A DNA stretch of 64,000 bases from Candidatus Atribacteria bacterium (GTDB taxonomy: Bacteria; Atribacterota; Phoenicimicrobiia; Phoenicimicrobiales; Stramentimicrobiaceae): positions 1 to 64,000 of the forward strand of contig JAGYIZ010000005.1 of NCBI GenBank assembly GCA_018402425.1, read 5' to 3'. This document shows, piece by piece, positions 1-64,000 of this stretch. The number at the start of each line of letters is the position of its first letter. Position 1 is the stretch's first letter. The translations under genes were made by a program, and so were the position numbers. The notes beneath the pieces are model-generated. The model was not told where the DNA came from. It saw only the letters and a list, made by a program, of their open reading frames with translations, and did no database searches.

Positions 1-1
1 T

Positions 2-55
2 GAGATTTTGGATTCTATGAATGAGTATGGCAGACTGTCTGGATTATGGGAATAA
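2..55 (+). CDS. C-terminal end of an unidentified plus-strand gene (partial)
   Basis: The first bases stay open in one plus frame for 17 codons, ending in the residues EYGRLSGLWE and a TAA stop at 53-55. The composition looks like coding sequence. It would be convergent with ftsZ, and a perfect palindrome lies 16 bases after its stop. The rest of the gene is outside the window, so I cannot name it. It could also be a chance open stretch. Confidence 0.3.
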   Translation, partial: EILDSMNEYGRLSGLWE

Positions 56-70
56 GTATTCGGTGAATTT

Positions 71-121
71 GTTTATTTAACCATTACCACCTTCAAAGAA
101 GGTGGTAATGGTTAAATAAAC
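71..121. repeat. Perfect 24-bp inverted repeat, lone copy of the palindromic repeat module
   Basis: Two perfect 24-base arms (71-94 and 98-121) are separated by AAA. The arm reads GTTTATTTAACCATTACCAC followed by CTTC. It is the best-preserved version of the palindrome that ends the larger repeats at 1497-1545, 33309-33357 and 54283-54331. It lies between the end of an apparent plus-strand gene and the ftsZ stop, where it could act as a bidirectional terminator or mRNA 3' stabiliser. It lacks a strong T tract. Confidence 0.9.
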
Positions 122-133
122 TCCTCTGAATTT

Positions 134-1255
134 TTATCTATTTTTACGTAAAAAGGTTGGGATTTCTAAATCATTATAATCAACATCATTTTTTATAGTT
201 TCTTTATTTTCTTCTTTCTCTTTTACCGTTTCTATTGTTTCTTCTTTTGGCTGATTAACAATTCTTTCTTTAATGTTATTTTCCTCTTTTTCTTCAGAAG
301 ATAATTCATCAAAACCAGTTGCAATAACAGTAATTCGTAAATCTTCACCAAGAGCTTCATTGATTACTGCTCCAAATATGATATTTGCATCTGCATTAGC
401 AGCTTCCTGGACAATTTCCGCAGCCTGGTTGACTTCAAAGAGAGTCATATTTTTGCCACCGGAAATATTAAATAGTATACCTCTTGCATCTGTGATTTTA
501 GTCCCCAAAAGAGAACTATTTACAGCATTATGGGCAGCTTCGATAGCCCGATTTTCACCATTTGCCCTACCAATTCCCATAATAGCTGTCCCAGCATCTT
601 CCATAATCATTTTAACATCGGCAAAATCAACATTAATCAAACCGGGTTCAACAACAATCTCAGAAATTCCCTGAATTCCATGAAGTAATAATTCATCCGC
701 TACTTTAAAAGCTTCCAGAACTGGTGTATTCTCGGCAATGATTTGTAATAACCTATCATTTGGAATCACAATCAAAGTATCTACATACTCCTTGAGAAGC
801 TTAATTCCTTCTTCTGACTGCCTTTGCCTTTTTATACCTTCAAAAGTAAAAGGCTTTGTAACAACACCTACCGTTAAAGCGCCTAATTCTTTAGATATTT
901 GCGCAATAACAGGACTTCCGCCGGTACCGGTTCCTCCGCCCATACCGGCAGTTATAAATACCATATCAGATCCTTCTAAAGCCTTGCTGATTTTGTCTTT
1001 GTCTTCTTCGGCAGCTCTTTTACCTATTTCAGGGTTGGAACCACTGCCCAAGCCCATAGTAATTCTACTGCCTATCTGTATTTTTTGCTCCGCATTCGAA
1101 AGAGCCAACACCTGTGCATCTGTATTAGTAGAAATATATCTTACACCATTTATCTTCTCTTCAATCATTCGATTGACCGCATTTCCACCGCCACCGCCAA
1201 TTCCTATGACTTTGATGTCAACAAATGAACCGGGTCTCTCAGTTATATTATTCAA
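134..1255 (-). CDS. ftsZ: Cell division protein FtsZ
   Basis: Tubulin-like GTPase that polymerises into the Z-ring at midcell. With the start chosen here it is about 373 aa. The N-terminal glycine-rich nucleotide loop (GIGGGGGN) is at about residues 18-25 and the tubulin signature GGGTGTG at about 106-112. The T7-loop type NVDFAD segment that completes the neighbour's GTPase site follows. An acidic linker leads to the C-terminal partner-binding peptide IPTFLRK. After GGGTGTG the usual AAP is GSP here, a mild oddity. The frame is open to 1273, but those codons contain the ribosome-binding sequence GGAGGGAGG. The TTG at 1255, seven bases after it, is the likely start. No ftsA or ftsQ lies beside it. 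An intergenic repeat separates it from the upstream glycosyltransferase gene. Confidence 0.97.
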
Positions 1256-1306
1256 AATTAATCCTCCCTCCAATTTTTGGTGGTAAATTTAGAAAATTAT
1301 TACAAA

Positions 1307-1545
1307 ATAAATATCGCACCCGCATAGCGGGTGGCTTTAAAAACCCCTAAAAGAGCTTTAACTTTTTAGCTCTTTTTCTTTCGATTTTTTATTTAGCCTT
1401 TAACTATAATATTTCTTAAGTAATCGTACTTCCAACTTTGGACTTCAGGTGAAAAATTGTCATCTAGCTACTCTTAATTTTTTTATAGTAAAACTGTTTA
1501 TCTAACCATTACCACCCTCTTAGAAGGTGGAAATGGTTAGATAAA
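1307..1545 (+). repeat. Intergenic modular repeat, copy A (full length)
   Basis: Fullest copy together with 54084-54331. It starts with TATCGCACCCGCATAGCGGG, containing a 7-bp hairpin at 1317-1333. A second small hairpin around AACCCCTAAAAGAGC follows, then a variable AT-rich middle. The shared box GGACTTCAGGTGAAAAATTG starts at 1440, and the long palindrome at 1497-1545 ends the element (TTTATCTAACCATT arm). It fills the space between the glycosyltransferase stop and ftsZ. Read on the transcribed minus strand, the palindrome comes first, about 50 bases after the stop. Confidence 0.85.
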
Positions 1546-1593
1546 AAATATATAAAATAGATCCTTAAACTAAAGTAAATAAAAGATGCTTAG

Positions 1594-2223
1594 TTAATCA
1601 GATTTTAATTGTTTTACAATGTCAAAATACATTTGTAACCTTTTTTTGGCACCTTCAACAAGACCATATTTTTCTTCTTTTATTCTTTGTGTTAAATTAT
1701 GTAACTTTACCTTGCTGACCCTATAGTCGTACTTTTTTACAATTTTAGTGATAGCTAACTCAAGACCATACTTTAGTAAATCCATATTGGGAATAGTATC
1801 AATAATTTGTCTTTTTATTGCTCTCTGTCCCGAAAGATAGGGCATTAAGAATTGGGGCAAATCCGTTAGTAATCTTCCCTGGGTAAAAATACCAATAGTC
1901 ATATCGGCAATATTTTCTCTAATGGGGTTTATTAAAGCATAAACATGTTCATTCTTTAATCCGATTAAATCAGCATCTAAAAACAACAATATATCTGAGT
2001 CAGTATTTTCAAATCCTCTTTTAATTGCCCCTCCCTTGCCAATATTTTCTTCCATCTGATAAACATCTACATTTAATCCCCGTGCAATAGCTACTGTATC
2101 GTCGGTTGAACCATCACTTACTACAATGACATCATTAATTTCGGGAACATTTTTTACTGTTTTAATTACATCTGCAATAGTAATTTCCTCATTGTAAGCA
2201 GGTATAATAACCGATATTTTCAT
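1594..2223 (-). CDS. Family 2 glycosyltransferase
   Basis: GT-A fold glycosyltransferase of 209 aa. The N-terminus has SVIIPAYNEE, then VVSDGSTDDT and the metal-binding FLDADL at about residue 80, which is the standard GT2 layout. There is no membrane segment, so it is probably a soluble enzyme using a nucleotide sugar. The acceptor cannot be read from the sequence. It is the last gene of the minus-strand run that begins with the translation and isoprenoid genes, 47 bases after ispG. A repeat element follows its stop. Polyprenyl-phosphate glycosylation is possible given the neighbours, but that is inference. Confidence 0.85.
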   Translation of the reverse strand: MKISVIIPAYNEEITIADVIKTVKNVPEINDVIVVSDGSTDDTVAIARGLNVDVYQMEENIGKGGAIKRGFENTDSDILLFLDADLIGLKNEHVYALINPIRENIADMTIGIFTQGRLLTDLPQFLMPYLSGQRAIKRQIIDTIPNMDLLKYGLELAITKIVKKYDYRVSKVKLHNLTQRIKEEKYGLVEGAKKRLQMYFDIVKQLKSD

Positions 2224-2270
2224 CTATCACCTTTTTTGGCAGTATTTTTATTAATATAAATAAATTTAAG

Positions 2271-3365
2271 CTAATCAACATTGAGAGTATTAATATTATT
2301 TTTAGAAATAGACCTAACCTCTTCTATCAACTTAGTAACAGCTTCTTCTTTGCTATACCGGCCAATTAATTGACCCTTTTTATAAAGCATGGCTTCTTGG
2401 TTATTAAAGGCAATTCCAATATCGGCAAATTTCGCCTCACCGGGACCGTTTACAACACAACCCATAATTGCAATAGTAAAAGGTTGATTGATATCCCGTA
2501 AATTACGTTCTATTTTTTTGCCAATATAATGAATATCAACCTTACATCTTCCACAGGTGGGACAGGAAATAATATTAATACCTCTTTTTCTGATTGTTAG
2601 TGAACGTAAAATATCATGTCCTACTAAAACTTCTTGAATAGGATTACCAGATAAAGACACTCTTATTGTATCACCAATCCCTTTATACAATAATATGCCA
2701 ATTCCTATTGCCGATTTTGTAATACCTTTTCTATCAAAACCAGCTTCTGTGATACCAATATGCAAAGGATAATCAGTTTTTTCAGCAATGATTTGATTTG
2801 CTTTGATGGTATCCATAACATCGCTTGATTTAATGGATAGAACAATATTATCATAGCTAATTTTTTCTAAAAAGGAAATCAAACGATCTGTTTCTTCAAC
2901 CATTGCTTTGAAATTTGGCTCACCGTACTTTTTCATAATGCTTTTATCAAGTGAACCAGAATTTACCCCAAAACGAATCATAATATTTTTTTCCCGGGCC
3001 TCTTCAATAATATGAACTATTTGGGATTCTTGCTTTATATTACCCGGATTAATCCTTATACCGTCAACATTATTTTTTATTGCCTCTATGGCTATAGTGG
3101 AGTTAAAATGTATGTCAGCCATAATAGGAATATGAGTTTTTTCTTTGATAGTTGGAATAAAACGACATGAATCAATATCGGGAATAGCAATCCGAATCAA
3201 ATCACATCCAGCTGATTCTAATTGTTTAATTTGTTTAATAGTTGTTTTAGTATCTTTAATATTACAGTTGGTCATGGATTGTACAGAAACAGGATGGTTT
3301 CCACCAATTTTTAAGCTACCAATTTCTACAATTTTACTTTTTCTTCTATTAATATTTTCAGACAT
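2271..3365 (-). CDS. ispG: 4-hydroxy-3-methylbut-2-enyl diphosphate synthase IspG (GcpE)
   Basis: Iron-sulfur enzyme that converts MEcPP to HMBPP in the MEP isoprenoid pathway. It is 364 aa, the compact bacterial form. The N-terminal TIM barrel begins around GGNHPVSVQSMTNC, with DIHFN at about residue 86. The C-terminal 4Fe-4S part carries CPTCGRC and later GCVVNGPGE, supplying the cluster cysteines and glutamate. It lies 16 bases after rseP and in the same run as dxr and uppS; ispH is elsewhere in the window, at 35.2-36.0 kb. The ATG start matches the family N-terminus with its RRKS basic stretch. Confidence 0.97.
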   Translation of the reverse strand: MSENINRRKSKIVEIGSLKIGGNHPVSVQSMTNCNIKDTKTTIKQIKQLESAGCDLIRIAIPDIDSCRFIPTIKEKTHIPIMADIHFNSTIAIEAIKNNVDGIRINPGNIKQESQIVHIIEEAREKNIMIRFGVNSGSLDKSIMKKYGEPNFKAMVEETDRLISFLEKISYDNIVLSIKSSDVMDTIKANQIIAEKTDYPLHIGITEAGFDRKGITKSAIGIGILLYKGIGDTIRVSLSGNPIQEVLVGHDILRSLTIRKRGINIISCPTCGRCKVDIHYIGKKIERNLRDINQPFTIAIMGCVVNGPGEAKFADIGIAFNNQEAMLYKKGQLIGRYSKEEAVTKLIEEVRSISKNNINTLNVD

Positions 3366-3381
3366 TATTTAATCCTAATTA

Positions 3382-4443
3382 TTATTCTGTAAAAATTCTT
3401 AAAATATCTTGATAGGTTGCGATTAGGAAAATCATAACAACCAATGCAAGACCGACAATATAAATAAAATTAACGTGTTCAGGTTCAAGTGGTTTACCCC
3501 TGATTTTTTCGATTGCTAACAAGACAATTTGTCCACCATCCAATATTGGGATAGGGAAGAGATTGATAATTCCTAAAAAAATATTTATTACTGCTGTAAA
3601 AAATAACAAGTTCAAAAAGCCAACTTGTGCTGCTTCTCCGGCCATTTGAGCAATCCCCAATGGACCAGCGAGTTCTATAGGCATTTTTCCTGTGAACATT
3701 TCCAAAAATCCTCTTCCAATCAAACGGATTATTTCACCAACCATTTCTATAGACTTGCTGACTGACTGTAAAAAAGTTAGGTTTTTTATATTAACCTCAA
3801 GGGTAATACCTATCATAGCCCTTTCGTATTCAGCATTGTATTCTGGAACAACTTTAGTTTCGAAGAAATCATTATTTCGCCTAAGGCGTATTGTAATCAT
3901 TTCCTCTTTTTTTTGATTAATAATCTCTGAGATTTCTTCAGCATTTTCTATTATGGTTGAATCGATAGATACTATCTTATCACCACTTAAAATGCCAGCT
4001 TTTGTTGCAGGACTTTCGTCAGCAACATTACTAATGGTGTTTGATACTTGTGCTATTCCAGAAAAGTAGAAAACAATTATTAGCAATAATAATGCCAAAA
4101 CAATATTCATAATAGGGCCATTTACTATTACAGAAGCTCTGACAAAAAATGATTTTTTGTCAAATCTTTGCTTTTCGGGAATATATTCTTCTGTCGATAT
4201 ATCTTTATTTTCATAATTTTCGTTATTTGCCATTTCCCCTGCCATCTTAACATATCCACCAAATGGAAATAAGCATAATATATATTCCGTTCCCTTCCAG
4301 AAAAAACCGGCAATTTTTGGTCCGAAACCTAAAGAGAAACGAAAAACTTTTATTCCTGATAATTTTGCTGTTATAAAATGACCAAATTCATGAAAAAGAA
4401 TAGCTATTCCCAGAACAAAAATAAAGGCTAATATGGTCAACAA
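3382..4443 (-). CDS. rseP: RIP metalloprotease RseP (site-2 protease)
   Basis: Membrane zinc protease of 353 aa that cleaves substrates within the membrane, typically anti-sigma factors and leftover signal peptides. The zinc motif HEFGH is in the first membrane helix at about residues 18-22. One PDZ domain lies roughly at 130-205. The second active-site motif NLFPIPILDGG is at about residue 293, followed by the last membrane segments. The start is a TTG preceded by AGAGGAG. It lies between dxr and ispG, the usual dxr-rseP order. A second site-2 protease without a PDZ domain is encoded at 39.8 kb. Confidence 0.95.
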   Translation of the reverse strand: MLTILAFIFVLGIAILFHEFGHFITAKLSGIKVFRFSLGFGPKIAGFFWKGTEYILCLFPFGGYVKMAGEMANNENYENKDISTEEYIPEKQRFDKKSFFVRASVIVNGPIMNIVLALLLLIIVFYFSGIAQVSNTISNVADESPATKAGILSGDKIVSIDSTIIENAEEISEIINQKKEEMITIRLRRNNDFFETKVVPEYNAEYERAMIGITLEVNIKNLTFLQSVSKSIEMVGEIIRLIGRGFLEMFTGKMPIELAGPLGIAQMAGEAAQVGFLNLLFFTAVINIFLGIINLFPIPILDGGQIVLLAIEKIRGKPLEPEHVNFIYIVGLALVVMIFLIATYQDILRIFTE

Positions 4444-4496
4444 TTTCTATGTCTCCTCTTAATTAATGGTTTGTTTATTATTTATTTAGCTATCTG

Positions 4497-5663
4497 TCAA
4501 TTTTTATTTTCGGTGCAAAATTGGCTTGTCAGCCTTCTAGTTTCCCGATCCTGATAGATAATATCTTGTATGCTAGGATTTGTTTTATTATTATGTTTAT
4601 TTATTACTTTTGATACAATATTTATAATTTCTTTAAATTTTAATCCTTGATTTAAAAAAGCATTAACAGCAACTTCATTTGCTGCATTTAGTGCTGCAGG
4701 AAAAGTGCCCCCCTGTCTAATTGCTTCATAACAAAGATCAACACTGGGAAATCTTTTAGAGTCAAGCTTTTTAAAAGTTAGTTGACCAATTTTTGCCAAA
4801 TTAAGTCTAGATAGGTTACTTTTAACTCTTTTTGGATAATGTAAAGCAAAATGGATAGGGATACGCATATCGTGGTTACTTAGTTGAGCAATCATACTAC
4901 CATCTTCGTATTGAACCAGGGCATGAATATAACTTTGAGGGTGAACTAATATTTCAATTTTGTTAAGAGAAATATTAAAAAGCCAATAAGCTTCAATAAC
5001 TTCAAGGCCTTTATTCATTAAAGTTGCTGAATCGATTGTTACCTTATTTCCCATTTGCCAATTGGGATGGTTTAGAGCTTCCTCTACTGAGACAGTATCT
5101 AGAGCAGCTTCTTTTAAATTATAAAATGGCCCTCCTGATGCAGTAATAATAATTTTTTCGATGTTATTATAAAATTGTGGCTGAATGCACTGCAATATTC
5201 CGCTATGCTCACTGTCAATAGGAACTATCTTTATGTCATTTCTTTTTGCTTCCTCCATGAGTATTTCTCCGGCAGAAACTACTATCTCTTTGTTTGCCAG
5301 ACAAATCTCTTTTTTGGCATTGATTGCTTCGATTACAGGCTTTAAAGCATTCATGCCAGCAATTGCAACAACTACCATGTCAATTTCTTTTATGGTGGAT
5401 ATTTTACTAAGTCCATAGTCCCCATACAGTATATTGCAATTATTTTTATTTGCTAATTTATTTTTTAATTCCTTAGCTAACTTATCATCTTTTACTACTA
5501 CATATTTAGGCTTAAATTGATCAATTTGTGTTTTTAATAAATCAACATTTTTCCAGGCCGATAAAGCAATAACTTCAAAACTTTCTGGTTCATTTTGAAT
5601 TACCTCTAAGGTTTGTTTCCCTACAGAACCAGTTGATCCTAATATTGTTATACATTTTTTCAT
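4497..5663 (-). CDS. dxr: 1-deoxy-D-xylulose 5-phosphate reductoisomerase
   Basis: NADPH-dependent enzyme making MEP from DXP, the first committed MEP pathway step. It is 388 aa, of family length. The Rossmann motif GSTGSVGKQT is at about residues 9-18. The catalytic flexible region includes PIDSEHSGILQ and later GNKVTIDSATLMNKGLE, which hold the metal- and substrate-binding residues. The ATG start directly precedes the cofactor motif, as in the family. It lies between cdsA and rseP in the cluster uppS-cdsA-dxr-rseP-ispG, which couples isoprenoid and phospholipid precursor synthesis. Confidence 0.97.
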   Translation of the reverse strand: MKKCITILGSTGSVGKQTLEVIQNEPESFEVIALSAWKNVDLLKTQIDQFKPKYVVVKDDKLAKELKNKLANKNNCNILYGDYGLSKISTIKEIDMVVVAIAGMNALKPVIEAINAKKEICLANKEIVVSAGEILMEEAKRNDIKIVPIDSEHSGILQCIQPQFYNNIEKIIITASGGPFYNLKEAALDTVSVEEALNHPNWQMGNKVTIDSATLMNKGLEVIEAYWLFNISLNKIEILVHPQSYIHALVQYEDGSMIAQLSNHDMRIPIHFALHYPKRVKSNLSRLNLAKIGQLTFKKLDSKRFPSVDLCYEAIRQGGTFPAALNAANEVAVNAFLNQGLKFKEIINIVSKVINKHNNKTNPSIQDIIYQDRETRRLTSQFCTENKN

Positions 5664-5703
5664 AAAAATAATTTTTACTCCATTTTTTTTAACAAAAATA
5701 ACT

Positions 5704-6513
5704 TTAACTAAGATAATTTAGACAAAAATATAAAATCGGTACTGAGAATAAAATACTATCCATACAATCTAGCACTCCACCATGGCCGGGTATTAATTTA
5801 CCAGAGTCTTTAACATCGAAATTTCTTTTAATTATTGATTCAAATAAATCACCCGCTTGGCCACAAATAGCAGAAATCAAACCTAGGGTGAACAGCATTA
5901 AGGGATGCAAGGGTAGCAAAAAATAAAAAGCTATTCCACAAATAGAGCCACCCAAAATCCCGCCAATAGAACCCTCCAATGTTTTGTTAGGGCTAATGTT
6001 TGGAAAAATATGTTTTTTTCCAAAGTTAATACCTACAATATATGCCATTGTATCACTCATCCAGGTTGTGAATAAAGCAAAAATTATAAATAAATTACCG
6101 TCCGTTAAGCTTCTAATATCAATTAAAAAGGACAACAAATGTCCAATATATATAGCAATAAATATAGTTGTTGCTATGTTAATAACCATGTATTTTTTGT
6201 TAGCTTTCAGTAAAAAGTGTTCTATGAAAATAAGCAATATAATTATTGTGAATAGTAAATTACCATTAAGAAAAAACGTTTCCGGTATAGTTCTTCTAAA
6301 TAAAAAAAATAATGATGCCGCTATTCCAAGAATTAGGGAAGGATTATATTTGCTTTTAAAAATATTCCATAGTTCAATAGTACCTATAATTGCCAATAAA
6401 GCAATTATTGAATGAAAAATTACTCCACCTAAATGAATAACAAGTAGCACAAAAGGCACACCGATCACAATAGTAAATGTTCGGGTTTTTATCTTTTCAA
6501 ATTTCTCCCCCAA
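5704..6513 (-). CDS. cdsA: Phosphatidate cytidylyltransferase CdsA
   Basis: Integral membrane enzyme that makes CDP-diacylglycerol from phosphatidate and CTP. It is 269 aa with about seven or eight membrane segments. The family signature near the C-terminus is present ([18 protein letters not shown]). The end of that signature reads LDCMDS where the family has LDRMDS, so a normally invariant arginine is cysteine (codon TGT, one transition from CGT). The TTG start has GGGTGAG just upstream and overlaps the end of uppS by 17 bases. Its product feeds phospholipid synthesis together with plsY (15.6 kb). Confidence 0.94.
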
Positions 6514-7205
6514 ATTTTCTCACCCTTTTTTCATAATCATTAAAAGCTCTCCATAAATCTTTTTTAGAAAAATCCGGCCAGAATGTTTTTGTAAACCACA
6601 ACTCCGTATATGCTATTTGCCATAAAAGAAAATTGCTGATCCTCTTTTCCCCTCCTGTGCGGATTAGTAAATCAGGATCAGGGATATTTGTCGTAAAAAG
6701 ATTTTGATTTCCAGTATTCATTTTTTTTACCATATTGAGAAGGTTCTAGATTATTTTTTTAAATTGTTGATAGATTGATTGGAATGCATGGCATAACTCT
6801 GATCATTCTCCATAATTAATAGCAATATTTAGAATAAGTTTATAATTTTTTGTGTTGCATTTTCCCTAAATTACTCATTGATGATTTCAATTTTTTCGGA
6901 TAAAGGTAATTCGGTCGCAATAAAATTAACTTTTAATCTGGTTTCGATAAGATTTCCAACACTCTCAATAACCCAGCGGAATAAATTCATTATTATTGAG
7001 TAATTTCTCTTTCTGATCTTTTCAATTTCAAGTGGAAAAACAGAAAGTTAACACGCCTTTAATGATTCAGCAATATTCATTCTTATCGTTTTCACTCCAG
7101 CGTTGTGACAACCGTCTTGGAAGATTGTTTTTAGCCCATCTTCTATTTCATCCATTATAATCGCTAATGATTAAGGTATTAGTTTATATTTTTTGATTAT
7201 TATTT
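6497..7205 (-). pseudogene. uppS: Isoprenyl transferase UppS, frame-disrupted
   Basis: Cis-prenyltransferase that makes undecaprenyl diphosphate, the wall lipid carrier. The C-terminal 78 codons (6497-6733) are open and typical: [19 protein letters not shown], then [12 protein letters not shown]. The upstream part is recognisable in three frames. Near 7160-7170 a one-base addition turns MDEIEDG into MDGNRRWAK, the catalytic aspartate motif, and the following stretch then reads AGVKTIR. Several other single-base shifts and internal stops follow. The exact start is unclear because no clean ATG was found before the HLAIIMDG segment. Read error is more likely than gene loss, since the gene is essential and its neighbours are intact. 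Confidence 0.85.
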
Positions 7206-7251
7206 AAATTATTATTGGTTTTTTCAGCATTTTTACCTTTATTGTTTTTAT

Positions 7252-7316
7252 AAAAAAACCCCCATTTTATTCTAAAAAATAATTCAATATTTATAACTAC
7301 AATAGGTAAAAGGGGG
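7252..7316 (-). terminator. Terminator-like hairpin after frr
   Basis: On the minus strand CCCCCTTTT (around 7307-7316) can pair with AAAATGGGGG (7259-7268), and a run of seven T follows (7258-7252). The loop is long, about 40 bases, so it may be an attenuator rather than a strong terminator. It lies about 110 bases after the frr stop and before uppS. Confidence 0.5.
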
Positions 7317-7422
7317 AATAATTAATATATTCAATATTCAATAGCTATTTTATATAATTTTTTACATACCTCCAGTTGGTAATTAATATTAAAAAATAAA
7401 AAATGATAGAAATAGTTTATTT

Positions 7423-7983
7423 TTAGACTTTCATTATTTCTGCTTCTTTTTCTTTATAAATTTCATCTATTTCTTTTATGTAGTGGTCTGTTAAGTCCTG
7501 AACTTCTTTGAATACTTCTTTGCTTTGGTCTTCGGATATTTCACTGTTTTTTTCCAATTTTTTTATTTTATCGTTAATATCTCTTCTGATATTTCTAATA
7601 GCAACCTTAGAAGATTCTATCTCTTTTTTTACTATTTTAACTATATCTTTTCTTCTGTCTTCCGTCATAGGAGGAATTGAAAGACGTATAACGGTACCAT
7701 CATTATTAGGTGTTAGTCCCAGGTCTTCTTTCCATATAGCTTTTTCTACATCATTAACAGAACTCTTATCCCATGGCTGGATAACAATCAAATCAGCCTC
7801 GGGAATAGATATATTGGCAATTTCTTTTAAAGGAGTCGGAATACCATAATACTCTACTTTGATGTTTTCTACTAATGCAGATGAAGCTCTACCTGTCCTG
7901 ATATGAGACAGTTCGTCTCTAATTATTTGAATAGCTTTTTTCATTTTATGCTTAGCTTCTTTTAATAGTTCATTTACCATCAT
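7423..7983 (-). CDS. frr: Ribosome recycling factor
   Basis: Cytoplasmic factor that, with EF-G, splits the post-termination ribosome. It is 186 aa, standard length. The three-helix-bundle protein begins ELLKEAKHKMKKAIQ and has the conserved HIRTGRAS at about residues 27-34. The second domain contains YYGIPTPLKEIANIS. The C-terminal helix has the usual DDHYIKEIDEI-type pattern. Its start shares one base with the pyrH stop (TAATG), so the two are translationally coupled. The order rpsB-tsf-pyrH-frr is the classic one. Confidence 0.97.
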   Translation of the reverse strand: MMVNELLKEAKHKMKKAIQIIRDELSHIRTGRASSALVENIKVEYYGIPTPLKEIANISIPEADLIVIQPWDKSSVNDVEKAIWKEDLGLTPNNDGTVIRLSIPPMTEDRRKDIVKIVKKEIESSKVAIRNIRRDINDKIKKLEKNSEISEDQSKEVFKEVQDLTDHYIKEIDEIYKEKEAEIMKV

Positions 7984-8708
7984 TAGTCCCCCTTTACGAT
8001 TGTTCCGATAGGTTCGCCTAAAATAACTTTTTTTATATTCCCGGGTAAATTTAGATTAAAAACAATTACAGGAACATTGTTTTCCATACACAATGAAATG
8101 GATGTAGCATCCATAACTCTTAAATTTTTATTTAGAAAATCAAGAAAACTTATTTTTTTGTATTTCAATGCATTCGCATTTAAAAGCGGATCTGACTCAT
8201 AAATACCATCTACTTTAGTTGCTTTAAGTATTGCATCGGCTTCTAACTCGATAGCCCTTAATGCAGCAGCAGTGTCGGTTGTAAAAAAGGGATGTCCCGT
8301 ACCTGCTGCCAAGATAATAATCCTATCTTTTTCTAAATGTCTGATAGCCCTTCTCCTGATATAAGGTTCGGCAATAGCTTTCATTTCAATAGCGGTCTGA
8401 ACTCTTGTTTCAATATTAAGCTTTTCTAATGAATCTTGTAAGGCAAGAGCATTAATAACAGTGCCAAGCATTCCCATATAATCAGCAGATGCCTGATTAA
8501 TTCCTTTCTTGCTTGCTTCTCTTCCTCGAAAAATGTTTCCGCCCCCAATAACAATTGCAATCTGTATTCCCATCTGTTTTATATCGGCTAATTCTTTTGA
8601 AATAAATTTAACACGTCCAACATCAATTCCTCCTTTTCTTCCTTCAGAAAAGGATTCACCACCTAATTTTAACAGTATTCTTTTATAAATAGGGTTATTT
8701 TTATTCAT
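7983..8708 (-). CDS. pyrH: Uridylate kinase PyrH
   Basis: Bacterial UMP kinase of the amino-acid-kinase family, converting UMP to UDP with ATP. It is 241 aa. The N-terminal ATP/phosphate loop is KLGGESF at about residues 14-20. GGGNIFRGR follows at about 57-65, and [16 protein letters not shown] holds the UMP-contact region. The hexameric enzyme is normally regulated by GTP and UTP. It lies 78 bases after tsf and overlaps frr by one base. Confidence 0.97.
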
Positions 8709-8786
8709 TTTCTCTAATTATTGTTTAGAATTATAAGATATGTTAACTATTTTAAAGGTTTTTCAATAATCATTCTATCCCTCGAT

Positions 8787-9380
8787 CTATTCTCCAAGTT
8801 TAAATCTAGCAAATCTTTTAACTATAATGTTTTCTTTAAGCTTAGCTATTGCTTCTAAAACCAGTTGATTGACTGTCTTTTCAGGCTCGCGTATGTATTC
8901 TTGTTCCAACAAGCAAATCTCCTTAAAGTATTTATTAAGCTTACCTTCAACTATATTGTCTAGAACTTTTTGAGGTTTATTTAGATTTTCTGCCTGGCCA
9001 TAATAAACTTCTTTTTCTTTGCTTACAACTTCTTCCGGGACTTCTTCACGCTTAATGTACTTTGGATTGGATGCTGCAATTTGAAGCGTAATATTTTTTG
9101 CCAATTCATTAAATTCTGGGGTTTTTGCGACAAAATCTGTTTCACAATTTATTTCCAACAATACCCCTACTTTTCCATTTAAATGTATATAAGAGGCAAT
9201 TAACCCATTTGAAGCTTTACGACCAAATTTAGAACTTGCTGATTGAATGCCTTTTTTACGGAGATAATCAACTGCTTTTTCTAAATCTCCATTAGTTTGG
9301 GTTAAGGCTTTTTTACAATCCATCATGCCCGCAGTTGTTTTATCTCTTAGTTCTTTCACTAGTTTAGCGCTAATACTCAT
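8787..9380 (-). CDS. tsf: Elongation factor Ts
   Basis: Nucleotide exchange factor for EF-Tu. It is 197 aa, the short form with one core dimerisation unit as in Thermus-like proteins. The N-terminal UBA-like domain has LRDKTTAGMMDCKKAL at about residues 11-26. The catalytic TDFVAKTPEF lies at about 81-90 and contains the Asp-Phe pair that enters EF-Tu. The ATG start follows AAAGGAG. It lies 41 bases after rpsB in the same transcription unit. Confidence 0.97.
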   Translation of the reverse strand: MSISAKLVKELRDKTTAGMMDCKKALTQTNGDLEKAVDYLRKKGIQSASSKFGRKASNGLIASYIHLNGKVGVLLEINCETDFVAKTPEFNELAKNITLQIAASNPKYIKREEVPEEVVSKEKEVYYGQAENLNKPQKVLDNIVEGKLNKYFKEICLLEQEYIREPEKTVNQLVLEAIAKLKENIIVKRFARFKLGE

Positions 9381-9421
9381 CTTCTTTCAATCTCCTTTAA
9401 GTTAACATATATTGTTTAAAA

Positions 9422-10135
9422 TTATACTGCTATTTTAACATTATCTTCTAAAGATGCCTTCTTGCCTTCCAAAACAGCATCAGCAACAACTGAGGTCATC
9501 AGCTTGATTGCCCTGATTGCATCATCATTCCCAGGTATTACGTAATCAATTTCCTCAGGGTTACAATTGGTATCAACAACTGCTACAATAGGAATAGATA
9601 GCTTTCTAGCTTCCGCTACTGCAATTTTTTCTCGCTTTGGATCAATTATAAATAAAGCATCTGGCAATCTTTCCATATATTTAATGCCGGTTAATAATTT
9701 TTCAAGTTTTTCTTTTTCCCTTTTCAAAATAATGACTTCTTTTTTAGGTAGAAGATTAAAATCTTCCCCTTGTTCCATTTTTTCTAACTGAAAAAGACGC
9801 TTAACTCTTTGATTAATAGTATTAAAATTAGTCAATGTGCCACCGAGCCATCTATAGTTAACATATGGCATTCCACATTTTTCAGCCTCTAAACTAATTG
9901 ATTCCTGTGCCTGTTTTTTTGTTCCTACAAACATAATATTACCATTCTTACTAGCAAGGTTATGAACAAAATTGTAAGCTTCATCTATTAATTTTACAGT
10001 TTGTTGAAGGTCAATAATATATATATTATTCCTTTCAGTAAAAATATATGATCGCATTCTGGGATCCCAACGCCTTTTTTGATGTCCAAAATGGACACCA
10101 GACTCTAATAATTGTTTCATAGATACAACGCTCAA
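9422..10135 (-). CDS. rpsB: 30S ribosomal protein S2
   Basis: Small-subunit protein of 237 aa that sits between the head and platform. The N-terminal [20 protein letters not shown] is the family start, and [11 protein letters not shown] lies at about residues 89-99. [12 protein letters not shown] and later the [16 protein letters not shown] segment complete it. The start is a TTG preceded by AAAGGAG; the next ATG would cut off conserved residues. It heads the rpsB-tsf-pyrH-frr unit. The 330-base gap upstream contains half of a repeat element. Confidence 0.97.
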
Positions 10136-10270
10136 ATAACCACTCTCCTTTTTAAAAATTATTTAAATATTTTATCATAGTTATATTATAAAATAAAGAA
10201 CGATAAAAACCAAATAAGTATAACATAATTAGTTTTGTTAATCAAGATAAACAATTGATATTGTAATTAG

Positions 10271-10390
10271 TAAATATCGCACCCACATAGCGGGTGGCTT
10301 TAAGAACCTCTAAAAGAGGTTTAACTTTTACATTAGCTCTTTTTCTTCCAATTTATTATTTCACCTTTAACTATAATATTAGAATGACTC
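10271..10390 (+). repeat. Intergenic modular repeat, copy B (left half only)
   Basis: It begins with AAATATCGCACCCACATAGC and continues GGGTGGCTTTAAGAACCTCT, then AAAGAGGTTTAAC, matching copy A nearly base for base. The stretch CCTTTAACTATAATATT is also shared with copy A. The GGACTTCAGG box and terminal palindrome are missing. It fills much of the 333-base gap between the hslU stop (10469) and the rpsB start (10135). I see no other gene in that gap. Confidence 0.8.
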
Positions 10391-10468
10391 TCAATATTTT
10401 TGCAAAATTTATAGACCTTTATAATATCTACTATTATATTATACATTAATTTTTAGTATTTGATATTA

Positions 10469-11899
10469 TTACAATATATATTTGCTCAAATCTTCCTGTT
10501 GTATGACATTTTGCAAACGAGTTTTAACATAGTTTTTAGTTATAACTAATTTCTTTTTTCCTATCTTAGGGGCATTAAATGATATCCTTTCCAATAATTT
10601 TTCAAGGACTGTATAAAGTCTCCTGGCACCAATGTTTTCATTTTGTTCATTTACAATTGCAGCCATCCTAGCCAATTCTTTTATTGCTTCATACTGAAAT
10701 TCCAACTCGATTCCTTCTGTTTTTAGAAGTGCCTTATATTGTTTAATTAAAGAATTGTCTGGCTCTATCAGTATTTTCTCTAAATCTTCTTGTTTCAAAC
10801 TATTTAATTCTACTCGTAACGGGAATCTACCCTGTAATTCAGGTATTAAATCTGAAGGTTTGGAGGAGTTGAAAGCACCAGCAGCTATAAAGAGAATATG
10901 GTCAGTCTTTACTACTCCATATTTAGTTACAACAGAAGAACCCTCAATAATTGGCAAAATATCTCTCTGTACACCACTTCTTGATACGTCAGGTCCATAT
11001 GATTTTTCTTTCATTGCAATTTTATCAATTTCGTCAATAAAAACAATTCCCAATTCCTCAGTTTTGGTAATAGCCTCCCTGGCTATCTTGTTTGTTTCCA
11101 ACATTTTTTCAATTTCCTCGTCCAGCAGAACGTTTCTTGCATCTGATATTTTTAACTTTTGCTTTTTTTTCTTGTTAGGCAACATTCTATCCATTATATC
11201 CTTAAAATTGATGCCGATTCCTTCCATACCCATATTAGAAAATAAATCCATTGAGGATTGGCTCTGTTCTTCAATATCAATATCGATAATTTTTTCTTCA
11301 AACTTTCCATTTCTGAGCCTTTCTCTCAGCTTTTCTTTTGTTTTTTTAAATCTTTCCTTTTGTTGATTTTGTTTAGATAAATCATGATCAGTGACTGTGT
11401 TTCCTTCTTTATCTATAAGAATACCATCGTGCTTGTTTTGGTAATTTATATTTGTCTCGTCTTTTAAATCTTCTTGATTAATGTTAGGGAAAAGAGCTTG
11501 CATTATTCTTTCTTCAACTTTTTCCTTAGCTTTCTCGCGAACCTCATCAATTTTTTCCTTCCGAATAAGTTGTATGGCAGCCTGTACCAAATCTCTTATC
11601 ATAGAATCAACATCTTTACCAACATAGCCTACTTCGGTAAATTTAGTTGCCTCTACTTTTATAAAAGGTGCTTTGACAATTTTAGCCAATCTGCGGGCTA
11701 TTTCAGTTTTTCCTACACCCGTAGGTCCTATCATTATAATATTTTTAGGAGTAACTTCATCAATTAATTTTTTAGGCAGTTTTTTTCTTCTTATTCTGTT
11801 TCTTAAGGCAATAGACACAGTTTCTTTTGCTTTTTTTTGTCCAATAATATATTTATTTAATTCTGATACAATCTCGGATGGAATTAAACCTTTTAACAT
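10469..11899 (-). CDS. hslU: ATP-dependent protease ATPase subunit HslU
   Basis: AAA+ unfoldase that feeds substrates into the HslV peptidase. It is 476 aa, slightly long. Walker A is GPTGVGKTE at about residues 54-62 and Walker B is IVFIDEIDKIA at about 290. Between them is the long charged intermediate (I) domain of roughly 110-245. Sensor and arginine-finger regions follow (GRFPLRVEL, GARRLYTVLE). The C-terminal DLSKYIL tail is the peptide that docks into HslV. It starts 13 bases after hslV ends, with GGAGG before its ATG. Confidence 0.97.
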   Translation of the reverse strand: MLKGLIPSEIVSELNKYIIGQKKAKETVSIALRNRIRRKKLPKKLIDEVTPKNIIMIGPTGVGKTEIARRLAKIVKAPFIKVEATKFTEVGYVGKDVDSMIRDLVQAAIQLIRKEKIDEVREKAKEKVEERIMQALFPNINQEDLKDETNINYQNKHDGILIDKEGNTVTDHDLSKQNQQKERFKKTKEKLRERLRNGKFEEKIIDIDIEEQSQSSMDLFSNMGMEGIGINFKDIMDRMLPNKKKKQKLKISDARNVLLDEEIEKMLETNKIAREAITKTEELGIVFIDEIDKIAMKEKSYGPDVSRSGVQRDILPIIEGSSVVTKYGVVKTDHILFIAAGAFNSSKPSDLIPELQGRFPLRVELNSLKQEDLEKILIEPDNSLIKQYKALLKTEGIELEFQYEAIKELARMAAIVNEQNENIGARRLYTVLEKLLERISFNAPKIGKKKLVITKNYVKTRLQNVIQQEDLSKYIL

Positions 11900-11911
11900 A
11901 ATTTTCCTCCA

Positions 11912-12457
11912 TTAGCTTTTAAGAAATTCAACTGCAACATAATCATTTGTATAAATGCAAATTGAGGCAGTTATTTTTAATGATTCCATGGCAATATCAG
12001 AAGCAGATAATTCAGTAAATCCAAGTAACGCTTGGGCTGATGCCAAAGCATACGGTCCACCAGAACCAATTGCTGCAATGGGTTTATCAGGTTCTATAAT
12101 ATCACCATTTCCCGATATAGTGAACATATCTTCTAAATCTGCAACAATTAATAGAGCCTCTAGTCTCCTTAATACTTTATCTGTTCTCCAATCTTTAGCT
12201 AACTCGATTGATGCCCGTTTTAGATTTCCCTGGAATTCCTCTAATTTATTCTCAAATCGTTCATATAAAGTAAGTGCATCTGCCGCACCTCCTGCAAAGC
12301 CGGTTAAAACTTTATTATGATAAATTTTCCTAATCTTTTTGGCTTCATTTTTAGCAATAGTATTACCCATCGTAATTTGTCCGTCTCCAGCAATAGCAAT
12401 CTCATTTTCCCGTCTGACAGCGAGAATTGTTGTACCTTTATACATAATCAATACCAT
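11912..12457 (-). CDS. hslV: ATP-dependent protease peptidase subunit HslV
   Basis: Proteasome-like threonine peptidase that forms the double hexamer capped by HslU. The core begins GTTILAVRR, whose first threonine after processing is the nucleophile. [17 protein letters not shown] and [14 protein letters not shown] follow in the family order. The frame opens at 12457, but that ATG abuts its own ribosome-binding sequence (AAGGAG). The TTG or ATG three to five codons later is a more likely start. It is followed by hslU in the usual hslVU pair. Confidence 0.96.
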
Positions 12458-12521
12458 CTCCTTAAATTGTAATATTGTTTTGTGATTGTTTTTATTTTAT
12501 ATGTTCAAATATAAAAATATT

Positions 12522-13442
12522 TTATTTTCTCGGAATAGAATTTTTATAAGTTTTTATTAATTTGTCTTTGGTTATATGAGTATAAATCTGTGTAGTTGAT
12601 AAGCTTTCATGTCCCAATAACTCTTGTACTGATCGTAAATCAGCACCGCCATTCAAGAGGTGAGTTGCAAAAGTATGCCTAAAGACATGTGGACTAATTT
12701 TCTTATTTAGATGAGCAAGTTGCATATACTTGTTAATCATTCTCCGAATACTTCTAGGAGAAAGCCTTTTTCCAATACAATTAATGAATAAAGCCTTAGA
12801 TAAGATTGATTGATGATAATTTGCCCTTGGTACCTGTTCCCGGTATTTCAAATAGTTGTATATGGCTGTTTTAGCTGGCTTGCTAAATGGAATTATCCTT
12901 TCTTTAGAGCCTTTGCCCATAACTTTTATTATATCATCATCCAAATTTATGTCATCAACGTTTAAACTAGAAAGTTCTGTTACCCGCATTCCTGTTCCAT
13001 ACAACAATTCTACAATAGCTTGATTTCTTTTGATAATAGGTTTGTTTTCTTTGAAAGAATCAATTAACTTGATGACTTCTTCAAAAAATAAAAAATCCGG
13101 TAACCCTTTTTTTATTTTGGGAATTTGTACATACTCTGCTGGATTGCTATTGATTAATTCTTGCTGTATTAAATATTTAAAAAATACACGAAAAGATGAT
13201 ATTTTTCTTGCTATTGTTCTGTCGGCATATCTTTCTTGTTTCAAAAAAACAACATATTTTCTTATATGATGGTAATTAATAAGAGTAAAATCGTTGATTT
13301 TCTTATCTTTATTTATGAAATACAATAAATCACAGATATCTTTAATATATGCATTTATGGTATTGTAAGAAAAATTTCTTCTTTCTTTAAGATAATTTTT
13401 ATAATCTTTTAGTTGATTAATTAGTATTTTTGTTTTATTCAT
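12522..13442 (-). CDS. xerC: Tyrosine recombinase XerC/XerD family
   Basis: Site-specific recombinase that resolves chromosome dimers at dif during division. It is 306 aa. The SAM-like N-terminal DNA-binding domain covers about 1-100. The catalytic domain has the first arginine in LYGTGMRVTELSSL, then HVFRHTFATHLL (His/Arg) and LGHESLSTTQIYTH with the His and nucleophilic Tyr. It overlaps the end of topA by eight bases and precedes hslVU, the same order as codV-clpQ-clpY in Bacillus, which favours XerC. XerD cannot be excluded. Confidence 0.9.
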   Translation of the reverse strand: MNKTKILINQLKDYKNYLKERRNFSYNTINAYIKDICDLLYFINKDKKINDFTLINYHHIRKYVVFLKQERYADRTIARKISSFRVFFKYLIQQELINSNPAEYVQIPKIKKGLPDFLFFEEVIKLIDSFKENKPIIKRNQAIVELLYGTGMRVTELSSLNVDDINLDDDIIKVMGKGSKERIIPFSKPAKTAIYNYLKYREQVPRANYHQSILSKALFINCIGKRLSPRSIRRMINKYMQLAHLNKKISPHVFRHTFATHLLNGGADLRSVQELLGHESLSTTQIYTHITKDKLIKTYKNSIPRK

Positions 13443-15537
13443 CTTTGCTTACCTTTTTACGGTAATCACATTCTTTCGCACTACATTGGTAATAAGTTCC
13501 CTTTTTTTTGCTACTTATTTTTACTAAGATAGAGCCACACTTCGGACATTTTTCATTGACAGGCATATGAATGGAATAGAAATCACATTTAGGGTAATTG
13601 CTACATCCATAGAATATTCTTCCTTTTTTACTTTTCCGTTTAATAATTTCACCGTTACAATTCTCCTTAGGACAAGTAACCCCTATTTTTATCATATATG
13701 GCTTGGTAGGATGTTTGGTAGAAAATTTGGAACAAGCAAGGTATTTACCATAAGGTCCGTTTTTTATTTCCATTTGACTTCCACAGACTGTACACTTCTC
13801 ATCTGTCAATACCCTACTCTTTTCAATTAATTTTTCAGGTGGGTTTTGGGTTAATCTGTTTATATCTGTTAATAGTGATTGATAGAATATATCCAATGTT
13901 TTTTGCCAGTTATTTTCTCCTGATTCGATTTTATCCAATTTACTTTCCATTATTGCAGTAAACTTAACATTGATTATATTGGAAAAATAATTCATTAAAA
14001 ATTCATCTACAACAAATCCTAATCTAGTAGGGATAAACTTTTTATTTTCTTTTTCTACATAATTTCTACTTTGTATTTTATCAATTATAACTGAATAAGT
14101 GCTTGGTCTTCCGATACCTTCTTTTTCTAAAACTTTCACCAGACTTGCTTCATTATATCTGGCTGGCGGTTTAGTAAATGATTGTTTGGAGTCCAATTTT
14201 GTCAATATTAGCTTTTCGCCTACTTCTAAATTAGGTACTATTTTTTTATCGATATCATTGTTATCGAAAATTTTAAGATATCCGGGAAACAATATTTTGG
14301 CACCATTTAATTCAAAAATATAATCATTAACTTTTATTTTTACATTGCATCTTTCTAGTAAGACAGACTTCATCTGGCTAGCAATAAAATATTTCCAGAT
14401 TAATTGGTATAGCTTATATTGGTCTGATGATAAACTTTCTTTTATAAGCTCAGGGTATAGATCTATTGAAGTTGGTCTGATTGCTTCATGTGCATCCTGT
14501 ATTTTAGCACTTCCTTTTTTTGTTAAACGATTACTTTTTCTACCAAAAGAGACATATTCTTTTCCATAGTTTGTCTGTATGTAATTTCTTGCATTATTTT
14601 TTGCTTCATCAGATATTCGATTAGAATCAGTTCTCATATAAGTAATCAATCCCAGAGTCCCCTTACCTGTTATAGAGATACCCTCATATAATTGTTGGGC
14701 AATACGCATTGTACGTTTTACTGAAAAATTTAATTTATTATAGGATACCTGTTGTAATGTACTTGTTTTGAATGGCAATGGTGCATGTTTATGTTCCTTT
14801 TTATTTTTTATTTCAGAAACAATAAATTGACTGTCTTTAATTTCATTACAAATACTTTCAGCTTGTTCCTTTTTTCTGATATCAATCTTTTTACCATTTT
14901 TTGAAACCAATGATGCTTCAAAGGGGATTTCTTTTTTATTGGTTTTCTTTAATAAAAAGGCATTAATTTTCCAATATTCTTCAGGCTGAAATGCCTGTAT
15001 TTCTTTTTCTCTTTTGACAATCAGATGTACCGCAACTGACTGTACCCTACCGGCACTTTTTCCACGAGCATATTTATAACACAAGGGGCTTACTTTGTAT
15101 CCAACTAAACGATCAAGTAATCTTCGTGCAATTTGTGAATCAACAACATTCATATTAAGTTTTCTGGGATTTTTAACTGCTTGAATAACAACATCCTTTG
15201 TAATTTCATTAAAAACAATACGGCATTCTTCTTTTTCCAGGTCTAACTCTCTGGCAATATGCCATGATATTGCTTCTCCTTCCCTGTCCGGATCGGTTGC
15301 CAGTAATATTTTATCTTTCCCTTCAGCAATGTTTTTCAGTTTTTTAATCATTTGACGTTTAGCAGGAATAATAACCCAGGTAGGTTCAAAATGATTTTCC
15401 GTATTTATTCCTAATCTAGATTTTGGAAGATCTTTGATATGACCTTTACTTGAAGTAATCTGGAAACCTTCTCCCAAAATCTCTTTAAGAACTTTTTCCT
15501 TAGTTGGGGATTCTACAATAATTAGATGTTCTTTCAT
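13435..15537 (-). CDS. topA: DNA topoisomerase I (type IA)
   Basis: Relaxes negative supercoils by single-strand passage. It is 700 aa. The N-terminal Toprim domain has IIVESPTKEK and ATDPDREGEA with its acidic metal ligands at about residues 78-84. The active tyrosine is in ITYMRTDSNRISD at about 300. The C-terminus carries three zinc-ribbon repeats: CTVCGS, CPKENCNG...CSNYPKCDF and CPKCGS...CSAKECDY. It heads the topA-xerC-hslVU run; plsY lies 57 bases upstream. Confidence 0.97.
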   Translation of the reverse strand: MKEHLIIVESPTKEKVLKEILGEGFQITSSKGHIKDLPKSRLGINTENHFEPTWVIIPAKRQMIKKLKNIAEGKDKILLATDPDREGEAISWHIARELDLEKEECRIVFNEITKDVVIQAVKNPRKLNMNVVDSQIARRLLDRLVGYKVSPLCYKYARGKSAGRVQSVAVHLIVKREKEIQAFQPEEYWKINAFLLKKTNKKEIPFEASLVSKNGKKIDIRKKEQAESICNEIKDSQFIVSEIKNKKEHKHAPLPFKTSTLQQVSYNKLNFSVKRTMRIAQQLYEGISITGKGTLGLITYMRTDSNRISDEAKNNARNYIQTNYGKEYVSFGRKSNRLTKKGSAKIQDAHEAIRPTSIDLYPELIKESLSSDQYKLYQLIWKYFIASQMKSVLLERCNVKIKVNDYIFELNGAKILFPGYLKIFDNNDIDKKIVPNLEVGEKLILTKLDSKQSFTKPPARYNEASLVKVLEKEGIGRPSTYSVIIDKIQSRNYVEKENKKFIPTRLGFVVDEFLMNYFSNIINVKFTAIMESKLDKIESGENNWQKTLDIFYQSLLTDINRLTQNPPEKLIEKSRVLTDEKCTVCGSQMEIKNGPYGKYLACSKFSTKHPTKPYMIKIGVTCPKENCNGEIIKRKSKKGRIFYGCSNYPKCDFYSIHMPVNEKCPKCGSILVKISSKKKGTYYQCSAKECDYRKKVSKDE

Positions 15538-15594
15538 ATATAATATTTTCCTATAGACTTAAAATATTTTAGAATAAAATCGAATGACCCTATT

Positions 15595-16191
15595 TTACTT
15601 GTTCCCATTAGTAATCTTATTTTCTTTTTTGTGCAGCAACCTATTGATATTACTATGGTGCCTAATAATAGCAAATAAAAAAATTATAACAACAAAAATC
15701 TTAAATTCCAAAGGTGTTTTGAATAAAAAAGATATAATTAACATGGCAAAAACCGAAATAATGGAACCCAATGCAGCAAATCTGGTAGTAAATACAATAG
15801 CTCCCCATATTATTGCTGCAATGATTGCAATATATGGATAGAAAGACAAGACAACACCATATGTAGTGGCGATTCCCTTTCCACCTTTAAAATTTAAAAA
15901 AACAGACCAGTTATGGCCAATAATTGCAGCAAGCCCAATCAATAAATAAAATTCAATTGACTCTACCAGTAACCATTTTGCCAGTATAATTGAAAAAAAA
16001 CCTTTCAGACAATCTCCAATTAAAACTAACAAGGCATACTTGGTTCCCATAACCCTAAAGCTATTGGATGCGCCAATGTTACCACTCCCATATTCCCTGA
16101 TATCTATTCTTTTTAAGTACTTTCCTACAAGGTAACCAAATGGTATTGAGCCAATTAGATAACTACACAAAATTATAAAAATATGTGTCAT
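15595..16191 (-). CDS. plsY: Acyl-phosphate glycerol-3-phosphate acyltransferase PlsY
   Basis: Membrane enzyme of 198 aa that acylates glycerol 3-phosphate from acyl phosphate to make lysophosphatidate. Motif 1 GSGNIGASNSFRVMG is at about residues 36-50. Motif 2 HNWSVFLNFKGGKGIAT is at about 92-108, and the third conserved region comes late in the protein. Five membrane segments are visible. It lies 16 bases after der. Its usual partner plsX is not seen in the window. Confidence 0.95.
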   Translation of the reverse strand: MTHIFIILCSYLIGSIPFGYLVGKYLKRIDIREYGSGNIGASNSFRVMGTKYALLVLIGDCLKGFFSIILAKWLLVESIEFYLLIGLAAIIGHNWSVFLNFKGGKGIATTYGVVLSFYPYIAIIAAIIWGAIVFTTRFAALGSIISVFAMLIISFLFKTPLEFKIFVVIIFLFAIIRHHSNINRLLHKKENKITNGNK

Positions 16192-16206
16192 TTCTTAATC
16201 ATCCAA

Positions 16207-17526
16207 TTAATATTTTTTTCTTTTTTGATAATGTAATACAATGGGAATTCCTTTAAGATTAAAATACTGCATAAATTGATTTTCAAGATATCTTTGATAT
16301 GAATTATATAAGAGTTCAGGTTCATTTACAAATACCTTAAATGTTGGTGGATTTACCCCTACCTGGGTAATATAAAAAAAATGAAGCCTTCTTCCATTAA
16401 TAATTTTTGGAGGTTTGTGATTTACAATTTTTATAAAAATTTGTTCAATTCCGAGTATTAATATTTTTATTATATTCATTATAGGTGTTTGTAATTGCTT
16501 TTAAATTTGAGAAACATTTTTTTGCCAACTGCTATAGTTGTTAATATCTGTGTATCTTTTAGAAATCTTAATTCATTATCTACTCATTTTTAGTAATAAA
16601 TCTTTATCAATTTCTTTTTGTTTGACTACTAAATCATATATTTATTTAACAAAACAATACAAGCCTTTTTCTTCCATAATCTTTTCTGCAAGACGTTTAT
16701 GCATACTTATATAATTATTTGCATTTAAAACAAGTAACACTATATCTACTTTTTAATGGATTCCAATGCACAAGAATATTTCCGAAATCATTCAACTTTT
16801 TCTTGTACTTTTTTTTCCTGAAGACCCGAATGTATCTACAAATTTCAATTTATATTCATTAAAATCCATGGAAGCTTCAATGGCATCGCGTGTAGTACCG
16901 GGATGAGTTATCAACAATTATTCTTTCATCATTTAAGTGCATTTAAAATACTGGATTTACCACATTTGGTTTTTCCAATGATGGCAATCTTTATTGTATT
17001 GCTATCTTTTTCTTCGTTATCTTTACCGAACAATCATTATCAATGGCAGTTAATTTGACGAATTTTTCCAATAATTCACCAATATTTTCCCGCTGCTCTG
17101 CTGATACAAAACAGGGTTTCCCATACCCAGTTTGATGTAAATCACCTAAAAAATAGTTTCTATCTTTAATGTCGTTTTTATTAGTACAAAAATTGTCTTT
17201 TATTTTTGCGTATAAATTTGGCAATATCAACATCTTCTTGTTGAATGCCTGTCATAATATCAAGCATTATGAAGACAATATCCAGATTCGATTATTGCTC
17301 TTTTGATTGTTCAATTATTTTCCCTTGTATAAATTCTTTTTCTTTATCATAAATAATTCCGCCTGTATCAATCAGTAAGAAAGTTTACCTTAGGAAAAAT
17401 CAGCATAGTTTCTATCACGGGTAATACCTGTTTCTCTTAAAACTATTTTTCTATATCAACTAGGCGATTAAATAAAGTTGATTTTCCTGTATTTGTCTTT
17501 CCGATAATTGCTATTTTTGTTACCAT
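16207..17526 (-). pseudogene. der: GTPase Der (EngA), frame-disrupted
   Basis: Double-GTPase ribosome assembly factor. The ATG at 17526 opens VTKIAIIGKTNTGKSTLFNR, the first G domain (usual form NVGKST). Further frames give TGITRDR, IDTGGII, NKNDIKDR (second-region NKxD) and KPCFVSAEQRENIGELLEKF. The C-terminal KH-like domain is open at 16207-16479 and contains PPTFKVFVNEP. At least eight shifts or stops separate these pieces. The gene is essential, so sequence error is the likely cause. It lies between rpe and plsY. Confidence 0.85.
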
Positions 17527-17622
17527 AATCCTGCTCTGTTTTTATATTGTTTAAAATATTAATCTCATATTATAATATTGCCTGTTATTTTGTAAGAATG
17601 TTATTGATTAGAAATGATAATT

Positions 17623-18285
17623 TTATTTAGACAACATTTCTTGAATGCTGTTAATTATTTTCAGGATATTGTGATTTAAATATTTCAGAACCAACTACTA
17701 ATATGTTAGCACCAGCTTGGTTTACACCTAAGATATTTTCAAGATTAATTCCTCATCAACCTGAATATCAATATCTTTTTAGCTTTTATAACCATTTCCT
17801 GCTTGCTGTAATCTTTATTAAACATCATTGACGGTATGAATTTTTGACCATTTCAAATCAAGTTTACTGTCATAATAAGTATAGTATTCAATTTATCCGT
17901 AACATATTTTATTAATTCAATGGTGAAGAGAGTTAGCGCTACTCCTGCCTTTAAACCAGAATCCAAAAGAATAATCTGAAGTGTGCTATCTAAATGCTTA
18001 CAAGCCTCTGCATGGACTATAAGACAATCGTTTTATCATAGCATGAGAGAAATCATTGATAAAATTTTCTGGATTTTCTATCATCAGATGTACACTCAAT
18101 GGAATAGAGGTGATTTTACTTATTGTTTCAATATCATGGGCCCAAAAGATATATTTGGAACAAAATTACCATCCATTATATCAAGATGTATCAAATCTAT
18201 TTTACTTTTTCTAACATAAGTAAAACTTCTACTGTAAACAAGAAAAATCAGCATTCAATATCGATGGCAATTTATTTTTAATCAT
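17623..18285 (-). pseudogene. rpe: Ribulose-phosphate 3-epimerase, frame-disrupted
   Basis: Pentose phosphate pathway TIM-barrel enzyme interconverting ribulose 5-phosphate and xylulose 5-phosphate. From the ATG at 18285 it reads [12 protein letters not shown]. It then continues in another frame with [20 protein letters not shown] (metal His and Asp) and PLSVHLMIENPENFI. The distal half shows AGANILVVGSEIF. Multiple single-base shifts interrupt it. It lies between comM and der; in Bacillus rpe is near the rsgA region, so this placement is lineage-specific. Confidence 0.85.
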
Positions 18286-18323
18286 TATCTTACCCTTTCA
18301 AAAGAATTAAAAAACATTATTTA

Positions 18324-19834
18324 TTATATTAAATCTTCTATCAAACTTCGGTATTGAATTGCCTCGGATAGATGAGAAATATTTATTTCTTCCGACAAAC
18401 TAATCTGCAATTGTTCTTGATAGTTTTAATATTTATCATAAGCTCAGGCGCTTAATTTTAATTTATCCATGGCATGATTCAGCAAAGCCCAACCGTCTTT
18501 CGATAATTTGCAATGTTTTCCAACGTATCTTTTGATTCATTTGAGAATTACTAAATATAGATTGATTTTTAAAACGCATCTGCTGAATATTTCTTGATTT
18601 TTCTATTCTGTCCCTGATTGTATTAGAAGTATCTTCATGACTATTTCTGTTTGCTAATTCCTATAATCTAATCTTGGTACTAATTTGTATATCTATTCTA
18701 TCCAACAATGGGCCTGAGATTTTTGATCTATTTTCAGGATTTGATTAGAATACAGGTACACTGTTTTACGGGGTCTAAAATAACCACAAGGACATGGGTT
18801 AAGCGGCAATTAGCATAAAATGAGAAAGATAAGTAACTGATCTTAATGTCACTGGATATTGTGACTTTACCACTTTCTAAGGTTGGCGTAATGACTCCAA
18901 GGCAGAACGATTAAATTCCAGGCAATTCGTCTAAAAATAGTACACCGTTATGTGCCATACTAATTTCTCTTGGTTTTGGTATACGCCCTCTCGTTAATCC
19001 TATATTATAATAGTATGGTGTGGAGAACGAAAAGGTCTCTAGTCATAATTGGGCAATCCCGATTAGATAGATTGGAAACACTATATAACCGTGTTATTTC
19101 TATTGATTCCTCAGGGACAAAGATGGTAAGATTGTTGGTATCCTTTGACTAACATTGTTTTACCAGATCCAGGTGGTCCCTATCATAATTACATTATGAC
19201 CTACTATTTGGCTGACGACCTCTAGAATCTTTTGGCATGGTTTTCTTTACATCAGAAAATCTATTTGATAATCATTACTATGCCTCATTATTTCTTTTTT
19301 ATCAACCTTAATTGGCAAAATATCAATTTCTTTATTTAGAAACCTAACCACTTCTCTCCAAATTAGAAATAGGATAAATATTAATTCCATCTACAATACC
19401 AGCTTCAGGTGCATTTTCTTTGGGTACAATTATATTTTTAAATCCTTTTCTCCTCGCCATTAGTGCTATAGACAATATACCATTCACCGGTCTTATTTGA
19501 CCATTAAGAGAGACCTCTCCGATGATAATAAATTTATTATAGAAAAATTATTTATCTGATTGTTGTGACCAATATTCCAATGGCGATAGGTAAATCCAGG
19601 GCTGGTCCTTCTTTCTTGACGTTGGCCGGGGCTAAATTAACAGTTATTCTTTGCATGGGAAATTGATATTCAGTATTTTTATTGCAGACCTTACTCTCTC
19701 TCTTGATTCCTGTACAGCTGTATCTGGAAGTCCGACAATATTAAAGAAGGGAGTCCATTAAAAACATCTATTTCTACTTCAACGACAAATGCATCTACTC
19801 CAAAAAGGCCAGTACTGCGAAGTTTTGCTATCAA
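18324..19834 (-). pseudogene. comM: YifB/ComM family Mg chelatase-like AAA ATPase, frame-disrupted
   Basis: Hexameric helicase-like protein linked to branch migration in natural transformation. The N-terminal Lon-S5-like part reads IAKLRSTGLFGVDAFVVEVE. Later frames give GQIRPVNGILSIALMARRKG, the zinc/AAA region, GRIPKPREISMAHNGVLFLDE (Walker B region) and LLDRIDIQI. The end reads RTIADL before the stop at 18324. The TTG start at 19834 is a best guess. Many shifts are present. No dprA follows, although dprA is a common neighbour. Confidence 0.8.
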
Positions 19835-19863
19835 CAGAACACCTACAATCCATGTTACATAAT

Positions 19864-20208
19864 TATTGAATAAAAGCATTAGTAATATGCCTTATTTCTC
19901 TTAATAAATATTTATCAAATTTTATGGAAATAACATCAAAACGAAATAATTTATTTTTATTTGTTTCTTTTTATATAAAACTGAGAACTTTAATTATTTT
20001 TCTTTTTTATAGGAGTGATCGCCTCTTCCGGAAAGACCATACTTTTGACTTTCTTGATTTTACTTCTATAAAGCAAATACAATTTTTGTTTTTCAGCAAT
20101 AATATCAATTTCACCAAAAGGGGCTTTAGATTCTGTTCCAAATAGTATAACCGTTTCTGAGCAAGTACTGTCCTGCTAAATCTTTATAATTTGTCCAATG
20201 TTATTCAT
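19864..20208 (-). pseudogene. yraN: YraN family (UPF0102) nuclease-fold protein, frame-disrupted
   Basis: Small restriction-endonuclease-fold protein of unclear role found next to rnhB in many bacteria. Recognisable pieces are LLRNGYTIWN, then APFGEIDIIAEKQK with the conserved Glu-Ile-Asp, followed by FIEVKSR and EEAITPIKK in other frames. The ATG at 20208 abuts the rnhB stop. About four single-base shifts break the frame. Confidence 0.75.
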
Positions 20209-20841
20209 TTATAATTCAATATGCATATAACCTTTCTTGTTGATATTTTGTTCATATCCACATCCTTTAATACACTTTTGAATGTTTTTCGATGCAAAGG
20301 ACAAATACCATATTTTTAATTGCCATTATATGGTTTCTTGTACCATATCCAACATTTTTATCAAATTGATAAAAGGATACTTTGTGAAATCGTACATAAT
20401 TTATCACGGTATACCTTGGCAATAATGGATCTTTGCGGCAATAGAAATGCTTTATCTACCCTTGATAAGATTATCTTGAGGTATTCGGTTATAAGGAATT
20501 TTGTCATCAACTAAAATATAATCAGGAAATCTCTTCAAATTCATAAGGGCTCTTTTCATTGCCAGAAAAGTTGCTTGTGCAATGTGATTTTATCTATTAT
20601 GTCAGGTTCAACAATTCCAATACCTATATCTTTTGATTTGTTTTGATAAGCTCAAAAGATTCTCTCTTTTTATTCTATTTAATTTTTGAATCCTTAAGGT
20701 AAAGTAAGATAAAAATAATCCAATATCCTTAATAACCACTGCGAGTTTGCAACAACAGGTCCTGCCAAAGCTCCCCCGTCCAACCTCATCTATTCCAGCA
20801 ATATAATAAAAGCCATTAGAAATATGTCTTTTTCGAAACAT
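20209..20841 (-). pseudogene. rnhB: Ribonuclease HII, frame-disrupted
   Basis: Removes RNA from RNA-DNA hybrids and misincorporated ribonucleotides. The N-terminal 77 codons (20608-20841) are open with IAGIDEVGRGSF, the DEVGRG catalytic motif. Downstream frames give DIGIGIVEPD, FPDYILVDDKIP (catalytic Asp) and ISIAAKDP, then GYGTRNHIMAI. The C-terminal CPLHRKTFKSV-type segment follows. Several indels are present. It lies between rplS and yraN as in many genomes. Confidence 0.85.
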
Positions 20842-20931
20842 TTAAGTCTTTCCACTCTTTCTCTTTCTCGGTAAAAAAACTTAATATTTTTTTAAGCTAG
20901 TATCTTTCCTATATAATATCTTTTATTCAAT

Positions 20932-21282
20932 TTACTCCACAGGATATATGTTTAGGTCATCAAACCTTTTTTGGCCAACTCTGTTCCTTAAATAATATAA
21001 TTTTGCTTTTCTGGGTGGATCCTTTTGATAAGTTTAAATTTTTCAATATTTGGGGAATTTAGCGGGAATATTTTTCAACCCCAATACCTTTAGTTACTTT
21101 CTAACAGTAATTGTTTCTCTGCTTCTCATGTTTTTGGGCAATTAATATACCCACAAATACTTGTATTCTTTTTCTTTCTCCTTCAACAATTTTCTGATAT
21201 ACTTCTATTAAATCACACTGGATTTGCCTCAAAGTTTTCTTTTTTTAACTGTACATCTTCAATATCTTTTTATATAATCCAT
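20932..21282 (-). pseudogene. rplS: 50S ribosomal protein L19, frame-disrupted
   Basis: Large-subunit protein at the 30S-50S interface. From the ATG at 21282 (AGGAAAAT upstream) one base too many separates MDYIK from DIEDVQLKKENFEANP. Later frames give KIVEGERKRIQVFVG, then VTKGIGVEK, then LNSPNIEKFKLIKRIHP. It ends AKLYYLRNRVGQ with stop 20932. Its 5' end overlaps the trmD 3' end by 38 bases. The trmD-rplS pair is conserved. Confidence 0.85.
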
Positions 21283-22032
21283 TATTATTTTCCTCTCTTT
21301 TCCTTCTCATCTTTGTTTTTAACTCATTTATAATTTTCATTTCTTCTTTGCTAAATTTTCTATCAACTAATAAATCCGGTCTTCTAATCATTGTTTCCAG
21401 GAGATTGTTTTTTTCTCCAAATTTCAATCTTTTTATGATTGCCTGATAATAAAACCCAGTGCCTCATGTCCCTTATATTTTCTGGTCTGGTGAAATGAGG
21501 GTAGTCAAAGCAAGCCATTATAGAATGAATCATTAATCATTGATTCTTCTTTGCCCAGAACCCCAGGTATCATGCGAATAATAACATCAACCATAACCAT
21601 AACAGGAATCTCTCCTCGAATCATTACCATAATCTCCAATGGATACTTCTTCTGCTTTTAATAAGTGTGAAACTCGTTCGTCAATTCCTTCATATCTTCC
21701 GCAAATAAAGACAAGATTTGTATGGTCTGATAATCTTTTGCCATTTTCTGGTTAAATTTCTTGCCTTGTGCAGAGGGAAATAATAGTTTTAGTATTTAAT
21801 CCTATTTTTCTCATTCCTGACACGTTCCATTGCTTCAATGATTGGTTCCGGCTTTAAGACCATTCGGTCCACCCATAGGAATAATCATCAACACTTCTAT
21901 GTTTATCTTTAGTAAAATCTCTTATGTCTAAGATATTTATATTGACTAATTCTTTTCCTGTGCTCTTTTGATAATACTTTCCGAAAAGGGTGACACAAAC
22001 ATCTCGGAAAATTGTCAATATGTTTATTTCCA
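21245..22032 (-). pseudogene. trmD: tRNA (guanine-N1)-methyltransferase TrmD, frame-disrupted
   Basis: Methylates G37 of tRNAs using S-adenosylmethionine through a trefoil knot. Pieces in order are EINILTIFPE, SIIKRAQEKELVNINI, then KDKHRSVDDYSYGG, then [17 protein letters not shown], the SAM knot. VSIGDYG and [15 protein letters not shown] follow. The C-terminal 60 codons are open (21245-21427) and carry MIRRPDLLVDRKF. Several single-base shifts occur. No rimM is seen between it and khpA. Confidence 0.85.
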
Positions 22033-22076
22033 TATTATACCTTGCTTCTCACTTATTATTAAAAAATAATTTTTTG

Positions 22077-22301
22077 TTATTCAGAAATTTTAATTATTGT
22101 TTTTATCATCTTTAATTGTAAATTTGCTTTTACTATTGTCGAATTGCCTTAATTACCCTGCCCTGTTTACCAATGATTTTACCAACATCAGTTGGATCAA
22201 CGCTTATTTCAAAACATTTAATTTTCTCCATTATTCATTGATTTGAACTGATCAGGAAAATTTACTATTTCTTTCAATAAAAATTCAATAATATCTTTCA
22301 A
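22077..22301 (-). pseudogene. khpA: KH-domain RNA-binding protein KhpA (YlqC), frame-disrupted
   Basis: Small KH-domain protein, about 75 codons. It begins LKDIIEFLLKEIVNFPDQF after a TTG with GGAG upstream. It continues with ISVDPTDVGKIIGKQGRVIK, whose GKQG is the RNA-binding loop, and ends KTIIKIS. There are two apparent shifts. It sits between rpsP and trmD as in Bacillota. Confidence 0.85.
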
Positions 22302-22340
22302 GCTTTTTCTCCAAAATATTATTTAGGAATTAATTTTTTA

Positions 22341-22579
22341 TTAAGGGAATTTTCCAGTATTCCATTTTTTAAGAATTCTCGTTCTGGTCATTGTTGCACC
22401 TTGGCTTATCCATTTTAAACTTTCTTCTTTATCTACTTTAAAACCTGGTTCACTTGTTGGTTAGTATATTAACATTTTTATAAAATCTTCCCGTCTCTTG
22501 GTTTACGTGAATCAATTACTACAATCTTATAAGAAGGGTTTTCTTAGCCTTCTCTTCTTAATTTTATTTTTGCTGACAT
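22341..22579 (-). pseudogene. rpsP: 30S ribosomal protein S16, frame-disrupted
   Basis: Small-subunit assembly protein. It begins MSAKIKLRREG. Shifted pieces then read NPSYKIVVIDSRKPRDGK, KVDKEESLKWISQGA and TRTRILKKWNTGKFP. The order ffh-rpsP-khpA-trmD-rplS is classic. The frame breaks three or more times in about 80 codons. Confidence 0.88.
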
Positions 22580-22664
22580 ATTATTCCTCCATCTATATTG
22601 TCAAATAATTAATATTCAAATATTTTTACTTTATAAAGATAATCCTATTTAATAAACAGAAGCT

Positions 22665-23957
22665 ATTGATTGCTTGTTTTGGACCTTGTTTTAAAATTTT
22701 TCATCTTTAAAAATTGTTTAATAAACAGAATTTACATCATAACAGTTTGTTCCACTGCCATTTGCAATTCTCCTTCTCCTGCTTCCATTAATTATGTCTG
22801 GCCCAGCTTTTTCCCGGTTTGTCATTGAGCATATTATTGCTTCGACCTTACCCAACTCTTTTCACTGCCATCTAAACTCGGATTTATTCCATTTGCTAAA
22901 CCAAGACCCTTCATTGGTAACATATCGAATATTCTGTCAAGTGAACCCATATTTTTAACCTTTTAGTTGTTCATAAAAATCCGTTTAAATCCGAATTGTT
23001 CTCTAAATTCTTTTTGCCCATCTTTTATTTCATTACGGTCATAATTAGCAATTTTTCAATTAAAGTTACCGTATCTCCCATTCCAAGAATTCTAAGTTCT
23101 ATCAGGATAAAAGGTTCAATATCATTAATTTTTCGCCAATCCCTATATATTTAATTGAGGTAAGAGGTTATACCTTTAATTGATAAAGGTAACACCTACG
23201 GGCATCTCCATCCAACTTAGTTAATATATATCCATCTATTCCAACTTCTTGGTTAAAGTGTCTGCTATACCTGTAACGCATCTTGTCCCATCAATGAATC
23301 CAAAACCAATAAAGTTTCATTGACAGCTAAGGCATTTTTATGTCTTTAATTTCTTTAAGGGAGATTTTGTCAATATCAGTCTTCCGGCAGTGTCAATAAA
23401 TATTACATCTTTTATTTTCTTTTTGCGAATTGTTCTCTTTTGCCTTTATGGTCTGTATTAGTTTTCATTTGTTCCTCTTGAAAAAACTTCAACTCAGCTT
23501 TTTACCCATTACCTGCAATTGTTCAACAGGTTTGCTGGTCTTATTTTGTCAGCGGCAACCAACGTGGATCATGTCCTTGACTTTTCATTTGTGATGCTAA
23601 TTTGGGCAGTGGTTGTTTTCAGAACCTTGCAAGCCAACTAATAGAATAATTGTTGGAACATTAATGTCAGTTCTAACTTTGCTCTGATAATTGCCTAGTA
23701 TTTCTGTGAGAACTTCATGAAGTAATTTTAACCATCTGCTGACCCCCGGTGTTCGATCTCTAGATAAGTCCCTCTTGGCTAGCACGCTTTTCTAATTTTG
23801 ATATAAAGTCTTTACAACCTTATAATTTATCTGCTTCTAGAGTGCCAACTTTACTTCTCTTAAAGATTGCTTTATATCCTTTTCAGTAATCTTTCCTTGT
23901 CTTTAATTTTATTTAAAATGTTTGTAATTTTCTGACAGTATACCTAACATTATTCAT
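22665..23957 (-). pseudogene. ffh: Signal recognition particle protein Ffh, frame-disrupted
   Basis: SRP GTPase that brings nascent membrane proteins to FtsY. Pieces in order are ENLTNILNKIKDKGKITEKD (N domain) and ILLVGLQGSG with a P-loop that is complete after one-base correction. An open stretch lies at 23597-23785, and the M-domain segment MLPMKGLGLANGI comes near the end. The stop is uncertain. Many single-base shifts are present, although the protein is essential. ftsY and smc lie upstream. Confidence 0.85.
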
Positions 23958-24140
23958 TACCTTAACATTTAAAAGATGCCTTTCAAAAAATATTATAACA
24001 AAATTAATATTGTATCAGAAATTAATTTCAATAAAATATCAATATTAAATAATTTCTTTTTATAACCATTGTACCAAATATGCATAGAAACAATAAAAAG
24101 AACAAATTCTTTATCAGTATATAGAAAATTATAATAGGTG

Positions 24141-25078
24141 TCAATCAAGTAGCGCTTCAATAAAATTTTCCTGGGTCATATTCTGTCAGATTATCAATTT
24201 TCTCACCAAAAGTTATATATTCTACAGGGATATAAAGTTCTTTTTTTTACAATATAGTAAGGACAATACCTCCTTAGCCACGTACCATCCAATTTTGTTA
24301 GTGCAAAGATTGCTAATATCTAGAGATTCTTCAAATGCCGAGCTTGAATAAGTCCATTCTGACCAGTAGTAGCATCAATAACTAATATTGTTTTTAATAA
24401 AGCTTCAGGAGCTGTTTTTATAATTACTCTTTGCAATTTTTCTCTAATTCTTTCATTAAATTATTATAAGTATGCAGTCTGCCAGCCGTATCAATAATCA
24501 ATAACTCCTTTTTTTTTGCCATGGCTGATCTCAATCCGTCAAAAACTACTGAAGCTGGATCAAGCTCCTTCTGAGGTTTTTAGTGTTTCAACCCCTGCCT
24601 GATTCGCTAATAATGTTAGCTGATTAATGGCACCTGCACGATAAGTATCAGCAGGGACTAATAAAAGCTTTTTTCCCTTTATTTTTTAAAATAATAGGCT
24701 AATTTACCGGCAAGGATGTTTTGCCGGTACCCGTTTACACCGACAATCATGATAATATTTAGAAAATCAGGGTCTAGTTTAAGTGCTGGTCTTTTGTTCA
24801 GGTATCATATCAATTAATATATTTAATTGTGTTTTAAAATGATTAAAGTCTTTTTGTCTTAAACTGGTGTAAGTGCTCCCTCAAATTTACCTAAAATTTC
24901 ACCGGCAGTCTTAGGTCCAATATCTGATAAGATCAATAATTCTTCAATCTTTTCTAAAAAATCTTTTTATCCTTTACTGCATCGGTAAATAATAAATCAT
25001 ATTTGTCAAGCAAACTATTTCTTGTCTTTTTTAATCCTTTTTTTAATGAATAAAATATATTATTAATTTTTCTACTCC
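24141..25078 (-). pseudogene. ftsY: Signal recognition particle receptor FtsY, frame-disrupted
   Basis: Membrane-associated SRP receptor GTPase. Shifted pieces are FYSLKKGLKKTRNSLLDKYD, ELLILSDIGPKTAGEIL, IIMIVGVNG plus TGKT, LLVPADTYRAGAINQL and [11 protein letters not shown], then LVIDATTGQNG. The end reads FIEALLD with stop 24141. No long acidic A domain is visible. The start is unclear and overlaps or abuts the smc stop. Confidence 0.85.
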
Positions 25079-28000
25079 CAGATCCAATATTTTACAGACA
25101 TCAATTTTGATAATGCGGAGCCTTCCATCACGTAATACCGTAAAGAGCATCAGCCGATTCCATTACACCTCTCTGATGAGTAATGATGATTATTTGGGCA
25201 TCTTTTAGATCTTCATTTCTTAAAAAGATGCTAGTCTTAAAGCATTCATACTCATCAATGCAGAATCTATTTCATCAAAAAAGCAAAATGGACTAGGGTT
25301 AGCTTTTCCAAAGTGCAAATAAAGCTATGGCTGTTAATGCCCTTTCTCTGTTGATAATAAAAAGAAATATTTTTGTAACTTTTGGGAGGCTGAGCCATTA
25401 CTTCAATACCCGTCTCTAATAATTTTCATTTTGTTAATTCTAAGATACTTGCCTTTCGATAAATAATTTTTTGAAATATATCTTTAAAATTACTTTTCAA
25501 CTTTTAAAAAGGTTTGATAAAAATGTTCTTCAGCAATTCGATCAATTTTATTAATTAAATTAATTAATTTTTCTTTAGATTTTATAATTTTCATCTTTTT
25601 TCTTTGAAGATCATTATATCTGTCTGATTGATTTTTATATTCTTGTAGTGCATCAAAATTTATTTGTCCCATTGATGCAATATTTTCTTTATATTTTGAA
25701 TTTTGTATAAGCTTCTTTTTGACTATTGACTTCATTTTTATGTAATATAATTTCATCTACAGAGGAATTATATTGATTTTTGATTGTGTTTAACAAATGG
25801 TTTGTTTTCTTGATTCTGTACTTTTTTTTGCTCATTTCAACTTCATGATATATATTCTTTTTCTTCTAATTTGCCTTGATTTGTTTCTATATTTTCATGG
25901 GTTTTTCTTAATATATTTTCCTGTTCCTTTGTGGATTCTTTATACTTTATTCGGTCATTATCTAATAATTTCCTTTGTTGCATTATTTCTTTTAATTTTT
26001 CTCTAATATAGATTTCTGTTTCATTAGCTGTATTTCTTCATTCTTATACTGAGATTATCTTAACCTGTCTTTGGTTTTCCTCTGATTATAAGTCTGAATA
26101 AAATGATTCATTTCTTCTGTTCTATTTTGCATAAGCGCTTTTCTTTCTTCATTTCCAATTGATTTTCATATTATCATTTTTCAAGTTCTTTTTTTTAGCC
26201 AATCTATATTTTAAGGCAAAGATTATTTATTTTTAAGATATATTGATAAAAGATTGAAAAGAATCTATATATTCTTCAACCTTATTAATACCTGATTTAG
26301 ATAGTTCCAATGCTTTTCATTAAACTTTGTATTCTTTTTCTTCAGTTTTTCTTAAAAAGTCAAAGATTTTAACTGGTTTTCATATTCGGCTATTTTTATT
26401 TATTTCTATGGAAATGTTGTTTTCTTTACTTAGTTTATATTCATAATTTTTTGAGTTGTTGATCCAGTTGTTCTGTCTTCTGGTTAATTCCTATTATCAT
26501 TTTGGAATTATCAAAACTACTTGCTGTTCTATTTTCTTTTTATTTATAAAATGAATTTCTTTTTTGAGTTGCTCAATTTTATCTTCTGGTAAAAAAGATT
26601 ATTGTTAGTTTCTTTATTTTCAGATAAAATATTGCTTTATAATCAAACCATTCACAGCAATTAACATACCATCCAAAGCAATTGCCCATTGGCCCTTTTA
26701 AATTTTTATATAGATTAAGGGCACTTTCATATCTTCAACGATTAATACCTGTCCTAACAATATTTCAAAATAAATTATTGAATTCAGATGAATAATTAAT
26801 TAGTTTATTAGCAACTTAGAGTACTTTCTCTTGACTCAAATATTGATTAATATTTTCCTTTTTGATTTTAAATCCTTTTCTGCAACATCATTAGAATTAG
26901 TCTTATTTTTCCTAATTTGTTTACTTTTAAGAATTGGTCTATATCAGCGATCATCTCTGAATTGCTAACCATTATAAGCTTTTAATTGATTATCTAAAAT
27001 AAAATGCATGAGATGTTTAGATTATCAGGAATATATTGAATGATTTCATAAACTTCTTGCAATAATCTAATATCTTTAAAATGTTTTTAAAGATATTTTT
27101 CTAGATTAATTTCTGTTTTTATATGGATTATTTTTGTTAATTCTAACAGGAAATCTTTTTCTTTTATTTTTAGAATAATATCATTATCAAGCTTGCGAAT
27201 TATGTTGTATTCTTGATCAATAACTAGTTTATTCTTATTTAATGTTTTCCTATTTCACTTTTTCTTTTTGCAAACGTACTAATTCACTTTCATAGTAAGT
27301 TATATTTTTCCCTATACTGCAAAGCCTCTTTTTGTTGTCTATTAATTTATCATTTATTGAAAGAATTTCTTTTTCAATTGTTAGAAGAAGAAGATTCTAA
27401 GGATTTCACTATTGTTTCTTCTTTTATTTTTCTTCTCTATATTTATGAATATTTATTGGCAAAAGTGTTATTATTTTCTTCAACATTAGAAATCATTTTA
27501 CTATAATAAGTAAATACATCATCATATTTTTAACAGTAAATTATTCTCAGCATAATTTTCATTAATTATTTATAATTAGATTCCGTTTCTTGTATATCTT
27601 TTCTATATTAGATATGCTATCTTTGAGATTTTTAAATTGCTTATTAGCATTATCAATATCTTCATATGTACTACTTATGCGTTGACTTAGTTCGAGGATT
27701 TTTCTGTTTTAATACAATTAGTTGATTATTATAATTAATTTTTCTTTTTCACTTTCCTGAAAAACATTTTTCGGTATCATTTAACTTTTTCCAGATATTC
27801 TTTCTTCTCTTCTATTTGTATTATTCTTTTTGCTATCTTTCATTAAGTTTTCCAATTTTTACTATTTCAAAAGAGACTTGAAATCATTTAATTTCTTATC
27901 GTATTTCATTGTATTTTTCATATAACATATACTGTTGACTTAAAATATAGAATTCTAATTTTCTAATATAATCACATTAGGAGTGATATGCTTTAAATCA

Positions 28001-28620
28001 TTTGCCTTTTTTGGTAGTAAGAAGGTTTTCTTTAACTTCTAATAAAATATCATTAATTCTTAGCAAGTTATTTTTACTAGATCAAGCTTTTTAATAGCAG
28101 TTTCTTTCTTATTATTATAACTGGAAATATTTCTTCCTCAAATAAAATTCTTCTTTCAGAAGGTTTTGAATTAAGAACAAAATCTACTTTTCCACGGGCT
28201 ATAATAGAGTAAGAGTTTTTCCCCAAACCAGTTCCCCAGAAAAGTTCGTGAATGTCTCTTAATTTACAGGGCAATCCATTAATATAGTTTTCAGTAGTAC
28301 CGGAACGGTAAATAACTCTTTCAATTCAACTTGTTCAGTATCAATAGGTAATTTTCGATCGACATTATCAAATAAAATAGATACTTCAGCAAGATTACGC
28401 ATTTTCTGATATTTGTTACCGGAAAAATCATATCAGTTAAATTCTTTCCTCTCAGTGAACGTATATTTTGTTCACCAGAATCCCTGCTTACTGCGTCAGT
28501 TACATTACTCTTTCCACAGCCATTTGGTCCAACTATAACTGTAATGCCAGACGTGATAGTCAATTTTATTTTATTTGCAAATGATTTAAAACCTTTGATT
28601 TCAATTTCCTTTAAATACAC
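25072..28620 (-). pseudogene. smc: Chromosome segregation protein SMC, frame-disrupted
   Basis: Condensin ATPase that works with ScpA and ScpB (both encoded at 37.4-38.8 kb). The N-terminal 99 codons are open (28321-28620): MYLKEIEIKGFKSFANK and Walker A GPNGCGKSNVTDAV. The middle is highly charged with long coiled-coil-like stretches in shifting frames. The C-terminal head shows ERALTAIALFAL and FCFLDEIDSALDE in different frames. Length of about 3.55 kb fits an SMC near 1180 aa. Dozens of indels interrupt it. Confidence 0.9.
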
Positions 28621-28649
28621 TTTAAAATGCCTTTTTCTTAAATAACCTT

Positions 28650-29345
28650 CATCTTTTTAAAGCTTGATCGCCGGCATCTTGTTCGGCCTCTTTTTTTGCT
28701 TTTACACCAGTACCTTTGCCAAAAATATTATTATCTATAAGAACGGTGATGTAAAATTTCTTTTGGTGATCAAGCCCTTCTTCTTTTAGGACTTTATAGA
28801 ATGGTAGACAATTAAGTTTTTTGGGTTATTTCCTGCAAAAGTTTTGTAATTTCTGATAACACGCTCATCCAGCAACAAATCATTGTTCATTGCTAATGAA
28901 ATTAATAATGATTTTTTTGCACGGTTTTCAAGCCACTATCTAAATAAATTGCCCCAAGACATGCTTCCATACAATCAGCCAAAATAGAAAATTTCCCCTT
29001 CCTCTTGACAAATCAACGCTATTTCCAATAATAATATGTTTTCTAGCATGATATAATCGGCAAACTTGACAAAATGGCTGACTAATGATTACAGATTTTA
29101 ATTTAGATAACTTACTTCTGAGAAAAAGGAAATTTCTTATATAATAATTCACTTACGGATAAATTTAAACTGAATCACCGAGAAATTCTAGTCTCTGAAA
29201 GTGATTGATTTCATTTTTTTCTTTTTGGTTAAAAGTATGAAGTGTGCGTTAGGGCTCTTTCTAAAAGTTTACTATCCTTAAACTTATATCTAATTTTGTT
29301 TCTAGATTGCTTAAATTTATATTAATTAGCCCCTTCTGCACACAT
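28650..29345 (-). pseudogene. rnc: Ribonuclease III, frame-disrupted
   Basis: Double-stranded RNA endonuclease for rRNA and mRNA processing. N-terminal pieces read LLERALTHTSY and RLEFLGDSV, the catalytic signature. An open stretch (28940-29152) ends near SILADCMEALIGAIYLDSG in a neighbouring frame. The dsRNA-binding domain shows NLIVLPFYKVLKEEG, FGKGTGVKAKKEAEQDA. The start position is uncertain. The acpP-rnc-smc-ftsY order is classic. Confidence 0.85.
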
Positions 29346-29386
29346 TAATTTTTAGGGAAACAGAAAGGCTGAAATACCATTTTAGA

Positions 29387-29618
29387 CTATTGTTTGTTCT
29401 CTAAATAGCGAATTACATCTCCTACAAATTTAATTTTTCAGCATCTTCATCAGATATTTCAATATCAAATTCTTCTTCAAAAGGCCATAATCAGTTCAGC
29501 AATATCCAAAGAATCCAGCTCCTAGATCATCAATAAATGAAGAATCTTCCTTTACTTTATCTTCTTCAACGCCTAACTGATCAACAATAATTTTTTTTAC
29601 TTTCTCCATTACTTCCAT
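29387..29618 (-). pseudogene. acpP: Acyl carrier protein, frame-disrupted
   Basis: Carrier of growing fatty acyl chains. The N-terminal part reads [20 protein letters not shown]. The phosphopantetheine site appears as DLGAGFF, but removing one extra G turns it into [13 protein letters not shown] with the acceptor serine. The C-terminal part shows IEISDEDAEKI and YLENKQ. Stop 29387, ATG 29618. It lies directly after fapR, with no plsX, fabD or fabG between. Confidence 0.9.
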
Positions 29619-29636
29619 CTTAAAAACTCCTTATTT

Positions 29637-30208
29637 CTATAAATTTATTAAGGTAAAATATTTCTTAATCAATGAAACCATGATTAATTTGGCGGTAAAC
29701 ACTTCAACACTATCACATCTTATATGTATAGAAACCAAGAAGTATTTGTTGCTTTTATAGTAGCAATTCTTGCTTTGGCCTAAAAGTTGACCTGCATAAA
29801 CAGGGTTCTTATATCTTAAGCGAGAGCAACTCCAGTTAAAACAACGTCAGCATCGATAATTGCCATGGCTAATGAATCAGCCAGAGAAAAATATAATGAC
29901 TTCTTACTAACTTATTTTTATCAAAGGCCATATCTTTAGTAGCGCGCATAATTGGAAATGCCACTTTTACCTAATTCAATATCAATCAAATCCCCGATGA
30001 TATCGTTTTTATTTAATGCCTTTACTTTTGATGACGCTTTTGGGCAAGCATCATTACCCTTTTCGCATCTCGGGTATTCTCATCTCTAATCTGTCTAGTC
30101 TAATTGTCTGAATACTCACCTGAACATTAACTGTTCATCTGATAGAAAAAGGGTTATTAGATAATATTTTATCTCTTATTTTTTTCCTGTCTTTTTTTCC
30201 TTAGGCAT
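29637..30208 (-). pseudogene. fapR: Fatty acid and phospholipid synthesis regulator FapR-like, frame-disrupted
   Basis: Malonyl-CoA-responsive repressor of lipid synthesis. From the ATG at 30208: KEKKDRKKIRDKILSNNPF, then the DNA-binding segment VSIQTIRLDRLEMRIPEMR. The hot-dog-fold domain shows DSLAMAIIDADVVLTGVA and RYKNPVYAGQ in shifted frames, both typical. It ends NKYFLVSIHIR. The position before acpP supports the call. A candidate operator lies just upstream (30236-30256). Confidence 0.85.
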
Positions 30209-30235
30209 ATTTTTAGCATTGAGATTAAAATCATA

Positions 30236-30256
30236 TTTTAAGAGTACCTATTAAAA
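30236..30256. promoter_or_regulatory. Inverted repeat upstream of fapR, candidate FapR operator
   Basis: The sequence TTTTAAGAGTACC followed by TATTAAAA has TTTTAA/TTAAAA outer arms around a TAC-containing centre, 28 bases upstream of the fapR ATG. FapR regulons are usually autoregulated through AT-rich inverted repeats containing GTACC. The match is suggestive only. Confidence 0.3.
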
Positions 30257-30456
30257 GTTGTTACTACTATTGACTGCTAGTATATATAATATATTTAATG
30301 AAATCAAGTGAGCTATATTTATAAATTTTCTAGCCTTAATATTTTACTTCTTTTAATAAGATTAAGCGCTTTAATATATATAAAATCTGAAAAGTATTTT
30401 ATATATTATGATTACTATAATATTAAAATATGATTAAATATTAGTTTAACAAAGTT

Positions 30457-30484
30457 ATAGAGTGTCAGAATATTGACACTCTAT
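30457..30484. terminator. Perfect 11-bp hairpin after rpmF
   Basis: ATAGAGTGTCA (30457-30467) and TGACACTCTAT (30474-30484) form a perfect stem with a 6-base loop. It lies 62 bases past the rpmF stop on the minus strand, in the roughly 340-base gap before fapR that otherwise holds no gene I can see. The T-tract is poor, so it may be a 3' stabilising hairpin or an operator. Confidence 0.5.
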
Positions 30485-30545
30485 CCAATAATAAGATTAT
30501 ATATAAACTTATTGATAAACTGAGAAATAAAGGAAATCGTAATAG

Positions 30546-30750
30546 CTAAAGTCTAGTTTGCTTTGCTTCAGAAACACTCTTTTCTTCTATAATTTTTCTC
30601 CATTGTAATAACCGCAAGAGGACAAACATGATGGGAAAGTTTAAATTCATGGCATCTGGGACATTCTATTAGGTTAATTGACTTTTCTCACCAATGAGTT
30701 CTTCGTTTTATTTATGGATTTTGATATATCTTTCTTTTCGGGCAAACCAC
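30546..30750 (-). pseudogene. rpmF: 50S ribosomal protein L32, frame-disrupted
   Basis: Zinc-ribbon ribosomal protein of about 65 codons. A GTG at 30750 with AGGA upstream opens VPKRKIS in a shifted frame. RRTHW, then INLIECPRCHEFKLSHHVCP, gives three of the four zinc cysteines, and a shift near the fourth turns GYYNGEKIIEE into another frame. It lies between pta and fapR, a common location for rpmF near lipid genes. Confidence 0.85.
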
Positions 30751-30903
30751 TTTTTCCTCATCACAGAGCATTAATAGTTATTTTGTTAATTAATAACAAT
30801 TAAGTATTATATTAAATAATTATATTTTTGCAAATATATTTATATTAGTTACATTATATATATCATTTTAAAATATCTTAAGAAGATAACGTGCAATTTA
30901 TTA

Positions 30904-31905
30904 TTAGATTCCCTGAGCTTGCAGAGCTGTGACTGCAACTACATCTGCAATTTCTTCAGCGGTACAACCTCTGGACAAATCATTTACTGGCTTGCGCATT
31001 CCTTGTGAAATAGGTCCTATTGCATCGGCTTTTGCAAGTCTTTGTACTAATTTGTATGCAATATTAGCAGCTTGCAAATCCGGGAATATAAGTACATTTG
31101 CCTCTCCGGCTATCTTGCTATCAGGAGCTTTTCTTTTTCCTATTTCTGGAATCAATGCTGCATCTGCCTGAAGTTCACCATCTATTTTTAAATTAGGGGC
31201 TTTTTTTCTGACAATATCGGTAGCCTGTACAACTTTGTCTACCAATGGATGTTTAGCACTGCCTTTGGTAGAAAATGACAGCATGGCAACTTTTGGTTCA
31301 ACGCCTATTAAAACTTTCGCAGTATTTGCACTGGCAATAGCAATATCCGCCAATTCTTCAGCATTGGGATCAGGGAATAAAGCACAATCGGCAAACAAAA
31401 TTGCACCATTTTCACCGTATGAACAATCAGGAACAATTAAAATAAAAGAGCTTGAAACAATTTTAACATTACTGGATGTTTTGATTGTTTGTAAGGCAGG
31501 TCTAAAAACATCACCGGTTGCGTGGATTGAGCCTGCTACTAATCCATCTGCATCATTTTGATAGACCATCAAGGCTCCATAATAGAGTGGATTTTTTAGC
31601 AGTTCTCTTGCTTCATCCCGGGAAATTCCCTTATTCTTTCTTAAGTTGTAATATATTTCAGCGTAGTTCTCCAGATTACCAGAATTTTCTGGTTCGATAA
31701 TTTCAATTTCTTCTGGAAAAATTACATTGTATTTTTTTGCAACTTCTCTTATCTTATCCTCTTTTCCCAAGAAAACAAGTTTTGCAAATCCTTCTCGATA
31801 AATAATCTGTGCAGCCTCAATCATTCTGGATTCTTCTCCTTCAGGCAAAACAATTTTTTTGATGTTTTTTTTGGCCTTTTCTCTAATATTTTCTGAGATA
31901 TTCAT
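30904..31905 (-). CDS. pta: Phosphate acetyltransferase
   Basis: Interconverts acetyl-CoA and acetyl phosphate for substrate-level ATP formation or acetate activation. It is 333 aa, the short single-domain form. The N-terminus reads [37 protein letters not shown] is at about residues 120-140, and the CoA/phosphate region contains [16 protein letters not shown]. The C-terminus reads [13 protein letters not shown]. The ATG is preceded by GGAGGG at a rather long distance. ackA is not adjacent. It faces away from tmcAL across a 96-base divergent gap. Confidence 0.96.
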
Positions 31906-32001
31906 AGCGACTTTATTTCCCTCCTAAATAATTCTTTTTAATAATTAAGAAAAATTGATGTATAATTATAGCATAAAAAATACCATTTATCGAGGAAAGA
32001 C

Positions 32002-33090
32002 ATGGAAACAATAGGAATTATTGCTGAATATAACCCTTTTCATAATGGACATCTATATCATTTGCAAAAATCAAAAGAAATAACCGGAGCTAAATATAGT
32101 ATTGCTATAATGAGTGGGAATTTTCTTCAAAGAGGCGAACCGGCTATTTTAGATAAATGGACTCGTACTATAATGGCTTTAAAAGCTGGAATTGATCTTG
32201 TTATTGAGATTCCATTTGTTTTTGCAAGCCAAGATGCCCGTGGGTTTGCCCATGCCGGTATTCAACTTTTGAATTCTCTGGGTATTGTAGATTGTGTTTC
32301 TTTTGGTTGTGAGAATAGCCAGATAGCATGTTTAAATGAATTAGTAGAATTATTAAAAAAAGAACCACTCTATTTCCAGCAAATACTAAAAGAAGAGGTA
32401 AAAAAAGGAGGAAATTTCCCAAAAATACGAGAAAAGGCAATAGAAAAATATTATAAAAAATTTGGAACTAAATTTAAGAACAATTCAATAGAAAAATTGA
32501 AAGAACTATTGAAACAACCCAATAATGTTTTGGCTTTAGAATATATGATATCTTTAAAAAAAACAAATAGCCTTATTAAACCATTTCCAATCAATCGTAT
32601 TGGTTCAGACTATTCACAGGATAAATTAGAAGGAAAATATTCCAGTGCTACTGCAATAAGAGAAAGAATATTTAAAAATATTTTTAATAATAATCATATT
32701 CCTTTAGAGGGATTAAGCTCATCTATGCCTTCTTCTTCATATCAAATAATTCTAGATGAACTAAAAAAAGGTATTAATCCTATTACTATATCATGTTTTG
32801 AACAGGGAATTTTTAGTCAACTAAGAAGAATGTCAATTGATGAAATCAAAGAAATACATGGTATTCAAGAAGGATTAGAAAATAGGCTAAAAGAAAGTGC
32901 TATATCATCTTTTAACATTGAAAATTTAATACAAAAAACTAAAAGTAAACGCTATACCAGGACCAGGATACAAAGGATATTAATTCATAGTTTATTTAAT
33001 TTGACACATAAAGAGATTATAGCTTTTAACAAGAGACCTCCCTATTGTCGGGTTCTCGGAATGACCGAAAACGGTAAGATTATTGCTTAA
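32002..33090 (+). CDS. tmcAL: tRNA(Met) cytidine acetate ligase TmcAL
   Basis: Nucleotidyltransferase-fold enzyme (YlbM family) that uses acetate and ATP to form N4-acetylcytidine in the wobble position of elongator tRNA-Met. It is 362 aa, a little shorter than the usual 400. The N-terminus reads IGIIAEYNPFHNGHLYHL with the HxGH-like HNGH at about residue 17. MSGNFLQRGEPAI follows at about 38, and IRERIF at about 222. It is the only clean plus-strand gene in the window. GAGGAAAG precedes the ATG. It is divergent from pta. Confidence 0.94.
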   Translation: METIGIIAEYNPFHNGHLYHLQKSKEITGAKYSIAIMSGNFLQRGEPAILDKWTRTIMALKAGIDLVIEIPFVFASQDARGFAHAGIQLLNSLGIVDCVSFGCENSQIACLNELVELLKKEPLYFQQILKEEVKKGGNFPKIREKAIEKYYKKFGTKFKNNSIEKLKELLKQPNNVLALEYMISLKKTNSLIKPFPINRIGSDYSQDKLEGKYSSATAIRERIFKNIFNNNHIPLEGLSSSMPSSSYQIILDELKKGINPITISCFEQGIFSQLRRMSIDEIKEIHGIQEGLENRLKESAISSFNIENLIQKTKSKRYTRTRIQRILIHSLFNLTHKEIIAFNKRPPYCRVLGMTENGKIIA

Positions 33091-33179
33091 AAAATTAAAT
33101 CGAAATCAAAAACCTATTATTATTAAATTAAAAAATTTTTACCAACAAATAAGCTTAGTGGAGATGTAATGGTACAAAA

Positions 33180-33296
33180 ATGTTAAATTACGATATACTG
33201 GCAACGAACCTATATGTGTTGGGATATAAAGCCAAAAGTGGCCGGGCGCTAGGAGCCCAGGATTATACCAAGAGAATTATAATTTTAGATAATTGA
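33180..33296 (+). CDS. Unidentified small open frame
   Basis: Thirty-eight codons after tmcAL, ending RALGAQDYTKRIIILDN. The composition looks like coding sequence, but I do not recognise a family. It lies at the edge of a frame-disrupted segment, so it may be part of a longer broken gene. A repeat palindrome follows 12 bases after its stop. The stretch 33091-33179 shows nothing else. Confidence 0.3.
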   Translation: MLNYDILATNLYVLGYKAKSGRALGAQDYTKRIIILDN

Positions 33297-33308
33297 TAAT
33301 TATCAATA

Positions 33309-33431
33309 TTTATTTAACCATTACCCCAGCTATTAGAAGGAAGTAATGGTTAAATAAGTGGGTTTTCATGAAAAGTTAAACCTCTTTTAGGGGTTCTTAG
33401 AGCCATCCCGCTTTGCGGGTGCGATATTTAC
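33309..33431 (-). repeat. Intergenic modular repeat, copy C (reversed, short middle)
   Basis: In reverse order: the palindrome TTTATTTAACCATTAC... at 33309-33357, a shortened middle, then the AAACCTCTTTTAGG hairpin and the CCCGCTTTGCGGG hairpin with GCGATATTTACT at the end. It lies between the convergent tmcAL side and coaD. The coaD reading frame runs into it, and the stop codon (33397-33399) lies inside the repeat. Confidence 0.85.
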
Positions 33432-33897
33432 TGAATTTTATTTTCAATTGTTTGGCAACATATGCTGGTACCAAATCTGTGATACAACCATTTAAAGAGG
33501 CAATTTCTTTCACTATGCTGGAGTTAAGATAAGAATATTTTGTACTGGTTACCATAAAAATTGTTTCAATTTCCGAACCATTTTTATTAATAAGAGCAAA
33601 TTGAGACTCGTATTCGAAATCAGAAATTGCCCATGCCTCTCAGGATTACATTTGCCTTGTTTGAACGCACACAGTCGATTAATAGCCCACATTAAAAGAC
33701 TGGACTTCAATTCCCTTTAAATCTTTAACTACTTTATTAATCATTACTTTTTTTTCTTCAATTGAGAAAAAGATTTTTCGTGAATTTTCTGCTATAACCA
33801 CAATTACTTTATCAAATATATTGCTTGCCCTTTTAATAACTCAAGATGTCCATTAAGTGATTGGATCAAAACTTCCTGGATAGATAGCCTTTATCAT
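33397..33897 (-). pseudogene. coaD: Phosphopantetheine adenylyltransferase, frame-disrupted
   Basis: CoA synthesis enzyme forming dephospho-CoA. From the ATG at 33897: MIKAIYPGSFDPIT, then NGHLELLKRA one base later (TxGH nucleotidyl motif). FDKVIVVIAENSRK and [12 protein letters not shown] follow. The C-terminal part reads [18 protein letters not shown] and [14 protein letters not shown]. It then continues into repeat C for about nine codons to the stop. Two or three indels break it. It lies between rsmD and the repeat. Confidence 0.85.
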
Positions 33898-33920
33898 TAA
33901 TATCTCCTTTTTAATGAGTA

Positions 33921-34482
33921 TTTATTCTTTATAGTTAAAAAAGAGTAATTTTAGATTTTCCATATCTTTTTCTTTAAGACAGGATAACTTTTTAAAACTC
34001 ACTTGCACATCTTCATTGATCTGATGTTGTGCTACTATTATAGAATTTCTTTTTAAAATATAGTGTCTTTCAATTTCATATAATGTTTTTGGGTAATATT
34101 TTTATAATAAAGGTGGATCTAAAAAATAATATCAAATTTCTTCTGTTGAAAGTTTAGCATTTTTAATGACTGCATATAATTATTATTTATAATGTTTGAA
34201 AAATCATTTTGATTAATTTTTCATTAAATTCGTTTTATTAAATCTATCGCATGCCCATTTATCTCTACAAAAGTAACTCTTTTTGCTCCCCTTACTAAGG
34301 GCTTCTACTATACCAATAGCACCTGTTCCTGCAAATAAGTCTAAAAAAATCAGATTCAATAACTTTGAATCCAGTATGTCAAACACAGCTTCCCTTACTT
34401 TGGATGGTGTGGGTCTAACACTTTTTACTTATAGGCATTGATTGTAAGGGAATCCTTTATATAAACCTGCTATAATTCTCAT
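33921..34482 (-). pseudogene. rsmD: 16S rRNA (guanine966-N2)-methyltransferase RsmD, frame-disrupted
   Basis: Methylates G966 of 16S rRNA. From the ATG at 34482: MRIIAGLYKG, then VRPTPSKVREAVFDILDS. LDLFAGTGAIG is the SAM motif, and a DPPLL active-site motif follows. The end reads EKDMENLKLLFFNYKE. Several indels are present. The rsmD-coaD pair is a common operon. Confidence 0.85.
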
Positions 34483-34527
34483 CAAAAATCACCTTCTGAA
34501 ATATTTTTATATTATTAAATACAACTG

Positions 34528-34764
34528 CAAATATCGCACCCGCATAGCAGGTGGCTTTAAGAACCCCGCAAGAGGTTTAACCTTTTCTTGGTTACTTCTT
34601 GTTCTACTTTTCTTGTATTTGAACTGAATATCTCTAAGCAATACAACTGCCTGCTTTGGACTTCAGGTAAAATTGTCAGATAGCTTCTCTTGATCTTTTT
34701 CATGATAAACCAATTTATTTAACCATGACCATTTTCTTCTTAAAAGTTTTTCAGGTTAAATAAA
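34528..34764 (+). repeat. Intergenic modular repeat, copy D (full length, degenerate palindrome)
   Basis: It starts CAAATATCGCACCCGCATAG, with the second hairpin at AACCCCGCAAGAGG and the box TTTGGACTTCAGGTAAAATT at 34656. The terminal palindrome TTTATTTAACCATG...GGTTAAATAAA is decayed in the middle. It lies between the divergent rsmD and rpmB genes, so it must contain or flank their promoters. Confidence 0.85.
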
Positions 34765-34867
34765 ACAATTTTAAATAATATTATCTGTTTACTTGATTAT
34801 TGTTTACTCAACTATGATAAAATATATTTTGTAATTTTTCAAGAATATATTATCTGGAGAAGCAATT

Positions 34868-35060
34868 ATGGCAAAATGTGACATTTATTGGAAAAACCCA
34901 CTCTATTTGGGAAACAGATTAGTCATTCACATAAATTAAAGTAATAGAAAATGGTCTGTTAATATTCAAAAGTTAGAGTTAAGGTAAATAATACTGTTCA
35001 CCAAAGTAAATGTATGTACTAAATGTTAAAATCAGGCAGAGTGAAAAAATTGCCTAATTT
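34868..35060 (+). pseudogene. rpmB: 50S ribosomal protein L28, frame-disrupted
   Basis: Small large-subunit protein. The ATG follows GGAGAAGC and opens MAKCDI. Other frames give ISHSHKLSNRKWSVNIQKVR, then VNVCTKCLKSGRVKKL. The normal zinc-type CxxC residues are visible. The frame breaks several times in about 64 codons. A lone palindrome follows its end. Confidence 0.85.
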
Positions 35061-35062
35061 GC

Positions 35063-35110
35063 TTTATTTAACCATAAAACACCTTCTTTGGTGATAAATA
35101 GTTAAATAAA
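35063..35110. repeat. Lone palindromic module after rpmB (copy E)
   Basis: TTTATTTAACCATAAAACACC, then TTCTTTGGTG and ATAGTTAAATAAA: outer arms TTTATTTAAC/GTTAAATAAA with an imperfect centre. It is directly after the rpmB coding end and lacks the rest of the repeat, like the copy at 71-121. Confidence 0.75.
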
Positions 35111-35159
35111 ATGGTTTATAAAGACTAATAGATATATACTAAGCTAAAATATCTAGAAA

Positions 35160-35202
35160 AGATTATCAGAAAATGAATTAAATGCTGATAATCTTTTTAT
35201 TT
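35160..35202. terminator. Bidirectional intrinsic terminator between rpmB and ispH
   Basis: AGATTATCAG (35160-35169) pairs with CTGATAATCT (35185-35194), followed by TTTTATTT on the plus strand and preceded by a short A run. It sits between the convergent rpmB and ispH genes and can stop transcription from both sides. Confidence 0.75.
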
Positions 35203-35217
35203 CATCTGAAATAATTT

Positions 35218-36041
35218 TTATCCTGTAATTACACTTTCAGTGATATAATCAGGGAGTAGAAGCTCCACTGGTAAATTCCATTTTATTCTTTCCTTTAAAC
35301 CATGTTTTCTTTATCTCTGCTGTTTCAATATGATATGTTTCTACACCTATTTTTTTTTACTTAATTGGGCTAGGCATTAGTGTTAGCACTATTTAATCCT
35401 CAACTACAATCATTAAATCTACTTTCTTTGCTAATTTTCTAGTTGAGTTTTGTCTTAGACTTGTTGCTCTGCATATTGTATTAAAAATCCTTAATTCCTC
35501 AACGTTTTCAAAAATTTTGGCATTATTTGTAAATTCGTCTTTTATCTTTAGTTGTTTGTGAAATTAAGCCAATTTTACTTTATCGCTAAACGAATAGTCT
35601 TTAATGTCCTCAATGGATTGAAGCTTTGGCATTAACATTGTGTAACTCAATAAGCTTTTTTATTTCAGGGTGGTTAATGTACCAAAATTATAATTTGTTA
35701 ATTTTCTTTTCTTAAAAGATCTGCAATTTGCTGTAATTTTTAACATTGGGACATGTTGTGTCAATGAGTTTGATACCATGTTGTTTAGCTAATTGTCTTT
35801 CATGATATGATATGCCATGAGCTCTTGTAATAAGATATTTGTGCAAGGGAACCTGGGAAACATCCCGAACTACATGAACGCCTTTTGATTCAAATTCACT
35901 TATAACTTGGGGGTTATGGATAATTTCTCCAAGCATGTAGATATTATCATTTTGTATTTCTTTTAGCAGCTGGTTCGCCTTGTTAACTGCTCTTTTTACC
36001 CCGAAACAAAAACCAATGTTTTTGGCTTTAAATATTTTCAA
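35218..36041 (-). pseudogene. ispH: 4-hydroxy-3-methylbut-2-enyl diphosphate reductase IspH, distal part frame-disrupted
   Basis: Last MEP pathway enzyme, a 4Fe-4S protein giving IPP and DMAPP. The first 109 codons are clean (35712-36041): FKAKNIGFCFGVKRAVN with the first cluster Cys, GEIIHNPQVI, ITRAHGISYHE, IDTTCPNV with the second Cys. Downstream the frame is broken: EDLNSANTNALAQL, ETYHIETAEIKKTWFKGK and TSGASTPDYI are in different frames. The border between clean and broken sequence is sharp, near 35712. The start overlaps cmk by 14 bases. Confidence 0.9.
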
Positions 36042-36741
36042 TGTATTTGTTCTCCCTTCCTTGAACTACTCTTAATACCATTTTAATTACATCATTGATA
36101 TTTTTATCCGAGGTATCCACTATAATAGCATCTTTGGGTATGGTCAATGGAGAAAATTCCCTTTTACTGTCAAGATTATCACGTTTAATAATTTCTGATT
36201 TTACTTCTTGTAAATTAACGTGATATCCCTTTTTTAGAAGCTCTTTATATCTTCGTATAGTTCTAGTTTTTTCATCAGCCATAAGAAAAAATTTCAAATC
36301 AGCATTTGGTAATATGACTGAACCAATGTCTCTTCCCTCCATAACTATGGGTCTGTTTTCAGCCAGCAAACGTTGCAGCGGTATCAAATTTCTACGTACA
36401 GATTCATGGCGAGCTACAAATGATACATTTTTATCAATATCCGGACTGTGTATTTTGTCTGTAATGATATTGTTTTGTTCAAAAAATAACTCTAAATTTT
36501 GTTTATGTTGATGTTTCTTCGTGAATTGATCAACAATATTTTTTGATAAAGCATTCATAACTTCTGATTTTTTAACATTTAAATTTTCTTTCAAAGCACA
36601 AAAAGTCACATAACGATAGAGATCGCCTGTATTTATATAGGAATATCCTAATGTTTGAGCAATAATTCTTGCCACAGTACTTTTGCCGGCCCCTGCGGGG
36701 CCATCAATTGTAATAATCAATCCACTATTTTTATGGTACAA
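36028..36741 (-). CDS. cmk: Cytidylate kinase
   Basis: Phosphorylates CMP and dCMP. It is 237 aa. The P-loop GPAGAGKST is at about residues 14-22. YINTGDLYRYVT binds CMP, and VMEGRDIGSVILPNADLKFF follows at about 133-152. The LID-like RDNLDSKREFSPL is at about 187. The TTG start at 36741 has GGGAT upstream. It overlaps the downstream ispH by 14 bases; cmk-ispH adjacency is common in Clostridia-like genomes, often with rpsA, which is not seen here. Confidence 0.95.
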   Translation of the reverse strand: MYHKNSGLIITIDGPAGAGKSTVARIIAQTLGYSYINTGDLYRYVTFCALKENLNVKKSEVMNALSKNIVDQFTKKHQHKQNLELFFEQNNIITDKIHSPDIDKNVSFVARHESVRRNLIPLQRLLAENRPIVMEGRDIGSVILPNADLKFFLMADEKTRTIRRYKELLKKGYHVNLQEVKSEIIKRDNLDSKREFSPLTIPKDAIIVDTSDKNINDVIKMVLRVVQGRENKYIENI

Positions 36742-36761
36742 AATATTATCCCTTTTTTATT

Positions 36762-37484
36762 TCATAATGTATTTTTTATTTTTTTTACTTCTTCACAATC
36801 AAGATACCTATAATGGCCGGTTTTCAATTTTTCTAAAGTAAGTAAACCAATTTTAATTCTTTTTAATCTTACTACATTAAAATTAAGGTATGAAAACATT
36901 CTCCTAATTTGTCTTTTCTTGCCTTCCCGTATAGTTACTTCCAATGTTGAAGTATTCTTATTTTTCTTTAAAATGATAGCCTTGCATGGACTGGTAGTAA
37001 ATGTTGGAGACAAAGGTATTCCTTGCTCAATTTTTGTTAATTCTTCGTTGTTTGGGAACCCTTTTACCTTAACTATATAGACTTTCTCAATTTTCTTTTT
37101 AGGATGGGTCAACTTGTAAATCAAGTCACCATCATTTGTTAATAAAACCAAACCCTCGGAAAGATAATCAAGACGTCCTGCATAATTGATCCTTGTCTTG
37201 ATTTCTTTTAGTAAATCATATATAGTTGGCCTACCAAATGGGTCGAAGTATGTACATAAATAACCCCTTGGTTTGTTCAGCAAGATATATATATTTTCTA
37301 TGTTTTGGCTGATTCTTTTATGGTCAATTTCTACTATATCTTTTGACGGATCAATACAAGTTCCTAGCTTTGTCACAATAGATTGATTTACTTTTACCCT
37401 ACCACGAACAATAAACTCCTCACATTTTCTTCTCGAATCAATCCCTTGTTTCGCTAAATATTTTTGTAATCTGATTTTCTTCAT
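36762..37484 (-). CDS. rluB: Ribosomal large-subunit pseudouridine synthase RluB family
   Basis: Makes pseudouridine in rRNA, probably 23S. The N-terminal S4 RNA-binding domain begins IRLQKYLAKQGIDSRRKCEE. The catalytic motif NYAGRLDYLSEGLVLLTNDG holds the Asp at about residue 98, and GKKRQIRRMF lies near the C-terminus. The open frame reaches 37505, but MKKIRLQ at 37484 fits the family start. The 5' end overlaps scpB by 47 bases. The scpA-scpB-rluB-cmk order is widespread. Confidence 0.94.
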   Translation of the reverse strand: MKKIRLQKYLAKQGIDSRRKCEEFIVRGRVKVNQSIVTKLGTCIDPSKDIVEIDHKRISQNIENIYILLNKPRGYLCTYFDPFGRPTIYDLLKEIKTRINYAGRLDYLSEGLVLLTNDGDLIYKLTHPKKKIEKVYIVKVKGFPNNEELTKIEQGIPLSPTFTTSPCKAIILKKNKNTSTLEVTIREGKKRQIRRMFSYLNFNVVRLKRIKIGLLTLEKLKTGHYRYLDCEEVKKIKNTL

Positions 37485-37965
37485 CACCAAGCCCCAATTG
37501 GTCAATAGGAGGTAAGTCTGATATGCTCTTCAATCCAAAATGTAGCAAGAATCTTTCAGTAACGCGATATAGCAAAGGATTACCGGGAACCTTTTTTCTT
37601 CCGCTAACTTTTATAAAATCATTTTTTAAAAGATTCAATAATATACTGCTACAATTTACGCCCCTTATTTTCTCAATTTCTAAACGAGTTACAGGCTGAT
37701 TATAGGCAATAATGGCTAAAGTTTCAATTGAGGATTTAGATAATACATACTTTTTTTCATTATTGTACATTTTTTTAATCCATTCAGCATAATCGGGTTT
37801 TGTAGCAAAAGAGAAACCCTTTGCAACTTCTTGAATAAAAAAGGGACGATTATGCTCCTGATATTCAGATTGAAGATTCTTTATTATTGCTTTTATTTCT
37901 TTACTTTCTTTCCCGGTAATATTTTTTATTTTTTTGATAGATAAAGGCCTGTTCGATAAAAACAA
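37438..37965 (-). CDS. scpB: Segregation and condensation protein B
   Basis: Winged-helix partner of ScpA in the SMC condensin complex. It is about 175 aa from a TTG. LSNRPLSIKKIKNI opens the first winged helix, and ETLAIIAYNQPVTRLEIEKI is the family signature at about residue 83. KVPGNPLLYRVTERFLLHFG follows. Homologues begin a few residues earlier (IIEVLLF), and those codons are present, but no ATG, GTG or TTG precedes them. An ATT/ATA start overlapping the scpA stop is possible. Confidence 0.93.
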   Translation of the reverse strand: MFLSNRPLSIKKIKNITGKESKEIKAIIKNLQSEYQEHNRPFFIQEVAKGFSFATKPDYAEWIKKMYNNEKKYVLSKSSIETLAIIAYNQPVTRLEIEKIRGVNCSSILLNLLKNDFIKVSGRKKVPGNPLLYRVTERFLLHFGLKSISDLPPIDQLGLGDEENQITKIFSETRD

Positions 37966-37976
37966 TAGAACTTCAA

Positions 37977-38753
37977 TTATTCTTTTCCATTTATTTTGGG
38001 TTTTATTTTCTCTTTCGGTAATTTTTTATCATCCTTTCTATAAAAGGTAATATCTCCAAAATTTCTAGATTGAATATAATATACTTTATCCTGACATATT
38101 AATTCTAATAAAGCTAAAAATATTACAATGATTTCTATTCTTGAACAATTAACAGTGATCATTTTATGAAAAGATAATTTACCTTTATTTTGTCTAAATT
38201 TTTCTTCAATTTCTGCGATTTTTTGTATAATATTATACTCACGTTTTTTTAAATTGATTGTATTATGCTCTTTTTTTCTGGATAGTATTGATTCAATAGC
38301 CAGAATAAGATCGGAAAAATCATTTGTCTGGTACTTTTCCTTATTTTCTATCTTTGGATCAAGATAAGTTAAATATATATCCCCTTGTTTTATTTCTTTA
38401 TCTTCAAATATTCTTATTAGAGAATGGTATTTTTTATACTCTGCCCAATATTCATCACTTGAGAGCTTCTCATCTTCTTCAATTTCTTCATCAGACTGTT
38501 CCTGCTGAATTGGTAGCAATAGATTGGATTTCCATAGAATTAGATTAGATACTGAAATTAGAAAATCAGCTGCAATATCTAAGTTAATAGAACCTGGTCG
38601 TAACAAAATCATATAGGCAAAATATTTTTCAAGGATATTCAGCAATGATATTTCGTTCGGGTCCATTTCCCCATTTTTAACTTTATAGAATAATTGTTGT
38701 ACATAATTTATAAACTGTTCAATTTTTATTTTATTAGAATTGTCTTTTTTCAT
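37977..38753 (-). CDS. scpA: Segregation and condensation protein A
   Basis: Kleisin subunit that bridges SMC heads. It is 258 aa. The N-terminal SMC-neck-binding region and the helical NLILWKSNLLLP typical of ScpA at about residues 70-81 are visible. An acidic stretch follows. The C-terminal winged-helix segment has VIFLALLELICQDKV, the family hallmark. It overlaps trpS by four bases (ATGA). Its partner smc is at 25.1-28.6 kb. Confidence 0.93.
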   Translation of the reverse strand: MKKDNSNKIKIEQFINYVQQLFYKVKNGEMDPNEISLLNILEKYFAYMILLRPGSINLDIAADFLISVSNLILWKSNLLLPIQQEQSDEEIEEDEKLSSDEYWAEYKKYHSLIRIFEDKEIKQGDIYLTYLDPKIENKEKYQTNDFSDLILAIESILSRKKEHNTINLKKREYNIIQKIAEIEEKFRQNKGKLSFHKMITVNCSRIEIIVIFLALLELICQDKVYYIQSRNFGDITFYRKDDKKLPKEKIKPKINGKE

Positions 38754-39736
38754 GCATAGTCTATTTTCATTGCTTTTCTAACTTCAGATAAAGTTTTTTT
38801 TGCAACCTTTCTTGCTTCCTCGCTACCTTTCATTAGGATGTCCCATACTAATTGAGAATTTCTTTCATAATAATTTCTTTTTTCCCTAAAAGATTGAAAT
38901 GATTGAATTAATACATCTGCTAATCTTTTTTTGCATGCTACACAGCCTAATTTAGCTTTACGGCAATCTCTTTCAATATTTTGAAACTCTTTTTTGTTAA
39001 ATATTTCATGATATTTATATACTACGCATACTTCCGGATGACCTGGATCTGCTAATCTTATTTTTCTTGGGTCAGTTATCATAGAAAGAACTTTATTTTT
39101 TATGTCTTCAGGTTTGTCAGATAAAGTGATATCATTTTTCAAGCTTTTACTCATTTTTCTACCATCCGTACCAGGAATTCTAGGGGTATGTGAGAGCTTA
39201 AGCTTCGGTATCGGGAAAACAGGGTTATAGAGATTATTAAACCGTCTGCCTATTTCCCTGGCTAATTCCACATGGGGAGATTGGTCTTCTCCTACCGGAA
39301 CAGCATTTGATTTATAGATTAATATATCAGATGCCATTAAAACCGGATATCCAAGCAGTCCATAGCCCATATTTTCTTTTAGATTAAGATCCCTGACTTG
39401 TTCTTTTAATACGGGATTTCTTTCTAACCATGCTAAGGGTGTAATCATTGATAACAGCAAATGAAGTTCGGCATGTTCTGGCACATGAGACTGGATTAAC
39501 AGAGTGCTTTTATCAGGGTCAATTCCGGCGCTTAACCAATCTATTACCATTTCTATCATATTTTCTTTCATCATTGATGTATTATCATATCCTGTTGTAA
39601 GTGCATGCCAATCTACTACTCCATAATAACATTTGTATTCATTTTGCAATTGAATCCAATTGGTTAATGCCCCATAATAATTACCTATATGGAGCTTGCC
39701 GGTTGGTCTCATTCCACTGAATATAACACCTTTCAT
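38750..39736 (-). CDS. trpS: Tryptophanyl-tRNA synthetase
   Basis: Class I aminoacyl-tRNA synthetase of 328 aa. The HIGH-type motif is in RPTGKLHIGNYYGAL at about residues 10-24, and the KMSKS motif is exact in TDGRKMSKSLKN at about 197. YPVLMASDILIY and VPVGEDQSPHVELAREI contribute to the active site. The C-terminal cysteines CVACKK resemble those of some iron-sulfur-type TrpS proteins, but this is not certain. It is followed with a 4-base overlap by scpA. Confidence 0.96.
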   Translation of the reverse strand: MKGVIFSGMRPTGKLHIGNYYGALTNWIQLQNEYKCYYGVVDWHALTTGYDNTSMMKENMIEMVIDWLSAGIDPDKSTLLIQSHVPEHAELHLLLSMITPLAWLERNPVLKEQVRDLNLKENMGYGLLGYPVLMASDILIYKSNAVPVGEDQSPHVELAREIGRRFNNLYNPVFPIPKLKLSHTPRIPGTDGRKMSKSLKNDITLSDKPEDIKNKVLSMITDPRKIRLADPGHPEVCVVYKYHEIFNKKEFQNIERDCRKAKLGCVACKKRLADVLIQSFQSFREKRNYYERNSQLVWDILMKGSEEARKVAKKTLSEVRKAMKIDYA

Positions 39737-39824
39737 GTAATACTTTGCCTCCTTTATTTATCTTGTATTTTCATTTTTTCAAAATATCAATGAATAAAAT
39801 ATTTGATTTTCTCTGTCTATAATT

Positions 39825-40487
39825 TTAGACAAATATACGGAAAATATAAAAAACAATTGGGAACAATACTTTTCCAATAAAACCTGTGAATATCAATACC
39901 AATAAAATTATCATGCCGTAAGTATGGCTTATTTTAGCATACTGCTTAGCCCATTGTGGCGGCAATATTCCTAATAAAATATGTTGGCCGTCCAAAGGTG
40001 GAATTGGTAATAAATTAAATAATGCTAAGGCTAAGTTAATCAAAACACCTGTCTGCAGGAAAATTATCCATCCCCTAATAAATGTTAACATAAGATCTGA
40101 CAAATGACTAAGGTTATTGAATAAAACATTTTGCAAAAATATGTTGTTTAGTCTGTACAATATTGCAAACAAGAAGGCAACTAAAATATTGGATAAGGGG
40201 CCAGCTAATGATACTTTTATCATATCTTTTTTGGGGTTTCGCAAATTTCCATAATTAATAGGAACAGGTTTTGCCCAACCAATGCGAAAAATAATTAGCA
40301 TTAATGTTCCCACTGGATCAAGGTGTGCAATTGGATTAAGTGTTAATCTTCCCGCTAGCTTAGCTGTAGGGTCTCCATAGTAATAAGCAATAAATCCATG
40401 CGCATATTCGTGAACCGTTATTGCAATTAATACTGCAGGAACACTCCATAGAATTTCAAAAATATTGTTTAACATATATTCATACAA
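39825..40487 (-). CDS. Site-2 protease family membrane metalloprotease (no PDZ domain)
   Basis: Membrane zinc protease of about 220 aa. The zinc motif HEYAHGF is at about residues 25-31 in the first membrane segment, with FNLLPIPPLDGQHIL near 168-182. About five membrane segments are present. It has no PDZ domain, so it is the short YwhC/FtsH-independent type rather than RseP. The open frame begins with a TTG at 40487 overlapping the end of the upstream cca gene; an ATG at 40475 is an alternative. The substrate is unknown. Confidence 0.9.
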   Translation of the reverse strand: MYEYMLNNIFEILWSVPAVLIAITVHEYAHGFIAYYYGDPTAKLAGRLTLNPIAHLDPVGTLMLIIFRIGWAKPVPINYGNLRNPKKDMIKVSLAGPLSNILVAFLFAILYRLNNIFLQNVLFNNLSHLSDLMLTFIRGWIIFLQTGVLINLALALFNLLPIPPLDGQHILLGILPPQWAKQYAKISHTYGMIILLVLIFTGFIGKVLFPIVFYIFRIFV

Positions 40488-43092
40488 TCCTTTTTTCTTT
40501 TAACATTTTTACAAATGATAGTTCATCATCTCTATTTCTTAAAATACCGTTTAATTGAAGATATAACACTAATTTTAATATTTTAGCATAAATCGGATTG
40601 GGCTTCATGCCTATTTGCGTTAAATCATGTCCTGAAATATAAGTAGATGTTTTTATAAATATTTAAATATTTTTCTATTCGATTGACTATGAGCTTATTT
40701 TCTTTTCTTCCAATAAAATAATAAAGAGTAACTCATTGTCTATATTCTTTAAATGATAATATATATGACTTGGCATAATTTCCTCTTTATTTAAAATGTG
40801 AATTATCTCGTGTTTTTCTCCTCAAGCACTTTTTCTAGTTTTAATATTTCTTTCACTTAATCCGATTCGTTTTTTTTAATATGTTTAATCTCTAGTTTTG
40901 ATAACACAATAGATAGTATAAATACAAAACACCTTTATTGATATTCTCTTCAGGAATTTAATATTCCAGAATTCATCATTTCTTCATTGCTTAAATCGTT
41001 CAACGAGAGATTGATTTAGCCTTAGATTGAAATTATTCCGGAAGAATACCTAACTCATCCATTCTTTTGAGTACTTTAATTGGTTTTTGCTCACCAAAAG
41101 AGATCAAGAATTCTTCCTTAAGTCTTTTTTTTTTTCGAATAAGTATTACTAACCCTTCTCTGACTGCTTTCCTAAGAAATTTTTCTGTTGACTGTTCCAA
41201 GCGTAAAATCATATCTTTGCTCAAATCGAACAGCTCTTATGATTCTAGCAGGATCTTCTGTAAAACTCAGGCTATATAGAATTCTTATTTTTTTTAGCTC
41301 TAAATCTCTCTTGCCTCCAAAAAAATCAAGTAACCTTGCAAATTTATCCTTATTTAGCTGTACCGTATAGTGATAGTAAAATCTCTCAGTACAAATCCTT
41401 TTTTATAGAAGCAAATTCAACTTTCGGTAATGCGACAGGAAATTCCGTAAAATTCTCTTCTTGCAGAAGCAAAATCCACCCCAATCCGTTTGGCAATATC
41501 ACAACTGCTGTTTAAATTTTTGATGACATCTCATCTTTCCATTTGTCTTTCTGCAAAATATTTAGCAAATTTAATAAGCGTCTTCTTCAATAACAATGTC
41601 GAATCCAGGCTTGAGTATTCCTAGAAACAAATCTTTCTTACAATGCCTCCAACCATAAAGATAGAATAGCCTAAATCGTCATGACCTTTTGGCCTATTTG
41701 ATATAAAATATCCAGAATATCTCTTGGGAAATACTGTTGAATTAAAGTTTCTATTTTTCTTTACCGGAATTATATTGCGGTTCTATTTTCATATAGAATA
41801 TGATTCTCTATTAATATCTTTTTCACCATATAGGCTTCTGATTAGATCTGTCCTTGTGATTATTCCTTCTAATTTCCCCTTTTCATTTAAAACTAATACT
41901 CTAAACATCATATTTAATCATTAATTCTTGAATTTCTAACATCGGTGTATTCAAATTAACACTAATAATATTCTCAGTATATAAATATCAACTGTTTCAT
42001 TTTCGTAACGATGGTGTTTAGCCTTATAAAAATTTCTTGACGGGTTATAATTCCTACTAATTTTTCTTTATCCATTACTGGAAAACCATTATGTCCATAG
42101 CGCAACATTATTTTAGATGCTTTAATTGTTGTGTGAACATCTAAGGTTTTAACCGGACTGGTCATAATATGTTTTGCTAATGTTTCTGTTTCTATATGAT
42201 TATTTAAAATTTCTTTAATTCTATTTTCTAATTCTATTAAGGGGAGATTTTCTTCTCGCGATCTTTGCTTACCCGAATGACCCCCCACCTATGCTTTTCA
42301 TTATTTTACCAACATTTACTGAATTTCGATTGCTTCTTCCAACTACATAAACTCTATTTTTCATTTTGCACTAAAACAAGAATTATATCACTATTAACTA
42401 TTTCAATCAATTTATGGGTAACGAGGGCTAAACCTTCAATGTATTCTGCAACCTTTGCTTTTTGCAGAAAACAACACTTATTCCTTAAAGTACTTTTCTT
42501 TAGAAGTTGAAATTAAACGATTCAATAGTTTTTCTGTTCTGAATTTAGACAATATTAGTAAACTTATTAACGGTTCTTAAATTTACACCAACAGAAAAAG
42601 GTAACTTAATACATCTATATCTTCTTTAGTTGTAGAGGAAAAAGTAAAGAGAGAGCCAGTATCTTCGTATATACCTAGTGCAAATAAGGTCGATTCTAAA
42701 GAGGTGATGAAATATTTTGCAATTATATGCTTTAATAGTATTGTGGTAGTTGCGCCTACTTGTTTTATGGTAATATTCTTCGCCTTAATATCGTTTTCTG
42801 TTGTCAATTTGATGATCATAAATGTTAATTTTTAATTTTTATTATCTAACAGTGATTCAGAGGACCAATTCTATCTTTATGGTATCGACAATAATTAATT
42901 CTGAAATATTTGTCATATCAATTTGTTTTTAGTGTGTATATATTTAAAGTATTACCATACAAAGAAAAACTTGCGAACATTTTCTTCAACAGCACCAGGA
43001 AAACAATAAACGCATCAGGATATATTTTTTGCGGCAATCATGGAGGCAAGACAATCAAAATCTGCGCTAGTATGACCAATGATTACTTTCAT
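40480..43092 (-). pseudogene. DHH-CBS-tRNA nucleotidyltransferase (CCA/A-adding) fusion, frame-disrupted
   Basis: About 2.6 kb. From the ATG at 43092: VIIGHTSADFDCLASMIAAK, a DHH-type phosphoesterase start. FALGIYEDTGSLFTFSSTT (open 42583-42819) is the second DHH part. CBS-domain stretches follow (HIMTSPVKTLDVHTTIKASK, YGHNGFPVMD). The poly(A) polymerase/CCA head with VGGFVRD-like sequence is in broken frames, then RILYSLSF and the open RLEQSTEKFLRKAVREGL (41033-41224). It ends LISGHDLTQIGMKPNP. This DHH-CBS-PcnB order is known from Aquificota and some anaerobes. Many indels are present. Confidence 0.8.
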
Positions 43093-43157
43093 AATATCTC
43101 ATCCATTATCGAAAAATTTTTAATATATATAATTTTAAAAGAAAGGATTAAAACTAC

Positions 43158-43325
43158 ATAAATACCGCACCCGCACTTAGAGTGCTTTAAGACCCCTAAA
43201 AAGAGGCTTAACTATTTATTAGCCATTTTTTCTCTGCTCTTTCTCTTCAAATCTCTTTAGGACTTCAGGTAAAAATATTTCAGTTAGCGAAAATTATATT
43301 TTTATGGTAAAGTAATTTTATTTAA
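43158..43325 (+). repeat. Intergenic modular repeat, copy F (degenerate right end)
   Basis: ATAAATACCGCACCCGCACT, a second hairpin AGACCCCTAAAAAGAGGC, and the box TTTAGGACTTCAGGTAAAAA. The terminal palindrome is reduced to TTTTATTTAAG, which overlaps the deoA stop codon (43318-43320). Confidence 0.75.
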
Positions 43326-44639
43326 GTTTCTTTAATCCATATTTATCAATAACAGCTAATAGCAAGGGTTCTTCTTTCGGTTTTTATCAATAATATGAAA
43401 AGCATTTTTACTATATTCTTTTGCATTAAAATATTTTTTCATCATTAAAATATAATGTTGCTAAAACCTCTTTTGAATCTGCAGCCATTACCTTTTTCTT
43501 TTTAATATTATTCCGACAGATAAATCTATTTTTGCATCTTTCACTTCTCTGCCTGCTCCTAGAACCATAGAAGCTTCACAATCATGTTGTCCTCAATGAT
43601 ATCCAACAAATCCATTTCTTTCAGAATATATATTTCTTTCATACTTTGCTTTTGGTAATAAATCAGTGTTGTCTATTTGACTTATATCACCATTTTGGCT
43701 TTTTACCATTTGCCTAAATTTCTCTAATGCCCTTACCATTGTGAAGACACTCTTCTAGTATATTAACTCCGTCTTTTTGATTTACTAATAACTTCATTAT
43801 AATTAACATATATGAACCTATACAAAGACAAAGATTTTAAGTCATCAGAACCTTGATTATTTAATAGTGCAATTGCTTCTTCTACTTCAAGAGAATTTCA
43901 ATTGCATATCACAGAAGGAGTTGATCATTGAGAAATAATCATAAGTATCTTTATGATTATTTTCCCCAATGTTAACCATTGTTTTGCCCTAATAAAACAG
44001 CATCTTCAATATTTTATAAAAGCTCCTCTGCCAACTGTTATATTTAAAACAAATCATCTGCTCCACTCAGCAATCTTTTTACTCATAATACTACTGGCAA
44101 TCAGAGGAATGCTGTCAATGGTACCTGTAACATCTCTTAAGGAATATATTTTTTATCTGCTGGTGCAAGATTAATATTAGCACTGATAATCGAGGCATTT
44201 ACATCTTTAACAATTTCAATAAATCTTCTAATAGAAAGATTGGTTTAAAGCCATTTATTGATTCTAATTTATCCAATAGTTTTCCAATTATGTCTAATCC
44301 ACGACCAGAAATTTTAGGAATCAGACACCTTACCAGCGGCAACCATTGGTAATAATACCAGAGAAGTTTTATCTCCAACACCTCCTGTGCTAGCCAACAT
44401 CGCCTTTTTCCCAGATATTGAGCTTAGATCTAATGTTTCACCTGATTTAGCCATGATTATGAGTCAAATCATTTATTTCTCGTTTAGTCATTCCATTAAA
44501 CCAAATAGCCATAAGAATTGAGGACATTTGATAATCTTGTATTTTCCATTTAAATAATTATCAATAATAAAAAAAAATTGTATTTCTTCTGTAGATAGCG
44601 CTTTTTGTTCTTTTTCTCAATAATTCCGATAATATTCAC
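43318..44639 (-). pseudogene. deoA: Pyrimidine-nucleoside (thymidine) phosphorylase, frame-disrupted
   Basis: Phosphorolysis of thymidine or uridine in pyrimidine salvage. A GTG at 44639 opens NIIGIIEKK. The signature [16 protein letters not shown], then [15 protein letters not shown] in an adjacent frame, and KISGRGLD follow. [25 protein letters not shown] and a VGRGAFIK-type glycine motif come next. The end reads AVIDKYGLKKLK. Many indels are present. cdd, another pyrimidine salvage gene, is at 54.4 kb. Confidence 0.85.
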
Positions 44640-44701
44640 AACAGAAATAATCAGAGACTAGATGTCCCTGAAATCCTTTCAAAATATTTTTATGTTTTTA
44701 C

Positions 44702-44870
44702 AATAAATATCGCACCCACATAGCGGGTGTCTTTAGAACCTCTAAAAAGAGGTTTAACTTTTTATTAGATAGTTTTTGCTCTGCTCTTTTCTCTTGATCT
44801 CTTGGCTATCTTTTAAAGGAAGCTCTTTCATGCTATTTTTCGTGTATTTAAGTTTAAGGTAAAAATAAGA
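44702..44870 (+). repeat. Intergenic modular repeat, copy G (right end degenerate)
   Basis: AATAAATATCGCACCCACAT, AGCGGGTGTCTTTAGAACCT and CTAAAAAGAGGTTTAAC match copies A and B closely. The right part decays to TTTAAGTTTAAGGTAAAAAT, within which the hppA stop codon lies (44854-44856). Confidence 0.75.
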
Positions 44871-46819
44871 TTATAAAAACCAGCGATACAATGGACATAA
44901 CTTTAATTAAAAAATATTCATAGATGGCCCTGCTGTATCTTTGAAAGGATCACCGACTGTATACCGATAACGCATACTTGATGTGCTGGTGAATTTTTTA
45001 CCACTCATAGTTTCCTTTCTCGATATATTTTTGCATTATCCAGAGCACCTCCGGAATTGGCCATCATAATCGCCAGAAATACTCCTACAACAACTGAACC
45101 CAAAGTAAAGACCCCTAGAGCTTCTGGACCAAGAAATACGCCAACAAAATAGGAGCAATAATAGCAAGTAATCATAGTCATAATCATTTCTTTCAATGCA
45201 CCTTTTGTGCTAATATCTACATTTTTCTGGCTCTGGTTTAGCAGTGCCATCTTTTAAATAGGTATTTCTTTAAATTGCCTTCTTACTTCAGCAATCATTA
45301 ATCTTTGCGGTTTTCCGACAGCCTCTATTGTCATAGAAGCAAAAAGGAAGATTAATATACCTCCAATAAAAATACCAATCATTACCATGGGATTAGTAAT
45401 GCTAATAATACTCAATCCTACAGATTTACTATATGCAGTAAATAATGCCAATGATGTTAAATTTGCTGAGCCAATGGCAAATCCTTTTCCAATAATTTTG
45501 CGGTAGTATTTTCCCTACAGCATCAATGAATCAGTAATCTTTCTACTTCAGGTTTCAATCCTGCCATTTCTGCTATTCCTCCTGCATTATCTGCTATAGG
45601 TCCATAGAGATCAACCGATACTGTCATACCTACAATAGATAGCATTCCCACTGCGGCAACTTAATTATGCCATACAGTCCCTGCAAAATAATGAGAAACA
45701 TAAATTGCTATACAAATGACAATAATAGGCAATGCTGTGCTTTTAAGTCCCACAGCAAATCCTTCCAGAATTGTAGTCATGACTCCTGTCAACAGAAGCC
45801 TCCGCTATTCTTTTTACTGGAGAATAATCATAGGAAGTATAATACTCTGTAATCAAACCAATTGCTACACCGGCAATTAAACCTGAAATCGTAGCAAAGA
45901 ATATTGCCAGTTTAAACAATATATAAGACAAAGCGAAGACGCTATTGTACCAGGCACCACTTATATATGTACCTGAATTTAATGCCTTATGAATACTTTG
46001 GTCATCATAGGGGGATATGAAAAAGTTGCAATAATTACAGAAATAATCCACAAGAAGCAGAATCAATGGATAGATGATGTAGTTTATCGGAATCATTGCA
46101 ATATGCTTCACCAATATCATGCATGACAAAATAGAACACTACAAAAGATTCAAACAAATCAGCTCCCATTCCTGCGACATCTCCAACATTGTCTCCAACA
46201 TTATCGGCTATTACTGCAGGGTTTCTTGGATCGTCTTCAGGTATCCAGCTTCAACTTTTCCAACTAAATCAGCTCCAACATGCTTTGCTTTTGTATAGAT
46301 ACCACTTTTCTCCAACTCTGGCAAATAGAGCTATTGAACTAGCACCTAAAGCAAAAGCCATTGATTAAGTTAGGGTCTTCATATAAATAATATAAAATAC
46401 CTAAACCAACTAAACCAAAACCGGCTACTGACATTCCCATTACTGCGCCTCCGGAAAAGGCAGCCTTTAGTGCTTTGCTAATCCGGATTCCTGGTAGCAA
46501 ATGTTGTTCTTGCATTAGTCTTCGTAGCAATTTTCATACCTAAATCCTGCTAATGCCGAACATGATGCTCCAAATACAAATGAAATACCAGTTGTATGCT
46601 TCCCATAACCAATACAATGATTAATGCAATGATAATAACAAAAAATATCAAAATCGAATATTCTCTTTTTAAAAATGTCATTGCACCTTTTTTCAATCGA
46701 AGCTGAGAGTTGTTACAAATCGCTCCCTGCTTTTTCAGACATAACACGTTTTGCCAGGTATCATTGCATATAACAATGATATTAAACCACTAATAATTAT
46801 CATCAGCAATTACCAACAT
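44854..46819 (-). pseudogene. hppA: Membrane-bound ion-translocating pyrophosphatase, frame-disrupted
   Basis: Pumps H+ or Na+ using pyrophosphate. Open stretches include [47 protein letters not shown] (pyrophosphate-binding acidic loops) and [10 protein letters not shown]. An NTTA-KGFAIGSA-like segment follows, then LFASMTIEAVGKPQRLMI and FTLGSVVVGVFLAIMMAN. It ends VGDPFKDTAGPSMNI. The alanine after NTT and GSA rather than GTA point to the K+-dependent class, though the frame shifts there. The ATG at 46819 is the likely start. Confidence 0.87.
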
Positions 46820-46860
46820 TTTTGACTCCTTTTATATTTTAATAAAATCCATATATCCAT

Positions 46861-47152
46861 TAAATACCGTATCCGCAAGACGAGTGGCTTTAAGAGGCCT
46901 TTAAAAAGAGGCTTAATTTTTTTTTTAGCCATTTCCCTCTGCTCTTTTCTCTTGTCTCTTATCCATCTTCCTAAACGATTCTTTCAGGATATTCAAGGGG
47001 GAATACTTCCTTGAGAACCCCTGAAATGCTATACTTGATTTTAAAATCTAGCTTCGTATATATTTGGGTCTTATGTGATATTGCCTCTTTTTAGGACCTT
47101 GGGTAAAATATTTCAGGCAACCATACTCTATTGTCTTTCTGGTTAAATAAAC
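46861..47152 (+). repeat. Intergenic modular repeat, copy H (longest, divergent)
   Basis: TAAATACCGTATCCGCAAGA start, second hairpin GGCCTTTAAAAAGAGGC, a long variable middle, TTTAGGACCTTGGGTAAAAT (matching the GGACTTCAGG box) and the end GGTTAAATAAAC. About 290 bases. It fills the gap between ppdK and hppA. The remaining stretch 47153-47337 is AT-rich and shows no gene. Confidence 0.65.
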
Positions 47153-47337
47153 ATAATTAAAATTATAATTATTTACTATATAAATTATAAATCAATATTA
47201 CTAATAATCTAATATTATTTTATCACATTTAAAAATTACAAAGGTGGTTCCCCCATATTTTTAAAAAACAAAAACCACTGCTTATTTTTATTACAAATAT
47301 ATGAAAATGTAAATATTTGTAATTATTGATTTTTTGT

Positions 47338-49947
47338 TTATTCCTTTAAAACTGCATGTCTTTGCGACTAATCTGGCAATCGGTACCTGAAAGGAGAACA
47401 GCTTACATAATTCAATCCAGTTCTGTGACAAAATTCAACGGAATTTGGTTCTCCCCATGTTCTCCGCATATTCCAATCTCTAAATCTGGATTTGTTTTCC
47501 TCTATAATTCTACACCGGTTTGAACTAGTTTTCCAACTCCTTCTGTGTCTAAAACTTCAAAAGGATTTTCTTTTAATATTCCTTCATCAACATATTTTAG
47601 TAAAAACTTTCCTTCTGCATCATCTCGGCTTATACCGAATGTTGTCTGGAGTCAAGTCATTGGTTCCAAAGGAAAAATTCTGCATATTGTAATTTCATCA
47701 GCAGTGTATCGCCCTTAGCAATATCATAGTTCCTACTTTATATTCTAAATCCAGATTTTCTTTGAAATGTTCCTCGGCTAATTTTTAGTTTTATTGTAAA
47801 TCGGTTTTTAATTCATTGACATGTCCAACCAGAGGAATCATAATTTCAGGTTTTTACGTCCACTCCTTGTTTTTAATTCTACGCTTGCTTCAATAATAGC
47901 CTTGCATCTCATAAATCTCAGGATACAATAATCCTAAACGCAGCATCCTCTTAAACCAAGCATGATTCATTTCCTGTAACATTCTTATTCTCTAATATTT
48001 TTCTTGCTTTTCTAATTCATCCTTATTTTGTGGTTTTCTCTAATTTTAGTGTTGTGCAGCTACTAATGTTTCTTCGAAATTAGGTAAAAATTCATGCAAA
48101 GATTAGGTCCAACAAACGAATGATTACAGGAAAACCGTGCATTGCCTTTAATATTCCTACAAAGTCACTTTTTTGCAGGCAATAACTTATCCAATTCTTT
48201 TTGCCGTGATTCCTTGGTATCAGAAGTGATCACTTAGCTTGAACAATAGGTAATCGCTCAGGTGCCATAAACATATGTTCGGTTCTGCATAAACCTATTC
48301 CTTCTGCTCCTAAATCTCTTGCTTTTGAGCGTCTTCAGAATCAGCATTTGCATACACACCCAATTTTCCTAATATCATCAGCCCAGGAAAGTAGTAGAGT
48401 AAATTCCTCACTCATCTTTGGCTCAATCATAGGAACTTTTCCTTCAAATACCTTGCCGTTACCCCCATCAATCGTGAATCTGGTCACCTTTTTTGATTGT
48501 TTTTCCCTTCGACAGTAAAAGTCTCTTTTTTGAATTTAATCCTAATATCACTACAACCGGCAACACAGGGCATGCCCATTCCTCTTGCCTACCACAGCGG
48601 CATGACTTGTCCTTACCACCCACTGCTGGTTAAAGTGCCTTTTTCTTTTCAACCATCCCATGTATATCATCCGGCGTTGTTTCTGTTCTTACCAATATGA
48701 CATCTTCTCCATTTTTACCCATTTCTTCAGCTTCATCAGCAGTAGAACCTTTACCTGAGGTACCTGGGTGAAACTGGTAATCCTTTAGCAATAGATTCAA
48801 TATTGGCTTCAGGATCAATCCTACGATGGAGCAATTGATTTAATTGCATTGGTTCAATTCTGCTAACAGCAGTTCTCTTATCAATAACACCCTCATTAAA
48901 CATATCAGCAGCAATTTTTAATGCTTTGCCTGTGCCAGTTCGTTTGCCTGTCCTTGTCTGAAGAAGGTAAAGCTTCCTTGCTCAATGGTAAATTCAAAAT
49001 CTGAACATCTTTGTAATTTATTTCCAATGTTCTCACGATACGTATTAATTCTTCATATGCCTTTGGTAAATCCTTCTTAAGGTCATCAAGGCTTTGGTGT
49101 TCTGATTCAGCTACCACGTCTTCGCCCATGGGCATTTAAAAGATATTCACCATAATTCTCTTTTGCACCAGTAGAAGGATTTCGAGTGAAACCAACACCT
49201 GTTCGGAATCATCTCCCATATTTCCGAAAGGTCATTTCCTGAACATTAACAGCAGTTCCCAAATCATCAGGAATCTTATGTATTCGTCGATAGGTAATGG
49301 CACGTTTATTGTCCCAGGAGCTAAAAACAGCCTCTATAGCCATATTCAGTTGCTGTTGAGGGTCATCCAGGAAACTTTTTCTCCTTTTTCTTGTAAAACC
49401 AGGCTCTTATACTGTTTAACAAGTTCTTTCAGTCCTTCTACATTTATTTCAGCATCAATTTCACCTTTTGTTTTCTTTGATTTTTTTTCAAGTTTCTTCA
49501 AAAAGCTCGCCCTTAATACCCATTACTACATTACCAAACATTTGAATAAATCTGCGATAGCTGTCATAGACAAATCTTTCGTCATTTGTTTTTATGTATC
49601 CTTTAATGGTATCTTCATTTAATCCCTAAATTAAGAACAGTATCCATCATTCCTGGCATAGAAATAGCGGCACCTGAACGTACAGATACCAGCAACGGAT
49701 TTTCTAAATCCTAAAATCTTATTGGCTTTTTCCTCTAATTTTTTTCAAGTTTTTATTAACCTGTTCCGGTAAGCCTTCAAGGAATTTTTCGATTTTGTAT
49801 ATTCAATGCATGCTTCTGAGGTTATAGTAAACCCACGAGGTACTGGTATTCCCCATTTTAGTCATCTCGGCTAAATTGGCTCCCTTACCTCCCAACAATC
49901 TTTTCATATCCTTATTTCCTTCATCAAAAAATACACATATTTTTCAT
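47338..49947 (-). pseudogene. ppdK: Pyruvate, phosphate dikinase, frame-disrupted
   Basis: Interconverts pyruvate, ATP and Pi with PEP, AMP and PPi. From the ATG at 49947: KRLLGGKGANLAEMTKMG and IPVPRGFTITSEACIEY. An open stretch has MGEDVVAESEHQSLDDLKKD, and ALVEKGIADPKDAI-like sequence follows. GTSGKGSTADEAEEMGKNGE and TETTPDDIHGM are open at 48630-48818. TSHAAVV, the catalytic histidine motif, is in a shifted frame. The C-terminal PEP site reads [10 protein letters not shown]. About 870 codons, as expected for PPDK. Many indels. hppA next door shares pyrophosphate. Confidence 0.9.
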
Positions 49948-49999
49948 TGATATTAATTCTCCTCTCTTTTATTGTATCAAATAAATGAAAATGTTTTTA

Positions 50000-52110
50000 A
50001 TAAGATAATCTAAAAAATATTTTTCAAATAATTCAGTTCGATTCTCCTTGGCAAGAGAAATCTTGGATAAATCTCTGCCACAATATAATACATATCTGTA
50101 ATATTTTTAATAGGGCTAATCGATTATTCCTGATTATTCATCTTTATCCATTACCAGTACTCTATCAAAAAATGAGTTAATCGGTTCAGTCATCAATTCT
50201 AAATCAAAAATTTTATCATATTTTTGTTTTGAAACCGCTTTTCTATTTTGTCACTTATTTTAGGTAATTTTCATAAAGAATATTTTTCTTCTTTTTCTTG
50301 AAATATTGTACGGTTTATCTCATTTGTTCGTGCATTTTGGACAAGTTAACTGTTCTTGTCATTTTTGGTAATGATTTTATTGAATTTCGAAAAGTTATAT
50401 ATGTTTTGAATAACTTTTATTACCAACAAATCATCGATAGAGTTGGGGGATATTTTACTAAAACAGCATCAATCACATCATAATTATATCCTCTTTCAAT
50501 AAGCAAATATCGAAATCTTTGAAAAATAAAATCTTTAATTTTATAAGTTAATTCATGATTGTTTATATTATTTTTAATATGTGTTGTTTTCTTTCAATAA
50601 TAATTCAATGTCTAAATTTATAATTTCATCCAAAGAAAAATCCATATTGTTAAAGATGGGAATATTTATAATGCCCAAAGCTTGTCTCCTCAGGCATAAG
50701 GATCCTGAGAACCATCAGGAATATTATTGACAAAACATGCTGTAATATTGTATCAATCTTGTCGGCAATACTAAAATTTTACCACTAATTGTTCTAGGTA
50801 AATCATCATCTGAAAATCTTGGTAGATAATGCTCAGAAAATATCGGCAACTTGTATCTTCTCCCTGCAATATTGCATATTCTTTACCCATAATACCTTGT
50901 AATTCAGAAATTCCTTAACCATATCAGTAACCAAATCTGATTTGCATAATTGAGCTGATCTTTTATTACTTCTGATAGATCATTACTTAATTGAATTTTA
51001 TCTCCTATTGTTTCTACTAAAGCAATCAATCTTCTACTTTATTAAACATGGAACCTAATTTTCTTGATAGACATTTTTAGCTTTTCAGATTATTATCAAG
51101 TGGTTTTGTATTCGTATCGGTAACTTTTGGTCTTCTGATAGAAAAAATTTGGCATCTTCAATCTAGCTTTAAAACTTTTTCATTACCATGAACAATAATA
51201 TTTTTATATTTATCTTCATTTCCATTAATTACAACGAAAAATATGGTATATATCCTTCTTTCGAGAAAGTAGGAAAATATTTTGATGTTTTATCATCACT
51301 GATTTTAATACTTCAGAAGGTAATTTTAAGTAACTTTTATCGAATTGACCCAAAAAAACTCGTGGATATTCAACTAAATTCTTTACTTCATCAAGCAATG
51401 TTTGGTCTATATAATCTCTTCCGGATATACTTTTGGTCATTTCAGTAATTTGATTAGTAATTATTTTCTTTCTTTCATCAGGGTCAATAATTACAAAGCA
51501 ATTGTTCATTATATTAAAATATTCATCTACTGTATTACTGTTTCCAGATTTTGGAGAAAGACGGTTACCAAAAGTATTACAATCGGAATTTAATGTTTCT
51601 AAATTAAAGGGAATGATTTTATCATTATATAAAGCTAATAACCATCTTATTGGTCTTATAAAACGGAAAATGGCATCCCCCATCGCATGGACTTAGGAAA
51701 GTTTAAACTAAAAATTAACTTAGAAGTATTTCTGGAAGCAGGGTTTCGGTTTTTACCTTTTACAATTTTTGGGCAAATAAATATTCACCTTTGTCTGTTT
51801 TTTCTATTATAAGTTTTCCACTTTTATATTATTAGCTTGAGCAAATTTTATTGCAGGTTTTTGGGGATTGTCATCTTTGTCAAAAGAAATATTTTTAGAG
51901 GGCCTTTAACTTTTTAAAAATATCTTTTTGCTGAAATTTATATCTTCTATATAAACGATAAGTCTTCTGGGTGTACCATAGGTCTTTATGTGACTATATT
52001 CAATATTCGCTTTTTAACTTATTTCTGGCGATATTTCTTAAATCAATTAATTATCTATATATATAGAAAGGTATTTCTTCTGTACCTATTTCCAAAATAA
52101 CTTTATTCAT
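50000..52110 (-). pseudogene. glyS: Glycyl-tRNA synthetase beta subunit, frame-disrupted
   Basis: Partner of GlyQ in the bacterial alpha2-beta2 enzyme. From the ATG at 52110: NKVILEIGTEEIPF. A 152-codon clean stretch (51225-51683) has FRFIRPIRWLLALYNDKIIP and LLDEVKNLVEYPRVFLGQFD. Later pieces are ADKIDTILQ-like, RRQALGIIN-like and EPINSFFDRVLVMDKDE. The exact stop is uncertain, near 50000. It directly follows glyQ (TAGATG). Confidence 0.88.
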
Positions 52111-52987
52111 CTATAATTCCTTTTTTAATAGAGGATATCTAATTTCTCTCTCTTTGTTCAATATAATATTTTGCGCATAGTTTAGCTAGTTCCCTTACCC
52201 TTGAGATATAACCAGTTCTTTCAGTAACACTAATTGCACCCCTTTGCTTCTAAGAGATTAAATGTATGAGAACATTTTAAAAAGCATAATCATATGCAGG
52301 TATTGCTAAATTTTTGAAATAAGTTGAATAGATTCTTTCTCAAATATTTTAAATAAAAGAAAACAACATATTTACATCAGCTTCTTCAAAATTGTATTTA
52401 GACTGTTCAATTCTACTTGATGTTGTATTTCACCATAAGTAATATTTTCACTCCAAAGTAAATTATATATGTTTTTCCTTTTGTTGTACCTATTCATAGC
52501 AAGCCTTTCTATTCCGTAAGTTATTTCTGGATACAGGTTTTAAATCAATTCCTCAGCCTGTTGAAAATAAGTAAGAATTGGGTAATTTCTAAACCATCTA
52601 CAATAAGTTCCCAGCCTAACCCCCATGCACCTAATGTTGGAGCTTCCCAGTCACCCTCCATAAACCTAATATCATGTTCTCTCTTCTATGTATACCAATT
52701 TGATCAAGACTTTCTAGATATAAATCATGGATATTTTCCGGAGAAGGTTTTATAATAACCGAAATTGATAATGCTGTTGAACACGATTGGGATTTTCACC
52801 ATAGCGACCATCAGATGGTCTCCTGGAAGGTTCAACATGGCGACTTTCCATGGTTCTGGACCAGAACACGTAGAAAGTAGCAGGATTCATTGTACCCGCA
52901 CCAACTTCAGTGTCATAGGAATTTAAATAACACAACCTTTTTCACTCCAGTATTTTCTAAATTAAAAATAATTTCCTGAATATTCAA
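52111..52987 (-). pseudogene. glyQ: Glycyl-tRNA synthetase alpha subunit, frame-disrupted
   Basis: Catalytic subunit of glycyl-tRNA synthetase. A TTG at 52987, with AAAGGA upstream, opens [26 protein letters not shown], then [18 protein letters not shown], are near-perfect family motifs in two frames. [20 protein letters not shown] then follows in shifted frames, and [19 protein letters not shown] leads to the end. Its stop abuts the glyS ATG. A hairpin lies in the leader. Confidence 0.9.
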
Positions 52988-53027
52988 ATAGATAGTCCTT
53001 TCTAGCTATAAATCTTCTAATATAAAC

Positions 53028-53090
53028 AAAATCCCTCTCCACAATGTTATCTTATTTACCTATATACAAGTATCTATTGAGAGGGACTTT
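53028..53090 (-). promoter_or_regulatory. Leader hairpin upstream of glyQ, possible attenuator
   Basis: On the minus strand TCCCTCTC (53086-53079 side) pairs with GAGAGGGA (53039-53032), followed by TTTTGTTT. The loop is about 39 bases. It lies about 45 bases before the glyQ start. Position and T-rich tail suggest a terminator/antiterminator leader. I do not see a T-box consensus, so it is not called one. Confidence 0.45.
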
Positions 53091-53188
53091 TAATCTTTAT
53101 AAATATAACAAAATCATTTATGATGTCAAAAAAAGATTAAGAAAATTAAAATATTAATACATTTATTTTTCTATTTATTATAACATTA

Positions 53189-53250
53189 TTTATTTACCCA
53201 TTACTGCTTCTTTGAAGAAGGTCGCCCGCTTTGCGGGTGCGGTATTTACT
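53189..53250 (-). repeat. Intergenic modular repeat, copy I (reversed, minimal form)
   Basis: TTTATTTACCCATTACTGCT, then TCTTTGAAGAAGG, followed at once by CGCCCGCTTTGCGGGTGCGG and TATTTACTG. The two end hairpins are joined directly with no middle. It lies between the glyQ leader and the recO stop and is the shortest two-ended copy. Confidence 0.75.
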
Positions 53251-53274
53251 GTTAATTAATTGTTTTTATTCTAT

Positions 53275-54012
53275 CTATAAACTGTTTAGTTTATTTTCAA
53301 TTTCAAATTGATAAAACATATATCGATCTGTAATTTTTACTAATTCGCATAATTCGGATTGCAAGACTTTTTTTTATTATGAATCATGGGCAAATCAGCG
53401 ACTAATATCCTTTTTAATAATCTCAGGCAATAACCAGTTATTTTTATCTGATAGTAATTGTTTCCATTTGACAGGAATTACAGATTAAACCTCCTTTTTT
53501 GAATATCAAAAACATAAAATTTATTTTCTTTAATATGGCTATTACAATGAACGCATTTATTTAGCTCCGGTTGATATCTAAAAAGAAAATAATTTCCATT
53601 GAAAAGGAAACCAATAAAAGAGCAGGGTTTTTCTCGTGTCTTTTAACAACATCAATACATTTTAAATAAGATATAAATATATTCATTAGGGTCTTCATCT
53701 TCTGTTATTTTATCAATAATTTCCGCGCATTGAATAGCTATTCCATAACTTATTAAATCTTTGGATTGAGGGAAAAAGAGTTAATAATTTCGGTTTGACT
53801 TACAATTTAAATTTTTACCCTTGGCTTAATTATTTTTACCAGTGTTAAGTTTTCTAGGCTACCTATTCCAAATTGGCTTTTTGTTTTTCTAATACCTTTC
53901 ATAATTGCTCTTATTTTCCATAATCACGACTGAATATAGTTACGATTTTATCAGATTCATTAAGCTTTATACTTTTAAGTACTATTCCGTCAGTTTGAAA
54001 TAAACAATTCAT
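53275..54012 (-). pseudogene. recO: DNA repair protein RecO, frame-disrupted
   Basis: Loads RecA with RecF/RecR at gaps. From the ATG at 54012: CLFQTDGIVLKSIKLNESDK and IVTIFSRDYGKI are clean, the OB-fold start. KGIRKTKSQFGIGSLENLTL follows. The zinc region shows YQPELNKCVHCNSHI and GGLICNSC with four cysteines. The end reads ITDRYMFYQFEIENKL. Several indels. It lies between cdd and glyQ, as in the recO-glyQS cluster; era is absent. Confidence 0.88.
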
Positions 54013-54083
54013 TGATTTAATCAAAAGCTCCTATTGTTATAACATTAAAATATGGTATTATATTTCTTTTATGCTCTAGTTAT

Positions 54084-54331
54084 TAAATATATACCCGCAT
54101 GGCAGGTGGCTAAGTTTCTAAAGAGGTTTAGGTTTTCTTAGACAATTTTTGTCACACTCTTTTCTTCTTTCGATGTTTATTTATGTTACAACAATATTTC
54201 TAAGCAAAACAAATATCTATTTTGAGCTTCAGGTGAAAAATTGTCATCTAGCTTATCTTAATATTTTTATGGAAAAACCAGTTTATTTAACCATTTACCA
54301 CCTTCTTAGAAGGTGGTAATGAATTAAATAA
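54084..54331 (+). repeat. Intergenic modular repeat, copy J (full length)
   Basis: Starts AAATATATACCCGCATGGCA. The second hairpin region is TTTCTAAAGAGGTTTAGG. The box TTGAGCTTCAGGTGAAAAAT is at 54220, with TTGTCATCTAGCTTATCTTA as in copy A. The palindrome at 54283-54331 has the centre CCACCTTCTTAGAAGGTGG. It lies between recO and cdd, the palindrome about 30 bases after the cdd stop. Confidence 0.85.
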
Positions 54332-54361
54332 GCGTAATTTATTTGCCTTTTTATTTTAATT

Positions 54362-54700
54362 TCATTTTGCAGGTTTGTCATTTATAACATCCATTTCTGG
54401 TGAAAACTCTATCATTAACGTCTACAGGCACCACCAGGGAGTACAAGGTCCTCTAGTGTTACCAACAATTGCAATTGCTTTAAATTTTGATATCAGCAGA
54501 AATTGCCTTAAAAATCGCAACTCGTTCAGCACAAATACTTAATCCAAATGAAATATTTTCGATATTACATCCTGTAAATATAGATCCATCATCTGTCATT
54601 ACAGCTGAACCAACTATAAATTTAGAATAAGGAGCATAAGCTTTTAGTCTTGCCTCTTTCTTTTTCAATTAATTTACTAAATATTTTTCAAAATTTACCC
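54362..54700 (-). pseudogene. cdd: Cytidine deaminase, frame-disrupted
   Basis: Deaminates cytidine and deoxycytidine. A 62-codon stretch reads KAYAPYSKFIVGSAVMTDDG and GCNIENISFGLSICAERVAI, with the catalytic CAE. The remaining PCTPWW region (normally PCGxCRQ) and EFSPEMDVI are in other frames. The start is unclear, near LIEKKKEARL. It lies before recO in the conserved order. Confidence 0.88.
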
Positions 54701-54710
54701 TTTATAGTTA

Positions 54711-55596
54711 TCATTTAAACCAGACTTCTGAATCTTTTGATAAAGGTGAATCAGGCATTTCCATGATTATATGCTATTGGCAGGCCTTCTTCATCCAAGA
54801 ATAATGTTTCTTTGTCTTTATTTTTTTTAATCCATTTTACAAGTTGGTAAGTACCTCTATTAAATACTTTTGCAATGCCTTCCTATTAGTTCTACGTTAA
54901 CCCTTCCTTATCATCACCTTTTATTTTTCAATAGATGTATATTGAATTATTATATTAGAAACCTTAATCTGTTCACCGCTTTCTTGGTCAATATGTGGTT
55001 TTTGATTAATATAGCGATAATATTTTCCTGATCATCGTGATATTCATAACTAATCATATAATCTGAATATATTTAATAGTGATTTTAGTTATCTGATTAC
55101 TGTTTTTCAAATCTAATTCTGTAAATTTAACAAATTATGGGTATACTGAATACCGTTGCCACTGTCACTATATTCCTTTATCTCTTGGGTTATTTTAGCT
55201 GTGCTGGTAAACAAATTAATCCAACCTCAATTTTCATTACGCCAATAAGGAGACGGATCTTTGCATCTGATCAATGTCCAATATATTTGGATTTTTAAAC
55301 TTTGCCTACAATGTGCAAAACTGCCGACCATTCGGCACAAATTCGAAAATAATAGCGACTGCTTCTAACTGGACCCACAATTGTATCAGAATTTCTAAAA
55401 ACAAAGCCATTATTCTGGTAAAGGAAATTCCCTTCTATTTCATAAATAATATCAGCCTTACTTTACCATTTTGAATAATTCTCTCATCAGGAGAGTTACC
55501 AATCATCACTGCAATTGGTTTTCATTTTAAAAATATTATCTTTGGAAGAAAAGATATATTGGTGTATAGAGTAAATATTAATATTATAAAAAGCAT
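54711..55596 (-). pseudogene. DUF3048 (YerB-like) exported protein, frame-disrupted
   Basis: Possible secreted or lipid-anchored protein of about 295 codons. The ATG at 55596 opens a hydrophobic leader MLFIILIFTLYTNI. Shifted frames then give VMIGNSPDERIIQNG, DTIVGPVRSSRYYF (the family's GPxRSxRxYF motif) and NPNILDID. INLFTSTAKITQEIKEY, then IDQESGEQIKVSNIIIQYTS, and KVFNRGTYQLVKWIKKNKDK follow, and the end reads DEEGLPIAYNHG. These match the two DUF3048 domains; function unknown. It lies between the TRAP operon and cdd. Confidence 0.65.
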
Positions 55597-55699
55597 CAAA
55601 AGATATTCTTATGAAATAAGTATTATTACGAAACATAGCTCTAACTTTTTATTTTTTATTTATTTAAAAAATAATAATTATTCAATTTATTCATTCATA

Positions 55700-55760
55700 A
55701 ATAAGTGTATCGCGGAGACATTTTATTAAATGATAAATCTAGTATCCCCGCGATATTTAT
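55700..55760. other. Hairpin in the gap after the TRAP permease gene
   Basis: TATCGCGG (55708-55715) pairs with CCGCGATA (55748-55755), flanked by AT-rich sequence, with TTTATGTTTTTT on the plus-strand side. It is the only GC-rich palindrome in the 55597-55838 gap, which otherwise holds no gene. It may end transcription of the TAXI operon, although the T tract is on the other strand. Confidence 0.4.
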
Positions 55761-55838
55761 GTTTTTTAACAGCAATATTTGAATTGATTCTTACAATCAA
55801 TATTTTATAAGGAATTTATAAAAATAAATCTTAAAAGA

Positions 55839-57839
55839 CTAAGTCATTACTTTATTTGCTTGATCTTTATTTTGTCTTGTTTTCTGCATAAACAAAACGG
55901 CAATCAAAAGAATTACACCGGGTATGTCTGTAATGATATTTGGTGTTAATAACAAAAAAGCACTAATTATTAACAAAATTCGTTCAATAGGTTTTGTTAA
56001 GGTCAATAAATAACCCCCCGCTGCAGATCCTAAAGCCAATACTCCAGCCAGAGATGTCAAGATTAATACAAAAGTATGGAACCAGGAACCGGTTAAACCC
56101 AATAAGCCGGGATCGAGAGCAAATATATAGGGAATCATAAATCCACCTACAGCTAATCGTAGTGCATTTAACCCAGTTTTCATGGTATTACCACCTGCTA
56201 TCCCGGCACCGGCATAGGCTGCAACTGCTACAGGAGGTGTTACATCTGCAATAACCCCAAAGTAGAGTATAAATAAGTGTGCTGCCAGAGGAAGAACACC
56301 AAGCTGCACCAAAGCAGGAGCAGCCATAATTGACAGTATAATATATTTAGCAGTAGTTGGTAGACCCATCCCCAATAAAATAGAAGCAATCATTGTAAAA
56401 AATAAAGTAAATAATAAATTTCCGCCACCTAAAGCTACCAGACCACTGGCAATTTTTAAACCCAATCCTGTTAAAGTGACTACTCCTACAACTATACCAG
56501 CAGAGGCACAGGCTGCGGCAACACCCAATGCACCTCTGGCTCCATCTTCGAATGCCGCAAATAGATCCTTAACATTGAGTCGAGTATTTGCTTTTATCAT
56601 ACTAATAGCTATACTCATAACAATAGCCCAAAATGCTGCAAATAACGGTGTATAACTTCTTACCAATAAATATACTAATCCAATAATTGGTATAATAAGG
56701 TGTCCTTTTTCTTTTAACACTTCTTTTGCTCTGGGTAATTTCTCTTTTGGTAAACCCTTAAGTCCATATTTACAGGCCTCTAAATGTACCATGGTCATTA
56801 CGGCAATATAGTAAATAACAGCAGGTATCACTGCTGCAGCGGCAATTTTAATATATGGAATTTCCAAAAACTCTGACATAACAAAGGCAGCTGCACCCAT
56901 AACAGGTGGAAGGATTTGACCACCTGTAGAAGCAGCTGCTTCTACAGCACCGGCAAAATCTTTTTTATAGCCGATACTCTTCATTAAGGGAATAGTAAAA
57001 CTACCAGTTGTTACGGTGTTGGCAACAGAACTACCGTTAATCGAACCCATGAATCCACTGGCAATAACAGCAACCTTTGCCGGACCACCGGTGGTATGGC
57101 CAGCTAGAGCCATCGACATATCAATAAAAAATTTACCCATACCCGTTTTATTTAAAACGGCTCCAAATAAAATAAACAAAAATACGAAAGAAGATGAAAC
57201 ACCAAGTGGAATTCCAAAAATACCTTCCGTACCCATATATAAATGTTCAATAATTCTTTCCAAAGAATAACCTCGATGGGCAAAAAAACCAGGCATATAG
57301 GGACCAAAATAAGAGTAAATTAAAAAAACAGCTACAACAATCGGCAATTCTGGCCCAATTGCTCTCCTTGTAGCTTCTAAGACTAATAAAATACAAATAC
57401 CTCCCAAAATAATATCCATATTTGTTGGTAATCCGGAACGTAAAACAAGTTCATTGTAATTTACAATAAGATATAGTGAAACAACAGCACCAAGTACAGC
57501 TAATATAAAATCATAGGCCGGAACTTTAGTTTTATCACTGCCAATCCCCTTTTTGGTAGTAGGGTAAAGAAGGAAAACCAATGTCAGGGTAAAAGCTAGA
57601 TGTAATGCCCTCTGCTTTAAAGCCAGCCATAAACCAAAACCACCGGTGTAAAAATGAAAGATGGACATGCTAATGGCAATTATGGAAATAATGATGGCAA
57701 TTATACCTAATGGTCTTCTAACATTTGATTCAGTATCGTATTGTTCTAATAATTTTTGAACATCGATTTTTCCTTCTTCTTTGGCTTGTTCTTGAAGGCT
57801 TTCTACGGGTTTTTTATCTTTTTCTTGATTATTTTCCAA
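55839..57839 (-). CDS. TAXI-type TRAP transporter fused permease (DctQ-DctM fusion)
   Basis: Membrane part of a TRAP transporter, driven by an ion gradient. About 666 aa with some 17-18 membrane segments: a 4-TM small-subunit-like region to about 180, then the large DctM part. GSINGSSVANTVTTGSFTIP and AASTGGQILPPVMGAAAFVM, then GLPTTAKYI and DVTPPVAVAAYAGAGIAGG, are the family glycine-rich hairpins. The frame is open to 57890, but it contains AGGAGG. The TTG at 57839, nine bases after it, is the likely start (MENNQEK...), which removes the overlap with the DUF1850 gene. Confidence 0.95.
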   Translation of the reverse strand: MENNQEKDKKPVESLQEQAKEEGKIDVQKLLEQYDTESNVRRPLGIIAIIISIIAISMSIFHFYTGGFGLWLALKQRALHLAFTLTLVFLLYPTTKKGIGSDKTKVPAYDFILAVLGAVVSLYLIVNYNELVLRSGLPTNMDIILGGICILLVLEATRRAIGPELPIVVAVFLIYSYFGPYMPGFFAHRGYSLERIIEHLYMGTEGIFGIPLGVSSSFVFLFILFGAVLNKTGMGKFFIDMSMALAGHTTGGPAKVAVIASGFMGSINGSSVANTVTTGSFTIPLMKSIGYKKDFAGAVEAAASTGGQILPPVMGAAAFVMSEFLEIPYIKIAAAAVIPAVIYYIAVMTMVHLEACKYGLKGLPKEKLPRAKEVLKEKGHLIIPIIGLVYLLVRSYTPLFAAFWAIVMSIAISMIKANTRLNVKDLFAAFEDGARGALGVAAACASAGIVVGVVTLTGLGLKIASGLVALGGGNLLFTLFFTMIASILLGMGLPTTAKYIILSIMAAPALVQLGVLPLAAHLFILYFGVIADVTPPVAVAAYAGAGIAGGNTMKTGLNALRLAVGGFMIPYIFALDPGLLGLTGSWFHTFVLILTSLAGVLALGSAAGGYLLTLTKPIERILLIISAFLLLTPNIITDIPGVILLIAVLFMQKTRQNKDQANKVMT

Positions 57840-57858
57840 AATATTATCCCTCCTATTC

Positions 57859-58377
57859 CTAAACAAAATATTTATTAAAAAAATAGCCAAATAAATTTAA
57901 CTGAACAACATTAATTGTTATTACAGTATCGCCTAATATTTCCGATAAATTGATATTATTATTTTTATAAATAAAATGGTTTTCTCTTATCTTACCAATG
58001 CGATAATACAAAGGCAATGATATTTTCCTGTACATATTTTTAATCTTAAACTTACCATCTTGATTTACAAAGAACTCATTTTCAAAAGCAGTATAAGGCA
58101 AACCCGCTCCATGATCAAGAAAATGAGTCTCTACAAGAATCAATTCTCCATTTTTATTAATTTCAAAGAATTCCCAGACCGGTGTCCGAGCAACCGAATG
58201 GGTATATTTTAAGGCAAATATTTCTCCCGGAGTTACTATATCTTGAAAAATAACTTCACCATCCGGATAATCCTGAATATTAAGTAATTGAAGGGAAAAG
58301 AAATTTAAAAATAAAAACATTAAAACTATGATAAAAAATATTAATAAAAGAGTGGTATTTTTTTTCTTCATTTTCAT
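57859..58377 (-). CDS. DUF1850 domain protein of the TAXI-TRAP cluster
   Basis: 172 aa with a single N-terminal membrane segment (LLLIFFIIVLMFLFLNFFSL). The rest is extracytoplasmic: FALKYTHSVARTPVWEFFEI, LVETHFLDHGAGLPY and YRIGKIRENHFIY. The HSVxRTPV and GAGLP motifs are the DUF1850 hallmarks. This family occurs between the TAXI receptor and permease genes in many bacteria; its function is not established. A strong hairpin separates it from the receptor gene. Confidence 0.9.
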   Translation of the reverse strand: MKMKKKNTTLLLIFFIIVLMFLFLNFFSLQLLNIQDYPDGEVIFQDIVTPGEIFALKYTHSVARTPVWEFFEINKNGELILVETHFLDHGAGLPYTAFENEFFVNQDGKFKIKNMYRKISLPLYYRIGKIRENHFIYKNNNINLSEILGDTVITINVVQLNLFGYFFNKYFV

Positions 58378-58415
58378 TAAAGAATATCTTTAGATTATTA
58401 TGTATTTATTCATTT

Positions 58416-58465
58416 CGAATAAAATAAACCAGAGTACTTTATAGTACCCTGGTTTATTTTATTCG
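58416..58465. terminator. Long hairpin between the TAXI receptor and DUF1850 genes
   Basis: Two 23-base arms (58416-58438 and 58443-58465) with one mismatch and a TTAT loop: CGAATAAAATAAACCAG and its complement. It lies 10 bases after the receptor stop and before the DUF1850 start, on the same transcript. Such hairpins often cause partial termination or protect the receptor mRNA, keeping receptor levels above permease levels. Confidence 0.8.
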
Positions 58466-58474
58466 CTTAAATTG

Positions 58475-59431
58475 CTAGTCTACAAGCCCAACTTCTTTAT
58501 AGTATAGCTCTGCACCGGCATGTAGTGGAATACCAATACCGTCAAGTGCAGTCTCTAGAGTGATGTCTTTACCTTTAGCATGTGTCTGTGCCAATATATC
58601 TGTATGTTCCCATAAAGCTTTGGTCATTTTATAGACTAGTGTGGGATCTAATTGAGAATCACAGATCCAAAGTGCTGGGGTAGCCAGCGCTCTTACAGGT
58701 TCTTCCATACCCGTATACATACCGGCTGGAATTTCGGTAATACCATAGTAGGGAATCTCCTCAACTAGTTTTTCGGCAACTTCCAAATCTACCGGAATTA
58801 AAACAATATCTCTAACAGTAGCTATATTAATAACACTGGAAGTGGGATATCCAGCAGTAGTAAACCCAGCATCAATCTGACCGTCAATTAAGCGGTCTGC
58901 CACTTCATTGAAATCGATATAATCTACATTCATATCATCAAAGGAAACTCCGTGGGCTTCAACAATAATTTCCGCATCGGCAGCGGTTCCGCTATTAGGA
59001 GCACCGACGCCAACGCTTTTGCCTTTTAAATCAGCAATAGTTTTAATTCCGGATTCCTTGGTAGCAAGAATATGAATGGTTTCCGGATAGAGAGAGGCAA
59101 TTCCTCTTAGATTTTCAATAGGTTCAGTGTCAGCTAAAAGGCCTGTAGCACTATAAGCCCAGTAAGTAGTATTAGCTTGGGAAAAACCTGTTTCAATCTG
59201 ATGACGACCGATCAAATTACAGTTGGCAATTGAAGCATTTCCTGTTTGTGCCGTAACAATCAAATTTTCTATCTGATTAGAAAGCAACTGTGCTAATGCA
59301 CCGCCAAGCGGATAATATGTACCACCGGTCCCACCAGTTGCGATGGCTAGAAATTCCTTTTGCGCAGAACCACTTAAACTAAATGTTAAAATCAAAGTAC
59401 CAATGATTAAAATAATGAAAAGTTTTCTCAT
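58475..59431 (-). CDS. TAXI family TRAP transporter solute-binding receptor
   Basis: 318 aa periplasmic or surface binding protein. The signal peptide is MRKLFIILIIGTLILTFSLS, with cleavage near SGSAQ-KE. The mature start has ATGGTGGTYYPLGGALAQLL, typical of TAXI receptors. AQTGNASIANCNLIGRHQIE, then GVGAPNSGTAADAE (about 137-150), follow. TAGYPTSSVINIA and the C-terminal GIPLHAGAELYYKE complete it. A strong GGAGG precedes the ATG. The ligand is unknown; TAXI receptors often bind glutamate or 2-oxoglutarate-like acids. Confidence 0.94.
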   Translation of the reverse strand: MRKLFIILIIGTLILTFSLSGSAQKEFLAIATGGTGGTYYPLGGALAQLLSNQIENLIVTAQTGNASIANCNLIGRHQIETGFSQANTTYWAYSATGLLADTEPIENLRGIASLYPETIHILATKESGIKTIADLKGKSVGVGAPNSGTAADAEIIVEAHGVSFDDMNVDYIDFNEVADRLIDGQIDAGFTTAGYPTSSVINIATVRDIVLIPVDLEVAEKLVEEIPYYGITEIPAGMYTGMEEPVRALATPALWICDSQLDPTLVYKMTKALWEHTDILAQTHAKGKDITLETALDGIGIPLHAGAELYYKEVGLVD

Positions 59432-59558
59432 AAAATAACCTCCTTAAAAATTTACTTATTGTTTACTTCATAAAATATCTAAATATTTCTTTTTTATCAC
59501 ACCCTTTCTCATAGTGAAAAATCCTACTCTATAATTTTATTAGGTATTTATATATTAT

Positions 59559-59587
59559 ATTATGCAACATTTAGAAAAAAATATCAA
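59559..59587 (-). promoter_or_regulatory. Candidate promoter of the TAXI-TRAP operon
   Basis: On the minus strand TTGATA (59587-59582) and CATAAT (59564-59559) are 17 bases apart, about 130 bases before the receptor ATG. The 326-base gap to ybeY is very AT-rich and I see no gene in it. AT-richness makes chance matches likely. Confidence 0.35.
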
Positions 59588-59757
59588 TTTTTTTGCAAGT
59601 AATTACTTAAGCACCTACTAAAATTTTACACTATCACAAATAACACAGAGAAATCATTATGTTTAAAAAAAATAGTATTAGTAAAAAATTTAATATATTA
59701 AATTATCTATCATTAATAATCATATAATTCTTTATATAAGTTCTTTATTAACAATAT

Positions 59758-60192
59758 TCAATATTTTTTCCTCTTCATAGCTTTCATCTTTTCAGAATCT
59801 TCTGTGCTAATATGATCAAACTCCAAGAGATGCAATAAACCATGAATAAGCAAAACAGTCAGTTCTTGTTCTAAGGAATGACCTAAAAGTTTAGCTTGTT
59901 TTATTGCTGTCTCGATAGAAATTATAATGTCACCTAATAAATATTCACCAATTCCTTCTGGTAAAGAAGAACCATGGGAGCCTTCTGACATACTGAAAGC
60001 CAACACATCAGTAGGAGCATCAATATTTCGGAATATTTTGTTTAGCTTTTGAATTTCCTGATCATCGGTTAACAGTAAACTCACTTCGCTATTCTTTTTT
60101 AGCTCCATTGATTTCATTGCTATTATGAGTATTTTTTTCATTTTCTTCAGATTGATTGACTGTTTCTGATGATTTTTTATTTGTACTTTCAC
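59758..60192 (-). CDS. ybeY: Endoribonuclease YbeY
   Basis: Metal-dependent RNase for 16S rRNA 3' end and ribosome quality control. It is 144 aa. The zinc motif HGLLHLLEFDH is at about residues 113-123. APTDVLAFSM at about 60-69 and LGDIIIS at about 86 are typical. A GTG start with GGAG upstream overlaps the pgpH 3' end by 104 bases; the overlapping N-terminus (VQIKNHQKQSINLKKM) still looks like YbeY. Downstream, instead of dgkA-cdd-era, comes the TAXI operon. Confidence 0.94.
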   Translation of the reverse strand: MKVQIKNHQKQSINLKKMKKILIIAMKSMELKKNSEVSLLLTDDQEIQKLNKIFRNIDAPTDVLAFSMSEGSHGSSLPEGIGEYLLGDIIISIETAIKQAKLLGHSLEQELTVLLIHGLLHLLEFDHISTEDSEKMKAMKRKKY

Positions 60193-62116
60193 CCTGAGAG
60201 CGCTCCTTCTTCAATTTATTGATTAATTCTTCATCCGGATATTCCACTCGATTATGGAACATACCGGTAAATATTCTGGAAAAAATATCCTTGATCTTAG
60301 TTAAATCTCTCAAAGTAAGATTACACTCATCCAATTGCCCGTTTTCTAAAGTTCTGTTAATAACATTTTGAGTAAGATTCTTAATCCTGCTAGATGTAGG
60401 GCTATTAAGAGTTCTGGCTTCTGCCTCAAGAATATCAGCTAAAAGAATAATTCCGGCTTCTTTGCTTTTTGGTTTAGGCCCGGAATAACGATAATTTTCT
60501 TCGTTAATCACGGTGGATTTGGGGTCAGTTAATTGTAATGCTCGATGGAAAAAATAACTTATTAACCCTGTACCATGATGCTGATTAATAATATCAATAA
60601 TAGCCTTTGGTAACCTATATTTTTTTGCCATATCAACGCCATCTTTAACATGAGAAGCAATAACCAATGCACTCAAGCTGGGTTCCATATCATCATGGGT
60701 ATTTTTATATGCTTCCTGGTTTTCAGCAAAAAAGTATGGCCTCTTTAGCTTTCCTATATCATGATAATAAGCCCCTACACGTGTTAACAAGGCATTGGCA
60801 CCTATTTCCTCAGCAGCAGATTCAGCAAGATTACCAACCACAACACTATGATGATAAGTGCCTGGAGCTTCAACCAACAACTGCTTTAAGAGAGGTTGGT
60901 TGGGATTTGACAATTCCATTAGTTTGAATGAAGAAGTTATGTCGAAGAAGCTTTCCAGAAATGGGAGTATACCAATGGTTAGTATTGCTGATGCAAATCC
61001 ATTCAATACTCCCCACATACAGTTTTCTAATATAATCTGAGAAGAACTCCTATGCATCATACCCAAGGCTAAAATTGAAAATATATTAGTAAGAGCAACC
61101 AATAATCCAGCCCTGGTTAAACTCGAACGTTGAGTAGCTTTTCGAATACTAAAAACAGAAACAAGTCCTCCAGCCAGTGCAACAATCATATAATTTATTT
61201 CACCTAGAAATATAAAAACAATATTGAAGCTAATAATAAAAGTCATCCACAAGGCAAGTCTTGAATCAATAGTTATAGCTATCAGCATCGAAGCAAAAGC
61301 CACTGGTATAAGATAGCCAGATATTTCTCCTGTAATTTTAGCAACAAACATCATGGCAATATATATTATACTTAACAATATTAATTTGTTGGTATCATCA
61401 AATATATTTTTGTGGAATGTATAGATATACAGTCCTATCAATAAAATAAACAGAGAAATTATGAAAAACAAGCCAAGCATATTCTGAAAATGCAAGATAG
61501 GATTTTGCAACCCCAATGCTTTCATTTTTTCAATATGCTCAGGATTAACTATCTCCCCCTTTCTAACAATTATTTGGTCTTTGCGAATAACATTTTTTAC
61601 ATCTCTGACTGCTTCTATCGAATCCTGCCTTTTCTTTTCTGTTGCTCCTATATCCAAAAATAGACTTGGTTTAATAAAATTTTCACCTATCTCGCTGGAA
61701 ATAATAGCATTGTATGGGTTCGTTGATCTTTCACTAATTTCCCTAATAATTTGTTTTTTTGCTTCTTCAATATCATCTTCTTTGATTCCTTGCTCCATAA
61801 TTTTTCTTATAGATAAATATACATTTTGTTCAATTTCCTCTAATGAAGATTGATCTATTTTTATTAAATTTAATATAGAATCATCTTCTATTTCCATAGA
61901 ATATTTTTCATTTATTTTACTCAAATTATTATCAATAAATTCATTGTTTAATACTTCATTATTTTGAATTCTCTGTTCCTCTAAATGAGTGTTATATTCA
62001 TCTCTTAATTTTCTTACATCCAAAAAGAAATTACCAATATCATTTTCAACACTTTCAATACTAGCCAAATTAAGGTTGTAAACTTCACGAATTGATTTTG
62101 ATGCATCTTCTTTCAA
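60089..62116 (-). CDS. pgpH: 7TM-HD cyclic-di-AMP phosphodiesterase family protein PgpH (N-terminus broken)
   Basis: Membrane HD-domain hydrolase of c-di-AMP type. 675 clean codons: an extracytoplasmic helical region with RKDQIIVRKGEIVNPEHIE, about seven membrane segments (residues 210-400), then the HD domain with YHHSVVVGNLAESAAEE and AYYHDIGKL, and IINQHHGTGLISYF. The C-terminal tail is low complexity. Upstream, one missing G near 62190 separates it from RVGEVATRDIVAPETIEFI and the first membrane helix (LLILFILVLSITFIL), so the true gene starts near 62297. It lies between phoH and ybeY as in Bacillota. Confidence 0.93.
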   Translation of the reverse strand: MKEDASKSIREVYNLNLASIESVENDIGNFFLDVRKLRDEYNTHLEEQRIQNNEVLNNEFIDNNLSKINEKYSMEIEDDSILNLIKIDQSSLEEIEQNVYLSIRKIMEQGIKEDDIEEAKKQIIREISERSTNPYNAIISSEIGENFIKPSLFLDIGATEKKRQDSIEAVRDVKNVIRKDQIIVRKGEIVNPEHIEKMKALGLQNPILHFQNMLGLFFIISLFILLIGLYIYTFHKNIFDDTNKLILLSIIYIAMMFVAKITGEISGYLIPVAFASMLIAITIDSRLALWMTFIISFNIVFIFLGEINYMIVALAGGLVSVFSIRKATQRSSLTRAGLLVALTNIFSILALGMMHRSSSQIILENCMWGVLNGFASAILTIGILPFLESFFDITSSFKLMELSNPNQPLLKQLLVEAPGTYHHSVVVGNLAESAAEEIGANALLTRVGAYYHDIGKLKRPYFFAENQEAYKNTHDDMEPSLSALVIASHVKDGVDMAKKYRLPKAIIDIINQHHGTGLISYFFHRALQLTDPKSTVINEENYRYSGPKPKSKEAGIILLADILEAEARTLNSPTSSRIKNLTQNVINRTLENGQLDECNLTLRDLTKIKDIFSRIFTGMFHNRVEYPDEELINKLKKERSQGESTNKKSSETVNQSEENEKNTHNSNEINGAKKE

Positions 62117-62300
62117 TTTTTCCGTAGCTTTTTCATCAATAAATTCTATAGTTTCCGGGGCAACAATGTCTCTTGTAGCTACTTCCCCACTCTTTTAGGA
62201 TAATTTTTCCGCAGTATAAAATTAATTGATAATATAAAAGTAATAGATAATACTAAAATAAATAGAATTAATAACCTTTTTAAATTGTTCTTCAGAAATA

Positions 62301-63343
62301 TTATAACTTTATTTTAGTAAATTTATCTTTTTCATTTTCACCCTTGCTATTTTGCAAAATGTCTTTTATTATCTCAGTTTGACTATTTTCACTCTCTTCA
62401 TAAGCGCGTATTATTTCTTTTACCAATCTATGTCTAACAACGTCTTTTTCTAGATAAACAAATTCAATACCTTCCAATATCCTTTAATATCTTGGAAATC
62501 TTGACTAATCCTGAGTTTTTTTTTTTTTCTGAGGTAAATCAATCTGAGTGATATCTCCCGTTACAATAATTTTTGATCGAAACCGAAACGAGTTAGAAAC
62601 ATTTTCATTTACCCCAAAGTCGTATTTTGGGCATCATCTAATATAATAAAAGAATTATTTAGTGTTCCCTACACTCGCATATAAGCTAAAGGTGCAATTT
62701 CAATAATTCCACGATCTAAATAATTCTGAAATTTATCGGTTGGCATCATCTCGTAAATAGCATCATACAAAGGTCTAAAATATGGATCAATTTTTTTCCA
62801 TAAAATCACCTGGCAAAAATCAGGACTCTCACCAGCTTCTACAACAGGTCTTATTAAAATTATTCTATCAACTTCTTTCTTCTTCAATGCAGAAATTGCA
62901 ATAGCAACTGCCAAATAAGTTTACCGCTTCCAGCTGGCCCAATTACAAATAAAATTTCATTATTATGTATTTTTTTCTAATATTTTCTTCTGTCCAAATG
63001 TTTTTGGCCTTATTATTTTATCTTTTTAAATACATGAATTGCTTCTTTATACAGTTCATCTAAATGAAATGTACTATTTTCTTTAAACATATCAATTTGA
63101 TACCTGACTTCTGATAGATCAACAGAATAACCTCCGCGTATAATAACCAATAAATCCTCAATAGCATTTTTAATTTTGCCTTATGAACATTATTTTTTTC
63201 TCCAGATATTGACAAAGTATTACTATTCCTCGTTGAGATATTTACTGATAATGTCTGGCTAATTAATTTTATTTTAGTATCAAGGTGACCAAAAGCTCCC
63301 TTAATTCATCTTTATTCTTTATAATAACTGATTCTTCAACCAT
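62301..63343 (-). pseudogene. phoH: PhoH-like ATPase, frame-disrupted
   Basis: Cytoplasmic P-loop ATPase of unclear function. The ATG at 63343 opens VEESVIIKNKDELRELL. An 82-codon clean stretch (62669-62914) reads AVAIAISALKKKEVDRIILI, RPVVEAGESPDF, KIDPYFRPLYDAIYEMMP and IIEIAPLAYMR. The Walker A GPAGSGKT-like sequence precedes it in another frame. The end reads FTKIKL before the stop at 62301. Many indels. Confidence 0.88.
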
Positions 63344-63389
63344 TTTATTTCCTCATTTATCAACTTAATATAATAATTGTTATACTTTA

Positions 63390-63421
63390 AATGATTTGAT
63401 ATCTTATATTATCAAATCATT
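63390..63421. promoter_or_regulatory. Perfect 12-bp hairpin upstream of phoH
   Basis: AATGATTTGATA (63390-63401) and TATCAAATCATT (63410-63421) form a perfect inverted repeat with an 8-base loop, 47 bases before the phoH ATG. It may be an operator or leader hairpin. The rest of the roughly 500-base gap to rpsU is AT-rich and, apart from the terminator below, shows nothing. Confidence 0.5.
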
Positions 63422-63744
63422 CTATCTTTAAATTTTAAATTATAATTTAATAATACTATTAAGCCAAAACATTATAACGAATTTTATTATATTTTGCAAA
63501 ATATAGATAAGTCTACACTATTTTATGTTAGAGAGCAAGTTCTAAGTATCTTTAAGTACCCCAGTAAATTTTACACTAACATATTAGTATTAAAATACAT
63601 TAGCATGTTTTACAATTAATTGAAATTGCACTGATTTATAACTATACAATATGCTTTATATATACTTTCTTCAAATTAGATAACTTCTTCTTTTAATATA
63701 ATCTTTCTGATTGAATTATTAAGTATTTTTAAAGATTATTTTCT

Positions 63745-63780
63745 AAAAAAAGAAGACTCAGTTATTTATATCTGACCTTC
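63745..63780 (-). terminator. Intrinsic terminator after rpsU
   Basis: On the minus strand GAAGGTCAG (63780-63772) pairs, with one bulge, with CTGAGTCTTC (63761-63752), followed by seven T. It lies about 90 bases after the rpsU stop and before phoH, so rpsU and phoH are probably separate transcripts here. Confidence 0.65.
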
Positions 63781-63872
63781 TGGTTTCTTTGTAAAAAGGT
63801 TATATTTAATCTCAATTATCTTCTAGTATTTTTTGACAATTTGATTAAATAATATCTCCTTTTGCATCTTCT

Positions 63873-64000
63873 TTAATTTTTATTTAAGAAAATTAATTCC
63901 TCCCTCTCCTTTTCTTTTTCTTTGAAATTTGCTATTAATTTTCTCTTTCTTCTTTCACTTGGTTTTCGTAGTATTCATGTGTCTCTTAATATCAGAGATA
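63873..64000 (-). pseudogene. rpsU: 30S ribosomal protein S21, C-terminal part, frame-disrupted, runs off the window
   Basis: Small basic ribosomal protein. One frame gives DIKRH, the next HEYYE, and a third RKPSERRKRKLIANFKEKE before the stop at 63873. Together these match the S21 end (RRHxYYEKPSERRKRK). The N-terminal half lies beyond 64000. rpsU upstream of phoH is a known arrangement, usually with yqeY between, which is absent here. Confidence 0.75.

Follow-up and report, generated by a model that had tools for sequence, protein, structure and literature searches.

A non-autonomous, probably IS200/IS605-derived family of palindrome-associated elements in an Atribacterota genome

Palindrome-associated transposable elements (PATEs) of Haloquadratum walsbyi carry no transposase, no terminal inverted repeats and no target duplication, but occur in many copies, and their near-terminal palindromes are related to IS605-type ends (PMC3119063). 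Terminal-only PATEs of about 52 bp arise in the same organism by core deletion (PMC3119063). Further, a PATE-like sequence of about 271 nt, present as a single copy and retaining part of tnpB, was reported from Halanaerobium hydrogeniformans (PMC7290912), and the REP/REPIN elements with their RAYT enzymes are likewise intergenic hairpins tied to Y1 HUH enzymes (PMC6006769, PMC3116915).

In this study, a dispersed repeat family was analyzed in a 64,000-nucleotide stretch of a Candidatus Atribacteria contig (hereafter the window) and in further segments of the same draft genome. Judged from its sequence, the family is very probably a non-autonomous IS200/IS605-derived element of the PATE type. 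Similar to the Haloquadratum PATEs, it is short and non-coding, with palindromic ends and no duplication, and its 62-bp copy at 53189-53250 resembles the 52-bp terminal-only PATEs. However, the sequence is different, the host belongs to Atribacterota and not to the archaea, the ends lead back to an element of IS200 type alone, with tnpA and no TnpB found, and the left-end palindrome is far longer. The Halanaerobium sequence is also an ends-only derivative of the IS200/IS605 family, but in contrast to that single copy with its tnpB part, the Atribacterota element has many copies and no recognisable transposase remnant. Compared with REP units, it has two distinct ends, and the RAYTs tested were not flanked by it.

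The copies listed by an earlier sequence-only reading of the window were all found, with ends within a few bases, and both lone palindromes lay where it had placed them (Table 1). The modules it described were present as well, but their natural direction is the reverse of the one it gave, its "palindrome" being the left end (LE) and its "TATCGC hairpin" the right end (RE). In detail, the element starts with the LE palindrome TTTATTTAACC...GGTTAAATAAA, continues with an anonymous middle, and closes with an RE of two hairpins ending in GCGATATTTAYT; in an aligned full-length copy, the LE TTTATTTAACCATTACCACCTTCTNAGAAGGTGGTAATGGTTAAATAAATGGTTTTACCATAAAAAG and the RE AACCTCTTTTAGAGGTTCTTAAAGCCACCCGCNNNGCGGGTGCGATATTTAYT enclose a middle of about 120 nt. 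Conservation ended at the element edges, left of TTTATTTAACC and right beyond TTTAYT. When both ends were compared, no terminal inverted repeat was seen, and written inwards the termini differ in sequence (TTTATTTAACC... vs. AGTAAATATCGC...). Hairpins at each end are the expected substrates of IS200/IS605 transposases. Folded as single-stranded DNA, the LE consensus reached -24.2 kcal/mol (z -10.3) and the RE -13.3 kcal/mol (z -5.3), so that palindromes lie near both termini as in PATEs. Pairing of the RE-hairpin stem was kept in four of five double changes, these being the compensatory changes on which the earlier reading had made its proposal partly depend.

Table 1. Copies and parts of the repeat element in the window. 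G003 is a genome of the same family.
Feature	Position	Strand	Remark
Full-length element, flanked by ftsZ and a glycosyltransferase gene	1307..1545	-	LE 1497-1545, RE 1307-1366
LE palindrome TTTATCTAACC...GGTTAGATAAA	1497..1545	-	consensus ssDNA fold z -10.3
RE hairpin CACCCGC TAT GCGGGTG, then CGATATTTA	1317..1333	-	
Copy without left end, between hslU and rpsB	10271..10390	-	orthologous gap empty in G003, G001, G004, G005
Core-deleted copy, both ends kept, middle mostly lost	33309..33431	+	empty in G003
Full-length subfamily-B copy	34528..34764	-	gap 249 bp here vs 3 bp in G003
Shortened copy	43158..43325	-	gap 207 bp here vs 57 bp in G003
Shortened copy	44702..44870	-	gap 306 bp here vs 158 bp in G003
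Long copy, 292 bp	46861..47152	-	gap 385 bp here vs 80 bp in G003
Terminal-only copy of 62 bp, RE hairpin joined to LE arm	53189..53250	+	G003 aligns across without element, TTTACT at junction
Full-length copy, RE side diverged	54084..54331	-	
Lone LE palindrome	71..121	.	directly after TTCAGAGGAG arm of presumed ftsZ terminator
Lone degenerate palindrome	35063..35110	.	G003 gap nearly equal in length; insertion not evident at 35063

At least 87 copies were found in the examined part of the 2.13 Mb draft genome, which comprised about 0.75 Mb of own-genome segments, picked for holding matches, plus the window. They measured 35-393 bp, most full-length ones being about 240 bp and thus too short to encode a transposase, and no TnpA match was found in the own-genome copies. 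A blastn search with one copy gave 54 genome-wide matches, with E values as low as 1e-89 against other copies, while a short-copy query gave 68 matches in the host genome. None of the 87 copies lay by more than half within a predicted gene or ORF, though ORFs cover 73% of the sequence, which agrees with the claim of the earlier reading that all copies are intergenic.

The family had a narrow distribution. A pattern scan of 84,980 species retrieved the right-end motif from only four contigs, all titled Candidatus Atribacteria, and two of these were from UBA4082, which carries full-length copies at about 72% identity. Among the 148 genomes compared, convincing matches were confined to the same family and order, and the plasmid and viral collections contained no match to the element. 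In the window, no Rfam family scored above its gathering threshold; microRNA hairpin matches that appeared at a permissive threshold were rejected, as they were at chance level only. Consistent with the earlier statement that no named family was known, none was found in Rfam, and the literature searched, which was of partial coverage with ISfinder outside it, described no such family in Atribacterota; because of this coverage, a missing name is no proof of novelty. The kind of element is already known from the Haloquadratum PATEs, and to the extent of the searches, this family and Atribacterota as a host are new.

When 23 relatives were searched for Y1 transposases, G023 and G021 had such genes beside element-like matches. 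The search further pointed to L217 (G015:C36), a complete IS200 element from a different genome of this order, in which a left-end core, tnpA and a right end follow each other. This closest complete parent belongs to a different family of the same order. Its TnpA has 147 aa without internal stop and a visible HUH motif (DHIH), scored 149.8 bits against the NCBIfam IS200/IS605 transposase (cut-off 55), and has the TnpA structures 2xm3 and ISHp608 2a6m as its nearest solved relatives. The LE (66 nt) aligned to that of L217 with a local score of 74, while 500 dinucleotide shuffles reached 34 at most, and the RE with a score of 61, compared with a shuffle maximum of 29. Both elements have the LE core hairpin with TGGTTTTACCATAAAAA, the RE double hairpin CCTCTTTTAGAGG..CTTAAA..CCACC-GC, and TTTA at both borders, while L217 differs in carrying tnpA, in an unrelated middle, and in an RE tail of GGGTTGTTTAGT vs. 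GCGATATTTAYT in the host elements. No match beyond chance was found between the element middle and tnpA. The GGACTTCAGG box and an A-rich stretch, considered as leftovers of the tnpA start and end, were rejected as such since their alignment scores equalled those of shuffles. The same ends were found in G023, a decaying version whose tnpA has an in-frame stop, and at the G021 locus, where this insertion sequence has suffered an internal deletion. Separately, G006 has two near-identical IS200-type tnpA loci (L219 and L238), and L219 is bordered by CCCTGTGGCTTGCCACAGGG-like palindromes and represents an unrelated IS200 element of the same family.

The search for an IS200-type TnpA in the host draft (78.6% complete) was negative, and the parent-type gene occurred only in relatives; the current mover is thus missing from the draft or lost. 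An autonomous copy with GCGATATTTAYT ends may lie in the 21% of the genome that the draft lacks. A transposase with matching ends, which the earlier reading had proposed to look for in the genome, was found in a relative (L217), and the Y1 genes of the host draft are RAYTs. A TnpB-type protein (PF07282) was represented among the 23 relatives by one match above and one below the cut-off. An RNA-guided TnpB partner was rejected, as PF07282 had no match in the own genome.

Orthologous gaps were compared mainly with G003, over about 1.3 Mb, in which only two weak partial element matches were found. Flanks collinear with G003 were present at 24 own copies, and at 23 of these G003 lacks the element, so that the comparison proposed by the sequence-only reading yielded empty sites without a sizeable target duplication. 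The own gap surplus minus the element length had a median of -9 bp, at a resolution of about 10 bp as the flanks are diverged; for example, the gap at C35:23474 is 258 bp here vs. 17 bp in G003. The flanks shared no variable bases, and no sizeable duplication was seen at this resolution. When the flanks were joined with each of the 256 tetramers, TTTT and TTTA came out on top, with TTTA second, a ranking that is suggestive of insertion at TTT(A/T), weakly so in these AT-rich flanks. The ftsZ locus was left out of the full empty-site comparison because its upstream neighbour is not conserved; in relatives, the presumed ftsZ terminator reads TCAGGGGAG-TTTT-CTCCCCTGA, a terminator-like hairpin behind ftsZ.

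The comparison with G003 also revealed other differences in the window. Gene runs at 16200-29300 and 40500-52100 are decayed here and intact ORFs in G003, and 14 decayed genes that were checked had 10-73 in-frame stops each, at mostly 30-50% protein identity. These blocks are collinear with G003, their DNA being about 73% identical across 16 kb, as if pseudogenes had decayed block by block while hardly any sequence was deleted. The genes of the ORF-poor stretch are decayed pseudogenes, which led to the rejection of an alternative genetic code there. The interval 54019-55867 measures about 1.85 kb here vs. 291 bp in G003; as the 248-bp element covers only part of this surplus, another insert or rearrangement is present there.

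In 72 of the 87 copies, the LE-to-RE strand followed the sign of the local GC skew, lying along the G-rich, presumed leading strand. Where the neighbouring genes are in tandem, it also followed the genes in 31 of 34 pairs. Convergent and divergent neighbours give no such information on direction, and of the 15 copies in these contexts (hand-counted split), 11 agreed with the GC skew. IS200/IS605 elements use the lagging-strand template (PMC6006769), and since the 5'-3' direction of this template is the gene direction of the leading strand, the observed bias is expected. The strand bias is as single-strand transposition on the lagging template predicts, while being not fully separable from selection on transcripts.

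With both ends matching an IS200 element, we propose that an IS200-family element lost its transposase gene, or had it replaced, and kept its cis-acting ends. A TnpA provided in trans, a Y1 HUH enzyme, would recognise the two end hairpins on only one of the strands and would cut at TTTA at the left end and after GCGATATTTA(YT) at the right end. The excised single-stranded circle would then insert at TTT(A/T) where DNA is exposed as a single strand, mostly on the lagging-strand template.

An extension of this proposal is that the element has outlived its own transposase and is moved or maintained otherwise, for example by a domesticated RAYT, while the lengthened LE palindrome has taken on a new role, for instance in insulating or terminating transcription from the preceding gene. 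The L217 parent lacks the long outer stem of this palindrome, which encloses the predicted TTTA cut site in duplex; nevertheless, we regard this extension as unlikely.

Very unlikely is a non-mobile structured RNA or terminator/insulator module kept 3' of genes by selection. Such a module would be strictly intergenic and point in the same direction as the upstream gene, as the copies do, and read on the LE-to-RE strand, the RE hairpin and the T-rich stretch behind it resemble a terminator, with compensatory changes in the stem. However, intergenic placement, direction and hairpins equally follow from IS200 ends with a lagging-strand bias, and the convergent and divergent copies still follow the GC skew. 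Further, the orthologous gaps are empty in relatives, the neighbour genes are unrelated, and both ends match IS200, with no Rfam match. On the IS200-derived reading, the end hairpins may have a secondary effect on transcripts.

A REP/REPIN-type element, moved by one of the five host RAYT Y1 transposases, is very improbable. The host Y1 proteins are indeed of the REP type (RAYT), with five intact loci plus two fragments and lengths of 253-330 aa, and two tested ones scored 72.9-76.6 bits on the REP-associated tyrosine transposase model (cut-off 80) vs. 22-23 bits on the IS200 model; the elements, moreover, are intergenic and rich in hairpins. But a search of the five intact RAYT loci and two fragments for the element ends gave only chance-level matches of 12-23 nt, and the element has two different ends that match IS200, not REP. 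One RAYT gene (L063, G000:C72, 973-1990) has its own inverted GGGGTCAGGCTTCA motif at its borders, which marks a separate REP-like system. An ordinary DDE-transposase MITE with terminal inverted repeats and target duplications would also be small, gene-less and of high copy number, but is practically dismissed by the unlike ends that match IS200 and by the lack of both a terminal inverted repeat and a variable flanking duplication. Among the origins offered by the sequence-only reading, the IS200/IS605 derivation therefore stands, on the match of the ends to L217 and the empty sites, the inverted-repeat MITE and the REP/RAYT origin do not, and a structured RNA is not needed.

Several copies deviate from the IS200-derived full-length form. 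The copies at 53189-53250 and 33309-33431 were correctly recognised earlier as shortening or losing the middle and keeping the ends, and they are the result of later decay by core deletion, while the lone palindromes appear to be what is left of left ends. In about four copies (L018, L024, L030 and L058), the palindrome was lost, apparently between short ACCAT/ATGGT repeats, and TTTATTTAACCAT was kept. In a tandem pair (L003, G000:C105), TTTA forms the junction between one element and the right end of a second one (GCGATATTTATTTAACC). The element at L044 (G000:C93, 1333-1563) has a second RE hairpin inside its middle, which is from nesting or inter-copy recombination.

By this analysis, an uncultured phylum gains a defined family of mobile elements and a candidate for their parent transposase. 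A class known mainly from haloarchaea is extended, at high copy number, to bacteria. Much of the intergenic repeat content of this genome, which might have been taken for regulatory RNAs, is accounted for by the family, and the family lends itself to tests of strand-biased single-strand transposition and of the decay of IS200 ends.
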